Shown here in pieces: positions 1 to 64,000 of a stretch of DNA of 64,000 bases; the first letter of the stretch is position 1; each line of letters begins with the position of its first letter. The position numbers and the translations under genes were made by a program. Source of the DNA: Stagnihabitans lacustris (lineage in GTDB: Bacteria > Pseudomonadota > Alphaproteobacteria > Rhodobacterales > Rhodobacteraceae); contig NZ_JAPDGS010000001.1 in the NCBI RefSeq assembly GCF_025950525.1, positions 434,001 to 498,000 of the forward strand, read 5' to 3'. The notes beneath the pieces were generated by a model. That model was not told the origin of the DNA. It saw only the letters and a program-made list of their open reading frames with translations, and ran no database searches.

Positions 1-235
1 GCAGGGCGCCTCTTTTGCCTCGATCCCGCAACTGAACCCCGCCGCCCAAGACCGCGCGCGGGCGGCGGGGGCGATTGCGCAGCTTGGCAATCTGGGGACC
101 ACGACGGGGACGCCGATCCTGGCCTGGTTGATGCAAAAGGCCGGGGTCAGCGGCCTGGCGCTGTTCCTGTTCGGGTTTTCCGTCTTGGGGATCGCGCTTC
201 ATGCGCTGCAGGCGCGGCGGCGGCTTAAAGCCTGA
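1..235 (+). CDS. MFS transporter, C-terminal end (partial)
   Basis: The window opens inside a gene in frame 2, giving about 77 C-terminal residues before TGA at 233. They contain a hydrophobic helix (GLALFLFGFSVLGIALHAL) and end in a basic cytoplasmic tail (QARRRLKA). The stretch QLGNLGTTTGTPILAWLM resembles the last two helices of drug/amino-acid-exporter type major facilitator proteins, so a permease is likely. The substrate cannot be inferred from this fragment. The stop lies 11 bases inside the 3' end of the convergent rhodanese gene, so the two share a 3' end. No terminator is visible between them. Confidence 0.7.
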   Translation, partial: QGASFASIPQLNPAAQDRARAAGAIAQLGNLGTTTGTPILAWLMQKAGVSGLALFLFGFSVLGIALHALQARRRLKA

Positions 236-566
236 CGACCGGCCCACCCGCCGCAGCCCATTGGCCAAAGCCGCCGATGTTCCAAGCCGAAAGGCCCATC
301 CCGCTCAGGATTTGCACCGCTTGCCCCGCCCTTGCGCCCGCCGCGCAGAACACGGCGATGGGCCGCCCGGACAGACGCGCGTCGAAATCCGGCGCCTTGG
401 GGTCGGCCTTGATCGGCACCAAAGACAGCGGGATATGCAGCGCGCCGTGTGCCGTGCCAGAGGCCGCAAGCTCGGCCGCCTCGCGCACATCCAGAAGCGT
501 GACCTCGCCCCGGGCGGCAAGGGCGATGATATCGGACAAAGAGGGCTGCGGGGCAGGGGTGGGCAT
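225..566 (-). CDS. Single-domain rhodanese-like protein
   Basis: This 113-residue protein is one rhodanese domain. The active-site loop FCAAGARAGQ carries the sulfur-accepting cysteine in a C-x-x-G-x-R arrangement, preceded by the family's LLDVREAAEL and the IPLSL strand. There is no signal peptide, so it is a cytoplasmic sulfurtransferase that could handle persulfide or thiosulfate sulfur. The start is supported by a GGAGG ribosome site about 6 bases upstream. The promoter holds an ATTC-N8-GAAT inverted repeat between plausible -35 and -10 boxes. That pattern matches the operator reported for persulfide-responsive SqrR/BigR repressors and supports a role in sulfide or persulfide metabolism. 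The physiological acceptor is unknown. Confidence 0.88.
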   Translation of the reverse strand: MPTPAPQPSLSDIIALAARGEVTLLDVREAAELAASGTAHGALHIPLSLVPIKADPKAPDFDARLSGRPIAVFCAAGARAGQAVQILSGMGLSAWNIGGFGQWAAAGGPVVRL

Positions 567-590
567 CTTGAACCTCCGGTTTGGGACGCG

Positions 591-621
591 TCATATATAT
601 TCGAAGGATTGAATTTGTAAA
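591..621 (-). promoter_or_regulatory. Rhodanese promoter with SqrR/BigR-like operator
   Basis: Read on the minus strand, TTTACA (621-616) and TATATA (599-594) form a sigma70-like pair with 16-bp spacing. Between them lies ATTC-N8-GAAT (599-614), the palindromic pattern I recall for SqrR of Rhodobacter and related BigR repressors. A repressor bound there would block polymerase. The match is exact but short. The downstream gene being a rhodanese makes it far more credible. Confidence 0.65.
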
Positions 622-663
622 GCCCGGCTCCGGGTTGCGGAATCTTTCGGCGGCCCGCCATCC

Positions 664-678
664 GTTCACCCAATGTTC
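664..678 (+). promoter_or_regulatory. LexA (SOS) box of uvrA
   Basis: GTTC ACCCAAT GTTC is an exact GTTC-N7-GTTC direct repeat, the alphaproteobacterial LexA recognition pattern. It lies 12 bp upstream of a -35-like TTGGAA (690-695), which is followed after 17 bp by TATCTT (713-718). Those boxes place the uvrA transcript start near 725, shortly before the ribosome site at 731. uvrA is a classical SOS gene, so motif and gene agree. Confidence 0.8.
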
Positions 679-741
679 ACATTTTCCGGTTGGAAAGCCC
701 GGCCTTTCGCCCTATCTTGCGCAGGGGCCAAGGGGGCGGCA

Positions 742-3597
742 ATGGATCAGAAGTTCATCTCGGTGCGCGGGGCGCGCGAACATAACCTCAAAGGGGTGGA
801 TGTCGATATCCCGCGCGACAAGCTGACGGTGATCACCGGGCTGTCGGGCTCGGGCAAAAGCTCGCTGGCGTTTGACACGATCTATGCCGAGGGGCAGCGC
901 CGCTATGTCGAAAGCCTTTCGGCCTATGCGCGGCAATTCCTTGATATGGCAGGGAAACCTGATGTGGATCACATCAGCGGCCTTAGCCCGGCCATCTCTA
1001 TCGAACAAAAGACGACGTCCAAGAACCCGCGCTCGACCGTGGGCACTGTGACCGAAATCTATGACTATATGCGCCTGTTGTTCGCCCGCGTCGGCATCCC
1101 CTATTCCCCCGCGACCGGCCTGCCGATCACCGCGATGCAGGTTCAGGACATGGTCGACGCCGTCATGGCGATGGAGGAGGGCGCGCGGGCCTATCTGCTG
1201 GCGCCCATCATCCGCGACCGCAAGGGCGAGTATAAGAAAGAGTTCCTGGACCTGCGCAAACAGGGGTTTCAGCGCGTCAAGGTCGACGGCGCCTTTCACG
1301 ATCTGGACGAGCCGCCGACTTTGGACAAGAAGTTGCGCCATGACATCGACGTTGTCGTCGACCGCATCGTGGTGCGCGAGGGCCTCCAAACCCGACTGGC
1401 CGACAGCTTCCGCACCGCGTTGAACCTGGCCGATGGCATCGCCATCATCGAAACCGCGCCCGCCGAAGGCGAAGGCCAACGCATCACCTATTCCGAGAAA
1501 TTCGCCTGTCCGGTCAGTGGCTTCACCATCGCCGAGATCGAGCCGCGGCTGTTCTCGTTCAATGCCCCCTTTGGCGCTTGTCCGGCCTGCGACGGCTTGG
1601 GGGTCGAGCTGTTCTTTGACCCGCGCCTTGTGGTGCCCGATCAGAACCTGACCCTGATGCAGGGCGCGCTTGCGCCTTGGGCCAAGTCGAAGTCGCCCTA
1701 TTTCACCCAGACGCTGGAGGCGATGGCCGCGCATTACGCCTTTGACCGCAAGACCAAGTGGAAGGATCTGCCCGAAAAGGTGCAGGATGTCTTCCTCTAT
1801 GGCTCCAAGGGCGAGGAAATCACCTTCCGCTATGACGAGGCGGGCCGCATCTATCAGGTGGACCGCGTCTTTGAAGGCGTGATCCCGAACATGGAGCGGC
1901 GGTATAAAGAGACCGACAGCGCCTGGTCACGCGAAGAGATGGAGCGCTTTCAGAACAACCGGCCTTGCGGCACCTGCGCGGGCTATCGCCTGCGCCCCGA
2001 GGCTTTGGCGGTGAAAATCGCCGGTGTCCATGCCGGGCAGGTCGTGAAAATGTCGATCCGTGAGGCGCATCAATGGACGCTTCAGGTGCCCGAGACCCTG
2101 ACCGGCCAGCAGAACGAGATTGCCAAGGCGATCCTGAAGGAAATCCGTGAGCGCCTGGGGTTTTTGGTGAATGTGGGTCTGGATTACCTGACCCTGTCGC
2201 GCAATGCGGGCACGCTGTCGGGCGGCGAAAGCCAGCGCATCCGGCTGGCCAGCCAGATCGGAAGCGGCCTGACCGGGGTGCTTTATGTGCTGGACGAGCC
2301 CTCGATCGGGCTGCATCAGCGTGACAATGACCGGCTGTTGACCACGCTGAAAAACCTGCGCGATCAAGGCAATACGGTTCTGGTCGTCGAACATGACGAG
2401 GATGCGATCCGCGAGGCGGATTACGTCTTTGACATCGGCCCGGGGGCGGGGGTGCATGGCGGCAGGGTGATTTCCCACGGCACGCCGGCGCAGGTCGCCG
2501 CCGATCCGGCCAGCCTGACGGGGCAATATCTGTCGGGCCGCCGGGCCATCGAAGTGCCCAAGGAGCGCCGCAAGGGCTCGGGGAAAAAGGTCACGGTGGT
2601 CAAGGCCACGGGCAACAACCTGAAAGACGTCACCGCCGAATTCCCGCTGGGCAAGTTCGTTTGCGTGACGGGCGTGTCGGGCGGCGGCAAGTCGACGCTG
2701 ACCATCGAGACCCTGTTCAAGACCGCCGCCACGCGGCTGAACGGCGCGCATGAGACGCCGGCGCCTTGCGAGACGATCAAGGGCTTTGAACATCTGGACA
2801 AGGTCATCGACATTGACCAACGCGCGATTGGGCGGACCCCGCGCAGCAATCCGGCGACCTATACCGGCGCCTTCACGCCGATCCGCGACTGGTTCGCGGG
2901 CCTGCCCGAGGCCAAGGCGCGCGGCTATCAATCCGGCCGCTTCAGCTTTAACGTCAAGGGCGGCCGGTGTGAGGCCTGCCAGGGCGACGGCGTCATCAAG
3001 ATCGAGATGCACTTCCTGCCCGACGTCTATGTCACCTGCGAGACCTGCAAGGGCCAGCGTTACAACCGCGAAACGCTGGAAATCAAGTTCAAGAACAAGA
3101 GCATCGCCGACGTTCTTGACATGACCTGCGAAGACGCCCGCGAGTTCTTTGCCGCCGTCCCCGCGATCCGCGACAAGATGGAGGCGCTGTGCGAGGTCGG
3201 TCTTGGCTATATCAAGGTCGGCCAGCAGGCGACGACCCTGTCAGGTGGCGAGGCGCAAAGGGTGAAGCTGTCCAAGGAACTGGCGCGGCGCGCCACGGGC
3301 AAGACCTTGTATATCCTGGATGAACCGACGACCGGCCTGCATTTCGAGGATGTGAAGAAACTTCTGGAAGTGCTTCATTCGCTGGTCGATCAGGGCAATA
3401 CGGTTGTGGTGATCGAACACAATCTGGACGTCGTCAAAACCGCCGATTGGGTCATCGACATCGGCCCCGAGGGCGGCGATGGCGGCGGCAAGATCGTCGC
3501 GGTCGGCACGCCAGAGGATGTGGCCAAGGTCGCGGCCTCCCATACCGGGCGCTACCTTGCGCCGATGTTGAAGCCGAAACCTGTGGCGGCGGAATAG
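742..3597 (+). CDS. uvrA: Excinuclease ABC subunit A
   Basis: UvrA is the damage-recognition ATPase of nucleotide excision repair; it works as a dimer that loads UvrB at lesions. The 951-residue product has two ABC modules. The first Walker A is GLSGSGKSS (residues 33-41), its signature LSGGESQR and its Walker [11 protein letters not shown]. The second Walker A is GVSGGGKST, its signature LSGGEAQR and its Walker [11 protein letters not shown]. Zinc-finger cysteines occur at CPACDGLG and in the CEACQGDG...CETCKGQ pair. I chose ATG 742 ([15 protein letters not shown]) over the ATG at 673 because it follows an AGGGGG ribosome site and matches the usual start. The 673 ATG would also lie inside the LexA box region. 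SOS control is expected. Confidence 0.97.
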
Positions 3598-3977
3598 GTC
3601 GCCGGGCCGTGTCGCGGCCTCGCATCAGGGGGTGAGTTTCATTGGCATCGTGGTCCGGCTTGGGGACTTCAGGCCCCGCATCCGCATCGCGCAGGCAGGG
3701 GTTCCTTGGCCGGCGCAAATCATGCGGCGGCATCGCCAGCGCACTTGGCAGGCAAGCTGAACCTCTGTGTGATTCGCGCGTTGTTGCGAAACTGGAGACA
3801 ATAAGTGCAGGTCGTTCCGGCTGACTTGACAGAATCCAACCTGGGCACCCTTATTGGCTTCTTCGCGGATTTCCGATGCAACCCTGAATTGCAATATGAC
3901 CGAAAAGAGGCGATTTCAAAAGACTTTTTGTCAAAATTGAGGTCTGATGTCGGTCTGTAGCGCGAATGGGGTGAGTT
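3598..3977. other. 380-bp intergenic region, uvrA to VPLPA protein
   Basis: No gene is supported here. Open frames of about 60-90 codons lack ribosome sites and recognisable sequence. There is no clear uvrA terminator. The last 80 bases become AT-richer than the surroundings, which fits a promoter for the downstream secreted protein, but I could not identify a convincing -35/-10 pair. Confidence 0.5.
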
Positions 3978-4643
3978 ATGAAGATTTTACGGAATGTGGC
4001 GACGGCCCTTGGTCTGATGATCCTGGCAAGCCAGGGTCAGGCGGCGACCATCGGTTTCGCCAATATCGCGGGTGGTGACACCTCTGGCGACAGCCTTGTT
4101 GGTCGGTTCTCTCTGGAACTGACGGATGTGTCGACCCGCTTTACGCAGAAGGTGCAGATCAAGATCAAAAGCGCCGCTGCCAACGCAAGCTATTTCATCG
4201 GGTCGATTTTCATCGACGATGAGCCGGGCAATCGTCTGAGCGGCGAATCCAGCGCCTACAAGGACAGCCTGTCTTACCGGACCGAGTTCAAATACAAGAC
4301 CAGTGGCGGTTTTGCGCAAGGAAATCTGATCAATTTCGGCGCCACGGCTCGTTACATGATGGAGGGCGGGTCTTCGGCAGGCGTCCAGCCGGGGGACTAC
4401 GCGACCTTCCAGTTCGGTGGGACCTATGCTCAGGTTCTGGCCGGGCTGCAGTCCGGGGCCCTGCGGTTCGGCCTGCATGTCCAGGGGATCAACCTGCCGG
4501 GCTGTGAAGACGGGTCGGATTCTTTTGTCAGCTATGTGCCGCCCGTCTTGCCGCCGATTCCGACCGTGCCGCTGCCGGCCTCGGGTCTGATGTTCCTGGG
4601 CGCCCTGGGTGGTCTTGTCGGTCTGCGTCGCCGCAAGTCGTAA
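3978..4643 (+). CDS. Secreted protein with VPLPA-type C-terminal sorting signal
   Basis: The 221-residue protein begins with a signal peptide (MKILRNVATALGLMILASQGQAA). It ends in a tripartite sorting tail: the VPLPASG motif, a hydrophobic helix (LMFLGALGGLVGL) and a basic RRRKS end. That arrangement is the VPLPA-CTERM class, a PEP-CTERM variant common in Rhodobacteraceae and thought to be processed by a rhombosortase/exosortase-like protease. The middle (residues 25-190) is Ser/Gly/Thr-rich with no enzymatic motif I recognise and looks like a beta-rich surface domain. No sorting protease is encoded nearby, so processing must occur in trans. The gene is monocistronic, ending at a strong hairpin. 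Function is unknown beyond a likely surface or matrix role. Confidence 0.85.
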   Translation: MKILRNVATALGLMILASQGQAATIGFANIAGGDTSGDSLVGRFSLELTDVSTRFTQKVQIKIKSAAANASYFIGSIFIDDEPGNRLSGESSAYKDSLSYRTEFKYKTSGGFAQGNLINFGATARYMMEGGSSAGVQPGDYATFQFGGTYAQVLAGLQSGALRFGLHVQGINLPGCEDGSDSFVSYVPPVLPPIPTVPLPASGLMFLGALGGLVGLRRRKS

Positions 4644-4660
4644 GGCATATGGGATAAAGA

Positions 4661-4694
4661 AAGGGCCGCATCCCCGGGGATGCGGCCCTTTTTC
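4661..4694. terminator. Bidirectional rho-independent terminator
   Basis: A perfect 15-bp inverted repeat, AAGGGCCGCATCCCC (4661-4675) against GGGGATGCGGCCCTT (4676-4690), is followed by T residues on the plus strand. On the minus strand the hairpin runs into TTTCTTT. It separates the convergent VPLPA gene and mmsA and should serve both. Confidence 0.88.
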
Positions 4695-4696
4695 GT

Positions 4697-6196
4697 TCAG
4701 TCCAGCGCTTTGAAATTCAGCGCGGCGCCGTCCTTGATGCCCGAGAACCAGCGGGCGGTGACGGTCTTGGTCTTGGTGTAAAACCGGAAGGCGTCCGGGC
4801 CGTATTGGTTCAGGTCGCCAAAGGCCGATTTTTTCCAGCCGCCAAAGGTGTAGTAGCTCAGCGGCACCGGGATCGGGAAGTTGATGCCGACCATGCCGAC
4901 ATTCACGCGGCTGGCGAAGTCGCGCGCCGTGTCGCCATCGGCGGTGAAGATCGCCGTGCCATTGCCGTATTCGTTGTCGATCACCAGGTTCAGCGCCTCT
5001 TCGTAGGTGCCCTTGCGCACAACGGAGAGGACGGGCCCGAAGATCTCTTGCTTGTAGATGTCCATGTCGGTGGTCACGTCATCGAACAGCGTCGGGCCGA
5101 CGTAAAAGCCGTTCTCATAGCCTTGGATGTTGATGTTGCGGCCATCGACGACCAGTTTTGCGCCCTGATCGACGCCCGAGTTGATCAGCCCCTTGATCCG
5201 GTCGCGCGAGGCGGCGGTGATCACCGGCCCGAAGTCGACGTCATCGCCGGCGGTATAGGGGCCGACCTTCAGCTTTTCGATTCGCGGCAGCAGCTTTTCG
5301 ATCAGGCGGTCGGCGGTCTTTTCGCCCACCGGCACCGCGACCGAAATCGCCATGCAGCGCTCGCCCGCCGCGCCATAACCGGCACCGACGAGGGCGTCAG
5401 CGGCCTTGTCCAGATCGGCATCCGGCATGATGATCATGTGGTTCTTGGCGCCGCCAAAGCACTGGGCGCGCTTGCCGTTGGCCGCAGCCCGACCATAGAT
5501 ATACTGCGCGATGGGGGTCGATCCGACGAAGCCCACAGCCTGAATGGTGTCGTTGTCCAGGATCGCGTCGACGGTTTCCTTGTCGCCGTTGACGACCTGC
5601 AACACGCCATCGGGCAGGCCCGCTTCTTGCAGCAGTTGCGCCAGGAAGATTGAGGTCGAGGGCGTGCGCTCGGAGGGTTTCAGGATCATAGCGTTGCCGG
5701 ACGACAGCGCCGGGCCCATTTTCCACAGGGGGATCATGGCGGGGAAGTTGAAGGGCGTGATGCCTGCGACCACGCCAAGGGCCTGACGCATCGAGTAAAT
5801 GTCGATGCCGGGGCCGGCGTTGTCGGTCGCCTCACCCTTCAGGAGCGCCGGGGCGCCCATGCAGACCTCGATGACCTCAAGCCCGCGCTGGACGTCGCCG
5901 CGGGCGTCGGGAATGGTCTTGCCATGTTCGCGCGACACCATCTCGGCCAGCTTTTCCATGTTGGCGTTGATCAGCGCGCCGAAGGCCATCATGACGCGGG
6001 CGCGGCGCTGCGGATTGGTGGCGGCCCATTTGATCTGCGCCTTGGCGGCGTCAGCGACTGCGGCGTTCAGCTCGGCCACGGTGGCGAGGGCCACACGGGC
6101 CTGAACCTCGCCGGTGGCGGGGTTGAAGACCTCGGTAAAGCGCCCGGAGGTGCCGGGGACGAGCTTGCCGTTGATCCAGTGGCCGATGTCGGTCAT
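4697..6196 (-). CDS. mmsA: Methylmalonate-semialdehyde dehydrogenase (CoA-acylating)
   Basis: MmsA oxidises methylmalonate semialdehyde to propionyl-CoA and malonate semialdehyde to acetyl-CoA, ending valine, thymine and inositol catabolism. The 499-residue length is typical. It has the aldehyde dehydrogenase NAD-binding region (VVAGITPFNFPAM), the GFVGSTPIAQYIY turn, and the catalytic cysteine at residue 281 in GERCMAIS, followed by the MmsA-type end GGWKKSAFGDLNQYGPDAFRFYTKTKTVTARW (written here only as a landmark: residues roughly 450-480). The start MTDIGHWINGK follows an AAAAGGAGA ribosome site. Its divergent neighbour is a LysR-type regulator, a common arrangement for control of a catabolic gene. 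No other valine or inositol genes are present in the window. Confidence 0.95.
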   Translation of the reverse strand: MTDIGHWINGKLVPGTSGRFTEVFNPATGEVQARVALATVAELNAAVADAAKAQIKWAATNPQRRARVMMAFGALINANMEKLAEMVSREHGKTIPDARGDVQRGLEVIEVCMGAPALLKGEATDNAGPGIDIYSMRQALGVVAGITPFNFPAMIPLWKMGPALSSGNAMILKPSERTPSTSIFLAQLLQEAGLPDGVLQVVNGDKETVDAILDNDTIQAVGFVGSTPIAQYIYGRAAANGKRAQCFGGAKNHMIIMPDADLDKAADALVGAGYGAAGERCMAISVAVPVGEKTADRLIEKLLPRIEKLKVGPYTAGDDVDFGPVITAASRDRIKGLINSGVDQGAKLVVDGRNINIQGYENGFYVGPTLFDDVTTDMDIYKQEIFGPVLSVVRKGTYEEALNLVIDNEYGNGTAIFTADGDTARDFASRVNVGMVGINFPIPVPLSYYTFGGWKKSAFGDLNQYGPDAFRFYTKTKTVTARWFSGIKDGAALNFKALD

Positions 6197-6310
6197 GAGA
6201 GTCTCCTTTTGGGTTCATGCGGTTTTACCCTTGCGGAAATGCCGAGGGAAGCGGAAGTTCGGCAAAGGGGTTTTGCAGGGATGCAAAGGTCGGCGTCTTC
6301 TCCGAACCAG

Positions 6311-6330
6311 CGGGGGGGCTGCCGCCCCCC
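6311..6330. repeat. GC hairpin between mmsA and the LysR gene
   Basis: GGGGGGGCTGCCGCCCCCCC forms a compact G/C stem just upstream of dispersed-element copy A. It carries no T-run, so termination is doubtful. It probably belongs to the same composite element. Confidence 0.45.
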
Positions 6331-6343
6331 CGCACCCCCCTGC

Positions 6344-6400
6344 TTCAAGGGGCCCACGGGCCCCTTGAAAATCCCCGTGGATATTTGGGAAAAGATGAAA
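6344..6400 (+). repeat. Dispersed intergenic element, copy A
   Basis: The hairpin is TTCAAGGGGCCC-AC-GGGCCCCTTGAA (6344-6369). The conserved core CCCCGTGGATATTTGGG and tail AAAAGATGAAA (6373-6400) follow. The last base is the first base of the LysR gene start codon, so the element's GGGAAAAG supplies the ribosome site. Confidence 0.75.
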
Positions 6401-7293
6401 TGGATTGGGACGATCTGCGGGTCTTTCTGGCTGTCGCGCGGGCGGAAAGCCTGTCGGGGGCGGGGCGGCGGTTGAAGGTCGATCCGGCCACGGTCGGGCG
6501 GCGCGTCGTGCGGCTGGAAGAGGACCTCGGGCGGCGTTTGTTCGTCAAGTCGCCCCAGGGTTACGGGCTGACCGAAGAGGGCGCGCGGCTTTTGCCCCAT
6601 GCCGAGCGGGCAGAGGCGGCTTTCGATGGCGCGACCGAGGCTTTGCGGGGGCCGGAGGGGCTGACGGGGCAGATCCGGCTTGGCGCGCCGGATGGCTGCG
6701 CGAATTACCTTCTGCCGCAAGTGATTGCGCGGATCTGTGACGCCAATCCCGGGCTGGAGGTGCAGTTGGTGGCCCTGCCGCGGGTCTTCAACCTGTCCAA
6801 GCGCGAGGCGGATATGGCTGTGGCGGTCTCGCGTCCCGAGGCGGGGCGGCTGACCGTGCAGAAGTTGACCGATTACCGGCTGCATCTGGCGGCCAGTCGG
6901 GACTATCTGGCGGGACATGCGCCGATCCTTGCGCGTGAGGACCTGAAGGACCACCGTTTTGTCGGCTATATCCCCGACATGATCTTTGACAAGGAGCTGG
7001 ATTACCTGGCCGAAATCGGCGTGCCGCCGCCGCCCTTGGCCTCGAATTCGGTGTCGGTGCAGCTGAATTTTCTGCGTCAGGGGGCGGGGCTTGGGGTGGT
7101 GCATGACTTCGCGCTTCCCGCTGCGCCCGAGCTGGTGCGGGTCCTGCCCGAAGTGATCAGCCTGAAGCGCGCCTTTTGGCTGATCCGCCATGCCGATGAT
7201 GGGCGGGTTGCGCGGCTCAACCGTTTTGCGGCGCTGCTGACCTCGGGGGCGCGGGCCGAGATGGCACGGCTGGAAGGGTGTGGCGCAGAATAA
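6400..7293 (+). CDS. LysR-family transcriptional regulator
   Basis: A 297-residue regulator with an N-terminal winged helix (MDWDDLRVFLAVARAESLSGAGRRL, residues 1-60 overall) and the canonical VGRRVVRLEEDLGRRLF recognition segment. A LysR substrate-binding domain follows (from about residue 90; TGQIRLGAPDGCANYLLP). The assigned start ATG at 6400 gives the usual LysR N-terminus. The longer open frame upstream runs through the repeat element and is rejected. It is divergent from mmsA, so control of mmsA or of its own promoter is the simplest guess. The effector is unknown. The short DNA-binding form MDWDDLRVFL is common among Rhodobacterales paralogues. Confidence 0.87.
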   Translation: MDWDDLRVFLAVARAESLSGAGRRLKVDPATVGRRVVRLEEDLGRRLFVKSPQGYGLTEEGARLLPHAERAEAAFDGATEALRGPEGLTGQIRLGAPDGCANYLLPQVIARICDANPGLEVQLVALPRVFNLSKREADMAVAVSRPEAGRLTVQKLTDYRLHLAASRDYLAGHAPILAREDLKDHRFVGYIPDMIFDKELDYLAEIGVPPPPLASNSVSVQLNFLRQGAGLGVVHDFALPAAPELVRVLPEVISLKRAFWLIRHADDGRVARLNRFAALLTSGARAEMARLEGCGAE

Positions 7294-7368
7294 AGTTGCG
7301 TTGAAATTTTACGGATTGACGGAATCTTGCGTGAGGCGCAGCCTGAACGGATTGGAAGGGAGGTGTCC

Positions 7369-7803
7369 ATGCTTGTCAGTCATATCCTGAAATCGAAATC
7401 CGACGATGGGGTCGTCACTTTGGCGCCAGGGTCGACCGTGGCTCAGGCGGCCGAAACGCTATCGGCGCGGCGCATCGGGGCCATCATCGTGTCACGTGAC
7501 GGGCGCGAGGTGGCGGGGATCGTGTCAGAGCGCGATGTGGTGCGCGAAATCGGGCGGCGCGGCGCGGCCTGCCTGGCCGACCGGGTGGAAAGCCTGATGA
7601 CGGCGCAGGTGACGACTTGCACCCGCTCGGATACGGCGGACCGGGTGCTGGAGTTGATGACCCAGGGCCGTTTTCGCCATATTCCTGTGGTCGAGGCCGG
7701 GCAGATGGTCGGCCTGATTTCGATTGGCGATGTGGTCAAGGCGCGGCTGGCCGATCTGCAACATGAAAAGGACGCTTTGGAGGGCATGATCCGGGGCGCA
7801 TGA
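7369..7803 (+). CDS. Tandem CBS-domain protein
   Basis: The product is 144 residues made of two CBS motifs (about residues 8-60 and 75-132): GSTVAQAAETLSARRIGAIIV followed by SERDVVREIG, then CTRSDTADRVLELMTQGRFRHIPVV followed by ISIGDVVKARL. A CBS pair usually binds adenosyl nucleotides and acts as an energy or redox sensor. With no attached effector domain it probably modulates a partner protein. ATG 7369 is chosen because GGAAGGGAGG lies just upstream. The C-terminus (MIRGA) is encoded by the first unit of a 14-bp tandem repeat that continues past the stop, so its reading could vary if the repeat slips. Confidence 0.88.
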   Translation: MLVSHILKSKSDDGVVTLAPGSTVAQAAETLSARRIGAIIVSRDGREVAGIVSERDVVREIGRRGAACLADRVESLMTAQVTTCTRSDTADRVLELMTQGRFRHIPVVEAGQMVGLISIGDVVKARLADLQHEKDALEGMIRGA

Positions 7804-7841
7804 TCGGGGGTGCTTGATCGGGGGTGCTTGATCGGGGGCGC
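7786..7841 (+). repeat. Four tandem 14-bp units
   Basis: The units are ATGATCCGGGGCGC (7786-7799), ATGATCGGGGGTGC (7800-7813), TTGATCGGGGGTGC (7814-7827) and TTGATCGGGGGCGC (7828-7841). The array straddles the stop codon of the CBS gene and lies 65 bp before coaD. A 14-bp period is not a multiple of three, so gain or loss of units upstream of the stop would change the C-terminus. Confidence 0.9.
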
Positions 7842-7905
7842 AGAATTGCCCCTTGCGCTTGGGGCCGCTTTCCGCTGCACTGCGGAAAAAATGCGGAGGG
7901 CGTTG

Positions 7906-8406
7906 ATGCGCATCGGTCTTTATCCTGGCACGTTCGACCCGATCACGCTGGGCCATATCGACATCATCCAGCGGGCCATGGCTTTGGTGGACCGCTTGGT
8001 GATCGGCGTGGCGATCAACCGTGACAAGGCGCCGCTCTTCGGGCTGGAAGAGCGCGTCGCCATGGTCGAGGAGGAATGCCGCGAAATCTCGGCCCGGGTG
8101 GGGGGCGAAATCGTCGTTCACCCCTTTGAAAACCTCTTGATCGACTGCGCCCGCGATGTGGGGGCGGGGATCATCATCCGCGGCCTGCGGGCGGTGGCGG
8201 ATTTCGAATATGAGTTCCAGATGGTCGGCATGAACCGGGCGATGGATGCCTCGGTCGAGACGGTTTTCCTGATGGCCGACGCGCGACGTCAGGCGATCGC
8301 GTCGAAATTGGTCAAGGAAATCTGTCGGTTGAACGGGGATGTGTCGAAATTCGTCACCCCCGCCGTCGATGCAGCCCTGGTGCGGCGTTTGCGTCGGGCG
8401 AAATAG
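7906..8406 (+). CDS. coaD: Pantetheine-phosphate adenylyltransferase
   Basis: CoaD transfers AMP from ATP to 4'-phosphopantetheine, the penultimate step of coenzyme A synthesis, in the cytoplasm. The 166-residue length is standard. Motifs are the nucleotidyltransferase loop GTFDPITLGHIDI (residues 8-20), IIRGLRAVADFEYEFQM for the phosphopantetheine site, and a C-terminal ASKLVKEICRLNGDVSKFV. This last segment replaces the more usual ISSTxVKEI and keeps the lysine. GGAGGG lies 6 bases before the ATG. It follows the CBS gene by about 100 bp. Confidence 0.96.
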   Translation: MRIGLYPGTFDPITLGHIDIIQRAMALVDRLVIGVAINRDKAPLFGLEERVAMVEEECREISARVGGEIVVHPFENLLIDCARDVGAGIIIRGLRAVADFEYEFQMVGMNRAMDASVETVFLMADARRQAIASKLVKEICRLNGDVSKFVTPAVDAALVRRLRRAK

Positions 8407-8442
8407 CGCGCATTTTAGACATTAGGCGGGCGTCAACACCCT

Positions 8443-8454
8443 TGGTCTAGACCA
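8443..8454. promoter_or_regulatory. 12-bp palindrome at the ribosome site
   Basis: TGGTCTAGACCA is a perfect palindrome ending six bases before the ATG of the next gene and touching its AGAGGG ribosome site. It could be an operator or a small translation-blocking stem. There is no independent support. Confidence 0.35.
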
Positions 8455-8459
8455 GAGGG

Positions 8460-8825
8460 ATGAAACAGCGCATCGCACAGATTCTGCCGATCTTTGCCGT
8501 CTTCTTCGTCAGCTTCGTGGCTTTGGCGGCCACGATGGGCGTGGCGGCCCTGGCTCATGCCGGTTCGACCCGCGTGGCCCTGATCGCCTCGTCTGACGGG
8601 TGGAAGCGGGTCGAAAGCTCTGGTCTGCCGATCGTCCGCCTGGCGCTTGGGGGGCTGTTGATTGTCGTCGATGGCGCGGGCGCGCCTGATGCCTTGGCTC
8701 GATTGCGGGCCGGTTCCCTGTTTATGTTGGACGCAAGCCTGATTCCGGGCTGCGAAGTTCCGGGCTCCGTGACGACGGAAAAGGTGCCGGATGAAACTGC
8801 GCCTGTTGAAAAGGTTCGCTCATGA
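8460..8825 (+). CDS. Small membrane-anchored protein of unknown function
   Basis: I do not recognise this 121-residue product. It starts with a long hydrophobic helix (residues 8-33, ILPIFAVFFVSFVALAATMG), either an uncleaved anchor or a signal peptide cut after AHA. The remainder is about 85 residues with a second weakly hydrophobic stretch (LALGGLLIVVDGAG), one cysteine (PGCEVPG) and a charged end. Its stop overlaps the start of the chemoreceptor gene (ATGA at 8822), so the two are translationally coupled. It may be an accessory subunit of that receptor, but this rests only on position. Confidence 0.7.
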   Translation: MKQRIAQILPIFAVFFVSFVALAATMGVAALAHAGSTRVALIASSDGWKRVESSGLPIVRLALGGLLIVVDGAGAPDALARLRAGSLFMLDASLIPGCEVPGSVTTEKVPDETAPVEKVRS

Positions 8826-10357
8826 CTTTGACGCTTGAAACCCTGCGAAGCCGTGTCGCCCGTGGCTTGGGATGGCTGATGTGGCTGCATGTGCCGCTTG
8901 TGGCGGTTCTGGCTTGGGTTCTGGGGGACGGGGTCGTGGTTCCGGTCGCCGCGACCTTTGTGCTGACCGCCCTGGTCGAGCTTTTGGCCGTCCGCCGTCC
9001 TCATGCCGCGACCAGTCACCTGATCTTCGCGGTGGTCTATGGGGCGCAGGTGGCGATCCTGGTGGGCCTGATGCAGGGGCATCCCTGGCAGGCCGACATG
9101 CACATGTATTTCTTTGCGGCCCTGGCCATCCTGGGCGCGCTGTGCAGTTGGCCTGCGATCGTGGCCTATGTCGCGTTCGTTGCCGTCCATCACCTGGCGC
9201 TGAACTATCTCATGACCGAACTGGTCTTTGTCGGGCCAGCCGATTTCGGTCGCGTTGTGATGCATGCGGTGATTCTCTTGTCCGAGGGGATTGCCCTGGG
9301 CGTCCTGACTTATGTCCTGGCCTCGATCTTCACGGTCCAGGCCCAGGTCCTTGCCGCGGCAGAGGCCGCGCGCAGCACGGCCGAGGGCTTTTTGGTCAGC
9401 CGTTCGGCCGAACAAACGGCGCAGTCCCAGGCCGTGTCTCGGTTGATCGAAAGCATCACCGATCTGGCCGCGGGCGACTACGGACACGAGATTGCGAGCG
9501 ACAGTTTCCCGCAAGAGTATCAATCGGTTGGCCATGCCTTGAACCTTTTGAGCCGCCGGTTGAGCCTGGCTGTGACCACGGTGGCCCAGGCCGCGCGGGG
9601 GGTGCAGGTCTCGGGCGGGTCGCTGTTGTCCACGGCGGGGGCGCTGGAAAGCTCGGCGGCAGAGCAGGTCGCCTTGCTGGGCCGGGCGCGCAGCGGCTTC
9701 ACCGGGCTCAGCCAAAGTCTGGGGGCCACGATCACGCTGGCCTCGCAAGCCGATGACGCCATGCAGGAAAACCGGATGGAGGTCGAACGCGGGACCGAGC
9801 TTTTGTCCCAGGTGGTCGAGGCCATGGGCCTGATCCAGCAGTCCACGGGGCAGATCCGGCAAATCGTCGAAGTCATGGACAACATCGCCTTCCAGACCAA
9901 CCTTCTTGCCCTGAACGCCGGGGTCGAGGCCGCACGGGCGGGCGACACCGGTCGCGGCTTTGCGGTCGTGGCCTCCGAAGTGCGGGCGCTGGCACAGCGC
10001 GCTGCCGAATCGGCGCGCGAAATCCGTGGGTTGATTGACCAGGGCCAGGGCAATGTCGAAATGGGCACCCGCAAGGTCGACATGACGACAGAGGCTTTGC
10101 AAAGCCTGATCACCAGCGCACAGCGCGCTGCGGGATTTGTCACCGACATCACCGACAGCATCCGGCAACAGGGGCAGGGACTGCAGGGCCTTCAGGAAGA
10201 GGTCAGTTCGCTGGACACTCAGGCGCGCCACAATGCCAATCTCGCCTCACGGATTTCGGCGGCGGGCGACGAATTGCAGACCCATTCCAGCGCCATGGCC
10301 AAGGGTATGGCCGAGTTGGAGGGCAAGGGCGGGCGAAACCTGCGGAATGTTGCATAA
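8822..10357 (+). CDS. Methyl-accepting chemotaxis protein with multi-pass membrane sensor
   Basis: A 511-residue chemoreceptor. The C-terminal signalling domain has the hairpin tip IAFQTNLLALNAGVEAARAG and GRGFAVVASEVRALAQR (about residues 350-400), which contacts CheA/CheW. The N-terminal 180 residues hold about five or six closely spaced transmembrane helices with little periplasmic sequence, so it senses within the membrane or reports on membrane state. Conserved-looking histidines sit in MHMYFF (H94) and VHHLAL (H123, H124) and could bind a metal or cofactor. A HAMP-like linker (about 200-250) follows. No che genes lie nearby, so it feeds a distant array. It is coupled to the small membrane protein upstream. 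Confidence 0.93.
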   Translation: MTLTLETLRSRVARGLGWLMWLHVPLVAVLAWVLGDGVVVPVAATFVLTALVELLAVRRPHAATSHLIFAVVYGAQVAILVGLMQGHPWQADMHMYFFAALAILGALCSWPAIVAYVAFVAVHHLALNYLMTELVFVGPADFGRVVMHAVILLSEGIALGVLTYVLASIFTVQAQVLAAAEAARSTAEGFLVSRSAEQTAQSQAVSRLIESITDLAAGDYGHEIASDSFPQEYQSVGHALNLLSRRLSLAVTTVAQAARGVQVSGGSLLSTAGALESSAAEQVALLGRARSGFTGLSQSLGATITLASQADDAMQENRMEVERGTELLSQVVEAMGLIQQSTGQIRQIVEVMDNIAFQTNLLALNAGVEAARAGDTGRGFAVVASEVRALAQRAAESAREIRGLIDQGQGNVEMGTRKVDMTTEALQSLITSAQRAAGFVTDITDSIRQQGQGLQGLQEEVSSLDTQARHNANLASRISAAGDELQTHSSAMAKGMAELEGKGGRNLRNVA

Positions 10358-10556
10358 GCGCAGGGGAATGGGCGTGTGTTCCTAACCCGCACCCCATAAT
10401 ATTGGAAAAAGACAAGCCAGCCTGTCCACTGTCGCCCCCTCCAGATGCTTGGGCGCACGGAAACGGCGCCTCAGGCGGTGATATCCCGCCCGATGCCCGG
10501 TTGCAGAAGGGGGCCCCTTCGTGCCATGCAAGGCCATTCATGCGCAGGGATCGCCG

Positions 10557-11564
10557 ATGGTCACGCTCAAACAGATCGCCAATGCCGTGGGCGTCAGTCA
10601 GGCGACCGTTTCGCGGGTGCTGAACTTCGACCAGACGCTGTCGGTCTCGCCGCAGACCCGCCAGTCGATCATCGAAACGGCCGAGGCGATGAACTACGCC
10701 ACGCCCCGCGCCCGCCAACGCGCCAAGGCCACCGAGGCTGCGCCCAAGATCGCGTTGATGCATTTCCTGCGTCCCGATCAGGAATTGGCCGACCCCTATT
10801 ACGTCGGCCTCCGCCTCGGGATCGAGACCCGCGCCGCCGCCCTGAAGCTTGAGACTGTCAAGATCTACCATGCCGACAGCCTGCCGGAGCCCAAGATCTT
10901 CGACCAGACGTCGGGGTTGATCTGCATCGGCCTGCATGACGCGGCAGAGCTTGATTGGCTCAAGACCCATGCCCATCATGTGGTCTGTGCCGATTTCGCC
11001 CCCGAGGATGACGAATTGGACGCGGTCGAAAGCGATGTGACCGGCGCCATGCGCAAACTGTTGAAATCGCTGATTGCCATGGGGCATCGTCGCATCGGCT
11101 TCGTCGGCTGGTGGGACCATGACCGCGCCGGCGCGATCAAGGCGCGCGAAAAGCGCTGCGCCGCTTTCATCGACTGGATGACCGCGGCCGGGCTTTATGA
11201 CCCCGACATTTGCCTGACCGACTGGAACACCGAGGCTTCGGGCTATCGCCTGACCCAGACCGTCCTGGCCCGCCCCGACCGGCCCGGCGCTTTGGTCTGC
11301 GGCAATGACAATATGGCGGTGGGCGCCTACCGCGCCATTCACGAGATGGGGTTGAAGATCCCCGGCGACATCGCCGTCGTGTCCTTCAACGACATTTCGG
11401 TCGCGCAATTCATGAACCCGCCGCTGTCGACCATGCGCCTGCCCTCCGAGGAAATCGGCGAAACCGCCGTTGACCTTTTGATGGAGCGAATCCAGGGCCG
11501 CACCACGCCCAAGCGCACGATACTCGCCCCCAAGATGATCTGGCGCCGCAGCGCCAAGCTGTAA
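10557..11564 (+). CDS. LacI-family transcriptional regulator
   Basis: A 335-residue LacI/GalR regulator. The N-terminal helix-turn-helix is VTLKQIANAVGVSQATVSRVLN, with hinge residues up to about 60. The periplasmic-binding-like effector domain contains GHRRIGFVGWWDH and NDNMAVGAYRAIHEMGLKIPGDIAVVSFND. Similarity is to the EbgR branch, which responds to galactosides. ATG 10557 is the start giving the canonical MVTLKQIA N-terminus. It is followed by a sugar ABC operon with a GH2 glycosidase, the likely target. A 13-bp palindrome lies between this gene and the binding-protein gene. Confidence 0.92.
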   Translation: MVTLKQIANAVGVSQATVSRVLNFDQTLSVSPQTRQSIIETAEAMNYATPRARQRAKATEAAPKIALMHFLRPDQELADPYYVGLRLGIETRAAALKLETVKIYHADSLPEPKIFDQTSGLICIGLHDAAELDWLKTHAHHVVCADFAPEDDELDAVESDVTGAMRKLLKSLIAMGHRRIGFVGWWDHDRAGAIKAREKRCAAFIDWMTAAGLYDPDICLTDWNTEASGYRLTQTVLARPDRPGALVCGNDNMAVGAYRAIHEMGLKIPGDIAVVSFNDISVAQFMNPPLSTMRLPSEEIGETAVDLLMERIQGRTTPKRTILAPKMIWRRSAKL

Positions 11565-11606
11565 ATGTCGTTTTCCGGCCGAAACTTGCCGCAACGCAGC
11601 GGAAAA

Positions 11607-11619
11607 TTTTTACTAAAAA
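11607..11619. promoter_or_regulatory. Candidate operator upstream of the sugar-uptake operon
   Basis: TTTTTACTAAAAA is a perfect odd-centred palindrome in an otherwise GC-rich region. Just after it lie TTGCCA (11621-11626) and TAGCCT (11644-11649), separated by 17 bp. It is well placed for the adjacent LacI-type regulator, but its AT-only arms without a central CG are atypical for that family. Confidence 0.35.
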
Positions 11620-11695
11620 CTTGCCAGACGATTTTACCTGCGCTAGCCTGATCGAACAGCGGGGGAGGAGCCCCGCGATTTGGGAGGAGCCAAAG

Positions 11696-12958
11696 ATGAA
11701 AATGACCGCCTTCAAGGGCGTGCTGGCTGTCGCCGGCATCCAGCTGATCACCGCCACCATGGCGCTGGCCACTGACATCACCGTCTGGTGCTGGGCGCCC
11801 GAGTTCAACGGCGCCGCGATGAACGAGGCGATTGCCCGTTACACCGCCGCCAACCCCGACACCAAGATCACCGTCGTCGATTTCGCCAAGGGCGACCTGG
11901 AAACCAAGCTGCAGACGCAGTTGGCTTCGGGCACCACCGAGGGCCTGCCGGACATCGTTCTGATCGAAGACTACGGCGCACAAAAGTATCTGCTGTCCTT
12001 CCCCGGCGCCTTCGAGCCGCTGACCGACAAGATCGACTACAGCCAGTTCGCCAAATACAAGGTCGAACTTGCCACCGTCGAAGGTCAGACCTATTCGCTG
12101 CCCTTCGATTCGGGCGTGACGGGCCTGTTCTACCGCTCGGACCTGCTGGAGCAGGCGGGCTACAAGGCCGATGCCCTGAAGGACATCACCTGGGAAGAGC
12201 TGTCGGCCATTGGCGACAAGGTCAAGGAAGTCACCGGCAAGCCGCTGTTGTCGGTGGACATGAATGACGCTGGCGCGATCCGCATCATGCTGCAATCGGC
12301 CGGTTCGTGGTATTTCAACGCCGATGGCACCGCCAACATCAAGGACAATCCGGTCTTCAAGGCAGCCTTGACCTCTTGGGTCGGCATGTTGAAGAACCAG
12401 AACCTGTATAAGTCGGTCTCGGGCTGGGGCGACTATACCGGCGCCTTCAACAACGGCGACGTGGCGGGCGTCTTCACCGGCGTGTGGATGACCGGCGGCA
12501 TCAAGGGCAACAACATGTCCGGCAAATGGGCCGTGGCGCCCATTCCGAAGCTGGCGGGCGTCGAAGGTGCGGGCCATGCCTCGAACCTGGGCGGGTCGTC
12601 CTGGTATGTGCTGTCCTCGGCGCCGTCCAAGGATGCGGCCATCGACTTCCTGCAGAAGGTCTGGGCCTCTGACGTGGACTTCTATCAGAAGATCCTGGTC
12701 GGCCAGGGCGCCTTTGCCGCCTATCTGCCCGCCCGCGACGGCGAGGCCTATTCGGCGGCCGACGCGTATTTCGGCGGCCAGTCGGTCTGGAAGGACTTCT
12801 CGGATTGGCAAGCGGCCATCCCGGGCGTCAACTACGGCATCTTCACCAACGAGGCTGACGCCGCCGTGACCGCCCAACTGCCGGGCCTGATCGACGGTGG
12901 CGACATCGACGCCGCAATCGAAGCGATCGACGCGCAAATCGCGCAGCAGATCCAGTAA
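11696..12958 (+). CDS. Sugar ABC transporter, substrate-binding protein
   Basis: The 420-residue product has an N-terminal signal peptide (cleavage near TMALA, residue 25) and then the family-1 extracellular solute-binding fold (DITVWCWAPEFNGAAMNEAIARY). It delivers a sugar or oligosaccharide to the permeases encoded next. The start is fixed by GGGAGGAG just upstream of ATG 11696. It is the first structural gene of the operon. A 117-bp spacer with C/G-rich inverted segments follows, a usual place for a stem that raises binding-protein mRNA levels over the permeases. The attached glycosidase suggests a galactoside or similar ligand, but this is inference. Confidence 0.93.
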   Translation: MKMTAFKGVLAVAGIQLITATMALATDITVWCWAPEFNGAAMNEAIARYTAANPDTKITVVDFAKGDLETKLQTQLASGTTEGLPDIVLIEDYGAQKYLLSFPGAFEPLTDKIDYSQFAKYKVELATVEGQTYSLPFDSGVTGLFYRSDLLEQAGYKADALKDITWEELSAIGDKVKEVTGKPLLSVDMNDAGAIRIMLQSAGSWYFNADGTANIKDNPVFKAALTSWVGMLKNQNLYKSVSGWGDYTGAFNNGDVAGVFTGVWMTGGIKGNNMSGKWAVAPIPKLAGVEGAGHASNLGGSSWYVLSSAPSKDAAIDFLQKVWASDVDFYQKILVGQGAFAAYLPARDGEAYSAADAYFGGQSVWKDFSDWQAAIPGVNYGIFTNEADAAVTAQLPGLIDGGDIDAAIEAIDAQIAQQIQ

Positions 12959-13075
12959 ACTCCTCCCGGAGTGGGCCTTTCCGGCAGCAATGTCGGGGGG
13001 GCCTTTCCGTCCGCGGGAGCGCCGATCTTTTCATGACCCCGCATCAAGACGGGGCCTCGTCACACAGGGGGAGCC

Positions 13076-13963
13076 ATGCAGACTCTGACCCGGCGCGAGA
13101 ACCTGACCGGCTGGGCCTTTACCGCCCCGGCGCTGGCGCTTCTTGGCCTTTTCATGATCTATCCCATCCTTTGGTCGCTTTATATGAGCTTCATGACCGG
13201 CAAGGGGATGAACTTCAAATTCGGCGGCTTCGCCAATGTCGAGCGGCTGACGAAGGACCCGATCTTCCTTCATGCGCTTGGCAACACGCTGACCTTCCTG
13301 GCGATCCAGGTGCCGATCATGATCATCCTGGCGCTGGTCTTTGCCGTCGCCTTGAACAACCCGCGGCTGCGGGGCAGGGCGGTTTTGCGCACGGCGATCT
13401 TTTTGCCCTGCGTGACCTCGCTTGTGGTCTATTCGGTGCTGTTCAAGTCGATGTTCGCCGAGGATGGCGTGGTCAATGACGCGCTGCTTTTCCTGCATAT
13501 CATCAGCGATCCGATCCCTTGGATGAACGATCCGTTCTGGGCCAAGGTCTTGATCATCCTGGCGATCACCTGGCGCTGGACCGGCTATAACATGGTGTTT
13601 TACCTGGCCGCGCTGCAAAACATCGACCCTTCGATCTATGAGGCCGCCCGCATCGACGGCGTTCCGGCCCGGGCGCGGTTCTTCAAGATCACCATTCCGA
13701 TGCTGCGCCATGTGATCTTGTTCACGACCGTTTTGTCGACCATCGGCACGCTGCAGCTGTTCGACGAGGTCAACAACATCACCGCAAGCCAGGGTCAGGG
13801 CGGCCGTCCCGCCGATGCGACGCTGACGCTTTCGCTGTATATCTACAACCTGACGTTCCGCTTCATGCCCTCCTTCGGCTATGCCGCCACGATCTCTTGG
13901 GTCATCGTGATCCTTGTGGGGCTTCTGTCCTGGGCGCAGTTCCGGCTTGCGAGGGAAAAATGA
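13076..13963 (+). CDS. Sugar ABC transporter permease, MalF type
   Basis: A 295-residue inner-membrane permease with six predicted helices. The EAA loop YEAARIDGVPARARFFKITIP (written only to 20 residues is YEAARIDGVPARARFFKITI) near residue 190 docks the ATPase. ATG 13076 lies after GGGGGAGCC. Its TGA overlaps the ATG of the second permease (ATGA at 13960), indicating coupled synthesis of the heterodimer. The family imports mono- and oligosaccharides. Confidence 0.94.
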   Translation: MQTLTRRENLTGWAFTAPALALLGLFMIYPILWSLYMSFMTGKGMNFKFGGFANVERLTKDPIFLHALGNTLTFLAIQVPIMIILALVFAVALNNPRLRGRAVLRTAIFLPCVTSLVVYSVLFKSMFAEDGVVNDALLFLHIISDPIPWMNDPFWAKVLIILAITWRWTGYNMVFYLAALQNIDPSIYEAARIDGVPARARFFKITIPMLRHVILFTTVLSTIGTLQLFDEVNNITASQGQGGRPADATLTLSLYIYNLTFRFMPSFGYAATISWVIVILVGLLSWAQFRLAREK

Positions 13964-14766
13964 ACCGTCTTATCTCTGTCGTGGCGCAAGCTGGCATGTG
14001 GCTTGCGGCCTTTATCTCGGTCTTTCCCTTTTTGTGGATGGTCACGGGCGCGACCAACACGGCCAATGACATCACGGGGGGCAGGTTCCTGCCCGGCACC
14101 AACCTTTTCGTCAACATCGCCAAGTTCTTTGAACTGGTCGATGCGGGGCGGGTGTTCTTCAACTCGTTCTTCGTGGCGATCACGGGGACGGCGCTGACCT
14201 TGGTCGTGTCGTCGCTTGCGGGCTATGGCTTTGAAATCTTTGCCTCCAAGGCGCGGGACCGGGTCTTTGCCGGGCTGCTGTTGCTTTTGTCGGTGCCCTT
14301 TGCGGCCATGATGATCCCCCTGTTCGTCATGTTTTCGGGGGCGGGGCTGATCAACACCTATATCGCCATGATCGCGCCGGGCGTGGCCTCGATCTTCATG
14401 ATCTTTTACTTCCGGCAGAACACCAAAAGCTTCCCGCATGAACTGCGCGACGCGGCCAAGCTGGACGGGCTGAAAGAGCATCAGATCTTCTGGTTCATCT
14501 ATATTCCCGTCATGCGGTCGACCTATGCGGCGGCGATGATCATCCTGTTCATGACGAACTGGAACGCCTATCTGTGGCCGCTGATCGTGCTGCAAACCAA
14601 CGAGATGAAGACGATCACCCTGACCGTCGCCTCCTTGGCCACCGCCTATACCCCGGATTACGGGCTGATCATGATCGCCAATGTGCTGGCGACCTTGCCC
14701 ACCGTCCTTGTCTTCTTCCTGCTCCAGCGCCGCTTTGTCGAAGGCATGCTGGGCGGCGTCAAATAA
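13960..14766 (+). CDS. Sugar ABC transporter permease, MalG type
   Basis: The second permease is 268 residues with six helices and the EAA loop RDAAKLDGLKEHQIFWFIYI, which contacts the ATPase. The chosen ATG overlaps the previous stop and gives MNRLISVVAQAG. An in-frame start further upstream would lie inside the first permease gene and is rejected. The C-terminus (LLQRRFVEGMLGGVK) is typical for MalG homologues. The glycosidase gene follows after 8 bp. Confidence 0.94.
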   Translation: MNRLISVVAQAGMWLAAFISVFPFLWMVTGATNTANDITGGRFLPGTNLFVNIAKFFELVDAGRVFFNSFFVAITGTALTLVVSSLAGYGFEIFASKARDRVFAGLLLLLSVPFAAMMIPLFVMFSGAGLINTYIAMIAPGVASIFMIFYFRQNTKSFPHELRDAAKLDGLKEHQIFWFIYIPVMRSTYAAAMIILFMTNWNAYLWPLIVLQTNEMKTITLTVASLATAYTPDYGLIMIANVLATLPTVLVFFLLQRRFVEGMLGGVK

Positions 14767-14774
14767 GGCCTGAC

Positions 14775-16946
14775 ATGCGCATCCTGACCGACTTCAACGA
14801 CGATTGGCTGTTCGAGGGCCGCGACCGCGTCCGTCTGCCCCATAACGCCGTCGAGCTGCCGTTTTCCTATTTCGACGAGCGCGCCTATCAGCGGCCCTTC
14901 ACCTATTCCAAGGCTTTCCTGGCCGATCCCGCATGGGAAAACCGCGAGGTCACATTGCGCTTTGACGGCGCCATGGCGAATACGGTCGTGCGGCTGAATG
15001 GCGAGATCGTGGCGACCCATGCCGACGGCTACACGCCCTTTGTGGCGCGGCTGACGGGGCGGCTGGTGCCGGGCACCAACCATCTTTCGGTGACGATCGA
15101 CGGCACCGAAAACCCCGCCATCCCGCCCTTTGGCAATGTCATCGACTATCTGACCTATGCCGGCCTCTACCGCGAGGTCTGGCTTCAGGTCACGACGCCG
15201 ACGCATATCCAGAACGTCAAGATCGAGACCCCGGACATCGTCCGCCCCCGCGCTGAAATCCGGGTCATGGTCTCCAAACCCGAAGGCCGGCTGACCGCTG
15301 TGATCCGCGACAAGGCGGGCGTCGAAGTGGCCCGGGCCGAGGCGCCCGCCGCGCTGGACACGGCCCTGACGCTGGAGACCCCCGGCGTGGCGCTGTGGTC
15401 GCCGGAAAACCCGGCGCTCTATACGCTGGACGTGACCCTGACCACCGATCAGGGCCGGGACGATCTGCAAACCCGGTTCGGCTTTCGCAAAGTGGTCTTT
15501 TCGCCCGAGGGGTTTTTCCTCAACGGCCAAAGGATCAAGCTGCGCGGCCTGAACCGTCACCAAAGCTTTCCCTATATCGGCTATGCGCTTGGCCGCGCGG
15601 CGCAGGTCAAGGATGCCGAGATCATCAAGCATGAGCTGCGCTGCAACATGGTGCGCACCTCGCATTACCCGCAGTCGACGTATTTCCTGGAGGCCTGCGA
15701 CGAACTGGGCCTGATGGTCTTCGAGGAAATCCCCGGCTGGCAGCATATCGGCGACAAGGCCTGGCAGAAGGCCAGCGTTGAAAATGTGCGGGCGATGATC
15801 ACCCGCGACTGGAATCACCCCTCCATCGTCATCTGGGGCGTGCGGATCAACGAAAGCGGCGACAACCACGATTTCTACAAGGAAACCAACGCGGTGGCGC
15901 GCAGCCTGGACCGGACCCGGCCCACGGGCGGCGTGCGCTACATCACCGACAGCGAGTTCCTGGAAGACGTCTATACGATGAACGACTTCATCCTGGGCAA
16001 CGAGGAATTGGGCGGCAACCGTCCGCGCACCCCCCTGCGGCCTCAGCAAGAGGTCACGGGGCTGGACCGCCCGGTCCCCTATATGATCACCGAATTCGGC
16101 GGCCATATGTATCCGACCAAGTCGACCGATCAGGAACAGCGCCAGGCCGAACATGTGATCCGCCATCTGGATGTGCTGAACGCCATGTATGGCGATCCGC
16201 AGATTGCGGGGGCCATCGGCTGGTGCGCCTTTGACTACAACACCCACAAGGACTTCGGCTCGGGCGACCGGATTTGCCACCACGGCGTGATGGACATGTT
16301 CCGCGAGCCCAAATTCGCGGCCTATGCCTATGCCTCGCAATCCGACCCCTCCGAAGGCCCGATCCTGCAGCCCGTCACCTTCTGGGCCCGGGGCGAACGC
16401 AACATCGGCGGCATCCTGCCCCTGTTGATCCTGACCAATTGCGACGAGGTCGAGTTGCGCTACGGCAACCACCCGCCCAAGCGCGTCAAGCCCGACCACG
16501 ACCGCTTTCCCCATCTGCCCCATCCCCCGGTGATCGTGGACAACCGCGTTTTCACCAAGGATGAACTGGGCCTTTGGGGCATGAAATGGGAGGCCGGCAC
16601 CGTCACCGGCTTCATCAACGGCAAACAGGTGGCCCAGACCCATTTCGCAGCCGACCCCGTGGCGACACGGCTGGAGGTCGCGCCCGATGCCACGACCATC
16701 GGCGCCCATGACAGCCTGCGCGTCATGGTCCGTGCGCTGGACCAGACCGGCCACAAACTGCCCTTCTTCCCCGAGCCGGTGTCCATCACCGTCACGGGCC
16801 CTGCGCGGCGCGTAGGCCCCGGCTTTGTCCCCCTGCGCGCAGGCTCTACCGGCTTCTGGCTTCAGGCCCATGGGGCAGGCGAGATCACCATCACCGTATC
16901 CAACGACCGCCTCGGCACCGTCGTCACCCAGATCATCTCGGAGTAA
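14775..16946 (+). CDS. Glycoside hydrolase family 2 (beta-galactosidase-like)
   Basis: A 723-residue cytoplasmic enzyme with no signal peptide. The N-terminal sugar-binding jelly-roll (residues 1-170), an immunoglobulin-like domain, and a TIM barrel follow the GH2 order. The barrel carries the acid/base pair N359-E360 in RINESGDN and the nucleophile E440 in MITEFGG. The GLNRHQSFPYIGYA segment is the GH2 family signature. After about residue 520 there is a DUF4982-like beta-sandwich region. It probably hydrolyses the oligosaccharide brought in by the surrounding ABC transporter. Beta-galactosidase is the nearest guess, but beta-mannosidase or beta-glucuronidase activity cannot be excluded by sight. 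The gene sits between permease and ATPase genes. Confidence 0.9.
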   Translation: MRILTDFNDDWLFEGRDRVRLPHNAVELPFSYFDERAYQRPFTYSKAFLADPAWENREVTLRFDGAMANTVVRLNGEIVATHADGYTPFVARLTGRLVPGTNHLSVTIDGTENPAIPPFGNVIDYLTYAGLYREVWLQVTTPTHIQNVKIETPDIVRPRAEIRVMVSKPEGRLTAVIRDKAGVEVARAEAPAALDTALTLETPGVALWSPENPALYTLDVTLTTDQGRDDLQTRFGFRKVVFSPEGFFLNGQRIKLRGLNRHQSFPYIGYALGRAAQVKDAEIIKHELRCNMVRTSHYPQSTYFLEACDELGLMVFEEIPGWQHIGDKAWQKASVENVRAMITRDWNHPSIVIWGVRINESGDNHDFYKETNAVARSLDRTRPTGGVRYITDSEFLEDVYTMNDFILGNEELGGNRPRTPLRPQQEVTGLDRPVPYMITEFGGHMYPTKSTDQEQRQAEHVIRHLDVLNAMYGDPQIAGAIGWCAFDYNTHKDFGSGDRICHHGVMDMFREPKFAAYAYASQSDPSEGPILQPVTFWARGERNIGGILPLLILTNCDEVELRYGNHPPKRVKPDHDRFPHLPHPPVIVDNRVFTKDELGLWGMKWEAGTVTGFINGKQVAQTHFAADPVATRLEVAPDATTIGAHDSLRVMVRALDQTGHKLPFFPEPVSITVTGPARRVGPGFVPLRAGSTGFWLQAHGAGEITITVSNDRLGTVVTQIISE

Positions 16947-16949
16947 GAC

Positions 16950-18014
16950 ATGAGCGTGACCCTCAAATCCCTCCGCAAGGCCTATGGCGCGGCCGAGGTC
17001 ATCAAGGGCGTCGACCTGACGGTCGAGCCCGGTGAATTCTGCGTCTTCGTCGGCCCCTCGGGCTGCGGCAAATCAACCCTGCTGCGCATGATCGCGGGGC
17101 TGGAGGAAATCACCGGCGGCGATCTGGTGATCGGCGACAAACGCATGAACGACGTGGACGCGGCCCATCGCGGCATCGCCATGGTGTTCCAAAGCTATGC
17201 GCTTTACCCGCATATGACGGTGCGCGAAAACATGGGCTTCGCGCTGAAATTCGCGGGCGACACCCCGGCGACCATCGCCAAAAAGGTCGATGCGGCGGCG
17301 GCGACGCTTGGCCTTGCGAAACTGATGGACCGCAAGCCCAAGGACCTGTCGGGCGGCCAACGCCAGCGCGTCGCCATCGGCCGCGCCATCGTGCGCAACC
17401 CGCAAGTCTTCCTGTTTGACGAGCCCCTGTCCAACCTTGATGCCGAACTTCGCGTCCATATGCGGATCGAAATCGCGAGGCTGCATCAGGAACTGAAGAC
17501 CACGATCATCTATGTGACCCATGACCAGATCGAGGCCATGACCCTCGCTGACAAGATCGTCGTGCTGCGCGATGGCCGTGTCGAACAGGTCGGCGCGCCG
17601 CTGACGCTTTATGATGACCCCGACAACCTCTTTGTTGCGGGTTTCATCGGCAGCCCGAAGATGAACTTCCTGAAGGCCAAGGTCAGCCAAGGCCAGCTTG
17701 CCCTGATCGACCTCCCCGGCCAGACCCTGCCGCTGACCCAAGGCCTGCCGGAGGGCACCGAAGTCACCGTGGGCCTGCGCCCCGACATCTTCAAACGCGG
17801 CGGGGCGGCGTCGCTGGACCTCAAGATCGAGATCGTCGAACAACTGGGCGCGGAAACTTATGCCTATGCCCGCTCCGGCACCGAGATCGACGGCCAGCCC
17901 CTGACCATCGCCGTGACCGAGGGCCGCGACCTGCGCCCCGGCCAGGCGCTGACCGTGACCTTCGACCCCTCCCGCGCGCTCCTCTTCGCGAAAGACGGCC
18001 AGCGCATCCGCTGA
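16950..18014 (+). CDS. Sugar ABC transporter ATP-binding protein, MsmK/UgpC type
   Basis: A 354-residue ATPase with Walker A GPSGCGKST (about residue 37), signature LSGGQRQR, Walker B VFLFDEPLSNLD and the switch histidine in VTHDQIEA. The C-terminal 115 residues form the regulatory beta domain found in MalK-type proteins. It energises the two permeases encoded upstream and closes the operon, 3 bp after the glycosidase stop. MalK-type ATPases are often shared between sugar importers. Confidence 0.95.
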   Translation: MSVTLKSLRKAYGAAEVIKGVDLTVEPGEFCVFVGPSGCGKSTLLRMIAGLEEITGGDLVIGDKRMNDVDAAHRGIAMVFQSYALYPHMTVRENMGFALKFAGDTPATIAKKVDAAAATLGLAKLMDRKPKDLSGGQRQRVAIGRAIVRNPQVFLFDEPLSNLDAELRVHMRIEIARLHQELKTTIIYVTHDQIEAMTLADKIVVLRDGRVEQVGAPLTLYDDPDNLFVAGFIGSPKMNFLKAKVSQGQLALIDLPGQTLPLTQGLPEGTEVTVGLRPDIFKRGGAASLDLKIEIVEQLGAETYAYARSGTEIDGQPLTIAVTEGRDLRPGQALTVTFDPSRALLFAKDGQRIR

Positions 18015-18019
18015 TTTGG

Positions 18020-18071
18020 CTTTCATACTGACCCAAATATCTCGCGGGGGTGCGGGGGGCGCGCCCCCCGC
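18020..18071 (-). repeat. Dispersed intergenic element, copy B
   Basis: Core CTTTCATACTGACCCAAATA begins at 18020, is followed by TCTCGCGGGGG, and then by the 20-bp perfect palindrome GCGGGGGGCGCGCCCCCCGC (18052-18071). Orientation is opposite to copy A. It lies 6 bp after the ATPase stop. Confidence 0.8.
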
Positions 18072-18145
18072 TCTTCCCTTACCCCAAGCGGCACCCTATA
18101 CGGAAAAAGCGGGATACCCCCGCGGCCCCTATTGAAAGCCGCCCC

Positions 18146-19303
18146 ATGCGCACAATCACCACGACCGAAGACCTTGCCGAGTTCTGCGCCCGCGCCAAGC
18201 TCGAGCCCTTTGTGACCATCGACACCGAATTCCTGCGCGAGCGGACCTATTGGTCGAAACTCTGCCTGATCCAGATGGCGCTTCCAGGCAAGGATGGCGA
18301 AGCCGTCCTCGTCGACCCGATCGAGGGTCACGCCATGTCGATGGAGCCGATCTATGATCTGTTCCGGCACACCAAGACCGTCAAGGTCTTTCATGCCGCG
18401 CGTCAGGACCTGGAGATTTTCTTCACCGAAGGCAATGTCTTCCCCGATCCGCTGTTTGACACGCAAATCGCCGCCATGGTCTGCGGCTTTGGCGAGCAGG
18501 TGGGCTATGAAACCCTGGTGAAAAAGATCGCCAAAGCGGACTTGGACAAGACCTCGCGCTTTACCGATTGGTCGCGCAGGCCTTTGACCACGGCTCAGGC
18601 GGAATATGCCCTGGCCGATGTCACCCATCTGCGGGTCATCTATGAATTCCTGGCCGCCCAATTGGTGAAAACCCGGCGCGAGCCCTGGGTGGTCGAGGAA
18701 CTTTCCGTCCTCACCGATCCCGAAACCTATATCACCCGTCCCGCCGAGGCCTGGGAAAAGATCAAGACCCGCACGACCTCGGGCCGTTTTCTGGCCGTGG
18801 TGCGCGAATTGGCCCGGTTCCGTGAGACCTATTGCCAGGCCAATAACGTCCCCCGCGCGCGGGTGATGAAGGATGACGCCCTGCTGGAGCTGGCCTCGAC
18901 AAGGCCCACCAACACCGAGGAACTGGGGCGCTCCCGGCTTTTGCTGCGCGAAGGCCGCAAGCCCGAAATCGCCGAAGGCATCCTGAACGCCATCAAGGTG
19001 GCGATGGACCTGAAGCAAGACGACCTGCCGCGCCCGCCCGATCAGGGAGCGCAACTGCAGGTCAATCCGGCCTTGGCCGACCTGTTGCGCGTGCTGCTGA
19101 AGGCCAAGTCGGAAAGCCTGGGTGTGGCGCCGCGGCTGATCGCCTCTTCGTCCGAACTGGATCAGATTGCGGCGGGTCAGCGTGAGGTTGCCGCCCTGAA
19201 CGGTTGGCGCGCCGAGGCCTTTGGCGACGATGCGTTGCGGCTTTGCAAAGGCGAGATCGCCTTGTCGGCCAAGGGCAACGAAGTCCGCGTCGTCCGCCTG
19301 TAA
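18146..19303 (+). CDS. rnd: Ribonuclease D
   Basis: RNase D is a 3'-5' exoribonuclease that trims tRNA and other stable RNA precursors. The 385-residue product has the DEDD exonuclease core: Exo I FVTIDTEFLRERTYW, Exo II VFHAARQDLEIF, and Exo III near AEYALADVTHLRVIYE. An HRDC domain follows (about residues 205-290, FLAVVRELARFRETYCQ). ATG 18146 is chosen because the longer frame runs into the repeat element and gives no homology-like sequence. The gene stands alone between the sugar operon and the taurine locus. Confidence 0.95.
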   Translation: MRTITTTEDLAEFCARAKLEPFVTIDTEFLRERTYWSKLCLIQMALPGKDGEAVLVDPIEGHAMSMEPIYDLFRHTKTVKVFHAARQDLEIFFTEGNVFPDPLFDTQIAAMVCGFGEQVGYETLVKKIAKADLDKTSRFTDWSRRPLTTAQAEYALADVTHLRVIYEFLAAQLVKTRREPWVVEELSVLTDPETYITRPAEAWEKIKTRTTSGRFLAVVRELARFRETYCQANNVPRARVMKDDALLELASTRPTNTEELGRSRLLLREGRKPEIAEGILNAIKVAMDLKQDDLPRPPDQGAQLQVNPALADLLRVLLKAKSESLGVAPRLIASSSELDQIAAGQREVAALNGWRAEAFGDDALRLCKGEIALSAKGNEVRVVRL

Positions 19304-19333
19304 GCGGTCAGGGGTCTTGCCAGGCCAGGTGAA

Positions 19334-19368
19334 CTGGTCTTAGCGGCCCCTGACCTCTGGTCCTAACG
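19334..19368 (+). promoter_or_regulatory. Probable TauR-binding direct repeats ahead of tpa
   Basis: CTGGTCTTAGCG (19334-19345) and CTGGTCCTAACG (19357-19368) are direct repeats 23 bp apart start to start. They resemble the CTGGACTTAA repeats I recall for TauR of Rhodobacter capsulatus. The same pair with the same spacing occurs ahead of xsc. Confidence 0.7.
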
Positions 19369-19424
19369 CTATGGGGATTGCGGGCGCAGACTGTCCGCTG
19401 ATTTGCCAGATATGGAGCCTTGCG

Positions 19425-20804
19425 ATGAACACGATGACCAATGACCTTTCCGGCGTGATCGCCGCCGACAAGGCCCATGTCTGGCATCACCTGAGCCAGC
19501 ACAAGCAATACGAAAACGAGGCCATCGACCCTCGCGTCATCGTCGAGGGCAAGGGCCTGCGGGTCTGGGATGCCAAGGGCAAAGAGTATATCGACGCGGT
19601 TTCGGGCGCGGTCTGGACGGTCAACGTCGGCTATGGCCGCGAGTCGATTGCCAAGGCGGTCTCGGATCAGCTGATCAAGATGAACTACTTCGCGGGGTCG
19701 GGCGGAACGGTGCCGGGCGCCTTGTTCGCCGAAAAGCTGATCTCCAAGATGCCGGGGCTTTCGCGGGTCTATTATTCGAACTCGGGTTCCGAGGCGAATG
19801 AGAAGGTCTACAAGATGGTGCGCCAGATCTCGCATCGTCACCACGGCGGCCGCAAGAACAAGATCCTCTATCGTGAGCGTGACTATCACGGCACGACGAT
19901 TGCGGCCCTGGCCACCAGCGGTCAAAAAGAGCGCGCGATGCAATACGGGCCCTATCCCGAGGGTTTCGTGATGGTCCCGCATTGCCTGGAATATCGCAAG
20001 CAATGGGATGTCGAGAACTACGGCGAGCGTGCCGCCGATGCGATCGAGGAAGTCATCCTGCGTGAAGGCGCCGACACGATCGGCGCCCTGGTGCTGGAGC
20101 CTGTGACCGCGGGTGGCGGCGTGATCGTGCCGCCCAAAGGCTATTGGGAGCGGGTGCAGGAGATCTGCAAGAAGTATGACATCCTTTTGCATATCGACGA
20201 AGTGGTCTGTGGTCTGGGGCGCACCGGGGTCTGGTTCGGCTATCAGAACTACGGGATCAAGCCCGATTTCGTGACCATGGCCAAGGGTGTCGCCTCGGGC
20301 TATGCGGCGATTTCCTGCACGGTGACGACCGAAGCGATCTTTGGCATGTTCAAGGACGATGCCGCTGATCCGATGAGCTATTTCCGCGACATCTCGACAT
20401 TTGGCGGCTGTGCCTCGGGGCCTGCCGCCGCGCTGGAGAACATGCGGATCATCGAGGACGAGGGGCTTTTGGACAACACGCTGAAGATGGGGGCGCGGAC
20501 GATTGCGAACCTGCAGGCGCTGATGGAAAAGCACAAGGTCATCGGCGATGTGCGCGGCGCGGGGCTGTTTTGCGGCGCGGAACTGGTGGCGGATCGCATC
20601 ACCAAAGAGCCGATGGACGAAAAGAAGGTCGCAGCCGTTGTGGCCGATTGCAACGCCAATGGCGTGATCATCGGCATGACCAACCGGTCGATCCCGGGGC
20701 TGAACAACACGCTGTGCCTGTCGCCCGCGCTGATCGCCACGGCCGATGACATCGACGCCATCACCGGCGCCATCGACAACGCTTTGACCCGCGTCTTTGG
20801 CTGA
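19425..20804 (+). CDS. tpa: Taurine--pyruvate aminotransferase
   Basis: Tpa moves the amino group of taurine to pyruvate, giving sulfoacetaldehyde and alanine. The product is a 459-residue class III PLP aminotransferase. The cofactor lysine is K287 in TMAKGVASGYA, with YSNSGSEANEK binding the phosphate and HIDEVVCGLGRTG holding the PLP-nitrogen aspartate. I chose ATG 19425 (MNTMTNDLSGVIAADK) over the upstream ATG at 19371, which would lie immediately after the TauR repeats and is probably within the 5' leader. The order tpa-tauR-xsc matches the known taurine operon of R. capsulatus, which makes the substrate assignment much firmer than homology alone. Confidence 0.93.
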   Translation: MNTMTNDLSGVIAADKAHVWHHLSQHKQYENEAIDPRVIVEGKGLRVWDAKGKEYIDAVSGAVWTVNVGYGRESIAKAVSDQLIKMNYFAGSGGTVPGALFAEKLISKMPGLSRVYYSNSGSEANEKVYKMVRQISHRHHGGRKNKILYRERDYHGTTIAALATSGQKERAMQYGPYPEGFVMVPHCLEYRKQWDVENYGERAADAIEEVILREGADTIGALVLEPVTAGGGVIVPPKGYWERVQEICKKYDILLHIDEVVCGLGRTGVWFGYQNYGIKPDFVTMAKGVASGYAAISCTVTTEAIFGMFKDDAADPMSYFRDISTFGGCASGPAAALENMRIIEDEGLLDNTLKMGARTIANLQALMEKHKVIGDVRGAGLFCGAELVADRITKEPMDEKKVAAVVADCNANGVIIGMTNRSIPGLNNTLCLSPALIATADDIDAITGAIDNALTRVFG

Positions 20805-20809
20805 ACGCG

Positions 20810-20864
20810 CCGGGGGTTTCACACCCCCGGACCCCCGTGGGAATATTTATGAAAAGATGAAAGG
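20810..20864 (+). repeat. Dispersed intergenic element, copy C
   Basis: Hairpin CCGGGGGT-TTCAC-ACCCCCGG (20810-20830) is followed by ACCCCCGTGGGAATATTTAT and GAAAAGATGAAAG (to 20864). It sits 6 bp after the tpa stop, inside the tpa-tauR gap, where the hairpin could attenuate read-through into tauR. Confidence 0.82.
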
Positions 20865-20934
20865 GGAGGGCGCGGCTCTCCTCTTTTGCTTTGGGGTGCT
20901 TGACTTCGGCGGCGGCTCTGGGGCCAATCGCCCC

Positions 20935-22386
20935 ATGGTGCATGAAATCCCCTCTGAAGCTTTTGTCCTGCCAGGTGCCGACCGCGGGAGCTTGCAGCAG
21001 CGCATCCGGCAAATGGTGACAGAAGCTGTGCTGTCCGGCCGGTTTCGCGCCGGTGAGCGGATGCCCTCGTCGCGGGGGCTGGCCCTGCATCTGGGGATAT
21101 CGCGGCTGACGGTGACGCTGTCCTATGCGGAACTGGTGGCGCAAGATTACCTGGTGGCGCGCGGGCGGTCGGGCTATTTCGTCTCTGATAACGCGCCCCG
21201 CCCGCAAGAGATGCTGGTGCAGGGTGGTCGGGCCGAGGCGGCAGAGTTCGCCCGCATCAAGGGCCTGTTTTCGGGCCGCGAAGGCGTGGCGCGGCCCTCG
21301 GATTGGGAGGCTTATCCGTTTCCGTTCATCTATGGCCAGGCCGATGTCAGCCTGTTCGACCACCAGAACTGGCGGCAATGCGCGGTTCAGGCGCTGGGGC
21401 GGCGCGATTTCACTGCCATGACGGCGGATTACTACGAGGGCGAGGACCCTTTGCTGATCGAATACCTCTTGCGCCATATCCTGCCGCGCCGGGGGATTGC
21501 GGCGCGGGAGGATGAGGTTCTGTTGACCATGGGGGCGCAGAACGGGCTTTGGCTGACCGCCGCTTGCCTTTTGGGCCCCGGGCGGGTCGCGGTGATGGAA
21601 AATCCGGGCTATCCGGGGTTGCGCAACATCCTGACGACCTCGGGCGCGCGGGTGCTGGCGGTCGATGTCGATGCCGATGGCCTGCCGCCCGACGCCATTC
21701 CGCCGGGCGTCGACCTTGTCGTGACCACGGCCAGCCACCAATGCCCGACCAATGCGACCATGCCGGTGGACCGCCGTCGCGCGCTGCTGGAGGCGGCAGA
21801 GCGGGAAGGCTTCTTGATCCTGGAGGACGATTACGAATTCGAGATGTCGTTCCTCAAGCCTGCCTCTCCGGCGCTGAAGAGTCTGGATGCCGGGGGCCGC
21901 GTGATCTATGCCGGGTCGTTTTCCAAGTCGGTGTTTCCGGGGATGCGGCTGGGCTATCTGGTGGGCCCGCCCAGCTTTATCCGCGAGGCCCGCGCGCTGC
22001 GGCTGATGTCCTTGCGCCATCCGCCCGGGCATATCCAGCGGACGATGGCCTATTTCCTGTCGCTTGGGCATTACGACACGTTGATCCACCGGATGAAGGC
22101 GGCGTTCAAGCGGCGCCGGCAGGTGATGGAGGAGGCGATTGCCGCCCATGGGCTGACGGTGGCCGGGCAGGGCGGCTTTGGCGGGTCAAGTTTCTGGATG
22201 CGGGCGGGGCAGGACACCGAGACGCTGGCCACAAGGCTGCGGGCGGATGGTGTGCTGATCGAGCCGGGGCGGACTTTCTTTGATCCGGTCAGGCCAGACC
22301 GGTTCCACTATCGGCTGGGTTATGGCTCCATTCCGGCGGCGAAGATCCCCGAGGGCATCGCGCGCATCGCCAAGGCGCTGGGGTAG
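20935..22386 (+). CDS. tauR: MocR/GntR-type PLP-dependent regulator of taurine genes
   Basis: TauR-type activators fuse a GntR winged helix to an aminotransferase-like domain that binds PLP. This 483-residue protein shows both: the helix-turn-helix at residues 15-80 (SGRFRAGERMPSSRGLALHL, SRLTVTLSYAELV), and a fold-type I domain with PLP lysine K331 in YAGSFSKSVFPGMRLGY. ATG 20935 (MVHEIPSEAFVLPG) is the start that fits the family. The longer frame runs back through the repeat element. Its position between tpa and xsc, plus matching direct repeats ahead of both, support the name. In R. capsulatus the homologue is required for taurine-dependent expression. Confidence 0.9.
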   Translation: MVHEIPSEAFVLPGADRGSLQQRIRQMVTEAVLSGRFRAGERMPSSRGLALHLGISRLTVTLSYAELVAQDYLVARGRSGYFVSDNAPRPQEMLVQGGRAEAAEFARIKGLFSGREGVARPSDWEAYPFPFIYGQADVSLFDHQNWRQCAVQALGRRDFTAMTADYYEGEDPLLIEYLLRHILPRRGIAAREDEVLLTMGAQNGLWLTAACLLGPGRVAVMENPGYPGLRNILTTSGARVLAVDVDADGLPPDAIPPGVDLVVTTASHQCPTNATMPVDRRRALLEAAEREGFLILEDDYEFEMSFLKPASPALKSLDAGGRVIYAGSFSKSVFPGMRLGYLVGPPSFIREARALRLMSLRHPPGHIQRTMAYFLSLGHYDTLIHRMKAAFKRRRQVMEEAIAAHGLTVAGQGGFGGSSFWMRAGQDTETLATRLRADGVLIEPGRTFFDPVRPDRFHYRLGYGSIPAAKIPEGIARIAKALG

Positions 22387-22437
22387 GGCGGGGTTCACCC
22401 CGCCGGCCCGGGGAGCGGCGGGGTGAACCCCGCCCTA
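22384..22437. repeat. Perfect 22-bp inverted repeat, REP-like
   Basis: The left arm 22384-22405 (beginning TAGGGCGGGGTTCACC) and right arm 22416-22437 (ending GGTGAACCCCGCCCTA) are exact complements around a 10-base loop. Each arm is itself near-palindromic. The first three bases are the tauR stop codon. There is no T-run, so it is either a REP-type element or a stabilising 3' hairpin. Confidence 0.85.
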
Positions 22438-22472
22438 CTGGCGCTATGCCCGGCTGATTTCTGGCCCTAACC
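22438..22472 (+). promoter_or_regulatory. Probable TauR-binding direct repeats ahead of xsc
   Basis: CTGGCGCTATGC (22438-22449) and CTGGCCCTAACC (22461-22472) are spaced 23 bp start to start, identical to the tpa pair. They abut the inverted repeat that ends tauR, implying a separate TauR-dependent promoter for xsc. Confidence 0.65.
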
Positions 22473-22520
22473 CCCTTGCATGCCCCCGGTTACACCAAGG
22501 ACAATCCAAGGAGTGACCCC

Positions 22521-24287
22521 ATGAAGATGACCACCGAAGAAGCCTTCGTCAAAGTCCTGCAACTGCATGGAATCGAACATGCTTTCGGCATCATCGGCTC
22601 GGCCTTCATGCCGATCTCGGATATCTTCCCCGAGGCGGGGATCTCGTTTTGGGACTGCGCCCACGAGGGCTCTGGCGGGATGATGGCCGACGGCTTCACC
22701 CGCGCCTCCGGCAAGGTCTGCATGATGATCGCGCAAAACGGCCCGGGCATCACGAACTTTGTCACCGCCGTCAAGACCGCCTATTGGAACCACACGCCCT
22801 TGCTGTTGGTGACGCCGCAGGCCGCCAACAAGACCATCGGTCAGGGCGGCTTTCAGGAAGTCGAACAGATGAAGCTGTTCGAAGACATGGTCTGCTATCA
22901 GGAAGAGGTCCGCGACGCCTCGCGCATGGCCGAGGTGCTGAACCGCGTCATCCTGAACGCGAAACGCATGTCGGCGCCGGCGCAGATCAACGTGCCGCGG
23001 GATTTCTTCACGCAGGTCATCGACATCGACCTGCCCCGCATAGTCGAGTTCGAGCGCCCCTCGGGTGGCGCTGTGGCTCTGGCCGAGGCGGCGGAACTCC
23101 TGTCCAAGGCCAAGTTCCCCGTCATCCTGAACGGCGCGGGCGTGGTGCTGGCGGGGGCGATTCCGGCCTCGATGGCCTTGGCCGAGCGTCTGGATGCCCC
23201 GGTTTGCGTCGGCTATCAGCACAATGACGCCTTCCCCGGCTCGCATCCGTTGTTCGCGGGCCCCCTGGGCTATAACGGCAACAAGGCGGGGATGGAGCTG
23301 ATCCTGCGCGCCGATGTTGTCCTGGCGCTTGGCACAAGGCTGAACCCGTTTTCGACCCTGCCGGGCTACGGCCTGGATTATTGGCCCAAAGAGGCCGCGA
23401 TCATCCAAGTCGATATCAACCCCGCGCGGATCGGCCTGACCAAAAAGGTCGCCGTCGGCATCGTGGGCGATGCGAAACAGGTGGCCGAGGCTCTGTTGGC
23501 CCGTCTGGCGGATACGGCGGGCGACGCGGGCCGTGCGGACCGCAAGGCCTTGATCGGGCAGACGAAATCCACCTGGGCGCAACAGCTGTCGTCGATGGAT
23601 CACGAACAGGACGACCCCGGCACCAGCTGGAACGAACGCGCGCGGGCGGCCAAGCCCGACTGGATGTCGCCCCGCATGGCCTGGCGCGCCATCACCAATG
23701 CCCTGCCGAAAGAGGCGATCATCTCGTCGGATATCGGCAACAACTGCGCCATCGGCAACGCCTATCCGACCTTCGAAGCGGGGCGGAAATACCTGGCGCC
23801 GGGGCTGTTCGGCCCCTGTGGTTACGGCCTGCCCTCGGTGATCGGCGCGAAAATCGCCTGTCCTGATACGCCCGTGGTCGGCTTTTCCGGCGACGGCGCC
23901 TTCGGCATCGCGGTGACGGAACTGACCGCGCTTGGCCGCCCGGAATGGCCCGCCATCACGCAAGTCGTCTTCCGCAACTACCAATGGGGCGCCGAAAAGC
24001 GCAACTCGACGCTGTGGTATGACGACAATTTCGTCGGCACCGAGCTGTCCGAGCAGGTTTCTTACGCCGGGATCGCGCGGGCATGCGGGCTGCAAGGCGT
24101 CGTCGCCCGCACGATGGACGAGCTGGAACAGGCGCTGCGCCAGGCCATCATCGACCAGAAGGCCGGGAAAACCACCCTGATCGAGGCGCTGATCAACCAG
24201 GAACTCGGCGAGCCCTTCCGCCGCGATGCGATGAAAAAGCCGGTGCGTGTCGCGGGCATCTCCAAGGCCGACATGCGCCCGCAATAA
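22521..24287 (+). CDS. xsc: Sulfoacetaldehyde acetyltransferase
   Basis: Xsc is a thiamine-diphosphate enzyme that converts sulfoacetaldehyde and phosphate to sulfite and acetyl phosphate. The 588-residue product has the three-domain architecture of the acetolactate synthase superfamily. The N-terminal domain holds the glutamate region HEGSGGMMADGFTRASGK. The C-terminal ThDP/Mg site is GFSGDGAFGIAVTELTA followed by the FRNYQWGAEKRNST segment characteristic of Xsc. ATG 22521 follows AAGGAGTGA; an earlier in-frame ATG at 22476 lacks a ribosome site. It ends before a clear terminator. The product acetyl phosphate would be used by the ackA product encoded downstream. Confidence 0.95.
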   Translation: MKMTTEEAFVKVLQLHGIEHAFGIIGSAFMPISDIFPEAGISFWDCAHEGSGGMMADGFTRASGKVCMMIAQNGPGITNFVTAVKTAYWNHTPLLLVTPQAANKTIGQGGFQEVEQMKLFEDMVCYQEEVRDASRMAEVLNRVILNAKRMSAPAQINVPRDFFTQVIDIDLPRIVEFERPSGGAVALAEAAELLSKAKFPVILNGAGVVLAGAIPASMALAERLDAPVCVGYQHNDAFPGSHPLFAGPLGYNGNKAGMELILRADVVLALGTRLNPFSTLPGYGLDYWPKEAAIIQVDINPARIGLTKKVAVGIVGDAKQVAEALLARLADTAGDAGRADRKALIGQTKSTWAQQLSSMDHEQDDPGTSWNERARAAKPDWMSPRMAWRAITNALPKEAIISSDIGNNCAIGNAYPTFEAGRKYLAPGLFGPCGYGLPSVIGAKIACPDTPVVGFSGDGAFGIAVTELTALGRPEWPAITQVVFRNYQWGAEKRNSTLWYDDNFVGTELSEQVSYAGIARACGLQGVVARTMDELEQALRQAIIDQKAGKTTLIEALINQELGEPFRRDAMKKPVRVAGISKADMRPQ

Positions 24288-24307
24288 GCCCCTTGCCATT
24301 GCCGCAT

Positions 24308-24336
24308 GGCCGGGGTCAGCCTGACCCCGGCCTTTT
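24308..24336 (+). terminator. Rho-independent terminator after xsc
   Basis: GGCCGGGGTCAG (24308-24319) and CTGACCCCGGCC (24321-24332) form a perfect stem around a minimal loop and are followed by TTTT. It separates xsc from the exporter gene, 17 bp before that gene's start, so the next two genes may depend on read-through or a short promoter. Confidence 0.82.
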
Positions 24337-24352
24337 CATTCGGAGCCCCAGC

Positions 24353-25090
24353 ATGTTCGACCTCTCCCCCTTGGGCCTCGCCTGGATGGCCCTGGCGATC
24401 CTGGTCGCGGGCTTTGTGCGCGGCTATTCCGGTTTCGGCTTTTCGGCCATGACCATCGCGGCCTCCAGCCTGGTGATGAACCCGCTGGATTTCGTCGCCG
24501 TCGTCGTGGTCTGGGAGGCGGTGATGACGCTGCAAGCCTGGAAGGGGGCGGGCGCCGATGTCGATTGGCGCCGCGTCGGGCTGTTGACCCTGGGCGCGGT
24601 CCTGGGCCTGCCGGTCGGGCTGTGGGTCTTGGGCATGATCTCGGAAGAGGCGGCCAAGGCGCTGATTTCAGGGTATGTTCTGGTCATGTGCCTTGTGCTT
24701 CTTGCCGGTTGGCGCATGAAGGCCCAGGCCGGGCGGGTGGCCACCCTGACGGCTGGCATCGTCTCGGGGCTGGCCAATGCGCCCGGGATGGGAGGCCTGC
24801 CGGTCGCGGCCTTTTTTGCCGCGCAACCCATGGCGCCTGCCGTGTTTCGCGCGACGCTGGTGGCCTATTTCCCGATCCTGGATCTCTATTCCGCGCCGCT
24901 GTATTGGTATCACGGCATGGTCAGCCTGGAGACGGGCAAGGCCGCGCTGATCGGCCTGCCCCTGGTGCTTTTGTCGAATTGGGCGGGCAGCCGGCATTTC
25001 CTGACCACCGATCCGCAGGATTTCCGCCGCTTTGCCATCCTGCTGCTGGGCGGTCTCGCGGCTTTGGGTCTGTTGAAGGCGGTGCTGTAA
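24353..25090 (+). CDS. TSUP-family (TauE/SafE) probable sulfite exporter
   Basis: The 245-residue product is an integral membrane protein with about eight helices in two repeats. The first repeat begins with the TSUP hallmark VAGFVRGYSGFGFSA and the second holds GIVSGLANAPGMGGLPVAAF. TauE/SafE proteins are associated with efflux of sulfite or sulfoacetate. Location right after xsc, which releases sulfite, makes sulfite export the best guess, as in other taurine loci (tauE or tauZ). The substrate has not been shown by sequence. Its TAA is immediately followed by the ackA ATG, so the two are co-translated. Confidence 0.87.
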   Translation: MFDLSPLGLAWMALAILVAGFVRGYSGFGFSAMTIAASSLVMNPLDFVAVVVVWEAVMTLQAWKGAGADVDWRRVGLLTLGAVLGLPVGLWVLGMISEEAAKALISGYVLVMCLVLLAGWRMKAQAGRVATLTAGIVSGLANAPGMGGLPVAAFFAAQPMAPAVFRATLVAYFPILDLYSAPLYWYHGMVSLETGKAALIGLPLVLLSNWAGSRHFLTTDPQDFRRFAILLLGGLAALGLLKAVL

Positions 25091-26101
25091 ATGCTGCTGG
25101 TGGTCAATGCGGGCTCGTCCTCGCTGAAACTCGCGGGCTTTGCGGCCGATCTGACCCAGCTGGCCGAGGCGCGGTTTGAACGGATCGGCACCGGCGGTCT
25201 GCCCGATCACAAGGCGGCGCTGCTGCAGGGGCTGGCGCAGCTGGGCCGCCCAACCGCCGCCGCCCACCGCGTCGTTCATGGTGGCGCGGGCTTGACCGCT
25301 CCGGCCAGGATCACCCCGCAGATCGAGGCGCAGATCCAGGCCTGCATCCCCCTGGCCCCCCTGCACAACCCCGCCAACCTGCAAGGCATCCGCGCCCTGC
25401 GCGACCTGATGCCGGAACTGCCGCAATTCGCCAGCTTTGACACTGCCTTTCACGCGACCAATCCTTGCGTTGCGACCCGTTATGCCCTGCCACCCGCGGC
25501 CGAGGCTCTGGGCCTGCGCCGCTATGGCTTTCATGGGCTCAGCTATGCCGCAATTGTTCGAAAAATGCAAGAAAGCGCCCCGGATTCCCTGCCAGATCGG
25601 CTGTTGGCGTTCCATTTAGGCAATGGCGCGTCGGCCTGTGCGATCCTGAAAGGGCGCTCTGTGGCGACGACGATGGGCTATTCGCCGCTGTCGGGCCTGA
25701 CCATGGGCACCCGCACCGGCGATATCGACGGCAACGCCGTCCTGCGCCTGGCCGAGGCCCTGGGCCCGACCGAGGCCGCCCAGCTGCTGAACCGCGGCTC
25801 TGGCCTGCATGGCCTTGGCGGCGCCTCCGACATGCGCAGCCTGCGCGCAGCTGGCACGCCAGAGGCCGCCTTTGCCATCGACCATTTCACTTATTGGGCC
25901 GCCCGCCATGGCGCAAGCCTGGTGGCCGCGATGGGCGGCCTTGACGCCGTGGTCTTCACCGGGGGCATTGGCGAAAATGACCCGCAGACCCGCAGCGCGA
26001 TCCTGAAGCACCTCGCCTTCCTTGGCGAAAAGCCCGTCCTGGTGATCCCGGCCGAAGAAGAACGCCAGATCGCCCGCGAAGCACTGATCCTGATGGCGTG
26101 A
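25091..26101 (+). CDS. ackA: Acetate kinase (short form)
   Basis: AckA interconverts acetyl phosphate plus ADP and acetate plus ATP. The signatures are VVNAGSSSLKL at the N-terminus, HRVVHGG, the FDTAFH catalytic-aspartate loop, YGFHGLSY, HLGNGAS and the C-terminal VFTGGIGEN. At 336 residues it is about 60 shorter than typical acetate kinases but keeps every active-site segment, so it is probably functional. It starts on the base after the TauE-type gene's stop. Because Xsc makes acetyl phosphate and no phosphotransacetylase gene is present, this enzyme likely harvests ATP from taurine breakdown, with acs nearby to reactivate acetate. Confidence 0.92.
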   Translation: MLLVVNAGSSSLKLAGFAADLTQLAEARFERIGTGGLPDHKAALLQGLAQLGRPTAAAHRVVHGGAGLTAPARITPQIEAQIQACIPLAPLHNPANLQGIRALRDLMPELPQFASFDTAFHATNPCVATRYALPPAAEALGLRRYGFHGLSYAAIVRKMQESAPDSLPDRLLAFHLGNGASACAILKGRSVATTMGYSPLSGLTMGTRTGDIDGNAVLRLAEALGPTEAAQLLNRGSGLHGLGGASDMRSLRAAGTPEAAFAIDHFTYWAARHGASLVAAMGGLDAVVFTGGIGENDPQTRSAILKHLAFLGEKPVLVIPAEEERQIAREALILMA

Positions 26102-26130
26102 AACCCGGGCCAGGCCAGCGCGCCCGAAGC

Positions 26131-26190
26131 CCTTTCACATTGATACAAATATTCCACGGGAGGGTCCGGGAGGGTGTGAAACCCTCCCGG
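26131..26190 (-). repeat. Dispersed intergenic element, copy D
   Basis: Core CCTTTCACATTGATACAAAT, then ATTCCACGGG (26131-26160), then hairpin CCGGGAGGGT-GTGAA-ACCCTCCCGG (26166-26190). On the complementary strand the loop reads TTCAC, as in copies C and J. It lies 30 bp after ackA. Confidence 0.82.
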
Positions 26191-26196
26191 GGCGTC

Positions 26197-26235
26197 CCAC
26201 AAAAGCAAAGGGCCGGAGGTTTGCACCCCCGGCCC
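26197..26235 (-). terminator. Probable terminator of the MHS transporter gene
   Basis: GGGCCGG (26210-26216) pairs with CCGGCCC (26229-26235). Read on the minus strand the stem is followed by TTTGCTTTTG. It lies 20 bp beyond the transporter stop codon. Confidence 0.65.
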
Positions 26236-26254
26236 TCCCTTCACTGCGCCAAGA

Positions 26255-28327
26255 TCACTCGGCGAAGATCGACTTCTTGTGCGTCCCGTTCGGCACGAAC
26301 AGCGTGCCGATCACAACGGTCATGACGGCCACGATGATCGGATACCAGAGCCCTGAGTAGATGTTGCCATACTGGGCCGAAATCGCCAGGACCGTCGCGG
26401 GCAGCAAGCCCCCGAACCAGCCGTTGCCGATGTGATAGGGCAGCGACATGCCCGAATACCGGATACGCGTCGGATAAAGCTCGACCAGTTGCGCGGCAAT
26501 CGGGCCATAAACCATCGTGACCAGGATGATCAGATAGGTCAGGGCGATGATCACCGACAAGTTCTGCGTGGTGAACAGGTCGCCAAAGGTGGTGATCTTG
26601 GCCACCGTCGTGTTGTCCGCCGCGACGATGGGATAGCCCGCCGCCTTCAGCGCGTCGTTCACGGCCTTTTCGAAGGCGGGCTTCACGCCATTGGCCGTGG
26701 CCAGGGACGCATTTGCCGCATCCAGAGCCGCCAGCTGGTCGGCCGGAACCGCAGCCCGCGCCGCAGCCAAGCCACCGTCAACCGCAGGCATGGCCGCCTT
26801 GGCCGCATCCACCGCGGTTTGCGCCGCGGCCTTGGCGTCGTCGGCCGCCCCTGCCAGCGCCTTTTCGGCATCTGCCAGCGTCACCTTGGCCACACCGGCG
26901 GCCTTTTCGGCCGTGGTCAGCGCGGTCATCAGGCCCGCGTCGATGCCCGCCTTGGCCGCATCGACCGCAGCCTTGGCCGTGGCGATATCGGCCGCATTGG
27001 CCGCGCCGTCAAAGGCCGAAACCTCGGTCTCGCCGATCTTGACCGAAGCCACGGTGCCCGCGGGCGCCGCAACGGTTTCCGAATTGGCCGAAGCCTTCAG
27101 CAGCAGCGCCTTCAGCGTGTCGCACGAGTTGGTGAACTTGGCCGTCCCCACCGGGTTGAACTGGAACGAGCAGTCGGCCGGATCGGCGGTCACCGTGATC
27201 TGGGTTTGCTGGGCGGCATGCAGCGCCGGGTTCGCGGTCTTGGTGATGAACTGGAAGACCGGGAAATAGGTCAGCGCGGCGATGGCGCAGCCGGCCAGGA
27301 TGATCGGCTTGCGGCCGATCTTGTCCGAGAGCGACCCGAAGAACAGGAAGCCCCAGGTGCCCAGAACCAGCGAACACAGGACGAAGACGTTGGCGGTGAA
27401 GAAGTCGACCTTCACGGCGCCTTGCAGGAAGGACAGCGCGTAGAACTGGCCCGAATACCAGACCACGGCCTGGCCCGCCGTCAGGCCCAGCAGGGCGATG
27501 ATGGCGATCTTGCCGTTCTTCCAGGTGCCGAAAGCCTCACGCAGCGGAGCCTTCGAGGCAGCGCCTTCAGCCTTCATCTTCTGATAGACCGGGCTTTCCG
27601 ACATGGTCAGGCGGATATACAGCGAGACCAAGAGCAGGAAGGCCGACAGGATGAAGGGCACGCGCCAGCCCCAGGAATTCCAGGCCGGAAGCGTCACTTC
27701 GGCGCCCTTGGCATCCAGCATCGGCAGGCCGTCAAGGCCAAGCTGCACCACGGCGGGGAAGTTGTTGTTGATGATCGGCGTAACGATCAGGATGACGGCC
27801 AGCGACAGGAACAGGCCCAGCGTCGCCGTGGTCTGAATCCACGAGGTGTAAAAGCCGCGACGGCCGTTGGGCGCGTGTTCGGCCACATAGACCGCAGCCC
27901 CGCCATATTCACCGCCCAAGGCCAGGCCCTGGAACATGCGCAAGCCGATCAGGCAGATCGGTGCCGCGATCCCCCAAGAGGCATAGCCCGGCAGGATACC
28001 GACCAGGAAGGTCGACAGGCCCATGATCAGGATCGTCATCAGGAAGGTGTATTTCCGGCCGACCATGTCGCCCAGCATCCCGAAGACCAGCGCGCCGAAG
28101 GGCCGCACGATAAAGCCCGCCGCAAAGGCCAACAGCGCAAAGATATTGCGCGAGGTCTCGGGGAAGGGCGTAAAGAACTGCGCCCCGATAAAGGCCGCCA
28201 GCGAGCCGTAAAGGTAGAAGTCATACCATTCGAACACCGTGCCCAGGGACGAGGCCAGGATAACCTTGCGCTCCTCCTTGGTCATCGGCCGGGCCCGCTC
28301 GGTGGCGGAGGCCATTGATTGCGTCAT
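26255..28327 (-). CDS. MHS-family MFS transporter with long periplasmic coiled-coil insertion
   Basis: A 690-residue proton symporter. The MHS signature appears as SLGTVFEWYDFYLYG (helix 1), GMLGDMVGRKYTF and its repeat GSLSDKIGRKP, and LGGEYGGAAVYVAEHAP. The fold's usual size is about 430-550 residues. The excess lies between helices 9 and 10 (residues about 362-590), predicted periplasmic. It has C386 and C402, able to form a disulfide, then an Ala/Lys/Asp-rich helical stretch (442-560) full of AKAAVDAAK-like heptads. Start ATG 28327 follows GGGAGAGAGA. It lies downstream of acs on the same strand, so a short-chain organic acid such as acetate is a plausible substrate. Helices 10-12 follow the insertion intact. 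Confidence 0.88.
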   Translation of the reverse strand: MTQSMASATERARPMTKEERKVILASSLGTVFEWYDFYLYGSLAAFIGAQFFTPFPETSRNIFALLAFAAGFIVRPFGALVFGMLGDMVGRKYTFLMTILIMGLSTFLVGILPGYASWGIAAPICLIGLRMFQGLALGGEYGGAAVYVAEHAPNGRRGFYTSWIQTTATLGLFLSLAVILIVTPIINNNFPAVVQLGLDGLPMLDAKGAEVTLPAWNSWGWRVPFILSAFLLLVSLYIRLTMSESPVYQKMKAEGAASKAPLREAFGTWKNGKIAIIALLGLTAGQAVVWYSGQFYALSFLQGAVKVDFFTANVFVLCSLVLGTWGFLFFGSLSDKIGRKPIILAGCAIAALTYFPVFQFITKTANPALHAAQQTQITVTADPADCSFQFNPVGTAKFTNSCDTLKALLLKASANSETVAAPAGTVASVKIGETEVSAFDGAANAADIATAKAAVDAAKAGIDAGLMTALTTAEKAAGVAKVTLADAEKALAGAADDAKAAAQTAVDAAKAAMPAVDGGLAAARAAVPADQLAALDAANASLATANGVKPAFEKAVNDALKAAGYPIVAADNTTVAKITTFGDLFTTQNLSVIIALTYLIILVTMVYGPIAAQLVELYPTRIRYSGMSLPYHIGNGWFGGLLPATVLAISAQYGNIYSGLWYPIIVAVMTVVIGTLFVPNGTHKKSIFAE

Positions 28328-28411
28328 TGTCTCTCTCCCATAGGCCCCTCTGTCGGGGGCATGTGAACACCCGTGGCCAGAACCGATCCTGGCCGGGATG
28401 CCCTCCCTTCA

Positions 28412-28439
28412 CCCGGGCCTCCCAGCCCGGGATTCTTTT
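28412..28439 (+). repeat. Hairpin with T-rich 3' flank between acs and the MHS gene
   Basis: CCCGGGC (28412-28418) and GCCCGGG (28425-28431) are followed by ATTCTTTT on the plus strand. Both flanking genes run on the minus strand, so as a terminator it would stop only antisense transcription. On the sense strand it may be a processing or attenuation stem. Confidence 0.5.
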
Positions 28440-28453
28440 GTAAAACGGGGGGG

Positions 28454-30412
28454 TTAGCCCCGGTTCATGCGATTTGCGACCAGGTCGTCGACGACGCCGG
28501 GATCTGCCAGGGTCGAGATGTCACCCAAGGCGCCGAAGTCGTTCTCGGCGATCTTGCGCAGGATGCGGCGCATGATCTTGCCCGAACGGGTCTTGGGCAG
28601 GCCGGGGGCCCACTGGATCAGGTCGGGGCTGGCGATCGGCCCGATTTCGGTCCGCACCCATTTCACCAGATCCTTGCGCAGATCCTCCGAGGGTTCCTCT
28701 CCCTTCATCAGGGTCACATAGGCATAGATGCCCTGGCCCTTGATGTCATGGGGATAGCCGACCACGGCGGCCTCAGCCACCTTGGGATGGGCCACCAGCG
28801 CGGATTCGACCTCCGCCGTGCCCAGGCGATGGCCCGAGACGTTCAGCACGTCATCGACCCGGCCCGTGATCCAGTAATACCCATCGGCATCGCGGCGGCA
28901 GCCGTCGCCGGTGAAGTAATACCCGGGGTATTGCGCGAAATAGGCGTCCTCGAATCGCTGATGGTCGCCCCACAGCGTGCGCATCTGACCCGGCCAAGAG
29001 TCCGCGATGCACAGCACGCCTTCGGTTTCGGTCGCGGTTTGCGGCTGGCCGGTGGCGGCATCCAGCACCACGGGACGCACGCCAAAGAAGGGCAGCGTCG
29101 CCGAGCCGGGCTTTTGCGGGATCGCGCCGGGCAGGGGGGTGATGATATGACCGCCGGTTTCGGTCTGCCAGAACGTGTCGACCACCGGGCAATTGCCCTT
29201 GCCGATATTGCGGAAATACCAGTTCCAGGCCTCGGGGTTGATGGGCTCGCCCACCGAGCCAAGCAGGCGCAGCGACGACAGGTCATGCTTTTCGACCAGC
29301 TCTGTCCCCAGCCCCATCAGCGACCGGATCGCGGTCGGCGCGGTGTAAAACTGCGTGACGCGGTGCTTGGCGATGACCTCCCAAAAGCGGCCGGCGTCCG
29401 GATAGGTCGGCACGCCCTCGAACATCAGCGTGGTCGCGCCATTCGCCAGCGGGCCATACAAGATATAGCTGTGCCCCGTGACCCAACCCACATCGGCGGT
29501 GCACCAGAAGACATCGCCGGGCTTGTAGTCAAAGGTCATCTCATGCGTCATCGCCGCATAGACCAGATAGCCCGCGGTCGTGTGAACGACGCCCTTGGGC
29601 TTGCCGGTCGACCCCGAGGTATACAGGATGAACAGCGGATCTTCGGCGCCCATCTCGGCATAGGGGCAATAGGGCGAGGCCTGTGCCATCTCGGCCAGAA
29701 GGTCGAAGTCGCGGTCCTCGACCCAATGCGTCTCGTCGCCGGTGTGCTTGATCACCAGACATTTGACGCTGTCCTTGCAGTGCAACAGCGCCTGATCGGT
29801 GTTCGACTTCAGCGGCGTCTTCTTGCCGCCGCGGGGGCCGTAATCGGCGGTGATCACCAGCTTGGCCTCGGAATCGTTGATCCGGTTGGCCAAGGCATCG
29901 GGCGAAAAGCCGCCAAAGACGACCGAATGGACCGCGCCGATCCGGGTGCAAGCCAGCATCGCATAGGCCGCCTCGGGGATCATCGGCAGATACAGAACGA
30001 CGCGGTCGCCCTTTTTGACGCCATGGTCGCGCAGCACATTGGCCAGCCGCGAGACCTGCTCCAGCAGCTCGCGATAGGTGATGTGGCGGGCGGGCGTGGC
30101 GGGGCTGTCCGGCTCCCAGATGATCGCGGTCTGTTCGGCCCGCGTCACCAGATGGCGGTCGATGCAATTGGCGCTGACATTGGTCGTGCCATCCTCATAC
30201 CATTTGATCGACACAGCGCCCTTTTCGAACGAGGTGTTCTTGACCTTGGTAAAGGGCTTGATCCAGTCGATCCGCCGCCCCTCGGCGCCCCAAAAGGCGT
30301 CGGGATTGGTCATCGAGGCCTCGTAGCGCTGCTTGTATCCGGCAGGCGTCACATGGGCATGGGCGGTGAAATCTTCCGTCGCGGTGTAAACCGTGGGGGC
30401 GCGTTCCGTCAT
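28454..30412 (-). CDS. acs: Acetyl-CoA synthetase (AMP-forming)
   Basis: Acs activates acetate to acetyl-CoA through acetyl-AMP. The 652-residue length is canonical. Motifs include the phosphate loop [55 protein letters not shown], and the C-terminal regulatory lysine in [15 protein letters not shown], a site usually controlled by acetylation. I chose ATG 30412 ([15 protein letters not shown]) because AGGGAGAAAAAG precedes it; an in-frame GTG start upstream would add 13 atypical residues. It is convergent with the taurine/ackA cluster and could recapture the acetate made there. Confidence 0.97.
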
Positions 30413-30647
30413 CTTTTTCTCCCTGAACCCGATGCGCCGCTCCTCCGGCACATTGGGTCTCCTTTCAAGTTTTATCGCAGCAATGGGCGGCGAAAATCTA
30501 CAATTCTTTTGGCTATACCAAGGCCCACATGGCGCAAAGCGCCAGATTGCCGCAGGGGAATGTTTCGCGCAACCTCCTTTGTGGGCAAGATAATTTCGCC
30601 TGCGCGCACGCCCTGCGCGGGGGATTGCGACACTTTGCCCCAGAGGC
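30413..30647. other. 235-bp region between acs and the SulP gene
   Basis: This region should hold the acs promoter, read on the minus strand. I see short inverted segments (GGCGCAAAGCGCC-like near 30533-30545 and GCGCG-rich repeats at 30601-30621) but no confident -35/-10 pair or known operator, and no open frame with a ribosome site. Confidence 0.4.
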
Positions 30648-32249
30648 CTAGACGCGGTCCAATGTTGCCAGATCGGGGATGAAATCGACCTTTGCCGCGG
30701 TCAGCCCGGCGGTTTCCAGAACGATCCGCTGGTCGGGCTTGACGCCGGACAGCACCATCCGCCCGCCTTGGCGGCTGATGCGTTTGGCCAAAAGCTCCAG
30801 CGCACGGGCGCCCGAACTGTCCAGGTAATCCAGGTCCTTCATGTCCAGCACGAAGTGTTTCGGACGTTCGGCCAGTTGGTCCAGCAGGGCGCCGGTCTGG
30901 GCTGCGGCGCCAAAGAACCACGGCCCGGTCAGATGCACGACGACGCGGTCGGGGTCGGTGCCAAGGTCGGTTTCGACCGCAACGGCCTTGGACATCCGGT
31001 GCAAAAACACCACCCCGGCCAGGGCGAACCCCATGATGATGCCTTCGGTCAGGTCGCGAAAGACGACCAGACCGAAGGTCGTCAGCAAGATCAGCCCATC
31101 GCTGCGCGAGGCCCGCAGCAGCATGACAAACTGCGCCCGTGCCGCCATGTTCCAGGCCACGACGCACAGGATGCCGGCAAAGACCGCCATGGGGACAAAG
31201 GCGATCAAGGGCGCCAGGATCACCAGAAAGCCCAGCACATAGACCGCGTGCAGCATCCCCGAGACGGGCCCCCGCGACCCGGCCGCATGGTTCGTCACCG
31301 TCCGCGCCACGGCCCCCGTCGCATAGATGCCCCCGATGAAGGACACCGCGATATTGGCCGCCCCTTCGGCAAACAGCTCGATCGAGGGGCGGTGACGGTT
31401 GCCCGAAATCCCATCCGCAACCTGGGCCGACAAAAGCCCAGTGATGGCGCCCAGAAGGGTGAATTGCAGGGCAAAGGGCAGGGCCTGCCACAGGCTGCCC
31501 GGCGACAGGTCGGGCATCTGCGGCATCGGCAGGAAATGCGGCAGGCTGCCGAAGCGGTCGCCCACCAGATGCACCGGCACCCCCAAGGCCCAGACCGCAA
31601 TGGTCATCGCACAGGTGACGATCAGCAGGTTCGGCCACTGCGGCCGCCACCGCTTGATGGCTTGCAGCAGGACAATGGTCCCCAGCGCCACGCCAAGCGC
31701 CACGGGCGACAGGCTGTCGCGGGCCTGCCACAGCGCCTGAAGCTTCGGGACCACCTCTGCGGGCTCTGCCGACGGGGACAGGCCCAGCACGTCCTTGATC
31801 TGGCTGACAAAAATGATGACCGCGATGCCCGCGCTGAAGCCCACGGTCACGGGATAGGGCAAAAAGCGCACGTAATGCCCCAGCCGCAGCGCCCCGGCGG
31901 CGATCAGCAAGACCCCCGACAGCAGCGTGGCCACCATCAGCCCCGAAACCCCGATCTGCGCCACGCAGGTCGAGACGCCGACGATGAAAGCCCCCGCAGG
32001 CCCGCCGATCTGATACCGAGAGCCCCCCAGCGCCGAAATCAGGAACCCGCCCACAATCGAGGTGAAAAGCCCCCGCTCTGGCCCAAGCCCGCTGGCGATG
32101 GCGATGGCCATGGACAGCGGCAGGGCCACGATGGCCACGGTCAAGCCCGCCATGGCATCGGCGCGCAGGTCGGCCAGGCCATAGCCCTCGCGCAAGACGG
32201 TCAGAAGCTTGGGCAGGAAGTCGCCCTGGGGGGCAGATGGCTCTGACAT
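30648..32249 (-). CDS. SulP-family anion permease with STAS domain
   Basis: A 533-residue SLC26/SulP transporter. The first half is membrane-spanning with the family segments [20 protein letters not shown] and [15 protein letters not shown] cytoplasmic STAS domain occupies about residues 430-530, with [20 protein letters not shown] matching the nucleotide-binding/phosphorylation loop. Substrates in this family include sulfate, bicarbonate and dicarboxylates. Nearby taurine genes make sulfate tempting, but the sequence does not decide. It is transcribed alone toward acs. Its start follows GGGGGCGGACC-like sequence rather than a strong ribosome site. Confidence 0.9.
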
Positions 32250-32336
32250 GGTCCGCCCCCGGTCGCCCGGGGCCTTTTTCCAACTGGCAGCGCAATGGCT
32301 GCGGGGAAGCGTTACGGCAAAGCGAAGAAGAATGAG

Positions 32337-33101
32337 TTAACCAAAATCAGCGAAAGGATCATCCGGATAGCCGACCCCTGTCAAGCACAGGCCTTGCGGC
32401 GGCGCCACGGGCCCGCAGGCGGCGCGGTCGCGGGCATCGCGGGCGCGGGCGATGGCCTCGGGCGCCCAGGTCCCAAGGCCGACCTGCACCAGCGACCCCA
32501 TGATCGAACGCACCTGATTGTGCAGGAATGACCTTGCGCGGAACCGGATGTGGATTTCCTCGGCCCAGGTGGAAAAGCTGATCTCGTCCAGGGTCTTGAG
32601 CGGAGAATTCGCCTGGCAATAGGTCGACCGAAAGGTGGTGAAGTCGTGGTGCCCCACCAGATGCGCCGCCCCCTCTGCCATGGCCGCGACGTCCAGCCGG
32701 GTCTTGATGTTCCAGACCCGACCGCGCTCCAGCACGGGGGGCGCGCGGCGGTTCTGGATGCGATACAGATAGCGCCGCTCGGTCGCGGAAAACCGGGCGT
32801 GAAAGTCATCGGCCACGCGGCGCACGGCGCGGATAGCCACAGGATCGGGCCGCAGATGGGCGTTCAAGGCCTCCAGCAGTCGGAACGGGTCCCAGTCGCG
32901 GGTCAGGTCGACATGGGCGACCTGGCCGGTGCCATGGACCCCGGTGTCGGTGCGCCCGGCCGCGGCCAGCAGATGGTCCCCCGGCTCCAGCCGCGCCAAG
33001 GCCGCCTCGATCGCGCCCTGAACCGAACGCGCATTGGCCTGCCGCTGCCAGCCCGCAAAGGGGCCGCCATCATATTCAACAAGGAAGGCGAAACGGGGCA
33101 T
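32337..33101 (-). CDS. truA: tRNA pseudouridine(38-40) synthase
   Basis: TruA isomerises uridines 38-40 in the anticodon arm of many tRNAs. The 254-residue product has the catalytic aspartate D52 in [10 protein letters not shown] and the conserved N-terminal [16 protein letters not shown] and later [13 protein letters not shown]. The start at 33101 ([12 protein letters not shown]) is preferred; the earlier ATG adds ten unlikely residues. It ends on a G/C-rich stretch without a clear terminator. Confidence 0.96.
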
Positions 33102-33160
33102 CTGGTTTTCCAAGGGCAGTCTATGGGGCAAACGGCAGAGCAGGGGGCTCCTCCCCCCAC

Positions 33161-33190
33161 CCCCCGGGGATATTTGTGCACGTTGAAAGG
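33161..33190 (+). repeat. Dispersed intergenic element, copy E
   Basis: CCCCCCGGGGATATTTGTGC followed by ACGTTGAAAGG. A C/G-rich segment upstream (33141-33160) can fold but is less regular than in other copies. Confidence 0.7.
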
Positions 33191-33288
33191 AGCAAGAGGG
33201 CGCAACAGAAACGCGCCGTTTTGCGCAGCCTTGGGCAGGGCCAGCTTCCCCCCCCCGTCGTCAAGACCCCCCCGTCCTCTCCGCATGT

Positions 33289-33347
33289 CTTTCATACTGA
33301 CCCAAATACTCACGGGGAGGTCTGGAGGGGCCCGTGGGTCCCTCCAG
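33289..33347 (-). repeat. Dispersed intergenic element, copy F
   Basis: CTTTCATACTGACCCAAATA, then CTCACGGGGAGG, then stem CTGGAGGG (33322-33329) with CCCTCCAG (33340-33347). It faces copy E as an inverted pair. Its core differs from copy B at only a few bases. Confidence 0.8.
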
Positions 33348-33448
33348 CTCTTCCCCCTAAGCCGCGGTTTGCCGATTTTTCCCATGGATTTGGCCTGTTG
33401 CGGGGCGCTATTCGGGCCTATGTTCGGGAAAACGGAAGGGCCAAGGGT

Positions 33449-34837
33449 TTGAGCGGCATCGGCGATCTGGCGGGAGGTTTTCTGCGCGGCCTGGGCGGGC
33501 TTGCCTTGCCCGACCCCGTGGTGCGGCTGGGGGTCACGGGGCTGTCGCGCGCGGGCAAGACGGTCTTCATCACATCCTTGGTGGCCAACCTGCTGGAGCG
33601 TGGGCGGATGGGGCAGTTTCGGCCCGGCGCCCGGATCGACTCGGTCCTCTTGCAGCCGCAGCCTGACATGACCTTGCCGCGCTTTGCCCAGGAAGACCAC
33701 CTGGCTGCCCTGACCGGTGATACGCCGCATTGGCCCGACAGCACCCGGGCGGTGTCCGAACTGCGCCTGTCGTTCCGTTATAGGCCCGAGGGGATGGCTT
33801 CGGTCCTTGGCGCCAGGACCCTGCATCTGGATATCGTGGATTATCCCGGCGAATGGCTGTTGGACCTGGCCCTTCTGGGCAAGAGCTATGAGGACTGGGC
33901 CGAGGCCACTTTGTCGCGCATCGCCGGCCGCGAGGAGGCGCGCGATTACCTGGCGCTGGCCCGGGCCGAGGATGGCGCGCTGGACCTGGACGAGCCGCGC
34001 GCCATGGCCTTGGCTGCCAGCTTCACCGATTACCTGCAAGCGGCGCGGCGGGCGGGTTGGTCCGATTGCACGCCGGGGCGGTTTCTTTTGCCGGGCGATC
34101 TGGCGGGCTCTCCGGTGCTGACCTTTGCGCCCTTGCCGCGGCCGGCCATGGCGGGGCGGGGGTCGATGTATCAGGCGATGGAGGCGCGGTTTGCCGCCTA
34201 TCAGGCCAAGGTCGTGCGGCCGTTTTTCCAGACCCATTTCGCAAAGCTGGACCGACAGGTGGTCTTGATCGACCTGTTGGGCGCGCTGGACCGTGGCCCC
34301 CGCGCGGTCGAAGACCTGCGCCGCACCCTGGCCGAGGTTCTGGGCGCCTTTCGCCCCGGGCGGCGCGGTTGGCTGGACCTGCTGATGGGCGCCAAACGGG
34401 TCGACCGCATCCTGTTTGCCGCCACCAAGGCCGATCACCTGCACCATTCCCAGCACGCCCGGATGACCGCGATCACCGAGGCCCTGTTGGCCGATGCCCG
34501 CGCCCGGGCCGATTATGCCGGGGCGGGGACAGCGGCCATGGCGCTGGCCTCGTATCGCGCCACGGTCGAAGAAGAGATCTCCCGCGGCGGCACCACGCTG
34601 CCCGCGGTCAAGGGGCGCTTGGGCGATGGGCGCATGGTGGCGGCCTATGCCGGGGAATTGCCCGAGGACCCCGCCCGCATCCTGTCGCCCGCCCGTCAGG
34701 GGGCGCAGGGCTGGATGGGGGCGGACTACCAAGCGATGGACTTTCAGCCCCTGCGCATGACGCGCCACCCCGGCGAGGGGCCGGCCCATATCCGCCTGGA
34801 CCGGGCGGCTGATTTTCTGATCGGAGACCTGATGTGA
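33449..34837 (+). CDS. YcjX-family P-loop GTPase-like protein
   Basis: The 462-residue protein belongs to the YcjX (DUF463) family, stress-linked GTP-binding proteins of unclear role. The P-loop is VTGLSRAGKTVFITSLVANLL near residue 35 (motif GxxxxGKT), with DIVDYPGEWLLDL as the switch-like aspartate segment and TKADHLHHSQH near the base-specificity position. There is no suitable ATG; I propose TTG 33449 because GGAAGGG lies 8 bases upstream and it gives a family-like N-terminus (xSGIGDLAGGFLRGLGGLALPDP). The far upstream ATG at 33176 would run through two repeat elements. It is coupled to a GNAT gene (GTGA overlap) and a YcjF-like gene. Confidence 0.9.
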   Translation: MSGIGDLAGGFLRGLGGLALPDPVVRLGVTGLSRAGKTVFITSLVANLLERGRMGQFRPGARIDSVLLQPQPDMTLPRFAQEDHLAALTGDTPHWPDSTRAVSELRLSFRYRPEGMASVLGARTLHLDIVDYPGEWLLDLALLGKSYEDWAEATLSRIAGREEARDYLALARAEDGALDLDEPRAMALAASFTDYLQAARRAGWSDCTPGRFLLPGDLAGSPVLTFAPLPRPAMAGRGSMYQAMEARFAAYQAKVVRPFFQTHFAKLDRQVVLIDLLGALDRGPRAVEDLRRTLAEVLGAFRPGRRGWLDLLMGAKRVDRILFAATKADHLHHSQHARMTAITEALLADARARADYAGAGTAAMALASYRATVEEEISRGGTTLPAVKGRLGDGRMVAAYAGELPEDPARILSPARQGAQGWMGADYQAMDFQPLRMTRHPGEGPAHIRLDRAADFLIGDLM

Positions 34838-35271
34838 TCCTGCGCGATGCCGATGAAGCCGATCTGCCCGTGGTGGCGCGTATCCTGGGCGAATGGGTGG
34901 CCGAAACGCCCTGGATGCCCAAGCTGCACACCGCCGAAGAGGACCTGTGGTTCGTGACCAAGCTGCGCCACGAGGCGCGGATGCGGGTCGCGGCCCTGGG
35001 CCCCCGGGCCAGCGATGTCATGGGGTTTCTGGTGCGGCAGGACGGCGAGGTCCTGGCGCTGTATGTGGCCGCTGGCGCGCGGGGCCGGGGGATCGGGCGG
35101 GCCCTGATGGCCGATGCCATGGCCGCAAGCCCCGAGGGCGGGCTTTGGACCTTTCAGGCCAATGCGGCGGCGCGGGGGTTTTATGCCGCCTTGGGCCTGT
35201 CCGAGGTGATGATGACCGATGGCGAGAACGAAGAGGGCTTGCCCGATGTGAGGTTGGAATGGAGCCGCTGA
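34834..35271 (+). CDS. GNAT-family N-acetyltransferase
   Basis: A 145-residue single GNAT domain. The acetyl-CoA pyrophosphate loop appears as LYVAAGARGRGIGRALMADA (R/Q-x-x-G-x-G/A), with the terminal beta-bulge FQANAAARGFYAALGL. It starts on GTG inside the ycjX stop (ATGTGA) and its end overlaps the next start by 13 bp, so it lies within the ycjX-ycjF pair. The acceptor (amine, protein or small molecule) cannot be predicted. The tight coupling suggests a shared function with its neighbours. Confidence 0.9.
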   Translation: MILRDADEADLPVVARILGEWVAETPWMPKLHTAEEDLWFVTKLRHEARMRVAALGPRASDVMGFLVRQDGEVLALYVAAGARGRGIGRALMADAMAASPEGGLWTFQANAAARGFYAALGLSEVMMTDGENEEGLPDVRLEWSR

Positions 35272-36218
35272 AGCCGCCCCTTGTGATCGAGGCCGCGGGC
35301 GAGGCCGATCCGGGCCTTGCGCCCGTGGTGGATGCGGTCGCGGTCCTGCCACGGGTCGCGCGGCGGGGCTCGGTGCTGGGGCGGTTGGCGGCCTGGGTCT
35401 TTGGGCTGTTGTTCGGGCTGGTGCTGGCGGTTTCGGGCTGGACTTTCGTCACGGGGCTGTTTGTGGCCTTTCCGGCCTTGGGCTGGGTGGCCCTCGTGCT
35501 GGTCGGGCTGGCGGGGGTGATCCTGCTGGTCTGGCTGGTGGGCGAGGCCCGGGCCTGGGCGCGGCTGGCCCGGGTCGAGGCGATCCGGGGCGCGGCGCTT
35601 GAGGCGCGCGACCTGGCCCAGGCGCGGGCGGTGGTGGCGCGGCTTCTGGCGCTTTATGCCGGGCGGCCCGAATTGTCCGAGGCGCGGGCCCGGCTGGACC
35701 GGCGCGGCGCCGAAGTCTTTGACGCCGATGCGCTTTTGGCCCTGGCCGAGGTGGAGTTGCTGGCGCCTCTGGATGCGCGCGCCCGGGCCGAGGTCGAGGC
35801 GGCGGCGCGGCAGGTGGCGCTTGTCACCGCGCTGGTGCCCCTGGCGCTGGCCGATGTGGTGACGGCGCTGGTGGCCAATATCCGCATGTTGCGCCGCCTG
35901 GCCGAGATCTATGGCGGGCGGGCGGGGGTTCTGGGCTCTTGGGCCTTGATGCGGCGGGTGATGGGGGCGCTGATGGCGGCGGGGGCCTTGGCGCTGACCG
36001 ACGACCTGATCGGCTCGGTCGCGGGGGGCGGCATCCTGGCCAAGGTCTCGCGGCGGTTCGGTGAGGGCGTGGTGAATGGCGCGCTGACGGTGCGGGTGGG
36101 CCTGGCCGCGATGGAGGCCTGCCGCCCGCTGGCCTTTGGCGCGCTGGGGCGACCGGGCGTGTCGGTGACGGTCAGCCGGGCGCTGGCGGGGCTGTTCGGG
36201 AAGGGTCCTGCCGACTGA
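35259..36218 (+). CDS. YcjF/TIGR01620-family membrane protein
   Basis: A 319-residue membrane protein of the YcjF (DUF697) type that habitually neighbours ycjX. Two N-terminal helices (VFGLLFGLVLAVSGWTFVTG and LGWVALVLVGLAGVILLVWL, residues about 47-95) are followed by a charged helical region rich in Ala/Arg/Glu and a C-terminal DUF697 domain (RQVALVTALVPLALADVVTA, then MRRLAEIYGGRAG-like). Role unknown; partners are thought to act at the inner membrane in envelope stress. Start ATG 35259 overlaps the GNAT gene. Confidence 0.88.
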   Translation: MEPLKPPLVIEAAGEADPGLAPVVDAVAVLPRVARRGSVLGRLAAWVFGLLFGLVLAVSGWTFVTGLFVAFPALGWVALVLVGLAGVILLVWLVGEARAWARLARVEAIRGAALEARDLAQARAVVARLLALYAGRPELSEARARLDRRGAEVFDADALLALAEVELLAPLDARARAEVEAAARQVALVTALVPLALADVVTALVANIRMLRRLAEIYGGRAGVLGSWALMRRVMGALMAAGALALTDDLIGSVAGGGILAKVSRRFGEGVVNGALTVRVGLAAMEACRPLAFGALGRPGVSVTVSRALAGLFGKGPAD

Positions 36219-36580
36219 ACCGTCGTCGCATCAGGCCCGGACCATGGCCCTGCCGACTGGGAGACGGTCTGCGGAGGACGGGTCTTCGTGGGCCCAAGGT
36301 TCGTGGGCCCAAGGTTCGGGGGCGGGTCTGCCGGAACGGGTCTTCGGGGACGGGTCTTTGGCGTCAAAGCCTATTGCGGCCACGTTTTCGGCGGCCAAGT
36401 TTTCCGGGGCAAAGCCTTTGGGGGCCGGGTCAATCGCGGCTTCGGACCCTGTGGTGGGCGCTTGGCCAGTCGGCCCCAATCGCGGCCCCTGTCCAAATGC
36501 CCATCCTGCCTCTGGGTCCCGCGCTGCGTGGCAATGCGCAGGGCTCTGGTCCCGCTGTGTAGCGCGGGGTCTCCCCCGGG
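36219..36580. repeat. Repetitive 362-bp intergenic block, no supported gene
   Basis: The block contains direct repeats: TTCGTGGGCCCAAGG at 36285-36299 and 36300-36314, ACGGGTCTTCG at 36278 and 36336 with ACGGGTCTTTG at 36350, and GCGGCCA-CGTTTTC / GCGGCCA-AGTTTTC near 36376-36410. Open frames exist on both strands (for example plus 36244-36591, Ala/Gly/Ser-rich; minus 36231-36479 containing WAHEPWAHE). None has a ribosome site, and none looks like a known protein. It may be degraded coding sequence or a locally duplicated spacer. Confidence 0.65.
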
Positions 36581-37282
36581 TTAGCCCTTGAACTTCTGCA
36601 TCAACCGTTCCAGCGGCGACAGCGTCGGCCCGGGGGCAACCTCTGGCGCGGGCTTGGGCGGTTTGGGCATATCGACCTTTTCGGGCGCCTGCGGGCCCTT
36701 GCCCGAGTTGCGCGGCGGGTTCACCCGCAGCGACACCGCGTTCAGGAACCGCGCGTCCTCGCCCGCAGCCAGATCGGGCGCCCCATCGGCGATGCCTTGC
36801 AACAGGGGCTCCAGCCAGTCGCGGTCGGCCTTGGCGAAATCATGCAGCACATAGCCCGCGACCAGATCCTTGTGGCCGGGATGGCCGATGCCAAGGCGGA
36901 CGCGGCCATAGGCCTCGCCGATCACCGCATGGATCGACCGCAAGCCGTTGTGGCCCGCATGTCCGCCGCCCATCTTGACCCGGATCTTGCCGGGCCCAAG
37001 GTCGAGTTCGTCGTGAAAGACCATCAGGTCGGCGGGGGCGATCTTGTGAAAGGTCATCGCCGCCTGAACCGCGCGGCCCGAGGCGTTCATGAAGGTCTCG
37101 GGCTTTAGCAGGACGACCTTGTCCCCGCCCAGCCGGCCTTCGCTGATGCGGCCGTGGAAGTCCTTTTTCCAGCCGCCAAAGCCATGGTCGGACGCGATCC
37201 GGTCCAGTGCCATGAAGCCGATGTTGTGCCGGTTGCCCTGGTATTCGGCCCCCGGATTGCCCAGGCCCACGAAGAGTTTCAT
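36581..37282 (-). CDS. pth: Peptidyl-tRNA hydrolase
   Basis: Pth releases tRNA from peptidyl-tRNAs that drop off ribosomes. The core is canonical: KLFVGLGNPGAEYQGNRHNIGF with the catalytic histidine in NRHN, FMNASG, and VFHDELDLGPGKIRVKMGGGHAGHNGL. At 233 residues it has a C-terminal Pro/Lys-rich tail (about residues 188-233, PKPPKPAPEVAPGPTL) longer than in E. coli; such tails are common in this order. ATG 37282 is chosen over a longer frame. It follows rplY on the same strand, the usual alphaproteobacterial pair. Confidence 0.96.
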   Translation of the reverse strand: MKLFVGLGNPGAEYQGNRHNIGFMALDRIASDHGFGGWKKDFHGRISEGRLGGDKVVLLKPETFMNASGRAVQAAMTFHKIAPADLMVFHDELDLGPGKIRVKMGGGHAGHNGLRSIHAVIGEAYGRVRLGIGHPGHKDLVAGYVLHDFAKADRDWLEPLLQGIADGAPDLAAGEDARFLNAVSLRVNPPRNSGKGPQAPEKVDMPKPPKPAPEVAPGPTLSPLERLMQKFKG

Positions 37283-37303
37283 CCGCGCCCCCAAGAATGG
37301 AAA

Positions 37304-37326
37304 CGGGCGGCCACCAGGGCCGCCCG
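37304..37326 (-). terminator. Hairpin between rplY and pth
   Basis: CGGGCGGCC (37304-37312) and GGCCGCCCG (37318-37326) around ACCAG. Read on the minus strand it is followed by TTTCCATTC, a weak T-run, so partial termination of rplY transcripts is likely. Confidence 0.6.
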
Positions 37327-37347
37327 TCAAGGTCAGTGACCTGTGGT

Positions 37348-37938
37348 TCAGTCTTCGACGGCCAGGAGGCCAGCCGGAGCCGCCACGTTGGCGATGACAA
37401 AGTTCCGCGCGATCGTCGGCTTGACGCCTTCGGGCAGGACGACGTCAGAGATGTGGATCACATCGCCGATGTTCTTGCCGGTCAGGTCGACGGTGACGTG
37501 ATCGGGGATGTCGCCGGCCAGGACTTCGAGTTCGACTTCCGAACGGACAACCGTCAGGACGCCGCCGCGCTTGATGCCCGGGGCCTTGTCGGCATTGTCG
37601 AAGTTCACATGGATGTGCAGGACGATCCGGCTTTCGTCATGCAGGCGCATGAAGTCGACATGGATCGGGCTGTCCTTCACGACATCGCGCTGAACGCCGC
37701 GGCAGACGACATGGACGTCGTCATGGCCCGGAACCTTCAGGTTGAACAGGGTCTGCAGGAAGCGCCCGGCTTTCAGGTGCTTCAGCAGATAGTAGTAGGG
37801 CAGGTTGATCGAGATGGGCTCTTGCCCATCGCCATAAACCACTCCGGGAACTTTCCCGTCGCGCCGTGCTTGCCGAGCGGCCCCCTTGCCCGTCCCCGAA
37901 CGCAGCTCGACATTGAGATCGTGGATCTCGCGTGCCAT
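37348..37938 (-). CDS. rplY: 50S ribosomal protein L25/general stress protein Ctc
   Basis: This is the long (Ctc-type) L25: an N-terminal 5S rRNA-binding beta-barrel (residues 1-95, [24 protein letters not shown]) and a C-terminal TL5-like domain ([21 protein letters not shown]). The length of 196 residues is right. ATG 37938 follows AGGAGAA. The product binds 5S rRNA in the large subunit. It precedes pth on the same strand. Confidence 0.96.
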
Positions 37939-38051
37939 AGTATTCTCCTAATGTAAGTCCGCCATCCTCCAAGGGTGCATGGCGCGACGAAGGGGGCCGA
38001 TAGCGTGATTCCGCCTGAAAGGGAAGGGGGAATCGCCGGGGCTGGCCCTGA

Positions 38052-38108
38052 GGGGGGCGCTGCCCCCCGCCTGCGGCCCCCCCGGAGATATTTGGGTCAG
38101 TATGAAAG
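38052..38108 (+). repeat. Dispersed intergenic element, copy G
   Basis: Stem GGGGGGC-GCT-GCCCCCC (38052-38068), then CCCCCCCGGAGATATTTGGG and TCAGTATGAAAG (38077-38108). The tail is the exact complement of the start of copy B (CTTTCATACTGACCCAAATA-like). Confidence 0.8.
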
Positions 38109-38146
38109 ACACAAGTGGGGCGCGATGCACGGGGCAGGCCTGGTGG

Positions 38147-38176
38147 CTTTCATACTGGCCCAAATATTCCCGCCGG
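38147..38176 (-). repeat. Dispersed intergenic element, copy H
   Basis: CTTTCATACTGGCCCAAATA followed by TTCCCGCCGG. Its expected hairpin arm is degenerate. It forms an inverted pair with copy G. Confidence 0.75.
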
Positions 38177-38338
38177 AGGCATCGCCCGAGCCGGTTGGGG
38201 CGCAAGCCCCAGAGGCGAGAGAAAATCTTGCGCCGTCAGGCGCTCAATTTGGTGTGCGGGGGCTGCGGGAGGCTTCCGGGCTTGCTTGAGTTTCGCCGCC
38301 CGCCCCCTTACACAGGGGGAAAGGTGAAGAGGACCCAA

Positions 38339-39373
38339 ATGCGCATCCACAGCGATCTGGCCGATACGATCGGCAACACGCCCCTCCTGAAGCTCAAGCG
38401 GGCCTCTGAGCTGACGGGCTGCACCATCCTGGGCAAATGCGAATTCCTGAACCCCGGCCAGTCGGTCAAGGACCGGGCGGCGCTGTATATCATCAAGGAC
38501 GCCATCGCGCGCGGCGCCTTGAAACCCGGCGGCACGATCGTTGAGGGCACGGCCGGGAACACCGGGATCGGGCTGGCCTTGGTCGGCGCCTCGATGGGGT
38601 TTCGCACCGTCATTGTCATCCCGGAAACCCAGTCGCAGGAAAAGAAGGACATGTTGCGTCTTGCGGGCGCCGAACTGGTTCAGGTCCCGGCTGTGCCTTA
38701 CAAGAACCCCAACAACTATGTCCGCTATTCCGGTCGTCTGGCCGAGGCCCTGAACCGCACCGAGCCCAATGGCGCGATCTGGGCCAACCAGTTCGACAAC
38801 GTGGCCAACAGGCTCTCGCATATCGAGACCACCGGCCCCGAGATCTGGGAGCAGACCGGGGGCCATGTTGACGGCTTTATCTGCGCCGTGGGCTCGGGGG
38901 GGACTTTGGCGGGCGTCGGCATGGCCCTGCAGCCCAAGGGCGTCAAGATCGGCCTGGCCGATCCCGAGGGCGCGGCCTTGCACGCCTGGTATACCTCGGG
39001 CGTCTTCGACAGCCCCGGGACCTCGATCACCGAGGGCATCGGTCAGGGCCGCATCACCGCCAACCTTGAAGGCTTCAAGCCCGATTTCAGCTATCGCATC
39101 CCCGATGCCGAGGCGCTGCCCTTGGTCTTTGAAATGCTGGAGGACGAGGGGATCTGCCTTGGCGGATCGTCGGGCATCAACATCGCCGGGGCCATCCGCA
39201 TGGCGCGCGACATGGGGCCGGGCAAGACCATCGTCACCATCCTGTGCGACTATGGCAACCGCTATCAGTCGAAACTTTATAACCCCGCTTTCCTGAAGGA
39301 AAAGGGCTTGCCGGTGCCGACATGGCTGGACCGCGCGCCCAAGGGCCTGCCGACGGTCTTTGAGGACGCATGA
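38339..39373 (+). CDS. cysK: Cysteine synthase A (O-acetylserine sulfhydrylase)
   Basis: CysK replaces the acetyl group of O-acetylserine with sulfide to make cysteine. The 344-residue protein holds PLP on K44 in NPGQSVKDRAA, binds the phosphate through EGTAGNTGIGLA, and keeps the family's GGSSGINIAGA. It has the longer C-terminus usual for this order. ATG 38339 follows GTGAAGAGGA. Its final TGA overlaps the ATG of the MscS-type gene, starting a three-gene overlapping unit cysK-mscS-alaX. Sulfite released by taurine breakdown could, once reduced, feed this reaction. Confidence 0.95.
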   Translation: MRIHSDLADTIGNTPLLKLKRASELTGCTILGKCEFLNPGQSVKDRAALYIIKDAIARGALKPGGTIVEGTAGNTGIGLALVGASMGFRTVIVIPETQSQEKKDMLRLAGAELVQVPAVPYKNPNNYVRYSGRLAEALNRTEPNGAIWANQFDNVANRLSHIETTGPEIWEQTGGHVDGFICAVGSGGTLAGVGMALQPKGVKIGLADPEGAALHAWYTSGVFDSPGTSITEGIGQGRITANLEGFKPDFSYRIPDAEALPLVFEMLEDEGICLGGSSGINIAGAIRMARDMGPGKTIVTILCDYGNRYQSKLYNPAFLKEKGLPVPTWLDRAPKGLPTVFEDA

Positions 39374-41940
39374 GCCGCGCAGGCCGGATGCTGCATCTGG
39401 CGCTGGTGGCGGGTCTGGCGCTTGCGCTGGGGCCGGGGCTGGCACTGGCGCAGGCTACTGGGGGGGCCTCGGGTGGGGCTGCGCCGGGCCAGGCGCCGCT
39501 GACCGTCCAGGCTGACAGTTCCGGCGCGCTGATCCCGGCCAAGCCGCTGACCGTGGAAGGCGGGGCTCCGGTCTCGGGCGGGTTTGCGCCGCAGGGCGGG
39601 GCCAAGCCCCAGGCGGCCAACGGGGGCGCCAAGCCCATCGCCTCTGGCGGGGCTTCGGGCGGGGCCCTGGACTATCAGGGCTGGGAACGGATGGCCGTGC
39701 GCGCCGAAAGCGCGCTGACCAACCAGTCGCTGTCCAACCAGGGGCTGGAGACGCTGCGCACCGAACTGACGCGCTGGCGCGAGCAGCTTTCGGGCGCGCA
39801 ATCGGCCAATTCCACCCGCATCGCCACGCTGAAGGATCAGATCGACGCCCTTGGCCCGCCGCCCGAGGGCGACGCCGCCGAAGAGCCCGAGATCGCCACC
39901 CGCCGCGCCGAACTGACGGCGCAGATGGGCCGCCTTCAGGCCCCCGGGATCGCCGCCGAAGAGGCCTATCGCCGCGCCGACGGCCTGATCCGCGAGATTG
40001 ACCGGCTGTTGCGCGAACGCCAGGCCTCGGAGCTGCTGAAGCTTTGGCCCAATCCGCTCTATCCGCCGAATTGGTCGGATGCGGTCCAGGCGCTGTCGGA
40101 CACGGCGATGGCGCTGTGGGACGAGACGGCGCGGCGCGTGAACGACCAACTTGCCCTGCGCCGGCTGGTCAACAACCTGCCGCTGATGCTGCCGCTTTTG
40201 GTGCTGTCGTTGGCCCTGTTGTGGCGCGGGCGGCATTGGACGCAAACCGGGCTGACCTATCTGCTGGGCACGGCGCCGGTGCGGGGGCGGCGCATCCTGG
40301 CCTCGATGGCCTCGATCCTGCCGTTCCTGGTGCCGGTCGTGGCCTGTCTTTTGCTGCAAGAGGCCCTGGCCCTGACCGCCATGCTTGGCCCGATCGGGAC
40401 GCAGATTGCCAGCGGTTTCGGGTCGATGTGCTTTTCGGTCATGATGGCGGTCTGGCTTGGGTCGCGGGTCTTTCCGCTGGCCGAGGGGCCGATGCTTTTG
40501 CCCCTGCCGCCGGAACGCCGGGCCGAGGGGCGGTTCCTGACCACGATCTTCGGGGTCTTGATCGCCCTGGCCGTGTTGCGCCGGGCCGCGATGTCCGATC
40601 TGGACCTGTCGGATGCCGCCGCCTCGGTTCTGAACCTGCCGGGGATCTTGGTCGGGGCGGTCGTGCTGGTGCGCATCGGTCAGCTGATGAACCGCGCGGA
40701 CGACGGCAGCGACGAGGGCCGCGCGGCCTATGGCACGCGGATCGTGCGGATCTTGGCCCGGGGGGTGATCCTTTTCGGCCTGATCGCGCCCGCCCTTGCG
40801 GCGGTGGGCTATGTTTCGGCGGCCTCGGCGCTGATCTTTCCGTCCTTTACCACGCTTGCCCTGGCGGCGGTTCTGTATCTCGCTCAGGGGCTTGTGGGGG
40901 ATATCTATGCCCTGTTGACCAAATCCGAGGACGGGGACGCGCTGGTTCCGGTGCTGATCTCTTTTGCCCTGGCGCTGGCGACCTTGCCTTTGGTCGCGCT
41001 GATCTGGGGGGCGCGGGTCGCTGACCTGACAGAGCTTTGGACCCGGTTCCAGGAAGGCTTTCAGCTGGGTGAGACGCGGATTTCGCCGACCGACTTCCTG
41101 TTCTTTGCCGTGATCTTTGGCTTGGGCCTGACCCTGACGCGGCTGTTGCAGGGGGCCTTGAAGAATTCGGTCCTGCCGCGGACCTCTTTGGATCAGGGCG
41201 GGCAGAATGCGGTGGTCTCGGGGCTGGGCTACCTTGGGATTCTCGTCTCGGCCTTGGCTGCGATCAATGCGACGGGGATTGACCTGTCCGGCCTGGCCAT
41301 CGTCGCCGGTGCCCTGTCGGTCGGTATCGGTTTCGGCCTGCAGACCATCGTGTCGAATTTCGTGTCCGGCATCATCCTGTTGATCGAACGCCCGGTGTCA
41401 GAGGGCGACTGGATCGAGGTCGGCACGGTGCAAGGCACGGTCAAGGCGATCTCGGTGCGGTCCACCCGCATCCAGACCTTTGACCGGTCCGATGTGATCG
41501 TGCCCAACAGCGACCTGATCACGCGACAGGTGACGAACTGGACGCGGTTTTCGCTGACGGGGCGGTTGATCGTGCCGGTTTCGGTGCCCCTGACCGAGGA
41601 CAGCCGGCGGGTGTCAAAGCTGTTGCGTGACATTGCCGAGGCGCAGCCCCTGGTCCTGCTTTCGCCGCCGCCGGCCGTGATCTTCATGGGCTTTGCCGGG
41701 GATGCGATGAACTTCGAGATCCGAGTGATCTTGCGCGATGTGAATTTCCAGCACGATGTGCGGACCGAAATCAACCACCAGATCGCGGCGCGGTTCGTGG
41801 CCGAGGGTGTGGCCTTCTCGTCCGCCTATCGCGATTTCATGCAGAAGAAAAAGGACGATGCCGCGGCCGAGGCCGAAAAGCTGGCCGAAGAGGCGCAACA
41901 TGTCGCGGCGGTGGCGGCGATCCTGGGGGGGAAGTCATGA
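39370..41940 (+). CDS. MscS-family mechanosensitive channel with DUF3772-like N-terminus
   Basis: The 856-residue protein starts with a signal peptide (LALVAGLALALGPGLALAQA) and a Gly/Ala-rich linker. A periplasmic helical region (residues about 100-235) resembles DUF3772, and many transmembrane helices precede the MscS core. That core shows the pore-lining TM3 and beta domain: GLAIVAGALSVGIGFGLQTI, then NFVSGIILLIERPVSEGDWI, then VIVPNSDLITRQVTNWT. The C-terminus ends in an Ala/Glu/Lys helix. Such channels release solutes on hypo-osmotic shock. It overlaps cysK upstream and alaX downstream by ATGA junctions. Confidence 0.93.
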   Translation: MSRAGRMLHLALVAGLALALGPGLALAQATGGASGGAAPGQAPLTVQADSSGALIPAKPLTVEGGAPVSGGFAPQGGAKPQAANGGAKPIASGGASGGALDYQGWERMAVRAESALTNQSLSNQGLETLRTELTRWREQLSGAQSANSTRIATLKDQIDALGPPPEGDAAEEPEIATRRAELTAQMGRLQAPGIAAEEAYRRADGLIREIDRLLRERQASELLKLWPNPLYPPNWSDAVQALSDTAMALWDETARRVNDQLALRRLVNNLPLMLPLLVLSLALLWRGRHWTQTGLTYLLGTAPVRGRRILASMASILPFLVPVVACLLLQEALALTAMLGPIGTQIASGFGSMCFSVMMAVWLGSRVFPLAEGPMLLPLPPERRAEGRFLTTIFGVLIALAVLRRAAMSDLDLSDAAASVLNLPGILVGAVVLVRIGQLMNRADDGSDEGRAAYGTRIVRILARGVILFGLIAPALAAVGYVSAASALIFPSFTTLALAAVLYLAQGLVGDIYALLTKSEDGDALVPVLISFALALATLPLVALIWGARVADLTELWTRFQEGFQLGETRISPTDFLFFAVIFGLGLTLTRLLQGALKNSVLPRTSLDQGGQNAVVSGLGYLGILVSALAAINATGIDLSGLAIVAGALSVGIGFGLQTIVSNFVSGIILLIERPVSEGDWIEVGTVQGTVKAISVRSTRIQTFDRSDVIVPNSDLITRQVTNWTRFSLTGRLIVPVSVPLTEDSRRVSKLLRDIAEAQPLVLLSPPPAVIFMGFAGDAMNFEIRVILRDVNFQHDVRTEINHQIAARFVAEGVAFSSAYRDFMQKKKDDAAAEAEKLAEEAQHVAAVAAILGGKS

Positions 41941-42650
41941 CCGAGATGCTGTTTCGCGACGATGCCTATCTGGCCGAGGCGGAGGCCCGCGTGGTGGGCC
42001 ACACGCCCGAGGGCGGGATCGTGCTGTCGGCCTCGGTGTTCTATCCGACCGGGGGCGGGCAGCCCGGGGACAGCGGCTGGCTGTCGTGGGAGGGCGGGCG
42101 GATGGCGATTGCCACGGCGCTGAAGCATGAGGGCGGCGTGGCGCTGGTCCCGGGCGAGGTCGTGGCCCTGCCGCCGGTGGGGACGGTCGTGGTGCAAAGC
42201 CTGGACTGGGAGCGGCGCCATCGCCACATGCGGGTGCATACGGCGCTGCATCTGTTGTCGGTGGTGATCCCCTTGGCCGTGACGGGCGGCCAGATCGGCG
42301 CCGAGCGCGGGCGGCTGGATTTCGACATGCCAGAGCCACCGCAGGACCTTGCCGCCATCGAGGACCGGTTGAACCGGCTGATCGACTTGGACCTGGCCGT
42401 GACCGAGACCTGGATCACGGATGAAGAGCTTGCGGCCAATCCGGGGCTGGTCAAGACCATGTCGGTGCGGCCTCCGGTGGGGCAGGGGCGGGTGCGGTTG
42501 GTGCGGATCGGGTTGGGCGAGACCCAGGTGGATTTGCAGCCCTGCGGCGGAACCCATGTGGCGCGGACCTCGGAGATCGGCCGCGTGGCCCTGACCAAGG
42601 TCGAGAAAAAGGGCCGCCAGAACCGCCGCGTGACGCTGGAGCTGGTGTAA
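41937..42650 (+). CDS. Alanyl-tRNA editing protein AlaX
   Basis: A free-standing editing domain related to that of AlaRS; it hydrolyses mischarged Ser- or Gly-tRNA(Ala). The zinc ligands are H101 and H105 in HTALH, plus the cysteine and histidine of QPCGGTHV late in the protein. Length 237 residues fits the AlaX-M class. It ends the cysK-mscS-alaX overlapping unit, 150 bp before a pair of hairpins. Confidence 0.93.
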   Translation: MTEMLFRDDAYLAEAEARVVGHTPEGGIVLSASVFYPTGGGQPGDSGWLSWEGGRMAIATALKHEGGVALVPGEVVALPPVGTVVVQSLDWERRHRHMRVHTALHLLSVVIPLAVTGGQIGAERGRLDFDMPEPPQDLAAIEDRLNRLIDLDLAVTETWITDEELAANPGLVKTMSVRPPVGQGRVRLVRIGLGETQVDLQPCGGTHVARTSEIGRVALTKVEKKGRQNRRVTLELV

Positions 42651-42729
42651 GGCTTTCGGCCCGACGTTTTCGGGTCTGGGGCGCCCTCGGATTTCTGCGA
42701 AATCCTCGGGCTGCGCGGCGGCGGGGGGG

Positions 42730-42800
42730 GCTTTTGACGGGGGCATCGAGCCCCCGCCAAAAGCTGCTGCCGCGGGCTTTTGGTGTCGCCCGCGGGTTTT
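42730..42800. terminator. Paired hairpins between convergent alaX and GH3 genes
   Basis: GCTTTTGACGGGGGC (42730-42744) pairs with GCCCCCGCCAAAAGC (42750-42764), with one mismatch. A second stem CCGCGGGC (42770-42777) / GCCCGCGG (42788-42795) is followed by GTTTTGG. These should stop transcription from alaX, and the first also from the opposite side. Confidence 0.6.
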
Positions 42801-42803
42801 GGG

Positions 42804-45161
42804 TCAGCCGATCCTGGCCTTGGACTGCATGCGCCAGTCTTTCGGCAGGGCGCGCGGGGCGGTTCCTGTCACCTCGACCTCGCCCTTCAGCCTGATATCG
42901 GCCGACGACGCGCCCAACAGGACATCGAACATCCCGGGCTCGACGATGCGGTGGCCCTGATAGCCGGTGAAGTTCAGCATATCGACGGGCAGGTCGAATG
43001 TGACCCGCCGCGCCGCGCCGGGCTCCAGGTCCAGGCGGGCAAAGGCCTTCAGCTCTTTGACCGGACGCACCAAGGAGGCCACACGGTCGCGAACATAGAG
43101 CTGCACCACCTCGACCCCTTTGCGGGCGCCGGTGTTGGTGACGGTCAGGCTGGCGGTCACGCTGCCCTCAAGGCTGACCTGCGGCGAGACCTGCAGGTCC
43201 GTCCAGGCGAAATCCGTATAGGACAGACCATGGCCAAAGGGATAATCCGACCCGAAATGCCGGGCGACCGGCGTGCCCGAGGCCTTGAATTTGTGGTTGT
43301 AGAAATAGGGCGAGGCGCCGGCGCTGCGGGGAACGGAAAGGGTCAGGCGACCCGAAGGCTCCACCGCCCCGGTCAGGACATTTGCCACGGCATGTCCGCC
43401 TTGCTCGCCGGGGAACCAGGCATAGACCTGGGCCGCCAGACGGCTTTCAAGCCCGCCAAGGTTATAGGGCCGCCCCGAGGTCACGATGACCACCGTGGGC
43501 GTGCCGGTATCGACCACGGCTTGCAACAGCGCCTGCTGGACGCCGGGCAGGTCCAGCGTCTCGGCGTCCGAGCCCTCGCCCACGGTGCCGGTCTGGAAGA
43601 TGCCGGACAGGTCGCCCACGCAGACCACGGCCAGCTCTGCGGCGCGTGCGGCGGCCACCGCCTCGGGGATCAGGTCAAGGCGGGTGGACAGCGGCGACAC
43701 CTGATGCAACCGCGTCGGATCGGCCACATCGCCGGGGAACACCGGCGCGCCCGCCGACCGCGTTTCAAGGATATGGCAGCCCCTTGCATAGGTGACATCG
43801 GGCATCAGCGCCCGGAAGCCCTGCAACAGGGTGACGACCGAAGAGGCGTCCTCTTTCGCGTCCATGTTGATCAGGTGGACGGGGAAGGAATAATCCCCCA
43901 GCAAAGCCAGCGGATCATCGGCGGTCGGGCCAATGACGGCGATGCGGGTGGCCGGTGCAATCGGCAAAGCGCCGCGGTTGTCCAGGATCACCACCGATTG
44001 CTCGGCCACCTCACGGGCCAGCGCCAGGGCCTCGGGCGTGCGCAGGCGAATGGCGCCCTCGTCCGCGAAAGGCGTCTCGAACAGGCCGATGCGGAATTTC
44101 TCGTGCAGGGAGCGGCGGAGCGTCTCGTCGATTTCGGCCATGGTGATCAGACCCCGGTCCAGCGCCATGGCCAGCTGCGAGGCACATTCATCGGCGGGCA
44201 GTTCGACATCCAGACCGGCCCGGAACGACAGGGCTGCCGAGGCCGCCGCATCCGCCGTCACCCCGTGATGGGCGTGCAGCAACGTGACCCCGATGTAATC
44301 GGCCACCACGATGCCCTCAAACCCCCATTCGCCGCGCAAGACATCCGTCAGCAGATGCCTGGACCCATGGACGGGCTCGTTGTCGATGTCGTGATAGGCG
44401 GGCATGACCGAGGAGGCCTGGCCGAGCTTTACGGCCATTTCAAACGGCAACATGAAGTCGTCATTCAGCTCGCGCCAGCCCAGATGCACGGGGGCATGGT
44501 TGCGCGCGCCCTCACTGAAAGAATGGCCGACGTAATGCTTCAATGTCGCCAGCCGCTTGCGATCCGGCCCCTGCAAGCCGCGCACATAGGCCAGGGCCAT
44601 TTCACCGACCAGATAGGGGTCCTCGCCAAAGGTCTCTTCGGTGCGGCCCCAACGCGCATCCCGCGCCACGTCCAACACCGGAGCCAGCCCCTGATGGCCG
44701 CCGACCGAGGCCATCTCGTCGCCAATCGCCGCGCCGACGCGCTGGATCAGGGCAGGGTTCCAGGTCGCGCCATAGCCCAGCGACGAGGGGAACAGCGTCG
44801 CATCCCGCGCCATCAGACCCGACAGACATTCTTCGTGCGACAGAACCGGGATGCCCAGCCGGGTTTCCTCGACCATCAGCTTTTGCAGCCGGTTCAGCGC
44901 CCGCACGCCTTTCGCCGGATCGACCGCCGCCGTGCCCAGGGGCCGCGTGATCTGCCCCAGACCCAGAAGCAGCCTTTGGCGCAGGGTGTCGGCCTCGGTC
45001 CCGCGGATGAAGGCATCGCCGCGGACCTTGTGGGCGCCGTCCTCGTCCAGCACCAGCCACATGGCATGCAGCTGGGCGAATTTCTCTTCTGGCGTCATGC
45101 GGGCGATCAGATCGGCCACACGGGTTTCAATCGGCGCATTGGGGTTTTGATAGGGGTGCAT
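42804..45161 (-). CDS. Glycoside hydrolase family 3 (beta-glucosidase/xylosidase)
   Basis: A 785-residue GH3 enzyme. The N-terminal TIM barrel contains KHYVGHS, and the nucleophile aspartate is in IVVADYIGV. The alpha/beta sandwich domain follows (AVIGPTADDPLALLGDY, TSGRPYNLGGLESRL), then a fibronectin-III-like end (VTNTGARKGVEVVQLYV). No signal peptide is present, so it acts in the cytoplasm on imported oligosaccharides. I chose ATG 45161 (MHPYQNPNAP), which follows AGAGGAGAC; the earlier in-frame ATG lacks a ribosome site. The architecture is BglX-like; glucosidase or xylosidase activity cannot be separated by eye. No transporter is adjacent, and a small LacI-like palindrome lies upstream. 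Confidence 0.92.
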   Translation of the reverse strand: MHPYQNPNAPIETRVADLIARMTPEEKFAQLHAMWLVLDEDGAHKVRGDAFIRGTEADTLRQRLLLGLGQITRPLGTAAVDPAKGVRALNRLQKLMVEETRLGIPVLSHEECLSGLMARDATLFPSSLGYGATWNPALIQRVGAAIGDEMASVGGHQGLAPVLDVARDARWGRTEETFGEDPYLVGEMALAYVRGLQGPDRKRLATLKHYVGHSFSEGARNHAPVHLGWRELNDDFMLPFEMAVKLGQASSVMPAYHDIDNEPVHGSRHLLTDVLRGEWGFEGIVVADYIGVTLLHAHHGVTADAAASAALSFRAGLDVELPADECASQLAMALDRGLITMAEIDETLRRSLHEKFRIGLFETPFADEGAIRLRTPEALALAREVAEQSVVILDNRGALPIAPATRIAVIGPTADDPLALLGDYSFPVHLINMDAKEDASSVVTLLQGFRALMPDVTYARGCHILETRSAGAPVFPGDVADPTRLHQVSPLSTRLDLIPEAVAAARAAELAVVCVGDLSGIFQTGTVGEGSDAETLDLPGVQQALLQAVVDTGTPTVVIVTSGRPYNLGGLESRLAAQVYAWFPGEQGGHAVANVLTGAVEPSGRLTLSVPRSAGASPYFYNHKFKASGTPVARHFGSDYPFGHGLSYTDFAWTDLQVSPQVSLEGSVTASLTVTNTGARKGVEVVQLYVRDRVASLVRPVKELKAFARLDLEPGAARRVTFDLPVDMLNFTGYQGHRIVEPGMFDVLLGASSADIRLKGEVEVTGTAPRALPKDWRMQSKARIG

Positions 45162-45222
45162 CGGGGTCTCCTCTTGGCCCGGCACCCTAAAGCGGGGTCT
45201 CGGGGGATGCAAAAGGTTTCCT

Positions 45223-45233
45223 GTAACGATTAC
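45223..45233. promoter_or_regulatory. Possible LacI-type operator ahead of the GH3 gene
   Basis: GTAACGATTAC has perfect GTAA/TTAC arms around CGA, the style of LacI-family operators, 62 bp before the GH3 start. It is short and could be chance. It also lies 62 bp before the divergent trxC. Confidence 0.35.
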
Positions 45234-45294
45234 GGAGCCCTTGTGCGGCCGGGCACGGCATATATATCAAGCGTGGAATGTAAGGAGGCTCTAG

Positions 45295-45735
45295 ATGCGG
45301 CTGACATGTATGGACTGCGGCCAGGCCAACCGGGTGCCGGAGGATCGCATGACCCAGGCGCCGAAATGTGGCGTCTGCGGGGCGGGGCTGGTGACGGGCA
45401 AGGTGGGGGCGCTGGACATGGGCACCCATGACAAGCTGATCCGCGACGACATGCCCGTGGTCATCGACTATTGGGCGCCCTGGTGCGGGCCTTGCCGCCA
45501 GATGGCGCCGGAATTTGCCAAGGCGGCGGCGGCTGTGCCGGGCACCCGCTTTGCCAAGATCGACACGCAGGACCACCCGGCCGTCTCGGCCCGGCTGGGC
45601 ATCCGGGGCATCCCGCTGCTGATCCTGTGGCACAAGGGACGTGAGGTCGCCCGGCTGGCCGGCGCGCGTCCTGCGGCCGAGATCGCGGCCTTTGCAGGCT
45701 CAGTAACGGTCGGGTCGGTAAGGCCGGGTCAGTAA
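45295..45735 (+). CDS. trxC: Thioredoxin 2
   Basis: A 146-residue thioredoxin with the N-terminal zinc ribbon of Trx2 (C5, C8, C25, C28) and the redox site WAPWCGPC (C64, C67). Cis-proline is in RGIPLL. It reduces cytoplasmic disulfides and tends to be induced by oxidants. ATG 45295 follows AAGGAGG. Its end overlaps the convergent RpiR gene by 7 bp. The upstream AT-rich CATATATATC (45260-45270) is a likely -10 region. Confidence 0.95.
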   Translation: MRLTCMDCGQANRVPEDRMTQAPKCGVCGAGLVTGKVGALDMGTHDKLIRDDMPVVIDYWAPWCGPCRQMAPEFAKAAAAVPGTRFAKIDTQDHPAVSARLGIRGIPLLILWHKGREVARLAGARPAAEIAAFAGSVTVGSVRPGQ

Positions 45736-46562
45736 AGGTCCAGGCCACGTAGCAGCCCGGGCCAGGCCTCGATCCGCGCCCGCGTGGCCTCCGGCGCCTG
45801 CAGGGCCACGGCATGCAGGATCACATTCATCATGGTCGTCATCGGCCCGGTGCTTTCCAGGAAAGCATCCACCTTGGTCTGGACGTGAAAGACAAAGGGC
45901 GTCTCGGCGGCGGCCCAGGTGTTCAGCTCATCCGTGACCACCACCGCCGCCATCCCCAGGCTGCGGGCCAGGCGCAGGATCGGCAGGGCCTCACGCGCAT
46001 AGGGGGCCATGTCGACCATCACCAGGCAGGCGCCGGACTGCCGCGGCGGCAGCCATTCGACCAGGCCATCGTCATGGGGCGACAGGAATCGCACCGCGCC
46101 CCGCACGATGGCAAGCCTGCGGGCGAAGTCCTCGGCAATGCCGCGGATCGACTGAAAGCCCGTCACATGGACCTCTTGCGCCTCGGCAATCGCCTGGATC
46201 GCCCCCCCCCATGCGGGCTTTTCCACCTCGGCCGCGAGCGCCAGCACGGCTTCGGCGTCGCGTTTCAGCAGGCTGCCGATCTCGCCCTCGGGCAGGCGGA
46301 AATAGTGATCGGGCGAAACTTGCGCCAGATGGGCGCTTTGCAGCGCGTCCTTCAGCCCCGCCAGCCCCTTGAAGCCCGCGCGTTTCAGGAACCTACTGAC
46401 GGTGATTTCGCTGACCCCGGTCTTGGCCGCGACCGAAGCCCCGGTCTCATTGCCCAGACTTGCCACATTCAGCGCCAGCCATTGGGCAATCGCTGCCTCT
46501 GATTTGGTCAAACCGCCCGGGATCTGGCGCAATCTTTGGGCAAGCGGGGTCTCATCGGTCAT
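45729..46562 (-). CDS. MurR/RpiR-family transcriptional regulator
   Basis: A 277-residue regulator. The N-terminal HTH_6 domain is KSEAAIAQWLALNVASLGNETGASVAAKTGVSEITVSRFLKRAGF (about residues 18-62; key helix VSEITVSRFLK). The C-terminal SIS-like sugar-phosphate domain (HVTGFQSIRGIAEDFARRL, then MVDMAPYAREALPIL) binds the effector. The start at 46562 (MTDETPLAQRLRQ) is the one that fits; the open frame continues far upstream only as antisense of the next gene. It is divergent from the pot-type operon and probably controls it. The effector may not be a sugar, since RpiR proteins also govern amine and amino acid uptake. Confidence 0.9.
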   Translation of the reverse strand: MTDETPLAQRLRQIPGGLTKSEAAIAQWLALNVASLGNETGASVAAKTGVSEITVSRFLKRAGFKGLAGLKDALQSAHLAQVSPDHYFRLPEGEIGSLLKRDAEAVLALAAEVEKPAWGGAIQAIAEAQEVHVTGFQSIRGIAEDFARRLAIVRGAVRFLSPHDDGLVEWLPPRQSGACLVMVDMAPYAREALPILRLARSLGMAAVVVTDELNTWAAAETPFVFHVQTKVDAFLESTGPMTTMMNVILHAVALQAPEATRARIEAWPGLLRGLDLY

Positions 46563-46600
46563 GACAGCGTTTACAGCTTTATTTTTGAATGTTAGCCTTC

Positions 46601-46616
46601 TGTCATAACGATAACA
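46601..46616. promoter_or_regulatory. Candidate RpiR operator in the divergent promoter
   Basis: TGTCATAACGATAACA has near-perfect arms (TGTCAT / ATAACA, one mismatch) and lies centrally in the 99-bp gap between the regulator and the uptake operon, in its most AT-rich part. It could serve both promoters. Confidence 0.4.
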
Positions 46617-46661
46617 CGCCCGACCGGGCAGGCAAAGCCCCGCGGGTCCAACCGGGAGACG

Positions 46662-47687
46662 ATGATGAAGGTCTATGCTTTGGCCCTTGGCCTGATGGCG
46701 TCCGCGGCTTCGATCCAGGCTGCGGGGGCCGAGACCCTCGCGCTGTATAACTGGGGCGATTACATCAACCCCGAGATCCTGGCGGGTTTCACCGCCGAAA
46801 CCGGGATCGAAGTGACCCTGGACACCTATTCGTCGAACGAAGAGATGCTGGCCAAGATCCAGGCCGGGGCCACGGGCTATGACATCGTTTTCCCCTCGGT
46901 GCATATGAATGACATCATGCTGAAGCTGGGGCTGCTGGAAAAGACCGACATCAACCTTTCCCCCGGGTTTGCGGCAATCGACCCGGCCAACCTGCGGTCG
47001 AAAGAGGACCCGGACAGCGCCTATTGCCTGCCCTATGCCTGGGGCACGGTGGGGATCTTTTACAACGAAAAGGTCACGGGGCCGATCACCGGCTGGGCCG
47101 ATTACTTCGCTGCGGCCGAAAAGGGCGCCAAGGTCACGCTGTTGGACGACATGCGCGAGGTCGTGGCGGTGGGGCTGATCATGACCGGCAAATCGGTCAA
47201 CTCGACCGATCCGGCCGACCTGCAAGGCGCGGTGGATTACCTGCTGTCGCAAAAGTCCAAGGTCGCGGCCTTCACCTATGATTCCATGTCCATGCTGACC
47301 TCGGGCGACATCGGCGCCGCGCATTTCTTTGTCGGTGGCAATGTGTTCTTCACCCAGACGCCGGATGTGAAATACGTCATCCCGGTCGAGGGCGCGACGA
47401 TGTATCAGGAAAACATCTGCGTCCTGAAGACCGCGCCGAACAAGGCCGCGGCCAAGGCCTTCATGGAATTCTACCTGCGCCCCGAGATTGCCGCGCTGAA
47501 CGTGGCCCAGCAGTTCAACGGCACCGCCAATGTGCCCGCCCGCGATCTGGTGCCCGATTTCATCAAGCAGAACCCCACGATCAACGTCCCGGCCGAAACG
47601 CTGACCCGGTTGCAGATCTTCGAGGACCTTGGCGCGGGGCTGAAGCTTTATGACCGCGCCTGGAACACGATCCGGACCGCGCAATGA
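46662..47687 (+). CDS. Polyamine-type ABC transporter, substrate-binding protein (PotD/PotF-like)
   Basis: The 341-residue protein has a signal peptide ending near AGA (residue 23) and then the PotD/PotF fold ([18 protein letters not shown], with EENICVLK-like segments late). It binds the substrate in the periplasm and hands it to the permeases encoded downstream. Either ATG 46662 or 46665 can start it; GGGAGACG precedes both. Family ligands are putrescine, spermidine, or larger amines. Acidic residues usual in polyamine pockets are not obvious by eye, so a different amine or peptide-like ligand is possible. Its stop overlaps the ATPase gene (ATGA). Confidence 0.92.
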
Positions 47688-48715
47688 GCCTGCTTTCGGT
47701 CAGGGGCGCGCGGCGTGTGTTCCAGACCCCGGAGGGCGGCCGGCTGGCGGCCCTCGATGGGGTCGACCTGCAGGTCGGTGCGGAGGAATTCGTGACGCTG
47801 CTTGGCCCCTCGGGCTGCGGCAAGACCACGCTTTTGCGCGCGATTTCGGGCTTCGAGGCGCTGGATGAAGGCACGATCCACCTGCAGGGCGCGGACCTTT
47901 TGCGCCTGGCCCCCTATCGCCGTCCGGTCAACACGGTCTTTCAAAGCTATGCGCTCTTTGGCCATATGTCGGTGGCGCGCAACGTGGGTTATGCCTTGGA
48001 AGTCCGGGGGATGGGACGCGCCGCCCGCCAGGCCCGGGTGGATGAGGCGCTGGAGAAAGTGGGCCTCTCCGGCCTCGGCGCCCGCGCCATCGGTCAGTTG
48101 TCGGGCGGCCAAAGGCAGCGCGTGGCTTTGGCCCGGGCCATCGTGGCCGAACCGCGGCTTCTGCTCTTGGACGAGCCCCTGTCGGCCCTGGATCGCAACC
48201 TGCGCCAACAGATGCAACTGGAGCTGAAGGCGCTGCAGGCCCGGCTTGGCATCGCCTTTGTCTTCGTCACCCATGACCAGGAAGAGGCCCTGACCATGTC
48301 CGACCGCGTGGTGGTCATGCGCAAGGGCCGCATCGAACAGATCGGCCCCCCGCGTGAGATTTACCGCAAGCCCCGCACAAGGTTCGTGGCGGAATTCATC
48401 GGCGAAACCAACCTTTTCGACCTTGATGCGCAGGGCCGCACCCCAGAGGGACTCATCTTCGCCGTGCCCAATCCTCCGGCGGCGCGGTTCACCGCCTGCC
48501 TGCGGCCCTCGGATTTTCACCTGGCCGAACAGGGCATCGCGGGGGTCGTTACCAAGGTCGTCTATCTGGGTGCCGACCTGCATCTTTATGTGCAACCGAA
48601 AGTGGGAGGCCCCGAACTGCGTGTCACCGCCCGTGACCATGCCGCCGCCCCGGTCGTCGGCGCCGAGGTCCATTTGGGCCATGACCCCGAAGCCCTGCAC
48701 CTGTTGGAGGCGTGA
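47684..48715 (+). CDS. Polyamine-type ABC transporter, ATP-binding protein (PotA-like)
   Basis: A 343-residue ATPase: Walker [10 protein letters not shown], signature [16 protein letters not shown], Walker [17 protein letters not shown], switch VTHDQEEAL, and a TOBE-type regulatory C-terminus ([13 protein letters not shown] onward). It couples ATP hydrolysis to the permeases encoded next. It overlaps the binding-protein gene at its 5' end and abuts the first permease at its 3' end. Confidence 0.95.
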
Positions 48716-49587
48716 TGCGGCAAAGCACCTTCCTCGCGGCTCTGCTGGCCCCCGCCACACTGTTCCTGGGTGTCTTTTTCCTGGGGCCGCTTTTGATCAT
48801 CGCGGTCTTTTCGCTTTTGACGCCGGGGCTTTACGGCGGTGTCGAATGGAGCTTTTACCACCAGAACTACGGCCGCATCTTTGGCTGGGCCGATGGGATC
48901 ATGGAAATCTATGAGCCGGTCTATCTGCAAATCCTGCTGCGGTCGCTGGGCTTTGCCGCCCTGACTGTCGGTCTGTGTCTGGTGATCTGTTACCCCGTGG
49001 CCTTCTGGGTCGCGCGATTGCCGCCCCGTGCGCGGCTGTTCTGCCTGTTCCTCGTGACGCTGCCCTTCTTCTCCAGCCTGATCGTGCGGCTTTACGCCTG
49101 GCTCTTGATCCTGAAACCCTCGGGGCTGCTCAATCAGACGCTGTTGGCCACGGGCTTGATCCAGACCCCGCTGGAGATCCTTTACACCCAATCCGCCGTC
49201 GTTCTGGGGCTGGTCTATGTCATGGTCCCCTTCATGTTCCTGCCGCTTTACAGTGCCATCGACAACCTGGACCGGTCCATGGTCGAGGCCTCGATGGATC
49301 TGGGCGCGAACCGGGTGCAGACCTTCACCAAGGTCGTGCTGCCGCAGACCCTGCCGGGGATCATCGGGGGCGCGGTCATTGTCTTTATCCCCTCGGTCGG
49401 AAATTTCATCGTGCCGGATGTGCTGGGGGGCGCCAAGGGGCTGATGGTGGGCAATCTGGTCGAGCAACAGTTTCTGTCGGCGCGCAACTGGCCCTTTGGC
49501 GCGGCCTTGGCGATGATCGTCATGGGAGTCGTTCTGGCGACCCTGCTTTACGCCTCGGCCCGGGCGCGGAGTGCCGCCCATGCGTAG
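48715..49587 (+). CDS. Polyamine-type ABC permease (PotB-like)
   Basis: A 290-residue permease with six helices. The EAA loop is VEASMDLGANRVQTFTKVVL. I prefer ATG 48715 to the GTG three bases earlier because GGAGG ends at 48710, leaving 4 bases to the ATG but only one to the GTG. The stop overlaps the next permease by 8 bp. Confidence 0.94.
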   Translation: MRQSTFLAALLAPATLFLGVFFLGPLLIIAVFSLLTPGLYGGVEWSFYHQNYGRIFGWADGIMEIYEPVYLQILLRSLGFAALTVGLCLVICYPVAFWVARLPPRARLFCLFLVTLPFFSSLIVRLYAWLLILKPSGLLNQTLLATGLIQTPLEILYTQSAVVLGLVYVMVPFMFLPLYSAIDNLDRSMVEASMDLGANRVQTFTKVVLPQTLPGIIGGAVIVFIPSVGNFIVPDVLGGAKGLMVGNLVEQQFLSARNWPFGAALAMIVMGVVLATLLYASARARSAAHA

Positions 49588-50398
49588 CCTTCTGACGCTG
49601 TGGTCCCTGGCCTTTTTCGCCTTTATCTATGCGCCCTTGGCGGTGATCGTCGCCTATTCCTTCAATGCCAACCCGGTCAACATGATGATCTGGGACGGGT
49701 TCACGTTGGACTGGTATCGCGGGCTGTTCGGGGCCGCGGTCGAACGGCCCGCCAGCGACGCGCTGTATATCGAGAATACCGACCAACTGCTGGCCGCGCT
49801 GCGCACCTCTTTGACCGTGGCGTTTTTCACCACGACCATTGCCACGGTGCTGGGGACCTCGCTGGCCATCGCGCTGGGGCGGGGGCGCTTTGTCGGCCAA
49901 AAGGCGCTGGGCGGCTTTCTTCTCTTGCCGATGATGATGCCCGATATCGTGCTGGGCATCGGCCTTTTGATCTTTTTCCTGACGCTGGGGATGCAGCTTT
50001 CGCTTCTGACCATCATCATCGGGCATTGCACCTTTTTGATCTCATATGTCTTCGTGATCGTGCAGGCGCGGTTGGCGGGGCTGGACCCGGCGCTGGAGGA
50101 AGCCTCGGCCGATCTGGGCGCCTCGCCCTTCGTCACCCTGCGCAAGGTCCTGATCCCGCAACTGGCGCCCGGCATCCTGGGCGGGGCGCTTTTGGCCTTT
50201 GTCATCTCGATGGATGACCTGGTCATCACCTATTTCATCGCGGGCACCGACAACACGACCTTGCCCGTCTTCATCTTCGGCATGATCCGTCGCGGCGTAA
50301 AGCCCGAGATCAACGCCATCGCCACGCTGATCATCTTGTCCTCGGTGGTGATCGCGGGGCTTGGCCTGTGGCTGCGCGCCAGAAAGACCCCAGCATGA
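49580..50398 (+). CDS. Polyamine-type ABC permease (PotC-like)
   Basis: The second permease, 272 residues, six helices, EAA loop EEASADLGASPFVTLRKVLI. It keeps the PotC-style IFGMIRRGVKPEINAIATLI close to the end. The start at ATG 49580 is inside the previous gene and its TGA overlaps the ATG of the peptidase gene, so the whole operon is translationally chained. Confidence 0.94.
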   Translation: MRSLLTLWSLAFFAFIYAPLAVIVAYSFNANPVNMMIWDGFTLDWYRGLFGAAVERPASDALYIENTDQLLAALRTSLTVAFFTTTIATVLGTSLAIALGRGRFVGQKALGGFLLLPMMMPDIVLGIGLLIFFLTLGMQLSLLTIIIGHCTFLISYVFVIVQARLAGLDPALEEASADLGASPFVTLRKVLIPQLAPGILGGALLAFVISMDDLVITYFIAGTDNTTLPVFIFGMIRRGVKPEINAIATLIILSSVVIAGLGLWLRARKTPA

Positions 50399-51468
50399 AA
50401 CCTCGCGCCAAGAAACTTAGGGCCCGCGACCTCGGCCTGCCCTTCAAGGGGCAGACCGGCCCGCTGAACGCCATCACCGATATCGCGGGGCTGACGGTGG
50501 GGTTTTGCACCCTGACCGATCCCGCGCGGGGCTTGCGGACCGGGGTCACGGCCATCCTGCCGCGCCCGGGGAGCGATCCTCAGCCGGTCTGGGCCGGCCA
50601 CTATGCGCTGAACGGCAACGGAGAGATGACCGGCACGCATTGGATCAACGACGCGGGCTATTTCATCGGGCCGGTGCTGATCACCAACACCCATGGGGTG
50701 GGCGCGGCGCATCTGGGGGCGACCGAATGGATGATCGGCCACTATGCTGACTATTTTGCGAAGGAACATGCCTGGGCCATGCCCGTCGTGGCCGAGACCT
50801 ATGACGGGGTGCTGAACGATATCAACGCGCTCTCGGTGCGCCCCGAACATGCGTTGGCCGCCTTGGCCGACCTGAAGCCCGGCCCGGTGGCCGAGGGCTC
50901 GACCGGCGGGGGCAACGGGATGATCGCCTATGAGTTCAAGGGCGGCACCGGGACCTCGTCTCGCCGCGTGGCCTTGGGGGGGCAGGATTACACGGTGGCG
51001 GCCTTGGTGCAGGCCAATCACGGCATCCGCCCCTGGCTTTCTGTTCTGGGCCGCCCGGTGGGCGAGCTGATGCCGGAAGGGTCGTTTTACGCCAAGGAAA
51101 GCGGGTCGATCATCGTGATCCTGGCCACCGATGCGCCGCTTTCGGGGCTGGCTTTGCGCCAGCTGGCCAAGCGGGCGGCCTTGGGGGTCGGGCGGGGCGG
51201 CACACCGGGGGGGAACAATTCGGGCGATATCTTCCTGGCGCTGTCCACCGCCAATCCCGGCCCCATGCCGCAATTCGCGCCTGCCTTGGCGCTGCGGCCC
51301 GAGCTGAACATCGAACTGCTGGACGACCTTTACCTGGGCGCCGTGCGGTCCGTCGAAGAGGCGGTGATCAACGCCCTGGTGGCGGGCGAGGACGTGGCGA
51401 CCTTCAAGCCCCCGGGCCATATCTGCCGCGCCATCGACACCGGGCGGCTTCAGGCGCTTTTTGCCTGA
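50395..51468 (+). CDS. DmpA/BapA-type beta-aminopeptidase (peptidase family S58)
   Basis: A 357-residue Ntn-type hydrolase. The family autocleaves before a serine that becomes the nucleophile; here it is S276 in the GGNNSGDIF motif. Other landmarks are DIAGLTVGFCTL, NGNGEMTGTHWI, ITNTHGVGAAHLGATEWM and AEGSTGGGNGM. Known relatives remove N-terminal beta-amino acids or D-residues from short peptides. There is no signal peptide, so it acts after uptake. It is the last gene of the pot-type operon, its ATG overlapping the permease stop. This suggests the transporter's cargo carries an amide or peptide bond it cleaves, for example a beta-alanyl or acylated amine. Confidence 0.92.
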   Translation: MKPRAKKLRARDLGLPFKGQTGPLNAITDIAGLTVGFCTLTDPARGLRTGVTAILPRPGSDPQPVWAGHYALNGNGEMTGTHWINDAGYFIGPVLITNTHGVGAAHLGATEWMIGHYADYFAKEHAWAMPVVAETYDGVLNDINALSVRPEHALAALADLKPGPVAEGSTGGGNGMIAYEFKGGTGTSSRRVALGGQDYTVAALVQANHGIRPWLSVLGRPVGELMPEGSFYAKESGSIIVILATDAPLSGLALRQLAKRAALGVGRGGTPGGNNSGDIFLALSTANPGPMPQFAPALALRPELNIELLDDLYLGAVRSVEEAVINALVAGEDVATFKPPGHICRAIDTGRLQALFA

Positions 51469-51525
51469 CGCTTGCATCGCGGGGCTGCGCGTCTTAGGTG
51501 GGGATAAAGCTTTCCCGAGGGTGAC

Positions 51526-52494
51526 ATGGCCTTTTTCTCCAAGCTGCGCGACCGTCTCTTCCGTTCGTCGGCCAAGATCGACGAGGGGCTGGACGCGCTG
51601 GTCAGCGAAGAGGCCCCCGAGAAACCGGGCCTGATCGGGCGGCTTCTGGGCCGGGACGAGGCGTCAAGGGTGCTTGATGATGCCATGCTGGAAAGCCTGG
51701 AAGAGCTGCTGATCCAGTCCGACATGGGGGTCGAGACCTCTTTGCGGGTCACGGCCAATATCGCGGCCGGGCGTCTGGGGCGGCGGGTGACGACGGCCGA
51801 GATCAAGGGCGCGCTGGCAGATGAGGTCGCGCGCATCCTGGAGCCCGTCGCGCGGCCCCTGCCGATCTATCCGCAAAAGCCGCAGGTCGTGTTGGTCGTG
51901 GGGGTCAATGGGTCGGGCAAGACCACGACGATCGGGAAACTCGCCAGCCAGTTCAAGGCGGCGGGCAAAAAGGTGGTGATTGCGGCGGGCGACACGTTTC
52001 GCGCGGCGGCGGTCGAACAGCTGCAGGTCTGGGGCACGCGGGCAGGGGTGCCGGTCCTGACCGCGCCAGAGGGCTCCGACCCCGCAAGCCTCGCCTTTGA
52101 CGCGCTGACCCGCGCCCAGGCCGAGGGCGCCGACCTGTTGATGATCGACACGGCGGGCCGCTTGCAAAACCGCGCCGACCTGATGGAGGAGCTGGCCAAG
52201 ATCGTTCGCGTCATCCGCAAGGTCGACCCCACCGCGCCGCATAACACGCTGTTGGTGCTGGATGCGACCACGGGGCAGAACGCGCTGGCCCAGGTCGAGA
52301 TCTTTCGCAAGATCGCCGATGTCTCGGGGCTTGTGATGACCAAGCTGGATGGCACGGCGCGCGGCGGCGTCCTGGTGGCGCTGGCCGACAAATTCGGCCT
52401 GCCGATCCATGCGATTGGCGTGGGCGAACAGATCGACGACCTGCAGCCCTTTGATCCGCAGGATTTCGCGCGGGCTCTGGTGGGTCTGGACTGA
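51526..52494 (+). CDS. ftsY: Signal recognition particle receptor FtsY
   Basis: FtsY is the membrane-associated GTPase that receives SRP-ribosome complexes. The 322-residue product has an N domain (residues about 35-105), then G-domain motifs G1 GVNGSGKTTTIGKLA, the DTFRAAAVEQL insertion start, G3 DTAGR, G4 TKLDGTARGG and the closing GVGEQIDDLQPFDP. The acidic A domain is short, as in most alphaproteobacteria. It is followed at once by a DMT permease gene, probably on the same transcript. Confidence 0.97.
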   Translation: MAFFSKLRDRLFRSSAKIDEGLDALVSEEAPEKPGLIGRLLGRDEASRVLDDAMLESLEELLIQSDMGVETSLRVTANIAAGRLGRRVTTAEIKGALADEVARILEPVARPLPIYPQKPQVVLVVGVNGSGKTTTIGKLASQFKAAGKKVVIAAGDTFRAAAVEQLQVWGTRAGVPVLTAPEGSDPASLAFDALTRAQAEGADLLMIDTAGRLQNRADLMEELAKIVRVIRKVDPTAPHNTLLVLDATTGQNALAQVEIFRKIADVSGLVMTKLDGTARGGVLVALADKFGLPIHAIGVGEQIDDLQPFDPQDFARALVGLD

Positions 52495-53391
52495 TTGGGC
52501 CAGATCGTCACCTCTTTGGCAGGCACGGCCGAGGGGCACCGGATCGCCGTCATTCTTGCCATCGTGGCGGCCTTTCTTCATGCGTTGTTTGGCGCGCTGC
52601 AAAAGGGCCGCGATGACCCTTGGCTGGCGCGGGCCGCCATCGACGCCTGTTACGGGGTGATGGCGCTGCCGGTGGCCTTGTTCCTGGTGCCCTGGCCCAC
52701 GCTGGCGCAGGCGCCGATCTTTGCCGGGGCCTTTGTCATCCATGCCGGATACAAGATCGCCCAGGCCATGACCTATGACCGCGCGCCCTATACCGTCGCC
52801 TATCCGATTGTCCGCGGCACCGGCCCGGTGTTCACGGTGATCTTTGCCGGGGCCGTCTTTGGCGAGGCCTTTGCCCCCGGCCAATGGGCGGGGCTTGGGC
52901 TGCTGGTCGCCGGCATCTTTGGCCTGTCGGTCGCGGCCCTGACCCGGATGGAGCGGCCGATGAGCCTGGCCCCCGCGCTGGCGCTGGCGCTGCTGACCGG
53001 AGGCTTTGTCGCCGCCTATACGACCTATGACGCCTGGGGGATCAGGGCGGTCGAGGACCCTTTTACCTTTCTGGCCTGGTTCTTTGTGGTCGACAGCCTG
53101 TTCATCCCGGCCCTGACCTGGCGGCGCTGGCAAGGGGTTGACCGCGCCCGGCTAGGGGGCCTGGCGGCGCGGGGCGTCTTTGGCGCGCTGGTGGCATTTG
53201 CCTCTTTCGGGTCGGTGATGATTGCGACACGGTTGGATCATGTGGGGCTTGCGGCGGCCCTGCGCGAGACCTCGGTGGTCTTTGCGGCCTTGATCGGCTG
53301 GCTGGTCTTGGGTGAAAAGGTGGGATGGTTGCGCGGCGCCCTGATGGGGCTGATCGCACTGGGCGCCGTGATGATGGAGGTGGCAGCATGA
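52495..53391 (+). CDS. EamA/DMT-family permease
   Basis: A 298-residue drug/metabolite transporter with about ten helices in two EamA repeats (AFLHALFGALQKG early; LTGGFVAAYTTYDAWGI mid). The second repeat ends with the usual ETSVVFAALIGWLVLGEKVG. There is no ATG near the 5' end. TTG 52495, touching the ftsY stop, is the most upstream candidate, but its ribosome site is weak, so the true start could be a nearby GTG. Substrate unknown. The stop overlaps the yciB gene (ATGA). Confidence 0.88.
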   Translation: MGQIVTSLAGTAEGHRIAVILAIVAAFLHALFGALQKGRDDPWLARAAIDACYGVMALPVALFLVPWPTLAQAPIFAGAFVIHAGYKIAQAMTYDRAPYTVAYPIVRGTGPVFTVIFAGAVFGEAFAPGQWAGLGLLVAGIFGLSVAALTRMERPMSLAPALALALLTGGFVAAYTTYDAWGIRAVEDPFTFLAWFFVVDSLFIPALTWRRWQGVDRARLGGLAARGVFGALVAFASFGSVMIATRLDHVGLAAALRETSVVFAALIGWLVLGEKVGWLRGALMGLIALGAVMMEVAA

Positions 53392-54002
53392 CGAAATGGA
53401 AAACCGCGCTGGAATACGGGCCTTTGGTCGTGTTCCTGCTGGCCTGGATGGCCTTCAAGGACCGCAGCGTGACGGTGGCGGGGGTCGCGTATCAGGGTCT
53501 GGTCCTGGCCACCGGGGTCTTTGTCGTGCTGCAGGCCTTGGCGACGCTGGCGCAATGGCGGCTGACGGGGAAGCTGTCGGGGATGCAGGTCTTTACCCTG
53601 GTCGTCGTGCTGTTCATGGGCGGGCTGACGATTTGGTTCAACGATGCGCATTTCATCAAGATGAAGCCGACCATCATCTATGTGTTTTTCGCGGGGATTC
53701 TGGGGCTTGGCCTGTTGCGCGGGCAAAGCTGGCTGAAGCTGGTCCTGGGCGAGGCTTTGCCCATGCAGGAACAGGGCTGGATGATCCTGACGCGGCGCAT
53801 CGCGGTGTTCTTTCTGGTCATGGCACTTGCCAACGAGATCGTCTGGCGCAACTTCTCGGATGGGACCTGGCTGACCTTCAAGGTCGTGGGGCTGACGGTG
53901 GCGATGTTCGGGTTTCTGGTCAGCCAAGCCGGGCTTTTGCAGAAATACGGGACCGACAAGGACACGGACAAAGGCACCGACAAAGGCACCGACAAGACCT
54001 GA
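53388..54002 (+). CDS. yciB: Inner-membrane protein YciB (septation protein A family)
   Basis: A 204-residue multi-pass protein with the IspZ/YciB pattern: LEYGPLVVFLLAWM, then ARRI-like MQVFTLVVVLFMGGLTIWFNDAHFIKMKPTIIY in part (key residues W-F-N-D...K-M-K-P), then FLVMALANEIVWRNFS. YciB proteins work in cell-envelope synthesis and division. The end is unusual: TDKDTDKGTDKGTDKT, encoded by 12-bp tandem repeats just before the stop. It overlaps the DMT permease gene. Confidence 0.93.
   Translation: MTKWKTALEYGPLVVFLLAWMAFKDRSVTVAGVAYQGLVLATGVFVVLQALATLAQWRLTGKLSGMQVFTLVVVLFMGGLTIWFNDAHFIKMKPTIIYVFFAGILGLGLLRGQSWLKLVLGEALPMQEQGWMILTRRIAVFFLVMALANEIVWRNFSDGTWLTFKVVGLTVAMFGFLVSQAGLLQKYGTDKDTDKGTDKGTDKT
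53950..53997 (+). repeat. 12-bp tandem repeats in the yciB 3' end
   Basis: Units of the form ACCGACAAGGAC, ACGGACAAAGGC, ACCGACAAAGGC, ACCGACAAGACC encode the TDKx repeats at the protein C-terminus. A period that is a multiple of three keeps the frame when the copy number changes. Confidence 0.8.
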
Positions 54003-54067
54003 ATCCCGCCGTTTTTCCGCCGTCTTTGCATGAGACATTCCCCCGACACAACGCGGGGGCGTGGGCC

Positions 54068-54697
54068 ATGTGGGACGAGATCAAGGCGACCTTTGACGGG
54101 TTTCGAGCGGTTTTCCGCAAGGAGGACGGCTTGCCCTGGGTGCAGGTGCTGCCCCTGGTCGTCATGGCGCTGTCCTGGCCGCTGTTGACCGCCGTCCTGC
54201 CCTCCGAGCGCGACGCCTTCATGCTGGCCTTTGTCTTGGCTGTGGCGCTGCGCCTCGCTTTGCGGGCGAATGTGACGGTGAACAACCTGGCCGTGACGAT
54301 TTCGGGGCGGCGCGCGCTTTTGCTGGCGCTGCTGTTCGGGCCTCTGGTCTTTGCGGCTCTTGTCACCTTGGGCGAGCCCCTGTGGTGCCAGCGCTTTCTG
54401 TCGGGCTATTTCCTTTTGATGGCGGGGCTTTACCTTTTGGACGTCATCGCGGGCGGCCATGCGATGACGCGGCATTTCGTGCCGGGCAACCGTCCGCCCG
54501 CCTCAGATGCGCTGATGGCGCGGGTCATGGCGGTGATGTATCTGGGCCTTGTGCTGTTGAACGAGGCGATGATCCAGCAATCCCTGGCGGTCTGGCTGAT
54601 CTATTTCGGGCTTTTGCCTTTGGGCGTCAAACGCGTGGCCCAGGCGCTGGAGCGGACGGTGGAGATGGCCTGGACCAAGGGCTACGGTCGGTTCTGA
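54068..54697 (+). CDS. Multi-pass membrane protein of unknown function
   Basis: I do not recognise this 209-residue product. It has about five hydrophobic helices (VQVLPLVVMALSWPLLTAVL; FMLAFVLAVALRLALRA; ALLLALLFGPLVFAALVTL; LSGYFLLMAGLYLLDVI; VMAVMYLGLVLLNEAMI) and short charged loops, and ends WTKGYGRF. It follows yciB after 65 bp, and like YciB it is a small integral membrane protein; a shared envelope role is only a guess. ATG 54068 gives MWDEIKATFDGFRAVF. The ribosome site is weak (GGGGGCGTGGGCC). Confidence 0.75.
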   Translation: MWDEIKATFDGFRAVFRKEDGLPWVQVLPLVVMALSWPLLTAVLPSERDAFMLAFVLAVALRLALRANVTVNNLAVTISGRRALLLALLFGPLVFAALVTLGEPLWCQRFLSGYFLLMAGLYLLDVIAGGHAMTRHFVPGNRPPASDALMARVMAVMYLGLVLLNEAMIQQSLAVWLIYFGLLPLGVKRVAQALERTVEMAWTKGYGRF

Positions 54698-54706
54698 CGG
54701 ACAGCG

Positions 54707-54764
54707 CTGGAGGAGGCTCTGCCCCCTCCAGACCTCCCCCGGAATATTTGAGCCAATGTGAAAG
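54707..54764 (+). repeat. Dispersed intergenic element, copy I
   Basis: Stem CTGGAGG (54707-54713) / CCTCCAG (54725-54731), then CTCCCCCGGAATATTTGAGC and CAATGTGAAAG (to 54764). It lies just after the unknown membrane protein gene and its tail merges into the 18-bp array. Confidence 0.8.
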
Positions 54765-54842
54765 AGGCGGGCGCGCGCAAAGAGGCGGGCGCGCGCAAAG
54801 AGGCGGGCGCGCGCAAAGAGGCGGGCGCGCGCAAAGAGGCGG
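54761..54842 (+). repeat. 18-bp tandem array (four units plus a partial fifth)
   Basis: AAAGAGGCGGGCGCGCGC is repeated exactly at 54761, 54779, 54797 and 54815, with a truncated fifth unit from 54833. The first unit begins inside the tail of element copy I. The array ends 6 bp before the metZ -35 box. Confidence 0.95.
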
Positions 54843-54847
54843 GGCGC

Positions 54848-54876
54848 TTGACCCTTGGCGGGGGGGCTGGTAATCC
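54848..54876 (+). promoter_or_regulatory. metZ promoter
   Basis: TTGACC (54848-54853) and TAATCC (54871-54876) are separated by 17 bp, a good sigma70-type pair. They place the transcript start near 54883, which is precisely where the SAM-II aptamer begins. Confidence 0.75.
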
Positions 54877-54880
54877 CTGT

Positions 54881-54933
54881 CCGTGGCGCTTTGAACCGGA
54901 TTGCGGGCCACGTTAAACATTCCGCTAAAAGGT
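54881..54933 (+). ncRNA. SAM-II riboswitch
   Basis: The sequence fits the SAM-II (metA) aptamer of alphaproteobacteria. P1 is CGTGGC (54882-54887) with GCCACG (54907-54912). The loop carries GCTTTGAACCGGATTGC, and the 3' strand has the hallmarks CACGTTAAACA and CCGCTAAAAGG that form the pseudoknot. Excess S-adenosylmethionine binding should reduce metZ expression. Downstream stems GGGGC/GCCCC (54934-54948) and CCGGG/CCCGG (54954-54966) may belong to the expression platform before the AAGGAGGA ribosome site (54993-55000). Confidence 0.92.
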
Positions 54934-55004
54934 GGGGCTGATGGCCCCTCTCTCCGGGCAACCCGGGTCCCCGTTGCAAGACGGCGGCCCATAAGGAGGA
55001 CCGG

Positions 55005-56183
55005 ATGAGCGAGTGGAACATCCGCACGAAACTGGTGCATGAAGGCAGCCGTCGCAGCCAATATGGCGAGATGGCCGAGGCGCTGTATCTGACGCAGGGC
55101 TTTGCCTATCCCGACGCCGAGTCGGCCGAACAGCGGTTCATCAAGGCGGGCGATGACGAGTTCATCTATGCCCGCTATGGCAACCCCACGACCCGCATGT
55201 TCGAAGAGCGCATCGCGGCGCTGGAGGGGACCGAGGACGCCTTTGCCACCGCGTCGGGGATGGCGGCGGTCAATGGCGCCTTGGTGTCCATGCTGCGGGC
55301 GGGGGATCATGTGGTGTCCTCGCGGGCGCTGTTCGGGTCCTGTCTGTATATCCTGGAAGAGGTCCTGACGCGCTATGGCGTCAAAGTGACGTTCGTCGAT
55401 GGGGCGGATCTGGATCAATGGCGGGCGGCGGTCGTGCCGGGGGTCAAGGCGGTCTTTTTCGAGTCGATGTCGAATCCGACTTTGGAGCTGGTGGATATTG
55501 CTGCGGTGTCACAGATTGCCCATGCGGTCGGCGCCTTGGTCATCGTGGACAATGTCTTTGCCACGCCGATCTTTTCGCGGGCGGTGGAACAGGGCGCCGA
55601 TGTGGTGATCTATTCCTCGACCAAGCATATCGACGGGCAGGGCAAGGCCCTGGGCGGGGTGATCTGCGGCACGAAGGATTTCGTGCGCAAGGTGGCGGAA
55701 CCCTATCTGAAACACACCGGGGCGGCGATTTCGCCGTTTAACGCCTGGCTGCATCTGCAAGGCATGGTGACGCTGGACCTGCGCTGTCGGGCCATGGCCG
55801 ATGCCGCCTTGCGGGTGGCCACGGCTTTGGAGGCCGAGGCCAAGGTGACGCGGGTGATCTATCCGGGGCTCGCCAGCCATCCGCAGCATGATCTGGCCAT
55901 GGCGCAGATGGGGACGGGGGGCACTTTGGTGACCTTTGAAGTCGCAGGCGGCAAGGAAGGCGCCTTCCGCTTCATGAACGCGCTGGAAATCGCCAAGATT
56001 TCCAACAACCTGGGCGATGCCAAGTCGATCGCCACCCATCCGGCGACCACGACCCACCAGCGTTTGCCGCAGGATCAGAAGGACAAGCTGGGCATCACGC
56101 CGGGCCTGATCCGGTTCTCGGTCGGGCTGGAGGATGCGGGCGACCTGATCGCCGATCTGCGGCGCGGTCTGGCTGCGATCTGA
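55005..56183 (+). CDS. metZ: O-succinylhomoserine sulfhydrylase
   Basis: MetZ makes homocysteine from an activated homoserine and sulfide in methionine synthesis. It is a 392-residue Cys/Met-metabolism PLP enzyme. K207 in IYSSTKHIDGQGKALGG holds PLP, with RYGNPTTRMFEERIAALEG and ATASGMAAV binding the phosphate. The GQGKALGGVICG form after the lysine favours MetZ over cystathionine enzymes; O-acetylhomoserine use cannot be excluded. The start has AAGGAGGA five bases upstream. The SAM-II switch just upstream corroborates the methionine role. Confidence 0.95.
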   Translation: MSEWNIRTKLVHEGSRRSQYGEMAEALYLTQGFAYPDAESAEQRFIKAGDDEFIYARYGNPTTRMFEERIAALEGTEDAFATASGMAAVNGALVSMLRAGDHVVSSRALFGSCLYILEEVLTRYGVKVTFVDGADLDQWRAAVVPGVKAVFFESMSNPTLELVDIAAVSQIAHAVGALVIVDNVFATPIFSRAVEQGADVVIYSSTKHIDGQGKALGGVICGTKDFVRKVAEPYLKHTGAAISPFNAWLHLQGMVTLDLRCRAMADAALRVATALEAEAKVTRVIYPGLASHPQHDLAMAQMGTGGTLVTFEVAGGKEGAFRFMNALEIAKISNNLGDAKSIATHPATTTHQRLPQDQKDKLGITPGLIRFSVGLEDAGDLIADLRRGLAAI

Positions 56184-56363
56184 CAGGGGGGGGCCAGTCC
56201 TGCGGGGCCAGTCCTGCGGGGCCGGCCCTTTACCTTTCCTTCACCGCGACCCGAATGAATTTGATCCAATGTCGCCTTTCCATCGTAAGACTTCGGTAAG
56301 ACTTGGGATCGGAGGTCCGATGCCCTATATTGCCTTCTTGCGACCTGATCAGGGGAAGCCGCC

Positions 56364-57446
<1,083 letters not shown>

Positions 57447-57463
57447 GACGCTTGTTGAAAGCG

Positions 57464-57521
57464 CCGGGGAGGTTTCACACCTCCCCGGACCCCTCCGTGG
57501 GATATTTTTGAAAAGATGAAA
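57464..57521 (+). repeat. Dispersed intergenic element, copy J
   Basis: Hairpin CCGGGGAGGT-TTCAC-ACCTCCCCGG (57464-57488), then ACCCCTCCGTGGGATATTTT and TGAAAAGATGAAA (to 57521). It is the cleanest full-length copy. The tail continues TGAAAGAGGCG, as in copy I. Confidence 0.85.
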
Positions 57522-57527
57522 TGAAAG

Positions 57528-57560
57528 AGGCGCGCCAGGGGAGACCGGGCGCGCCTTTTT
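57528..57560 (+). terminator. Rho-independent terminator after folE2
   Basis: AGGCGCGCC (57528-57536) pairs with GGCGCGCCT (57548-57556) and runs into TTTTT. It follows element copy J and separates folE2 from convergent glmM. Confidence 0.82.
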
Positions 57561-57591
57561 CGATGATGTGCTTTGGTTCCGCCGCTGGCGC

Positions 57592-58932
57592 CTAGCGGGT
57601 GGCCTTTTCCACGGCAAAGACGATTTCGTCGACGACTTCGGCCAAAAGCCCCGGGTCCTCACATTCGGCCATCACGCGGATCAGGGGTTCGGTGCCGCTC
57701 TTGCGGATCAAGAGGCGGCCCTTGCCGGTCAGGCGACGTTCCGAGGCCGCAATCGTGGCCTTGACCGTGTCATGGTCCAGGGGGCGCTGGCCATCGGCAT
57801 AGCGGACGTTTTTCAACAGTTGCGGGACCGTGTCGAACTGGCGGATCAGGCGCGAGGCCTTTTCGCCGGTGCGCACCATCTCGGCCAGGAAATGCAGGCC
57901 GGCCAGCAGGCCATCGCCGGTCGTGGCATAGTCGGTCATCACGATATGGCCCGATTGCTCACCGCCCAGGTTCCAGCCGCCGCGGCGCATCGCCTCGACC
58001 ACATAGCGGTCGCCCACAGCCGTGCGTTCCAGGTGCAGGCCCTTGGCCGTCAAAAAGCGTTCCAGCCCCAGGTTCGACATGACGGTGGCCACCAGCGTAT
58101 CGCCTTGCAGCCGGCCTTCGCTGGCCCAGCGTGCCGCCAGCAGGGCCATGACCTGATCGCCATCGGCCACGGTCCCGGCCTCGTCCAGGATCATCACCCG
58201 GTCGGCATCGCCGTCCAAGGATATGCCCAGATGCGCGCCATGGGCCACCACCGCCTCGGCGGCGGTCTGCGGATGGGTGGAGCCGACGTTTTCGTTGATA
58301 TTGGTGCCGTTCGGGCTGACGCCCACCGGAATCACGGTCGCGCCCAGCTCCCACAGAACTTCCGGGGCCGCCTTGTAGGCCGCGCCATTGGCACAGTCGA
58401 TCACGACCTTCAGGCCTTCAAGGGTCAGGCCCGAAGGAAAGGTCGTCTTGACGAATTCCTGATAGCGACCGCGGCCATCCTCGATCCGCCGCGCGCGGCC
58501 AATATCCTCGGGCAGGACGGGGGGGATATCGGCGGCCACAAGGGCCTCGATCTCGGCCTCGGCCTCATCGGACAGTTTGAACCCGTCAGGCCCAAAGAAC
58601 TTGATGCCGTTGTCCTGATGCGGGTTGTGCGAGGCGCTGATCATCACGCCGAGGTCCGCCCGCATCGACCGCGTCAGATACCCCACCGCGGGCGTCGGCA
58701 CCGGACCCAGAAGCAGCACGTTCATGCCGGTCGAGGTCAGGCCGGCCGTCATGGCATTCTCCAGCATGTAACCGGAAAGCCGCGTGTCCTTGCCGATCAC
58801 AACCCGATGCGCCCCCGAGCCGCGCTTGAAATAGCGCCCGGCGGCGGCCCCCAGCTTCAAGGCCATCTCGGCCGTCATCGGATAGGTGTTCGCCCGCCCG
58901 CGCACGCCATCGGTGCCAAACAACTTCCTCAT
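57592..58932 (-). CDS. glmM: Phosphoglucosamine mutase
   Basis: GlmM converts glucosamine-6-phosphate to glucosamine-1-phosphate for peptidoglycan and lipopolysaccharide precursors. The 446-residue length is standard. The phosphoserine loop is [13 protein letters not shown], the metal loop [11 protein letters not shown], the sugar loop GGEQSGHIV and the phosphate loop [12 protein letters not shown]. Its ATG overlaps the folP stop (ATGA), the classical folP-glmM pair. Confidence 0.97.
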
Positions 58933-59945
58933 GCGCTAACCCCTTGCACCGCTTCCCACAATTTCAACGCCTGCCGCGTCTCGGACCCGTCATGGACACG
59001 GATCATCTGCATCCCCTGGGCCGCGCCCCAAAGCGCCACCGCCAAGGACCCCGGCATCCGCTTGGCCGCATCGGCCTCGGCGCCAATCGTCCCGATAAAC
59101 CGCTTGCGCGAGGCGCCGAGCAGCACCGGCAGCCCCAGGTCGTGAAACACCGACAGGCCGCGCAGCAGCGTCAAGTTGTGCTCCAGCGTCTTGCCAAAGC
59201 CGATGCCGGGGTCAATGGCGATACGGTCACGGGAAATCCCCGCGGCCTCGGCCACAGCCACCCGCTCGGCCAGGGCATCATAGACGTCCAACAGCACATC
59301 GTCATACCGCGGATCATCCTGCATGGTCTGCGGATCGGCCACCGAATGCATCAGCACGACCGGACAGCCCGCCTGTGCCACGACCGCCGCCATCCCCGGG
59401 TCAAACCGCAAGGCCGTCACGTCATTGACCCAGGACGCCCCCGCGGCCAAAGCTGCCTCCGCCACCGCGGCCTTCCGTGTGTCGATCGAGATCGGCGCCT
59501 CCAGCCCGCCCGCCCGCAAGGCGGCAATCACCGGCGCGGTCCGGGCGATCTCTTCGGCCACCGCCACCTCGACCGCCCCGGGCCGCGTGCTTTCGCCGCC
59601 GATGTCCAGGATGTCGACGGCGCCCGCCATGATCCGCGCCTGACCCACCGCCGCTTCGGGCCGCAAAAACAGCCCACCATCCGAGAAACTGTCGGGCGTG
59701 ACGTTCAAGATCCCCATGAGCCGCGTGCGCCCCATGTCCAGCCCGCCAAACCCCCCGCGCGGGCCCGAGAGCCTGTCGCGCACCTCGCCCGAAAGCTCCG
59801 AAGCCGCCACGATGCGGCCGCCCTCCCGGGTCAGAACCTCGACTTGGGCGAACCATTGGGTCCCGCCCGCCAGAGGCAAAGCCCCCGACACCCGTTCCGC
59901 CATCGCAATGGGTCGATAATACGCGCGCAAGCTTGGCCCTTTCAT
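58929..59945 (-). CDS. folP: Dihydropteroate synthase
   Basis: FolP condenses p-aminobenzoate with dihydropterin pyrophosphate and is the sulfonamide target. The barrel motifs are [46 protein letters not shown] and [11 protein letters not shown]. The N-terminus is unusually long (residues 1-72, [20 protein letters not shown]), a form usual in this order. The ATG at 59945 lies in the tail of repeat copy K (ATGAAAGGG). A TTG at 59927, 7 bases after AAAGGG, is an equally good start and would give 332 rather than 338 residues. It is followed by glmM. Confidence 0.95.
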
Positions 59946-59966
59946 ACTGGCTTAAATACTCCACAT
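59939..59966 (-). repeat. Dispersed intergenic element, copy K
   Basis: CTTTCATACTGGCTTAAATA followed by CTCCACATG. On the minus strand its end is ATGAAAG, which is the annotated folP start. A CCGGGAGGGTGTGAAACC-like hairpin remnant lies at about 60012-60036. Confidence 0.75.
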
Positions 59967-60007
59967 GCGCCTTCGGTTTCGCCATTGGTCCGAGCAACCG
60001 AAGGCGC
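59967..60007. repeat. 12-bp inverted repeat between folP and folB
   Basis: GCGCCTTCGGTT (59967-59978) is exactly complementary to AACCGAAGGCGC (59996-60007). It sits inside copy K, between its core and hairpin remnant. It may be an insertion or a processing stem in the folB-folP transcript. Confidence 0.7.
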
Positions 60008-60108
60008 GGCGGTCCGGGAGGGTGTGAAACCTTCCCTGCGTTCCGCAAGTGCCAAGACAGGGATTAGGCCGCAGCCCAAGCCCAAACAAGCCCCCATCCG
60101 CCCCAGGC

Positions 60109-61017
60109 TCAGGCGCGCGCGACGCTCACGCGGCTTCCCGCCGGAAGTGCAACATCGCCGTGAACGATCAGCCGGTCCGCCGCCATCACCTCGGCCAGCC
60201 ACAGGGCCAGCGCCACCGGCTCGCGGTTGGACGGGCCGTCCACCGCATCCAGCACCATCTTGGAGGGCGCCCAGACCAGCATCTGACCGCGCTTCACCGC
60301 CCAGTCGATTTCGGTCCGCGTGGCCATGACCACACAGCGCGGATCGCGGGCGCCCAGCGTCCAGGCGTTCTGCTCGATGGCCAGCATATCCACCCGGCGC
60401 TGGGTGGGCTTGTGCCCCGTCACGGGCCGCGCCAGATCGGGCAGGCCGACGCACAAGATCACCGGCTGACCGCTGGCCTGCCATCCATCCAGCCGCGCGC
60501 CAAGGTCGGGCGCCGCAATCGTCGCATTGTCGAGATAAACCACCAAAGGATGCACCGAGGCCGTCATCCCATCCGTCCCCACGACCTGCAAGGCGGTCTC
60601 GGCGCGGCTGCGCACGATTTCCACCCCCAGCTTATAGGGGCCGATGTCCAGCTTTTCGATGCGGATGAAGGCGCGCATGGCCTGAGGCTCGGCCAGGATC
60701 TTTTCGGCGACGCGCTCGGCCAGGGTCTCCAGCAGGTTCAGCCGTTCCGCGGCCAGTTCCTCGGCAATCGCCTCGGTCAGCCGGTCATAAGACAGGATGC
60801 GGTCGACATCGTCGTTCAGCGGCTGGGCCACGGGGCGGACCTCGACCACGACGTTGAACATCAGCCGCTGGGTATGGCCGCGCTCGACCTGAAAGGCGCC
60901 GATATCGGCCTCGACGATGTGATCGCGCAGACTGATACGGTCGCGCGGCGAGGCGCTGGCCGTGGCCAGGCTGCGCTCTTCGGGATGGGCGAAGGCAAGG
61001 CGGGTGTCGGTGCTCAT
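60109..61017 (-). CDS. folB: Dihydroneopterin aldolase with C-terminal extension
   Basis: FolB cleaves dihydroneopterin to hydroxymethyl-dihydropterin. The domain occupies about residues 25-140 (DRISLRDHIVEADIGAFQVE, SYDRLTEAIAEELAAERLNLLETLAERVAEKIL, then IEKLDIGPYKLGVEIVR). The protein is 302 residues, so a further 160 residues follow, beginning VVYLDNATIAAPDLGARL and containing GPSNREPVALALWLAEVMAA. I do not recognise that part as a known pterin enzyme. ATG 61017 follows GGGGAAG. It precedes folP and glmM on the same strand, 160 bp apart. Confidence 0.9.
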   Translation of the reverse strand: MSTDTRLAFAHPEERSLATASASPRDRISLRDHIVEADIGAFQVERGHTQRLMFNVVVEVRPVAQPLNDDVDRILSYDRLTEAIAEELAAERLNLLETLAERVAEKILAEPQAMRAFIRIEKLDIGPYKLGVEIVRSRAETALQVVGTDGMTASVHPLVVYLDNATIAAPDLGARLDGWQASGQPVILCVGLPDLARPVTGHKPTQRRVDMLAIEQNAWTLGARDPRCVVMATRTEIDWAVKRGQMLVWAPSKMVLDAVDGPSNREPVALALWLAEVMAADRLIVHGDVALPAGSRVSVARA

Positions 61018-61142
61018 GGCTTCCCCATAAGATCGGGGCGCGGCTGCCCCAGAACCGGGTCAGGTTAGCGCCTGACCCCGGCCCGGATTTGCCTCATGGC
61101 GACGGCTTGTGCAAGCTGCGCGACCCCATTTCGGCGCCCGCG

Positions 61143-61805
61143 TCAGTTGGCGCGGTAAAACAGATGCGCGCCGATGGCGGCCGTCCGGGTCACATCGCCA
61201 AAGTTCGGGCTGACGTAAGTGGCGTGAAAGAAGGTCGCACCCTGGGTCAGGTTGCGCGGCGCACCGTCCAGCATGGCGCGGGCGATGCGGCTGGCACGGT
61301 CGGCGGCCATGGGATCACGCATGACCTCGGGGGCTGCGTCGCAGACATAGGAAAAGGCGCAGTCGCCTTTGCCCTTGGAATTCACCACGCCGCAGACGGT
61401 CTTGGGGAAACCCGCCGCCTCGACCCGGTTCAGGATCACTTCGGCCACGGCGAATTGGCCCGGCAGGTCCTCGCCCCGGCTTTCGAAATAGATCGCCTCG
61501 CGCAGGCAGTCATATTCCGCGTCGCCCTGCGGCGCGGGCAGGCTGGCCAGCCAGGCATCGGTATAGTCGATGGCGGGGGCCGCTTCGGTCTTTGCGGCCT
61601 TGGCCTCGGGGCCCTTGGCCAGGGCCATCAGCTCTGCCTGGGGCAGCGCGTTGACCGTGTCATGTTCGGCGCCCAGAAGGGCCGCGAATTCTGCGCCCAT
61701 TTCCTGGGCAGGGGTGTTGGACTGGCTCACCGTCACATCGGCGTGGGCCGCGCCCGAGATCATGAGGGCCATGGCCACCATTGTCTCTGAAAGCTGCAAG
61801 CGCAT
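61143..61805 (-). CDS. SleB-type cell wall hydrolase
   Basis: A 220-residue exported protein: signal peptide (cleavage near AHA, residue 22), a low-complexity Ala/Glu linker (about 50-80), and a Hydrolase_2 domain. The presumed catalytic glutamate is in CLREAIYFESRGE, followed by GQFAVAEVILNRVE, CGVVNSKG, CAFSYVCD and ATFFHATYV. Homologues hydrolyse cortex or peptidoglycan; here it is probably involved in cell wall turnover in the periplasm. Start ATG 61805 is reasonable though the ribosome site (GGAACAAAG) is weak. Confidence 0.9.
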   Translation of the reverse strand: MRLQLSETMVAMALMISGAAHADVTVSQSNTPAQEMGAEFAALLGAEHDTVNALPQAELMALAKGPEAKAAKTEAAPAIDYTDAWLASLPAPQGDAEYDCLREAIYFESRGEDLPGQFAVAEVILNRVEAAGFPKTVCGVVNSKGKGDCAFSYVCDAAPEVMRDPMAADRASRIARAMLDGAPRNLTQGATFFHATYVSPNFGDVTRTAAIGAHLFYRAN

Positions 61806-62005
61806 TGGACTTTGTTCCCGGTTGTTTCCATATCGTCACCCGTCGTGCAGGGACGGGGCGACAAGACCCGGGGTTAATGGCGAGAATGTGACCGGTCTAC
61901 GGTGGGGACGGATTCCGCCGGATTCACCAGAAATTTGCGCGGAAATCCGCCGAAAATCTTAAACCAATATCTTAGCTTCGGGGTGCATCCCCATGATCTT
62001 GTGTC

Positions 62006-64000
62006 CTATTTCGACTTATCCACAGCATCGGCCAAAGCCAGATGCGCCGCCGCCAACCGCGCCAAAGGCACCCGGTAAGGGCTGCAAGAGACGTAATCGA
62101 ATCGGGCGCGGCGACAGAAATCAATCGATTCGGGGTTGCCGCCATGCTCGCCGCAGATCGAAAGCGTCAGGTCGCCGCGCGTCGCCCGCCCCCGTTCTGC
62201 CCCGATCAACAAGAGTTCCCCCACCCCGTCCACATCCAGCGACATGAAGGGATCTTCGGGGAAAACGCCCTGCGCCACATAGGTCCCCATGAACCGCCCG
62301 GCATCGTCGCGCGACAGGCCATAGGTCATCTGCGTCAGGTCGTTGGTGCCAAAAGACAGAAAGGCCGCGTGATGGGCGATCTCTCCGGCGCGCAGCGCGG
62401 CCCGCGGGGTTTCGACCATGACGCCCAGCTTGTATTCAAAGGCCACCCCGGTCTGGACCTTTACCGCGGCCGCGACCTTGTCGATATTGGTCTTGACCAA
62501 CTCGACCTCGCGGGAGGCAGAGACCAGCGGGATCATCACCTCGGGCACGACCGGCGTGCCCTGTTTGCCCGCCTCCACCGTCGCCTCAAAGATCGCCCGC
62601 GCCTGCATCTCGTAGATTTCCGGCAGGACGACGCCCAGCCGCACACCGCGCATCCCCAGCATCGGATTGGCCTCGGACAGGGCCTCGGCGCGGCGGGTGA
62701 CTTCGGACAGCGGCAGGTTCAAGGCCTCGGCCAACTCGCGCAGACCCTCTTTGGACTGTGGCAGGAATTCATGCAAAGGCGGGTCGAACAGGCGGATGCA
62801 GACCGGCAGGCCCTGCATGATGGCGAAAAGCTGGACGAAATCGGCGCGCTGCATCGGCAAAAGACGCGCCAAGGCCGCGGCGCGGTCGGGCGCCGATCCG
62901 GCAAAGATCATCTCGCGCATCACGACCAGGCGGTCTTCGTCAAAGAACATGTGTTCGGTGCGGCAAAGCCCGATCCCCTCGGCGGCAAACCTGCGCGCGG
63001 TCGAGGCATCCGAAGGCGTGTCGGCATTGGCCCGGATGCCGATGTCGCGCACGGCATCGGCCCAGCCCAGAAGCTTTTGGAAATTGTCATCCAGCGCCGC
63101 GGCCAGCATCACCGCAGCCCCCGCCAGAACCTCGCCGGTTGATCCGTCCACCGTGATCTGGTCGCCCTCGTGGAAGATGCGGCCATCGGGCGCGGTGATC
63201 CGCCGTTCCTTGGCGTCGATGCGCAACCCATTGGCGCCCACGACTGCAGGCACCCCGATCCCCCGCGCGATCACCGCGGCATGAGAGGTCGTCCCCCCCC
63301 GTTCCGTCAGCACCCCCGCCGAAGCGTGCATCCCGCGGATATCCTCGGGCTGGGTCTCGCGCCGGCACAGGATGCAATCCTCGCCCCGCGATTTGGCCGC
63401 CTGGGCCGCGGTCGAGGAAAACACCACCCGCCCGGTCGCAGCCCCCGGAGAGGCCGCAATCCCCCGCGTCACCACATCCCGCGCCACGCGGGGGTCAACT
63501 TGCGGATGCAGAAGTTCGGTCAGGCTGCGCGGTTCGACCCGCAAGATCGCATCATTGCGCGAGATAATCTCGTCATCGGCCAAAGCCACCGCAATCCGCA
63601 GCCCCGCCCGCGCCGAGCGTGAGACCTTGACCGCGTCGATGATGGCCAAGCGCCCGTCTTCGATGGTGAATTCGATTTGCATCTCTTCGCGCAGCCGGGC
63701 GCGGGTGGCGACGCCGTAAGCCTCCAGCCGTTCAAAGATCGCGGGCGACAGGTCCTGCAACGAGGGGCCGCGCGCATCCTGCGTCAGATACAGCGCGTCC
63801 TGTTCGCGCAAGGCCGCGCGCCCCTGGGATTGGCCCAGATAGCGCCCCGTGACCTGCGGCGCCCCGGTGATCGCATCGACGAACTGGATGACGCCCGCGC
63901 CCGAAAGGCCCGGGCCGATGCCCTGCGCCATCTCTTGCACGACAAGCCCCAGGGCGGCATCCTGCGGCGCGCCCTTGGCCTGGCGCAAAAGCCGGGCCGA
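62006..64000 (-). CDS. ppdK: Pyruvate, phosphate dikinase, C-terminal two-thirds (partial)
   Basis: PpdK interconverts pyruvate, ATP and phosphate with phosphoenolpyruvate, AMP and pyrophosphate. The window ends inside the gene; about 665 residues remain. They include the end of the ATP-grasp region (FVDAITGAPQVTGRYLGQ), the phosphohistidine domain (LTERGGTTSHAAVIARGIGV) and the C-terminal PEP/pyruvate barrel (IGLCRTEHMFF, FGTNDLTQMTYGLSRDD, SICGEHGGNP). The frame is open to the edge. The N-terminal ATP-binding lobe lies outside, so completeness cannot be judged. Stop TAG is at 62006-62008. Confidence 0.94.
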   Translation of the reverse strand, partial: SARLLRQAKGAPQDAALGLVVQEMAQGIGPGLSGAGVIQFVDAITGAPQVTGRYLGQSQGRAALREQDALYLTQDARGPSLQDLSPAIFERLEAYGVATRARLREEMQIEFTIEDGRLAIIDAVKVSRSARAGLRIAVALADDEIISRNDAILRVEPRSLTELLHPQVDPRVARDVVTRGIAASPGAATGRVVFSSTAAQAAKSRGEDCILCRRETQPEDIRGMHASAGVLTERGGTTSHAAVIARGIGVPAVVGANGLRIDAKERRITAPDGRIFHEGDQITVDGSTGEVLAGAAVMLAAALDDNFQKLLGWADAVRDIGIRANADTPSDASTARRFAAEGIGLCRTEHMFFDEDRLVVMREMIFAGSAPDRAAALARLLPMQRADFVQLFAIMQGLPVCIRLFDPPLHEFLPQSKEGLRELAEALNLPLSEVTRRAEALSEANPMLGMRGVRLGVVLPEIYEMQARAIFEATVEAGKQGTPVVPEVMIPLVSASREVELVKTNIDKVAAAVKVQTGVAFEYKLGVMVETPRAALRAGEIAHHAAFLSFGTNDLTQMTYGLSRDDAGRFMGTYVAQGVFPEDPFMSLDVDGVGELLLIGAERGRATRGDLTLSICGEHGGNPESIDFCRRARFDYVSCSPYRVPLARLAAAHLALADAVDKSK

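What the first reader, a model, noticed from the sequence alone, without database searches (positions are those of the whole stretch)
6344..60036. A dispersed hairpin-plus-ATATTT element, at least eleven copies in one window
Eleven intergenic sites share one design: a GC hairpin, then CCGTGG, ATATTT, and a tail ending in ATGAAAG (or its complement CTTTCAT-ACTG-CCCAAATA). Positions: 6344, 18020, 20810, 26131, 33161, 33289, 38052, 38147, 54707, 57464 and 59939. Copies C, D and J share nearly the same hairpin and loop (TTCAC). Copies lie in both orientations, never inside genes, about one per 6 kb. Length (about 55-60 bp) and structure fit a REP-like or MITE-like family, but I cannot name it. Several copies follow stop codons and could also act as terminators or mRNA-stabilising stems.
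Basis: partly seen in the sequence, partly recalled or inferred. Interest (0 to 1): 0.75.

Follow-up and report, generated by a model that had tools for sequence, protein, structure and literature searches.

The report
Dispersed hairpin repeats with species-specific tails
Hundreds of copies of a short DNA element, usually a hairpin followed by a shared "tail", sit between the genes of this bacterium and its relatives; copies stay at the same places in a sister species, yet related bacteria use different versions of the tail, as if something in each cell reads it.

Summary
All 11 sites share one core, and every ATATTT in the window lies in one. A profile finds 62 copies in 464 kb of this genome against one in reversed sequence. 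Design: usually a GC hairpin (41 of 62 have a strong one close by), GGRTATTT, two to three spacer bases, then a tail ending (A)TGAAAG.

First, tails differ between genomes of the family ("dialects"). In six other genomes the listed copies have variable spacer bases beside a nearly fixed tail; this genome is mixed, with three main tail classes. Second, copies keep place and orientation in a sister species (12 of 13 intergenic regions), while a copy's tail is no more like its ortholog than like a random copy. Beyond the sister species, conservation is mixed.

The element is not itself an ordinary terminator: no orientation bias, five of 11 copies between divergent genes, and T-run terminators often follow separately. 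It fails two REP tests: no Y1 transposase over cut-off in 16 genus genomes, no GTAG/GTGG tag. Close copies face tails inward 26 to 1.

Best reading: a REP-like, vertically inherited intergenic site read by an unknown partner. The mechanism is inferred (0.4).

The parts
6344..6401 (+). copy A: hairpin with CACG loop, CCGTGGATATTT, tail GAAAAGATGAAA; between divergent genes, ends beside the start of a LysR-type gene
18020..18071 (-). copy B: hairpin, GAGATATTT, tail GTCAGTATGAAAG; just after the stop of the upstream plus-strand gene, pointing against it; present in G002
20810..20863 (+). copy C: TTCAC-loop hairpin, GGAATATTT, tail GAAAAGATGAAAG; same place in G002, G004 and G009 with other tails
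26132..26190 (-). copy D: TTCAC-loop hairpin, tail ATCAATGTGAAAG; convergent region
33143..33190 (+). copy E: weak hairpin (score 15), GGGGATATTT, diverged tail; divergent region beside truA; shared with five other genomes of the genus
33289..33347 (-). copy F: CACG-loop hairpin, GTATTT, tail GTCAGTATGAAAG; faces copy E tail to tail
38053..38108 (+). copy G: two small hairpins, GGAGATATTT, tail GTCAGTATGAAAG; divergent region between rplY and a cysteine synthase gene
38147..38252 (-). copy H: long-headed form (about 70 bases of head repeated elsewhere in the genus), tail GCCAGTATGAAAG; faces copy G tail to tail; head limits from BLAST
54707..54764 (+). copy I: hairpin, GGAATATTT, tail GCCAATGTGAAAG; follows a stop codon on the same strand
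57464..57522 (+). copy J: TTCAC-loop hairpin, tail GAAAAGATGAAAT; convergent region; a hairpin with a TTTTT run follows
59939..60017 (-). copy K: GTATTT, tail GCCAGTATGAAAG; 12-bp stem with a loop too long for my hairpin scan, further hairpin upstream
   Evidence: sequence printed in 83

Best explanation
These are copies of an old, mostly vertically inherited intergenic element of Rhodobacteraceae, REP-like in habit but not in parts. The core is GGRTATTT, a spacer of 2-3 bases (3-4 in one genome) and a tail of about 10-13 bases that differs between genomes; a GC hairpin of variable sequence usually stands upstream. SHOWN: dialects; variable spacer beside a nearly fixed tail in the listed rows of six genomes; place and orientation kept between two species; tails exchanged at kept places; tails inward in close pairs; no orientation bias to genes. 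INFERRED: something in the cell reads the core, most simply a DNA- or RNA-binding protein; reader and sites drift together and so make dialects; sites are overwritten by other copies or selected back to the local standard; the element acts at borders of transcription units, where hairpin and bound reader mark or protect RNA ends ahead of ordinary terminators.
For: Dialects and spacer. Kept place: 12 of 13 regions shared by G000 and G002 (p = 7e-9 against random placement among 37 regions). Core kept: TATTT 54 of 55, TGAAAG 60 of 66, spacer 14 of 22 in 11 matched copies; tail 0.73 to the ortholog, 0.70 to a random copy. Scores bimodal, 54 of 62 at 32 bits or more. Tail-to-tail 26, head-to-head 1, same way 14; partners more alike than re-paired, 6 of 2000. 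Co-oriented copies sit just before T-run terminators: 11 of 32 against 2 of 30. Denser in convergent than tandem than divergent regions: 2.06, 1.06, 0.71 per kb.
Against: No reader found and none searched for by association. In this genome the spacer is not free (GG in 34 of 62) and tails are mixed: 22, 12 and 8 in three classes, 20 other. Between G000 and G002 the spacer (14 of 22) is conserved as well as the tail middle (46 of 77). Some sites are lost: at 33102 three genomes hold only degenerate copies and one shows none; at 37939 six of eight relatives have none. Weak profile scores of 4-12 are in excess (22 against 5 reversed), so some decaying copies exist. Anti-oriented and divergent copies do not fit a simple 3'-end role. 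The T-run terminator scan is noisy (784 sites, 538 in reversed sequence).
Confidence: 0.4

Rival explanations
1. A selfish REP/REPIN- or MITE-like repeat, spread in the past by a transposase that is lost or unrecognised. Dialects are lineage-specific master sequences, inward pairs are doublets, and gene conversion keeps copies alike.
For: Many intergenic copies in both orientations, fewest between divergent genes; inward doublets; lineage-specific tails; copies vary at some loci over the genus, and G002 has extra copies at 33102, 56184 and 80294.
Against: No Y1 transposase over cut-off in the genus; no tag beside the hairpin; 68 single copies show no decayed partner; 12 of 13 regions shared between two species; hairpins vary while the tail is constant; spacer varies beside a fixed tail in six genomes.
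Confidence: 0.3
2. The element is itself a transcription terminator, used in both directions, with TATTT as a weak U-tract and an alternative hairpin that can abut it.
For: Many co-oriented copies start right after a stop codon (median 53-61 bases from stop to TATTT in tandem regions of G000 and G002). The segment between stem and TATTT mirrors the stem's own 3' arm (complementarity 16.5 against 14.3, 0 of 1000 permutations, n = 37). Density is highest between convergent genes.
Against: Tandem orientation 11 with, 18 against; 12 copies between divergent genes. The main hairpin usually stands 12-14 bases away (34 of 62). T-run terminators co-occur with co-oriented copies (17 of 27 gene ends against 54 of 165). 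Only 4 of 62 elements score as T-run terminators themselves. A conserved tail past the stop point is unexplained.
Confidence: 0.12
3. A DNA-uptake-type signal: the tail is a self-recognition word for DNA import, with dialects kept up by preferential uptake.
For: Lineage dialects, inverted pairs and closeness to terminators recall neisserial uptake sequences (passages of PMC1852404); import-driven repair would keep copies intact at fixed places.
Against: Only 1 of 62 copies in a called gene, whereas the table in PMC1852404 lists 635 of 1,874 sites as intragenic in N. meningitidis. The hairpin next to most copies is unexplained. No uptake data for this organism.
Confidence: 0.1

Closest known systems
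REP / REPIN elements with RAYT (TnpA-REP) transposases
   Same: Short hairpin repeats, many intergenic copies, inverted doublets, lineage-specific sequence
   Different: No Y1 transposase over cut-off, no GTAG/GTGG tag, constant part is a tail beside the hairpin, stems free to vary, singles without remnants of a partner, shared places between species
DNA uptake sequences (DUS/USS) of Neisseria and Pasteurellaceae
   Same: Dialects between lineages, inverted pairs in intergenic regions, link with terminators (PMC1852404 passages)
   Different: Almost never in genes here, usually with its own upstream hairpin, split core with a spacer, fewer copies; uptake untested
Rho-independent terminators
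   Same: GC hairpin, then a short T-containing stretch; often just after stop codons
   Different: No orientation bias, hairpin usually 12-14 bases from TATTT, conserved tail beyond, separate T-run terminators nearby
Neisserial intergenic mosaic elements (dRS3/RS; recalled, no call)
   Same: A constant short module joined to varied modules between genes
   Different: No sequence comparison made; resemblance of layout only

Membership tests
REP / REPIN | Many dispersed intergenic copies able to form hairpins | tested here: met
   62 copies in 464 kb, 61 outside called genes; 41 with a strong hairpin close by
REP / REPIN | GTAG or GTGG tetranucleotide 0-2 nt 5' of the hairpin (definition: passage of PMC6006769) | tested here: not met
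   0 of 46 hairpins forward, 1 of 46 on the reverse strand
REP / REPIN | RAYT / Y1 transposase in the genome | tested here: not met
   0 of 16 genus genomes over the cut-off, one sub-threshold hit; search rings in 5 of 14 control genomes; own genome 93.6% complete
REP / REPIN | Inverted doublets, singlets being decayed remnants (definition: passage of PMC8049555) | tested here: inconclusive
   26 inward pairs against 1 outward, but 68 singles show no partner remnant
Intrinsic terminator | Hairpin directly followed by a T-run | tested here: not met
   4 of 62 elements score so; hairpin 12-14 bases from TATTT in 34 of 62
Intrinsic terminator | Orientation agrees with the upstream gene | tested here: not met
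   Tandem regions 11 with, 18 against; strict tails in four genomes 25 with, 26 against
MITE / non-autonomous transposon | Clean empty sites or target duplications | tested here: inconclusive
   One region with a copy in G002 only (56184), no clean boundary in the alignment; no strain-level data
DNA uptake sequence | Lineage-specific word repeated through the genome, genes included | tested here: not met
   Word and dialects present but 1 of 62 copies in a called gene
DNA uptake sequence | Raises uptake of DNA that carries it | not testable with these tools
   needs experiment
Any Rfam family | Score at or above the family's gathering threshold | tested here: not met
   Only window match is the SAM_alpha riboswitch at 54873-54948; sub-threshold matches at copies G/H are far below gathering

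The most novel reading that the evidence does not exclude
Across Rhodobacteraceae a dedicated, unidentified factor reads a split intergenic signal (GGRTATTT, spacer, tail) at hundreds of long-lived sites, and factor and sites change together, giving each lineage its own dialect: the logic of DNA-uptake dialects, but at borders of transcription units.
Probability: 0.3. Interest if true: 0.85.

Novelty: new variant of a known kind. Interest (0 to 1): 0.6.

Why it matters
Dispersed bacterial repeats are usually explained as selfish REPs or as terminators. This family has marks of a site under selection (shared places, intact cores, in several genomes a variable spacer beside a fixed tail), no recognisable REP transposase, and a sequence that shifts as dialects between related genomes. 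If a reader exists, one bacterial family offers many natural pairs of reader and site. If none exists, it is a case of concerted change among very short repeats that needs a mechanism. Hundreds of such sites in this genome carry no annotation in the Rfam search made here (one search covers the window).

Tried and rejected
Chance or composition: rejected by reversed controls. RAYT transposase: none over cut-off. Singles as decayed doublets: no partner remnant beside 68 singles. Phage or plasmid carriage: no BLAST match in the plasmid or phage collections with one 71-base copy (a short query, weak test). Nine viral contigs hold the exact pattern TATTTNNGYCAGTATGAAAG; all have 34-47% GC and none shows GGRTATTT with a GC hairpin; six matches lie in called genes, two more repeat the same gene sequence at a locus edge, one lies outside my called genes. 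Outside the family: 5 of 140 genomes had one match each with unrelated tails; the one other family member drawn, G061, had none. RNAalifold on a MAFFT alignment of 33 copies found 4 pairs and almost no covariation: stems differ in length and were misaligned, so neither for nor against. A hairpin just after the tail: mixed, 12 of 44 singles with z below -1.5. Entropies cover six genomes; G020, G138, G021, G235, G239 and others listed were left out because of varying spacer length, two tail forms or few rows, and all tables list only the first places per genome. The first count of head-to-head pairs (0 by core distance) was unfair because hairpins lie between such cores; corrected to 1 against 26.

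Literature: nine searches of an open-access library listed no paper whose title or abstract start describes this family; passages only were seen of PMC12306157, PMC1852404, PMC8632094, PMC2267715, PMC7866481, PMC6006769 and PMC8049555. That is no proof that it is undescribed.
Full report
WHAT IS THERE. The 11 sites share one core. On the sense strand: usually a GC hairpin of variable sequence; a short segment ending in forms like CCSSKGG; RTATTT; two further bases; a tail. In 464 kb (window plus 400 kb of its contig) a profile finds 62 copies against 1 in reversed sequence. Tails fall into GYCAGTATGAAA (22), GAAAAGATGAA (12), GYCAATGTGAAA (8) and other forms (20). Genome-wide, one tail class with up to 3 mismatches gives 217 matches against 1. 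Extrapolating 62 per 464 kb gives about 540 copies in 4.05 Mb (inference).

HAIRPIN. 41 of 62 copies have a hairpin of score 18 or more within 18 bases of TATTT. Scores of 20 or more occur in 39 of 62 copies against 11% of shuffles; 24 of 62 beat all 40 of their own shuffles. Loops fall in classes (TTCAC 10, CACG 9, many others) that combine with different tails. The segment between stem and TATTT (12-14 bases in 34 of 62) mirrors the stem's own 3' arm: complementarity to the own 5' arm 16.5 against 14.3 permuted, 0 of 1000, n = 37; with unique arms 15.3 against 13.8, n = 30, 0 of 1000. It may be an alternative 3' arm or a relic of duplication.

PLACE AND ORIENTATION. By my own gene caller the 62 copies divide into 21 in convergent, 29 in tandem and 12 in divergent regions, 2.06, 1.06 and 0.71 per kb. 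In tandem regions 11 point with and 18 against the upstream gene (p = 0.26). Strict tail patterns in four genomes give 25 with and 26 against (only 8 and 10 copies were placed in 400 kb each of G020 and G154). In the window five copies lie between divergent genes; NCBIfam names the flanking genes as a methylmalonate-semialdehyde dehydrogenase, a LysR-type regulator (below curated cut-offs), truA, rplY and cysteine synthase, while the gene at 33449 has no match. Close neighbours face tails inward 26 times, outward once, same way 14 times (element ends within 150 bp, G000 and G002). Partner tails are more alike than re-paired ones: 10.62 against 9.72 of 15, 6 of 2000.

NOT A TERMINATOR ITSELF. 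A lax scan for hairpin plus T-run finds such a site just past the tail in 11 of 32 co-oriented and 2 of 30 anti-oriented copies (p = 0.011). Gene ends with a co-oriented copy have one in 17 of 27 cases against 54 of 165 without (p = 0.004). The scan is noisy (784 sites, 538 in reversed sequence). So co-oriented copies tend to lie between a stop codon and an ordinary terminator.

DIALECTS. In the genus the listed tails change by species. A pattern with eight free positions matched 81 of 196 genomes of the order; 23 of them, own genome included, had 20-100 matches with controls of 0-1. The table lists interiors for only part of them: G122, G154, G181 and G223 among the 23, and some with fewer copies such as G235, G239 and G247; each of these has its own interior, G122 and G154 sharing one. 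A looser pattern matched in 11 of 14 chosen genomes; the listed ones (G016, G020, G021, G138, G223) have different tails, G020 with two forms. In the listed rows of G223, G181, G122, G154, G247 and G016 the first two to three bases after TATTT vary (mostly 1.0-2.0 bits, 0.3-0.6 for the third base in G223, G181 and G154) and the following bases are almost fixed, with G181 mixed. In the own genome the spacer is GG in 34 of 62, so it is not free here. A variable spacer beside a fixed tail is hard to get by simple copying and points to selection on what is read. Some genomes in genera that also hold carriers show nothing with these patterns; they may lack the element or use another tail. Outside the family 5 of 140 genomes had a single match with unrelated tails.

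OLD, KEPT IN PLACE, REWRITTEN. Between G000 and G002 (genes 82-85% identical in the 8.8 kb compared; median protein identity 91%) 60 neighbouring gene pairs are conserved; 37 have a region of 60 bp or more in either genome. Thirteen regions hold a copy in either genome, 12 in both (p = 7e-9); 56184 has one in G002 only. Three of the 12 differ in copy number. In the other nine, 11 copies match in orientation: TATTT identical at 54 of 55 bases, TGAAAG at 60 of 66, spacer at 14 of 22, tail middle at 46 of 77. Tail identity is 0.73 to the ortholog and 0.70 to a random copy, while sequence after the tail (0.73 against 0.54) and hairpin (0.73 against 0.61) follow orthology. So places are old and tails have been exchanged within the repertoire. 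Scores are bimodal (54 of 62 at 32 bits or more), with an excess of weak scores of 4-12 (22 against 5 reversed) that may be decayed copies.

DEEPER IN THE GENUS the picture is mixed. At 20805 all three relatives that could be compared hold a copy in place, each with another tail. At 33102, of 11 genomes including the own, six have intact copies, G015 a core without hairpin, three degenerate copies (read by eye) and G006 none that I recognise. At 37939 two of eight relatives have a copy. At 36219 the own genome and G002 have none, G001 and G007 one each.

WHAT IT IS NOT. No Y1 transposase over cut-off in 16 of 16 genus genomes (five of 14 control genomes ring). No GTAG/GTGG/CGTC tag in 45 of 46 hairpins. 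No partner remnant beside 68 singles. No Rfam family at gathering threshold in the window except a SAM riboswitch elsewhere. No convincing copy in viral contigs for the one tail tested.

MECHANISM. Shown: core, dialects, kept places in one species pair, rewriting, inward pairing. Inferred: a reader of the core, action at borders of transcription units, overwriting by other copies or selection back to the local standard. I put 0.4 on this, 0.3 on a formerly mobile REP-like repeat, 0.12 on termination by the element, 0.1 on an uptake-like signal. 'REP-like' says what it resembles; it is not filed as a REP, since two defining features were tested and not met.

LIMITS. One genome per species, so no strain-level test of movement. 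Gene calls are mine. One species pair was compared over many regions. Lists from genome searches are capped. The literature search covers open-access papers only. The nearest named relatives come from one protein: Fuscibacter oryzae and an unnamed Rhodobacteraceae bin, 94% each.

Noticed in passing
38147-38252 (minus strand); L208-L227: A long head of about 70 bases (GAGCGCC..GGCGC, TCTCGCCTCTGG, hairpin, CCAACCGGCTCGG) precedes the core in copy H and recurs in the genus: 17 of 20 BLAST-chosen stretches from ten species hold its centre. It may be a repeat or structured RNA of its own.
   Followed up: partly
54761-54847: Tandem array of an 18-base unit AAAGAGGCGGGCGCGCGC, 4.9 copies, starting at the end of copy I's tail.
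   Followed up: no
54873-54948: SAM_alpha riboswitch, 56.5 bits, upstream of the gene at 55005.
   Followed up: no
L015:2300-2610: Several TTCAC-type hairpin modules in tandem beside one copy (seen in the alignment).
   Followed up: no
36219-36580: This convergent region holds degenerate GC-rich direct repeats in G000 and G002 and is only 20-40 bp long in G004, G005, G009 and G015.
   Followed up: no

Follow-up and report, generated by a model that had tools for sequence, protein, structure and literature searches.

The peptidase DmpA of Ochrobactrum anthropi (PDB 1b65) and the BapA beta-aminopeptidases have been characterised as isolated enzymes. DmpA requires a free amino group beside the amide that it cleaves, and DmpA and BapA enzymes serve biocatalysis, in the synthesis of carnosine and beta-peptides; their natural substrates are, to our knowledge, uncertain. 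The pairing of importer and peptidase is known from the Bacillus dpp operon, which combines a dipeptide importer with a D-aminopeptidase, and no importer context for DmpA or BapA (a family S58 peptidase with an ABC transporter) was found in the literature searched, most of it outside subscription journals. The closest described importers are PotABCD and PotFGHI of E. coli. PotD contacts spermidine through E36, D168, E171 and D257 together with W34, Y37, W229 and W255 (PMC11414716), and the pocket residues of PotF and their conservation have likewise been given (PMC8666671).

In the 64-kb stretch of Stagnihabitans lacustris DNA analysed here (hereafter the window), a Pot-type importer and a DmpA-type peptidase are encoded in a single cassette, opposite a regulator gene:

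45729-46562, minus strand: RpiR regulator gene of the MurR/RpiR family (HTH_6 and SIS domains), divergent from the importer genes
46563-46664: intergenic region common to both divergent units
46570-46598, plus strand: promoter-like block TTTACA-N17-TAGCCT, conserved in most of ten relatives; putative promoter
46601-46616: candidate operator TGTCAT-AACG-ATAACA at the expected transcription start; putative RpiR binding site
46665-47687, plus strand: potF, solute-binding protein of PotD/PotF fold with an N-terminal signal sequence (alternative start ATG at 46662)
47684-48715, plus strand: potA, PotA-like ABC ATPase with a TOBE_2 domain
48715-49587, plus strand: potB, PotB-like permease (alternative start GTG at 48712)
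49580-50398, plus strand: potC, PotC-like permease
50395-51468, plus strand: dmpA, DmpA-type peptidase of family S58
51103-51108, plus strand: codons for Gly237-Ser238 of DmpA, the site of self-cleavage with its nucleophile, corresponding to Gly249-Ser250 in the O. anthropi enzyme

The gene content proposed in a preliminary description of this locus, potF-A-B-C-dmpA under a divergent RpiR gene, was confirmed, with the RpiR gene lying just beyond the interval 46601-51468 given for the cassette. The overlap claimed for every junction of the forward genes was found at all four (potF/potA, 4 bp, ATGA; potA/potB, 1-4 bp; potB/potC, 8 bp; potC/dmpA, 4 bp, ATGA). Profile searches assigned SBP_bac_8 to the product of potF, ABC_tran and TOBE_2 to that of potA, BPD_transp_1 to those of potB and potC, and Peptidase_S58 (329 bits) to that of dmpA. 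Against the Pot models, the ATPase and the two permeases scored 346 (PotA), 255 (PotB) and 222 bits (PotC), and the binding protein scored closer to PotD (175 bits) than to PotF (153 bits). A PotD-fold binding protein with PotA/B/C-type ABC subunits constitutes the architecture of a polyamine importer; none of the Pot-type proteins, however, reached the curated NCBI equivalog cut-offs of the PotA/B/C/D/F models, and 'PotFABC-like' is therefore the right wording. The importer thus resembles PotABCD and PotFGHI in its four-subunit type, in its identity to them (31-33%) and in the predicted fold of its binding protein (mean pLDDT 87.8; TM about 0.82-0.87 to PotF and PotD structures). It differs from both in that its genes end in dmpA and adjoin an RpiR gene, in that its scores fall under the equivalog cut-offs, and in that the pocket residues for spermidine and putrescine are replaced in every linked copy, as described below.

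The dmpA product is a close relative of O. anthropi DmpA, which it matches over its length with a score of 399 bits, and all catalytic residues are kept. In 1b65 numbering, E144, Y146, N218, G249, S250, S288 and D290 are present in the window copy and were retained in each of 28 Pot-linked copies. The protein hence carries the features that define S58 membership, namely the Peptidase_S58 domain, the Gly-Ser self-cleavage site, the Ser250 nucleophile, and N218, Y146, E144 and S288. No signal peptide was seen in DmpA, so a cytoplasmic location is expected.

Conservation of the gene linkage in other genomes had been set as a test of the preliminary description, which held the peptidase to be an integral part of the uptake system. 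In the forward direction, dmpA loci were collected from genomes of the family and of the class and from plasmids, and their neighbours were identified. Besides the window, potF, potB and potC were found together with dmpA in 28 non-redundant loci, excluding one locus with ordinary-type Pot genes near dmpA (L095) and one in A. fabrum with distant Pot genes and three intervening genes (L133). The hosts span several alphaproteobacterial families, including Rhodobacterales (Defluviimonas, Tabrizicola, Thioclava) and Rhizobiaceae/Phyllobacteriaceae (Ensifer, Sinorhizobium, Shinella, Aminobacter, Pseudorhizobium), and extend to one Pseudomonas aeruginosa plasmid. An RpiR gene adjoins the cassette in nearly all relatives. 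Four gene orders occur (with R for RpiR, D for dmpA and arrowheads for direction: R<F-A-B-C-D>; R<F< followed by A-B-C-D>; A-B-C-D-F; <F-C-B-A followed by D>), so the partnership of importer and dmpA survives rearrangement, and its occurrence in these orders in 28 further loci of several families implies that the linkage is old and selected. A partial locus (L197) has dmpA between potC and potF, as in L144. The distances among DmpA proteins correlate with those among PotF, PotB and PotC (Mantel r about 0.93; matched in 0 of 999 permutations). In the reverse direction, dmpA lay about 3 kb from the binding-protein match (E < 1e-60) in all 32 plasmid records that have such a match, and among 346 Rhodobacteraceae genomes it stood beside the binding-protein gene in 13 of the 14 with a match at E < 1e-95. 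In the single exception (G282), a transposase-like ORF separates an aminotransferase gene from potA, at the position that dmpA occupies in the sister loci L099 and L141. The linkage thus holds whether the search starts from dmpA or from the binding protein, and whichever of the four gene orders is present; the view of the peptidase as an integral partner is upheld, and the importer-DmpA cassette is real, conserved and functionally coupled.

The binding pocket was compared at 13 positions in PotD numbering, with contact residues taken from PMC11414716 and PMC8666671. These positions read WGDYSHDEFYENF in the window protein, WTEYSYDEWWDYQ in PotD and WSDYSSAEWFDYL in PotF. The pattern WG[DE]YSHDE[FY]YENF fits 30 of 31 dmpA-linked binding proteins, the remaining one having Trp in place of His. 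W34, Y37, S83, D168 and E171 are retained in the 31 proteins, whereas other spermidine contacts are replaced: T35G, Y85H (30/31), W229F/Y, W255Y, D257E, Y293N and Q327F. W229, W255, D257, Y293 and Q327 are substituted without exception (31/31), and the polyamine-contact set of aromatic box, D257/D278 and Y293 is accordingly not conserved in any linked protein. Three of the four PotD acids are kept, with D or E at the E36 site, and the fourth, D257, has become glutamate. The comparison set consisted of six paralogues, three from the same genome (L190-L192) together with L052, L095 and L135; D257 and Y293 are kept in all six and W229 in five. Most amine-binding acids thus remain, whereas the aromatic clamp, a single acid and the far end of the pocket are altered in almost invariant fashion, which is the trace expected of a conserved but different cargo. 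The earlier proposal that this is not an ordinary polyamine importer is borne out by the systematic alteration of the pocket and, judged by its sequence, this protein departs from the standard polyamine receptors. The Asp-to-Glu and Trp-to-Tyr changes could still permit the binding of a free amine.

The reading that we prefer, with a probability of roughly two in three, is that of a dedicated uptake-and-cleavage cassette, in which a PotD-type importer has been retuned for a small cationic amide that is split by a cytoplasmic DmpA. Since a free amino group is a requirement of DmpA and three of the four PotD acids are kept in the binding protein, with glutamate for D257, both proteins would be suited by an aminoacyl amine or by a cationic peptide of very short length. 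The scheme that we infer, including the chemical class of the cargo, the order of events and the action of RpiR, would run as follows. A PotD-fold periplasmic protein, retuned from free polyamines, would capture such a compound, a small cationic amide, and PotA, PotB and PotC would import it. DmpA, after cleaving itself at Gly237-Ser238, would then hydrolyse the amide from its free-amino end in the cytoplasm, releasing an amine or amino acid together with a small amino acid of the alpha, beta or D kind. The divergent RpiR would probably keep the operon repressed until its SIS domain binds either the cargo or a product.

The association of dmpA with importers extends beyond the Pot type. In a tree of 96 DmpA proteins, Pot-linked and Dpp-linked members are intermixed, and in eight Dpp-linked loci (L030, L031, L101-L103, L137, L140 and L198) dmpA occurs alongside genes for DppA/B/C, an ATPase in which DppD and DppF are fused (DppDF), and RpiR; another such locus, L033, ends before any RpiR. 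As dmpA is joined to Dpp importers, mostly with RpiR, the partnership of importer, RpiR and DmpA exists with two importer types, and this repeated pairing supports a role for DmpA in splitting an imported amide. The cassette shares with Bacillus dpp and with the Dpp-RpiR-dmpA loci the combination of importer and cytoplasmic peptidase as one unit, with RpiR beside most Dpp-dmpA loci; it differs in its Pot-type importer, Dpp systems having an unrelated binding protein (SBP_bac_5) and two ATPase domains. What is new is that a Pot-type importer takes the place of the Dpp type in a known importer-peptidase plan; no description of this Pot-type variant was found in the literature searched, mostly non-subscription.

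The adjacency of related dmpA genes to Dpp-type importers and RpiR also lends itself to another explanation, in which the importer brings in ordinary short or D-amino-acid peptides, for instance those that cell walls release, with DmpA as an aminopeptidase for general scavenging. Such a role is proposed for Bacillus DppA, next to a dipeptide importer. We regard this as unlikely, because polyamine proteins of the PotD fold bind small linear amines, and because the three retained amine-site acids, the glutamate in place of the fourth (D257) and the nearly invariant pocket suggest that the cargo is a single, specific compound and not a wide range of scavenged peptides.

Quite improbable, in our estimate, is that the importer still carries polyamines while DmpA acts on another substrate, their co-transcription reflecting shared nitrogen regulation. 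PotD and PotF are indeed the nearest structures by sequence and fold, and two related cassettes and G282 contain a glutamine-synthetase-like gene with distant similarity to gamma-glutamylputrescine synthetase. Against this stand the five contact residues replaced in all 31 linked proteins, the persistence of the linkage through four gene orders and in every plasmid record (32/32), and the presence in the same genome of other PotD/F-like proteins with the usual D257 and Y293. That the cluster mainly takes up one vitamin-like or signalling amide, which DmpA activates or detoxifies outside any catabolism, is very improbable, since the one locus suggesting that DmpA may also pair with an importer whose cargo is not a nutrient (L053, where a dmpA relative follows thiBPQ-like genes) is a single case and genes for signalling or detoxification were not directly in evidence near the Pot cassettes.

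Returning to a small cationic amide split by DmpA, the preliminary description had suggested an amide-bearing amine or a small beta-peptide as cargo. An amide-bearing amine or a small peptide fits the mostly kept amine-binding acids, the intact catalytic residues of DmpA and the Dpp pairing of related dmpA genes; the beta-amino nature is only hinted at. In three related Pot clusters (L099, L141 and L196, the last of which has no dmpA), a homologue of N-acetyl-(R)-beta-phenylalanine acylase (441 bits) accompanies an omega-aminotransferase and a glutamine-synthetase-like gene. In L146 and L145, a homologue of beta-alanine-pyruvate transaminase (646 bits to 4uhm) is the neighbour of a dmpA that is not Pot-linked. 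These hints come from a few loci, one case being non-Pot-linked, and the window is not among them. A beta-amino cargo, e.g. a beta-alanyl compound, is the favoured version of the preferred reading, held tentatively and at somewhat less than even odds. The proposed catabolic route found no support in the neighbourhood: no catabolic gene adjoining the cassette was found within the 64-kb window, where its neighbours are genes resembling those of beta-glucosidase and thioredoxin on one flank and an FtsY-like gene on the other. The flanking genes differ among relatives.

O. anthropi DmpA groups with copies from Aminobacter, Shinella and Ensifer, all Pot-linked (SH-aLRT 96), and relatives 77-81% identical to it in Ensifer, Shinella and Sinorhizobium have the same Pot arrangement; the type DmpA is thus placed by the tree in a Pot-linked clade. 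A fuller proposal, tentative and approaching even odds without reaching them, is that this PotD-type family may have been retuned for an aminoacyl (probably beta-alanyl) amine, that the cassette may be where the DmpA type enzyme natively belongs, and that it may define an undescribed route in which DmpA splits an imported amide. Close relatives of the type enzyme being tied to a specific importer with a conserved and distinctive pocket, the question of natural substrates becomes a simple binding screen. Annotations as 'spermidine/putrescine ABC transporter' moreover include a recognisable subgroup that is probably without polyamine transport, and the 13-residue pocket signature with an adjacent S58 peptidase could be used to correct them. 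Replacement of Lys223 by Arg in the PotC scoop loop was considered as a cassette-specific mark and rejected, since E. coli PotI and paralogues without the dmpA linkage have the same residue.

The RpiR protein exceeded the Pfam cut-off for HTH_6, and its SIS match was slightly under (24.1 versus 25). An RpiR site had been placed in the shared promoter, and the 16-mer TGTCATAACGATAACA was located at 46601-46616. Across ten close loci, a TTTACA-N17-TAGCgT block is followed by TCTGTCAT, with L051 deviating at the -35-like part. The 16-mer itself is only half conserved: its left half, TCTGTCAT, is invariant across the ten aligned relatives (the row of the window included), whereas the right half, ATAACA, is kept in about half of them. 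From the position of the candidate operator we infer, on fair grounds, a repressor that would act at the transcription start. The 16-mer was discarded as a notable palindrome, matching at only 10 of 16 positions, a score that about 4% of the 16-mers across the whole window equal or exceed. Within DmpA, the residue adjoining Ser288 is Asn in 27 of the 28 Pot-linked copies versus Ser in 12 of 13 copies linked to a PuuD-like gene, a possible difference in specificity between the two dmpA groups.

Genes for DmpA were also found joined to importers of other types than Pot. At L030, L031, L101, L102, L103, L137, L140 and L198, dmpA accompanies a DppABC/DppDF importer and RpiR in several arrangements of varying gene order, with additional C45 and M42 peptidases at L140, and in a single case (L053:8067-12386, genome G049) it lies immediately downstream of the genes for a thiB-thiP-thiQ-like thiamine importer. 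An arrangement on a Leisingera plasmid (L135:6884-10059) has the order RpiR, binding protein, dmpA, with importer subunits absent between them; this binding protein belongs to a different subgroup, and IS elements lie close by.

The Pot clusters of the sister loci L099 and L141, which carry dmpA, and the related cluster L196, which lacks it, encode an N-acetyl-beta-phenylalanine acylase/dimethylformamidase-like large subunit, a glutamine-synthetase-like protein and an omega-aminotransferase; L141 and L196 also encode a 108-aa protein of no known family. In Tabrizicola sp. SY72, genes for a flavin amine oxidase, a carbon-nitrogen hydrolase and an HpaI-type aldolase (L025:10093-13426) adjoin the cassette.

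The window's own genome holds a second, 71% identical dmpA (G000:C11:750924-751979, equivalent to L029:7922-8989), conserved across most of the genus. Its neighbors are a PuuD-like class C26 hydrolase gene, transcribed divergently, and a BhcA-like class V aminotransferase gene in convergent orientation.

Elsewhere in the window lie:
54761-54847, tandem repeat of an 18-bp unit (4.9 copies with 98% matches), immediately upstream of the riboswitch
54873-54948, SAM_alpha (SAM-II type) riboswitch
55005-56183, homoserine sulfhydrylase-like gene, downstream of the riboswitch
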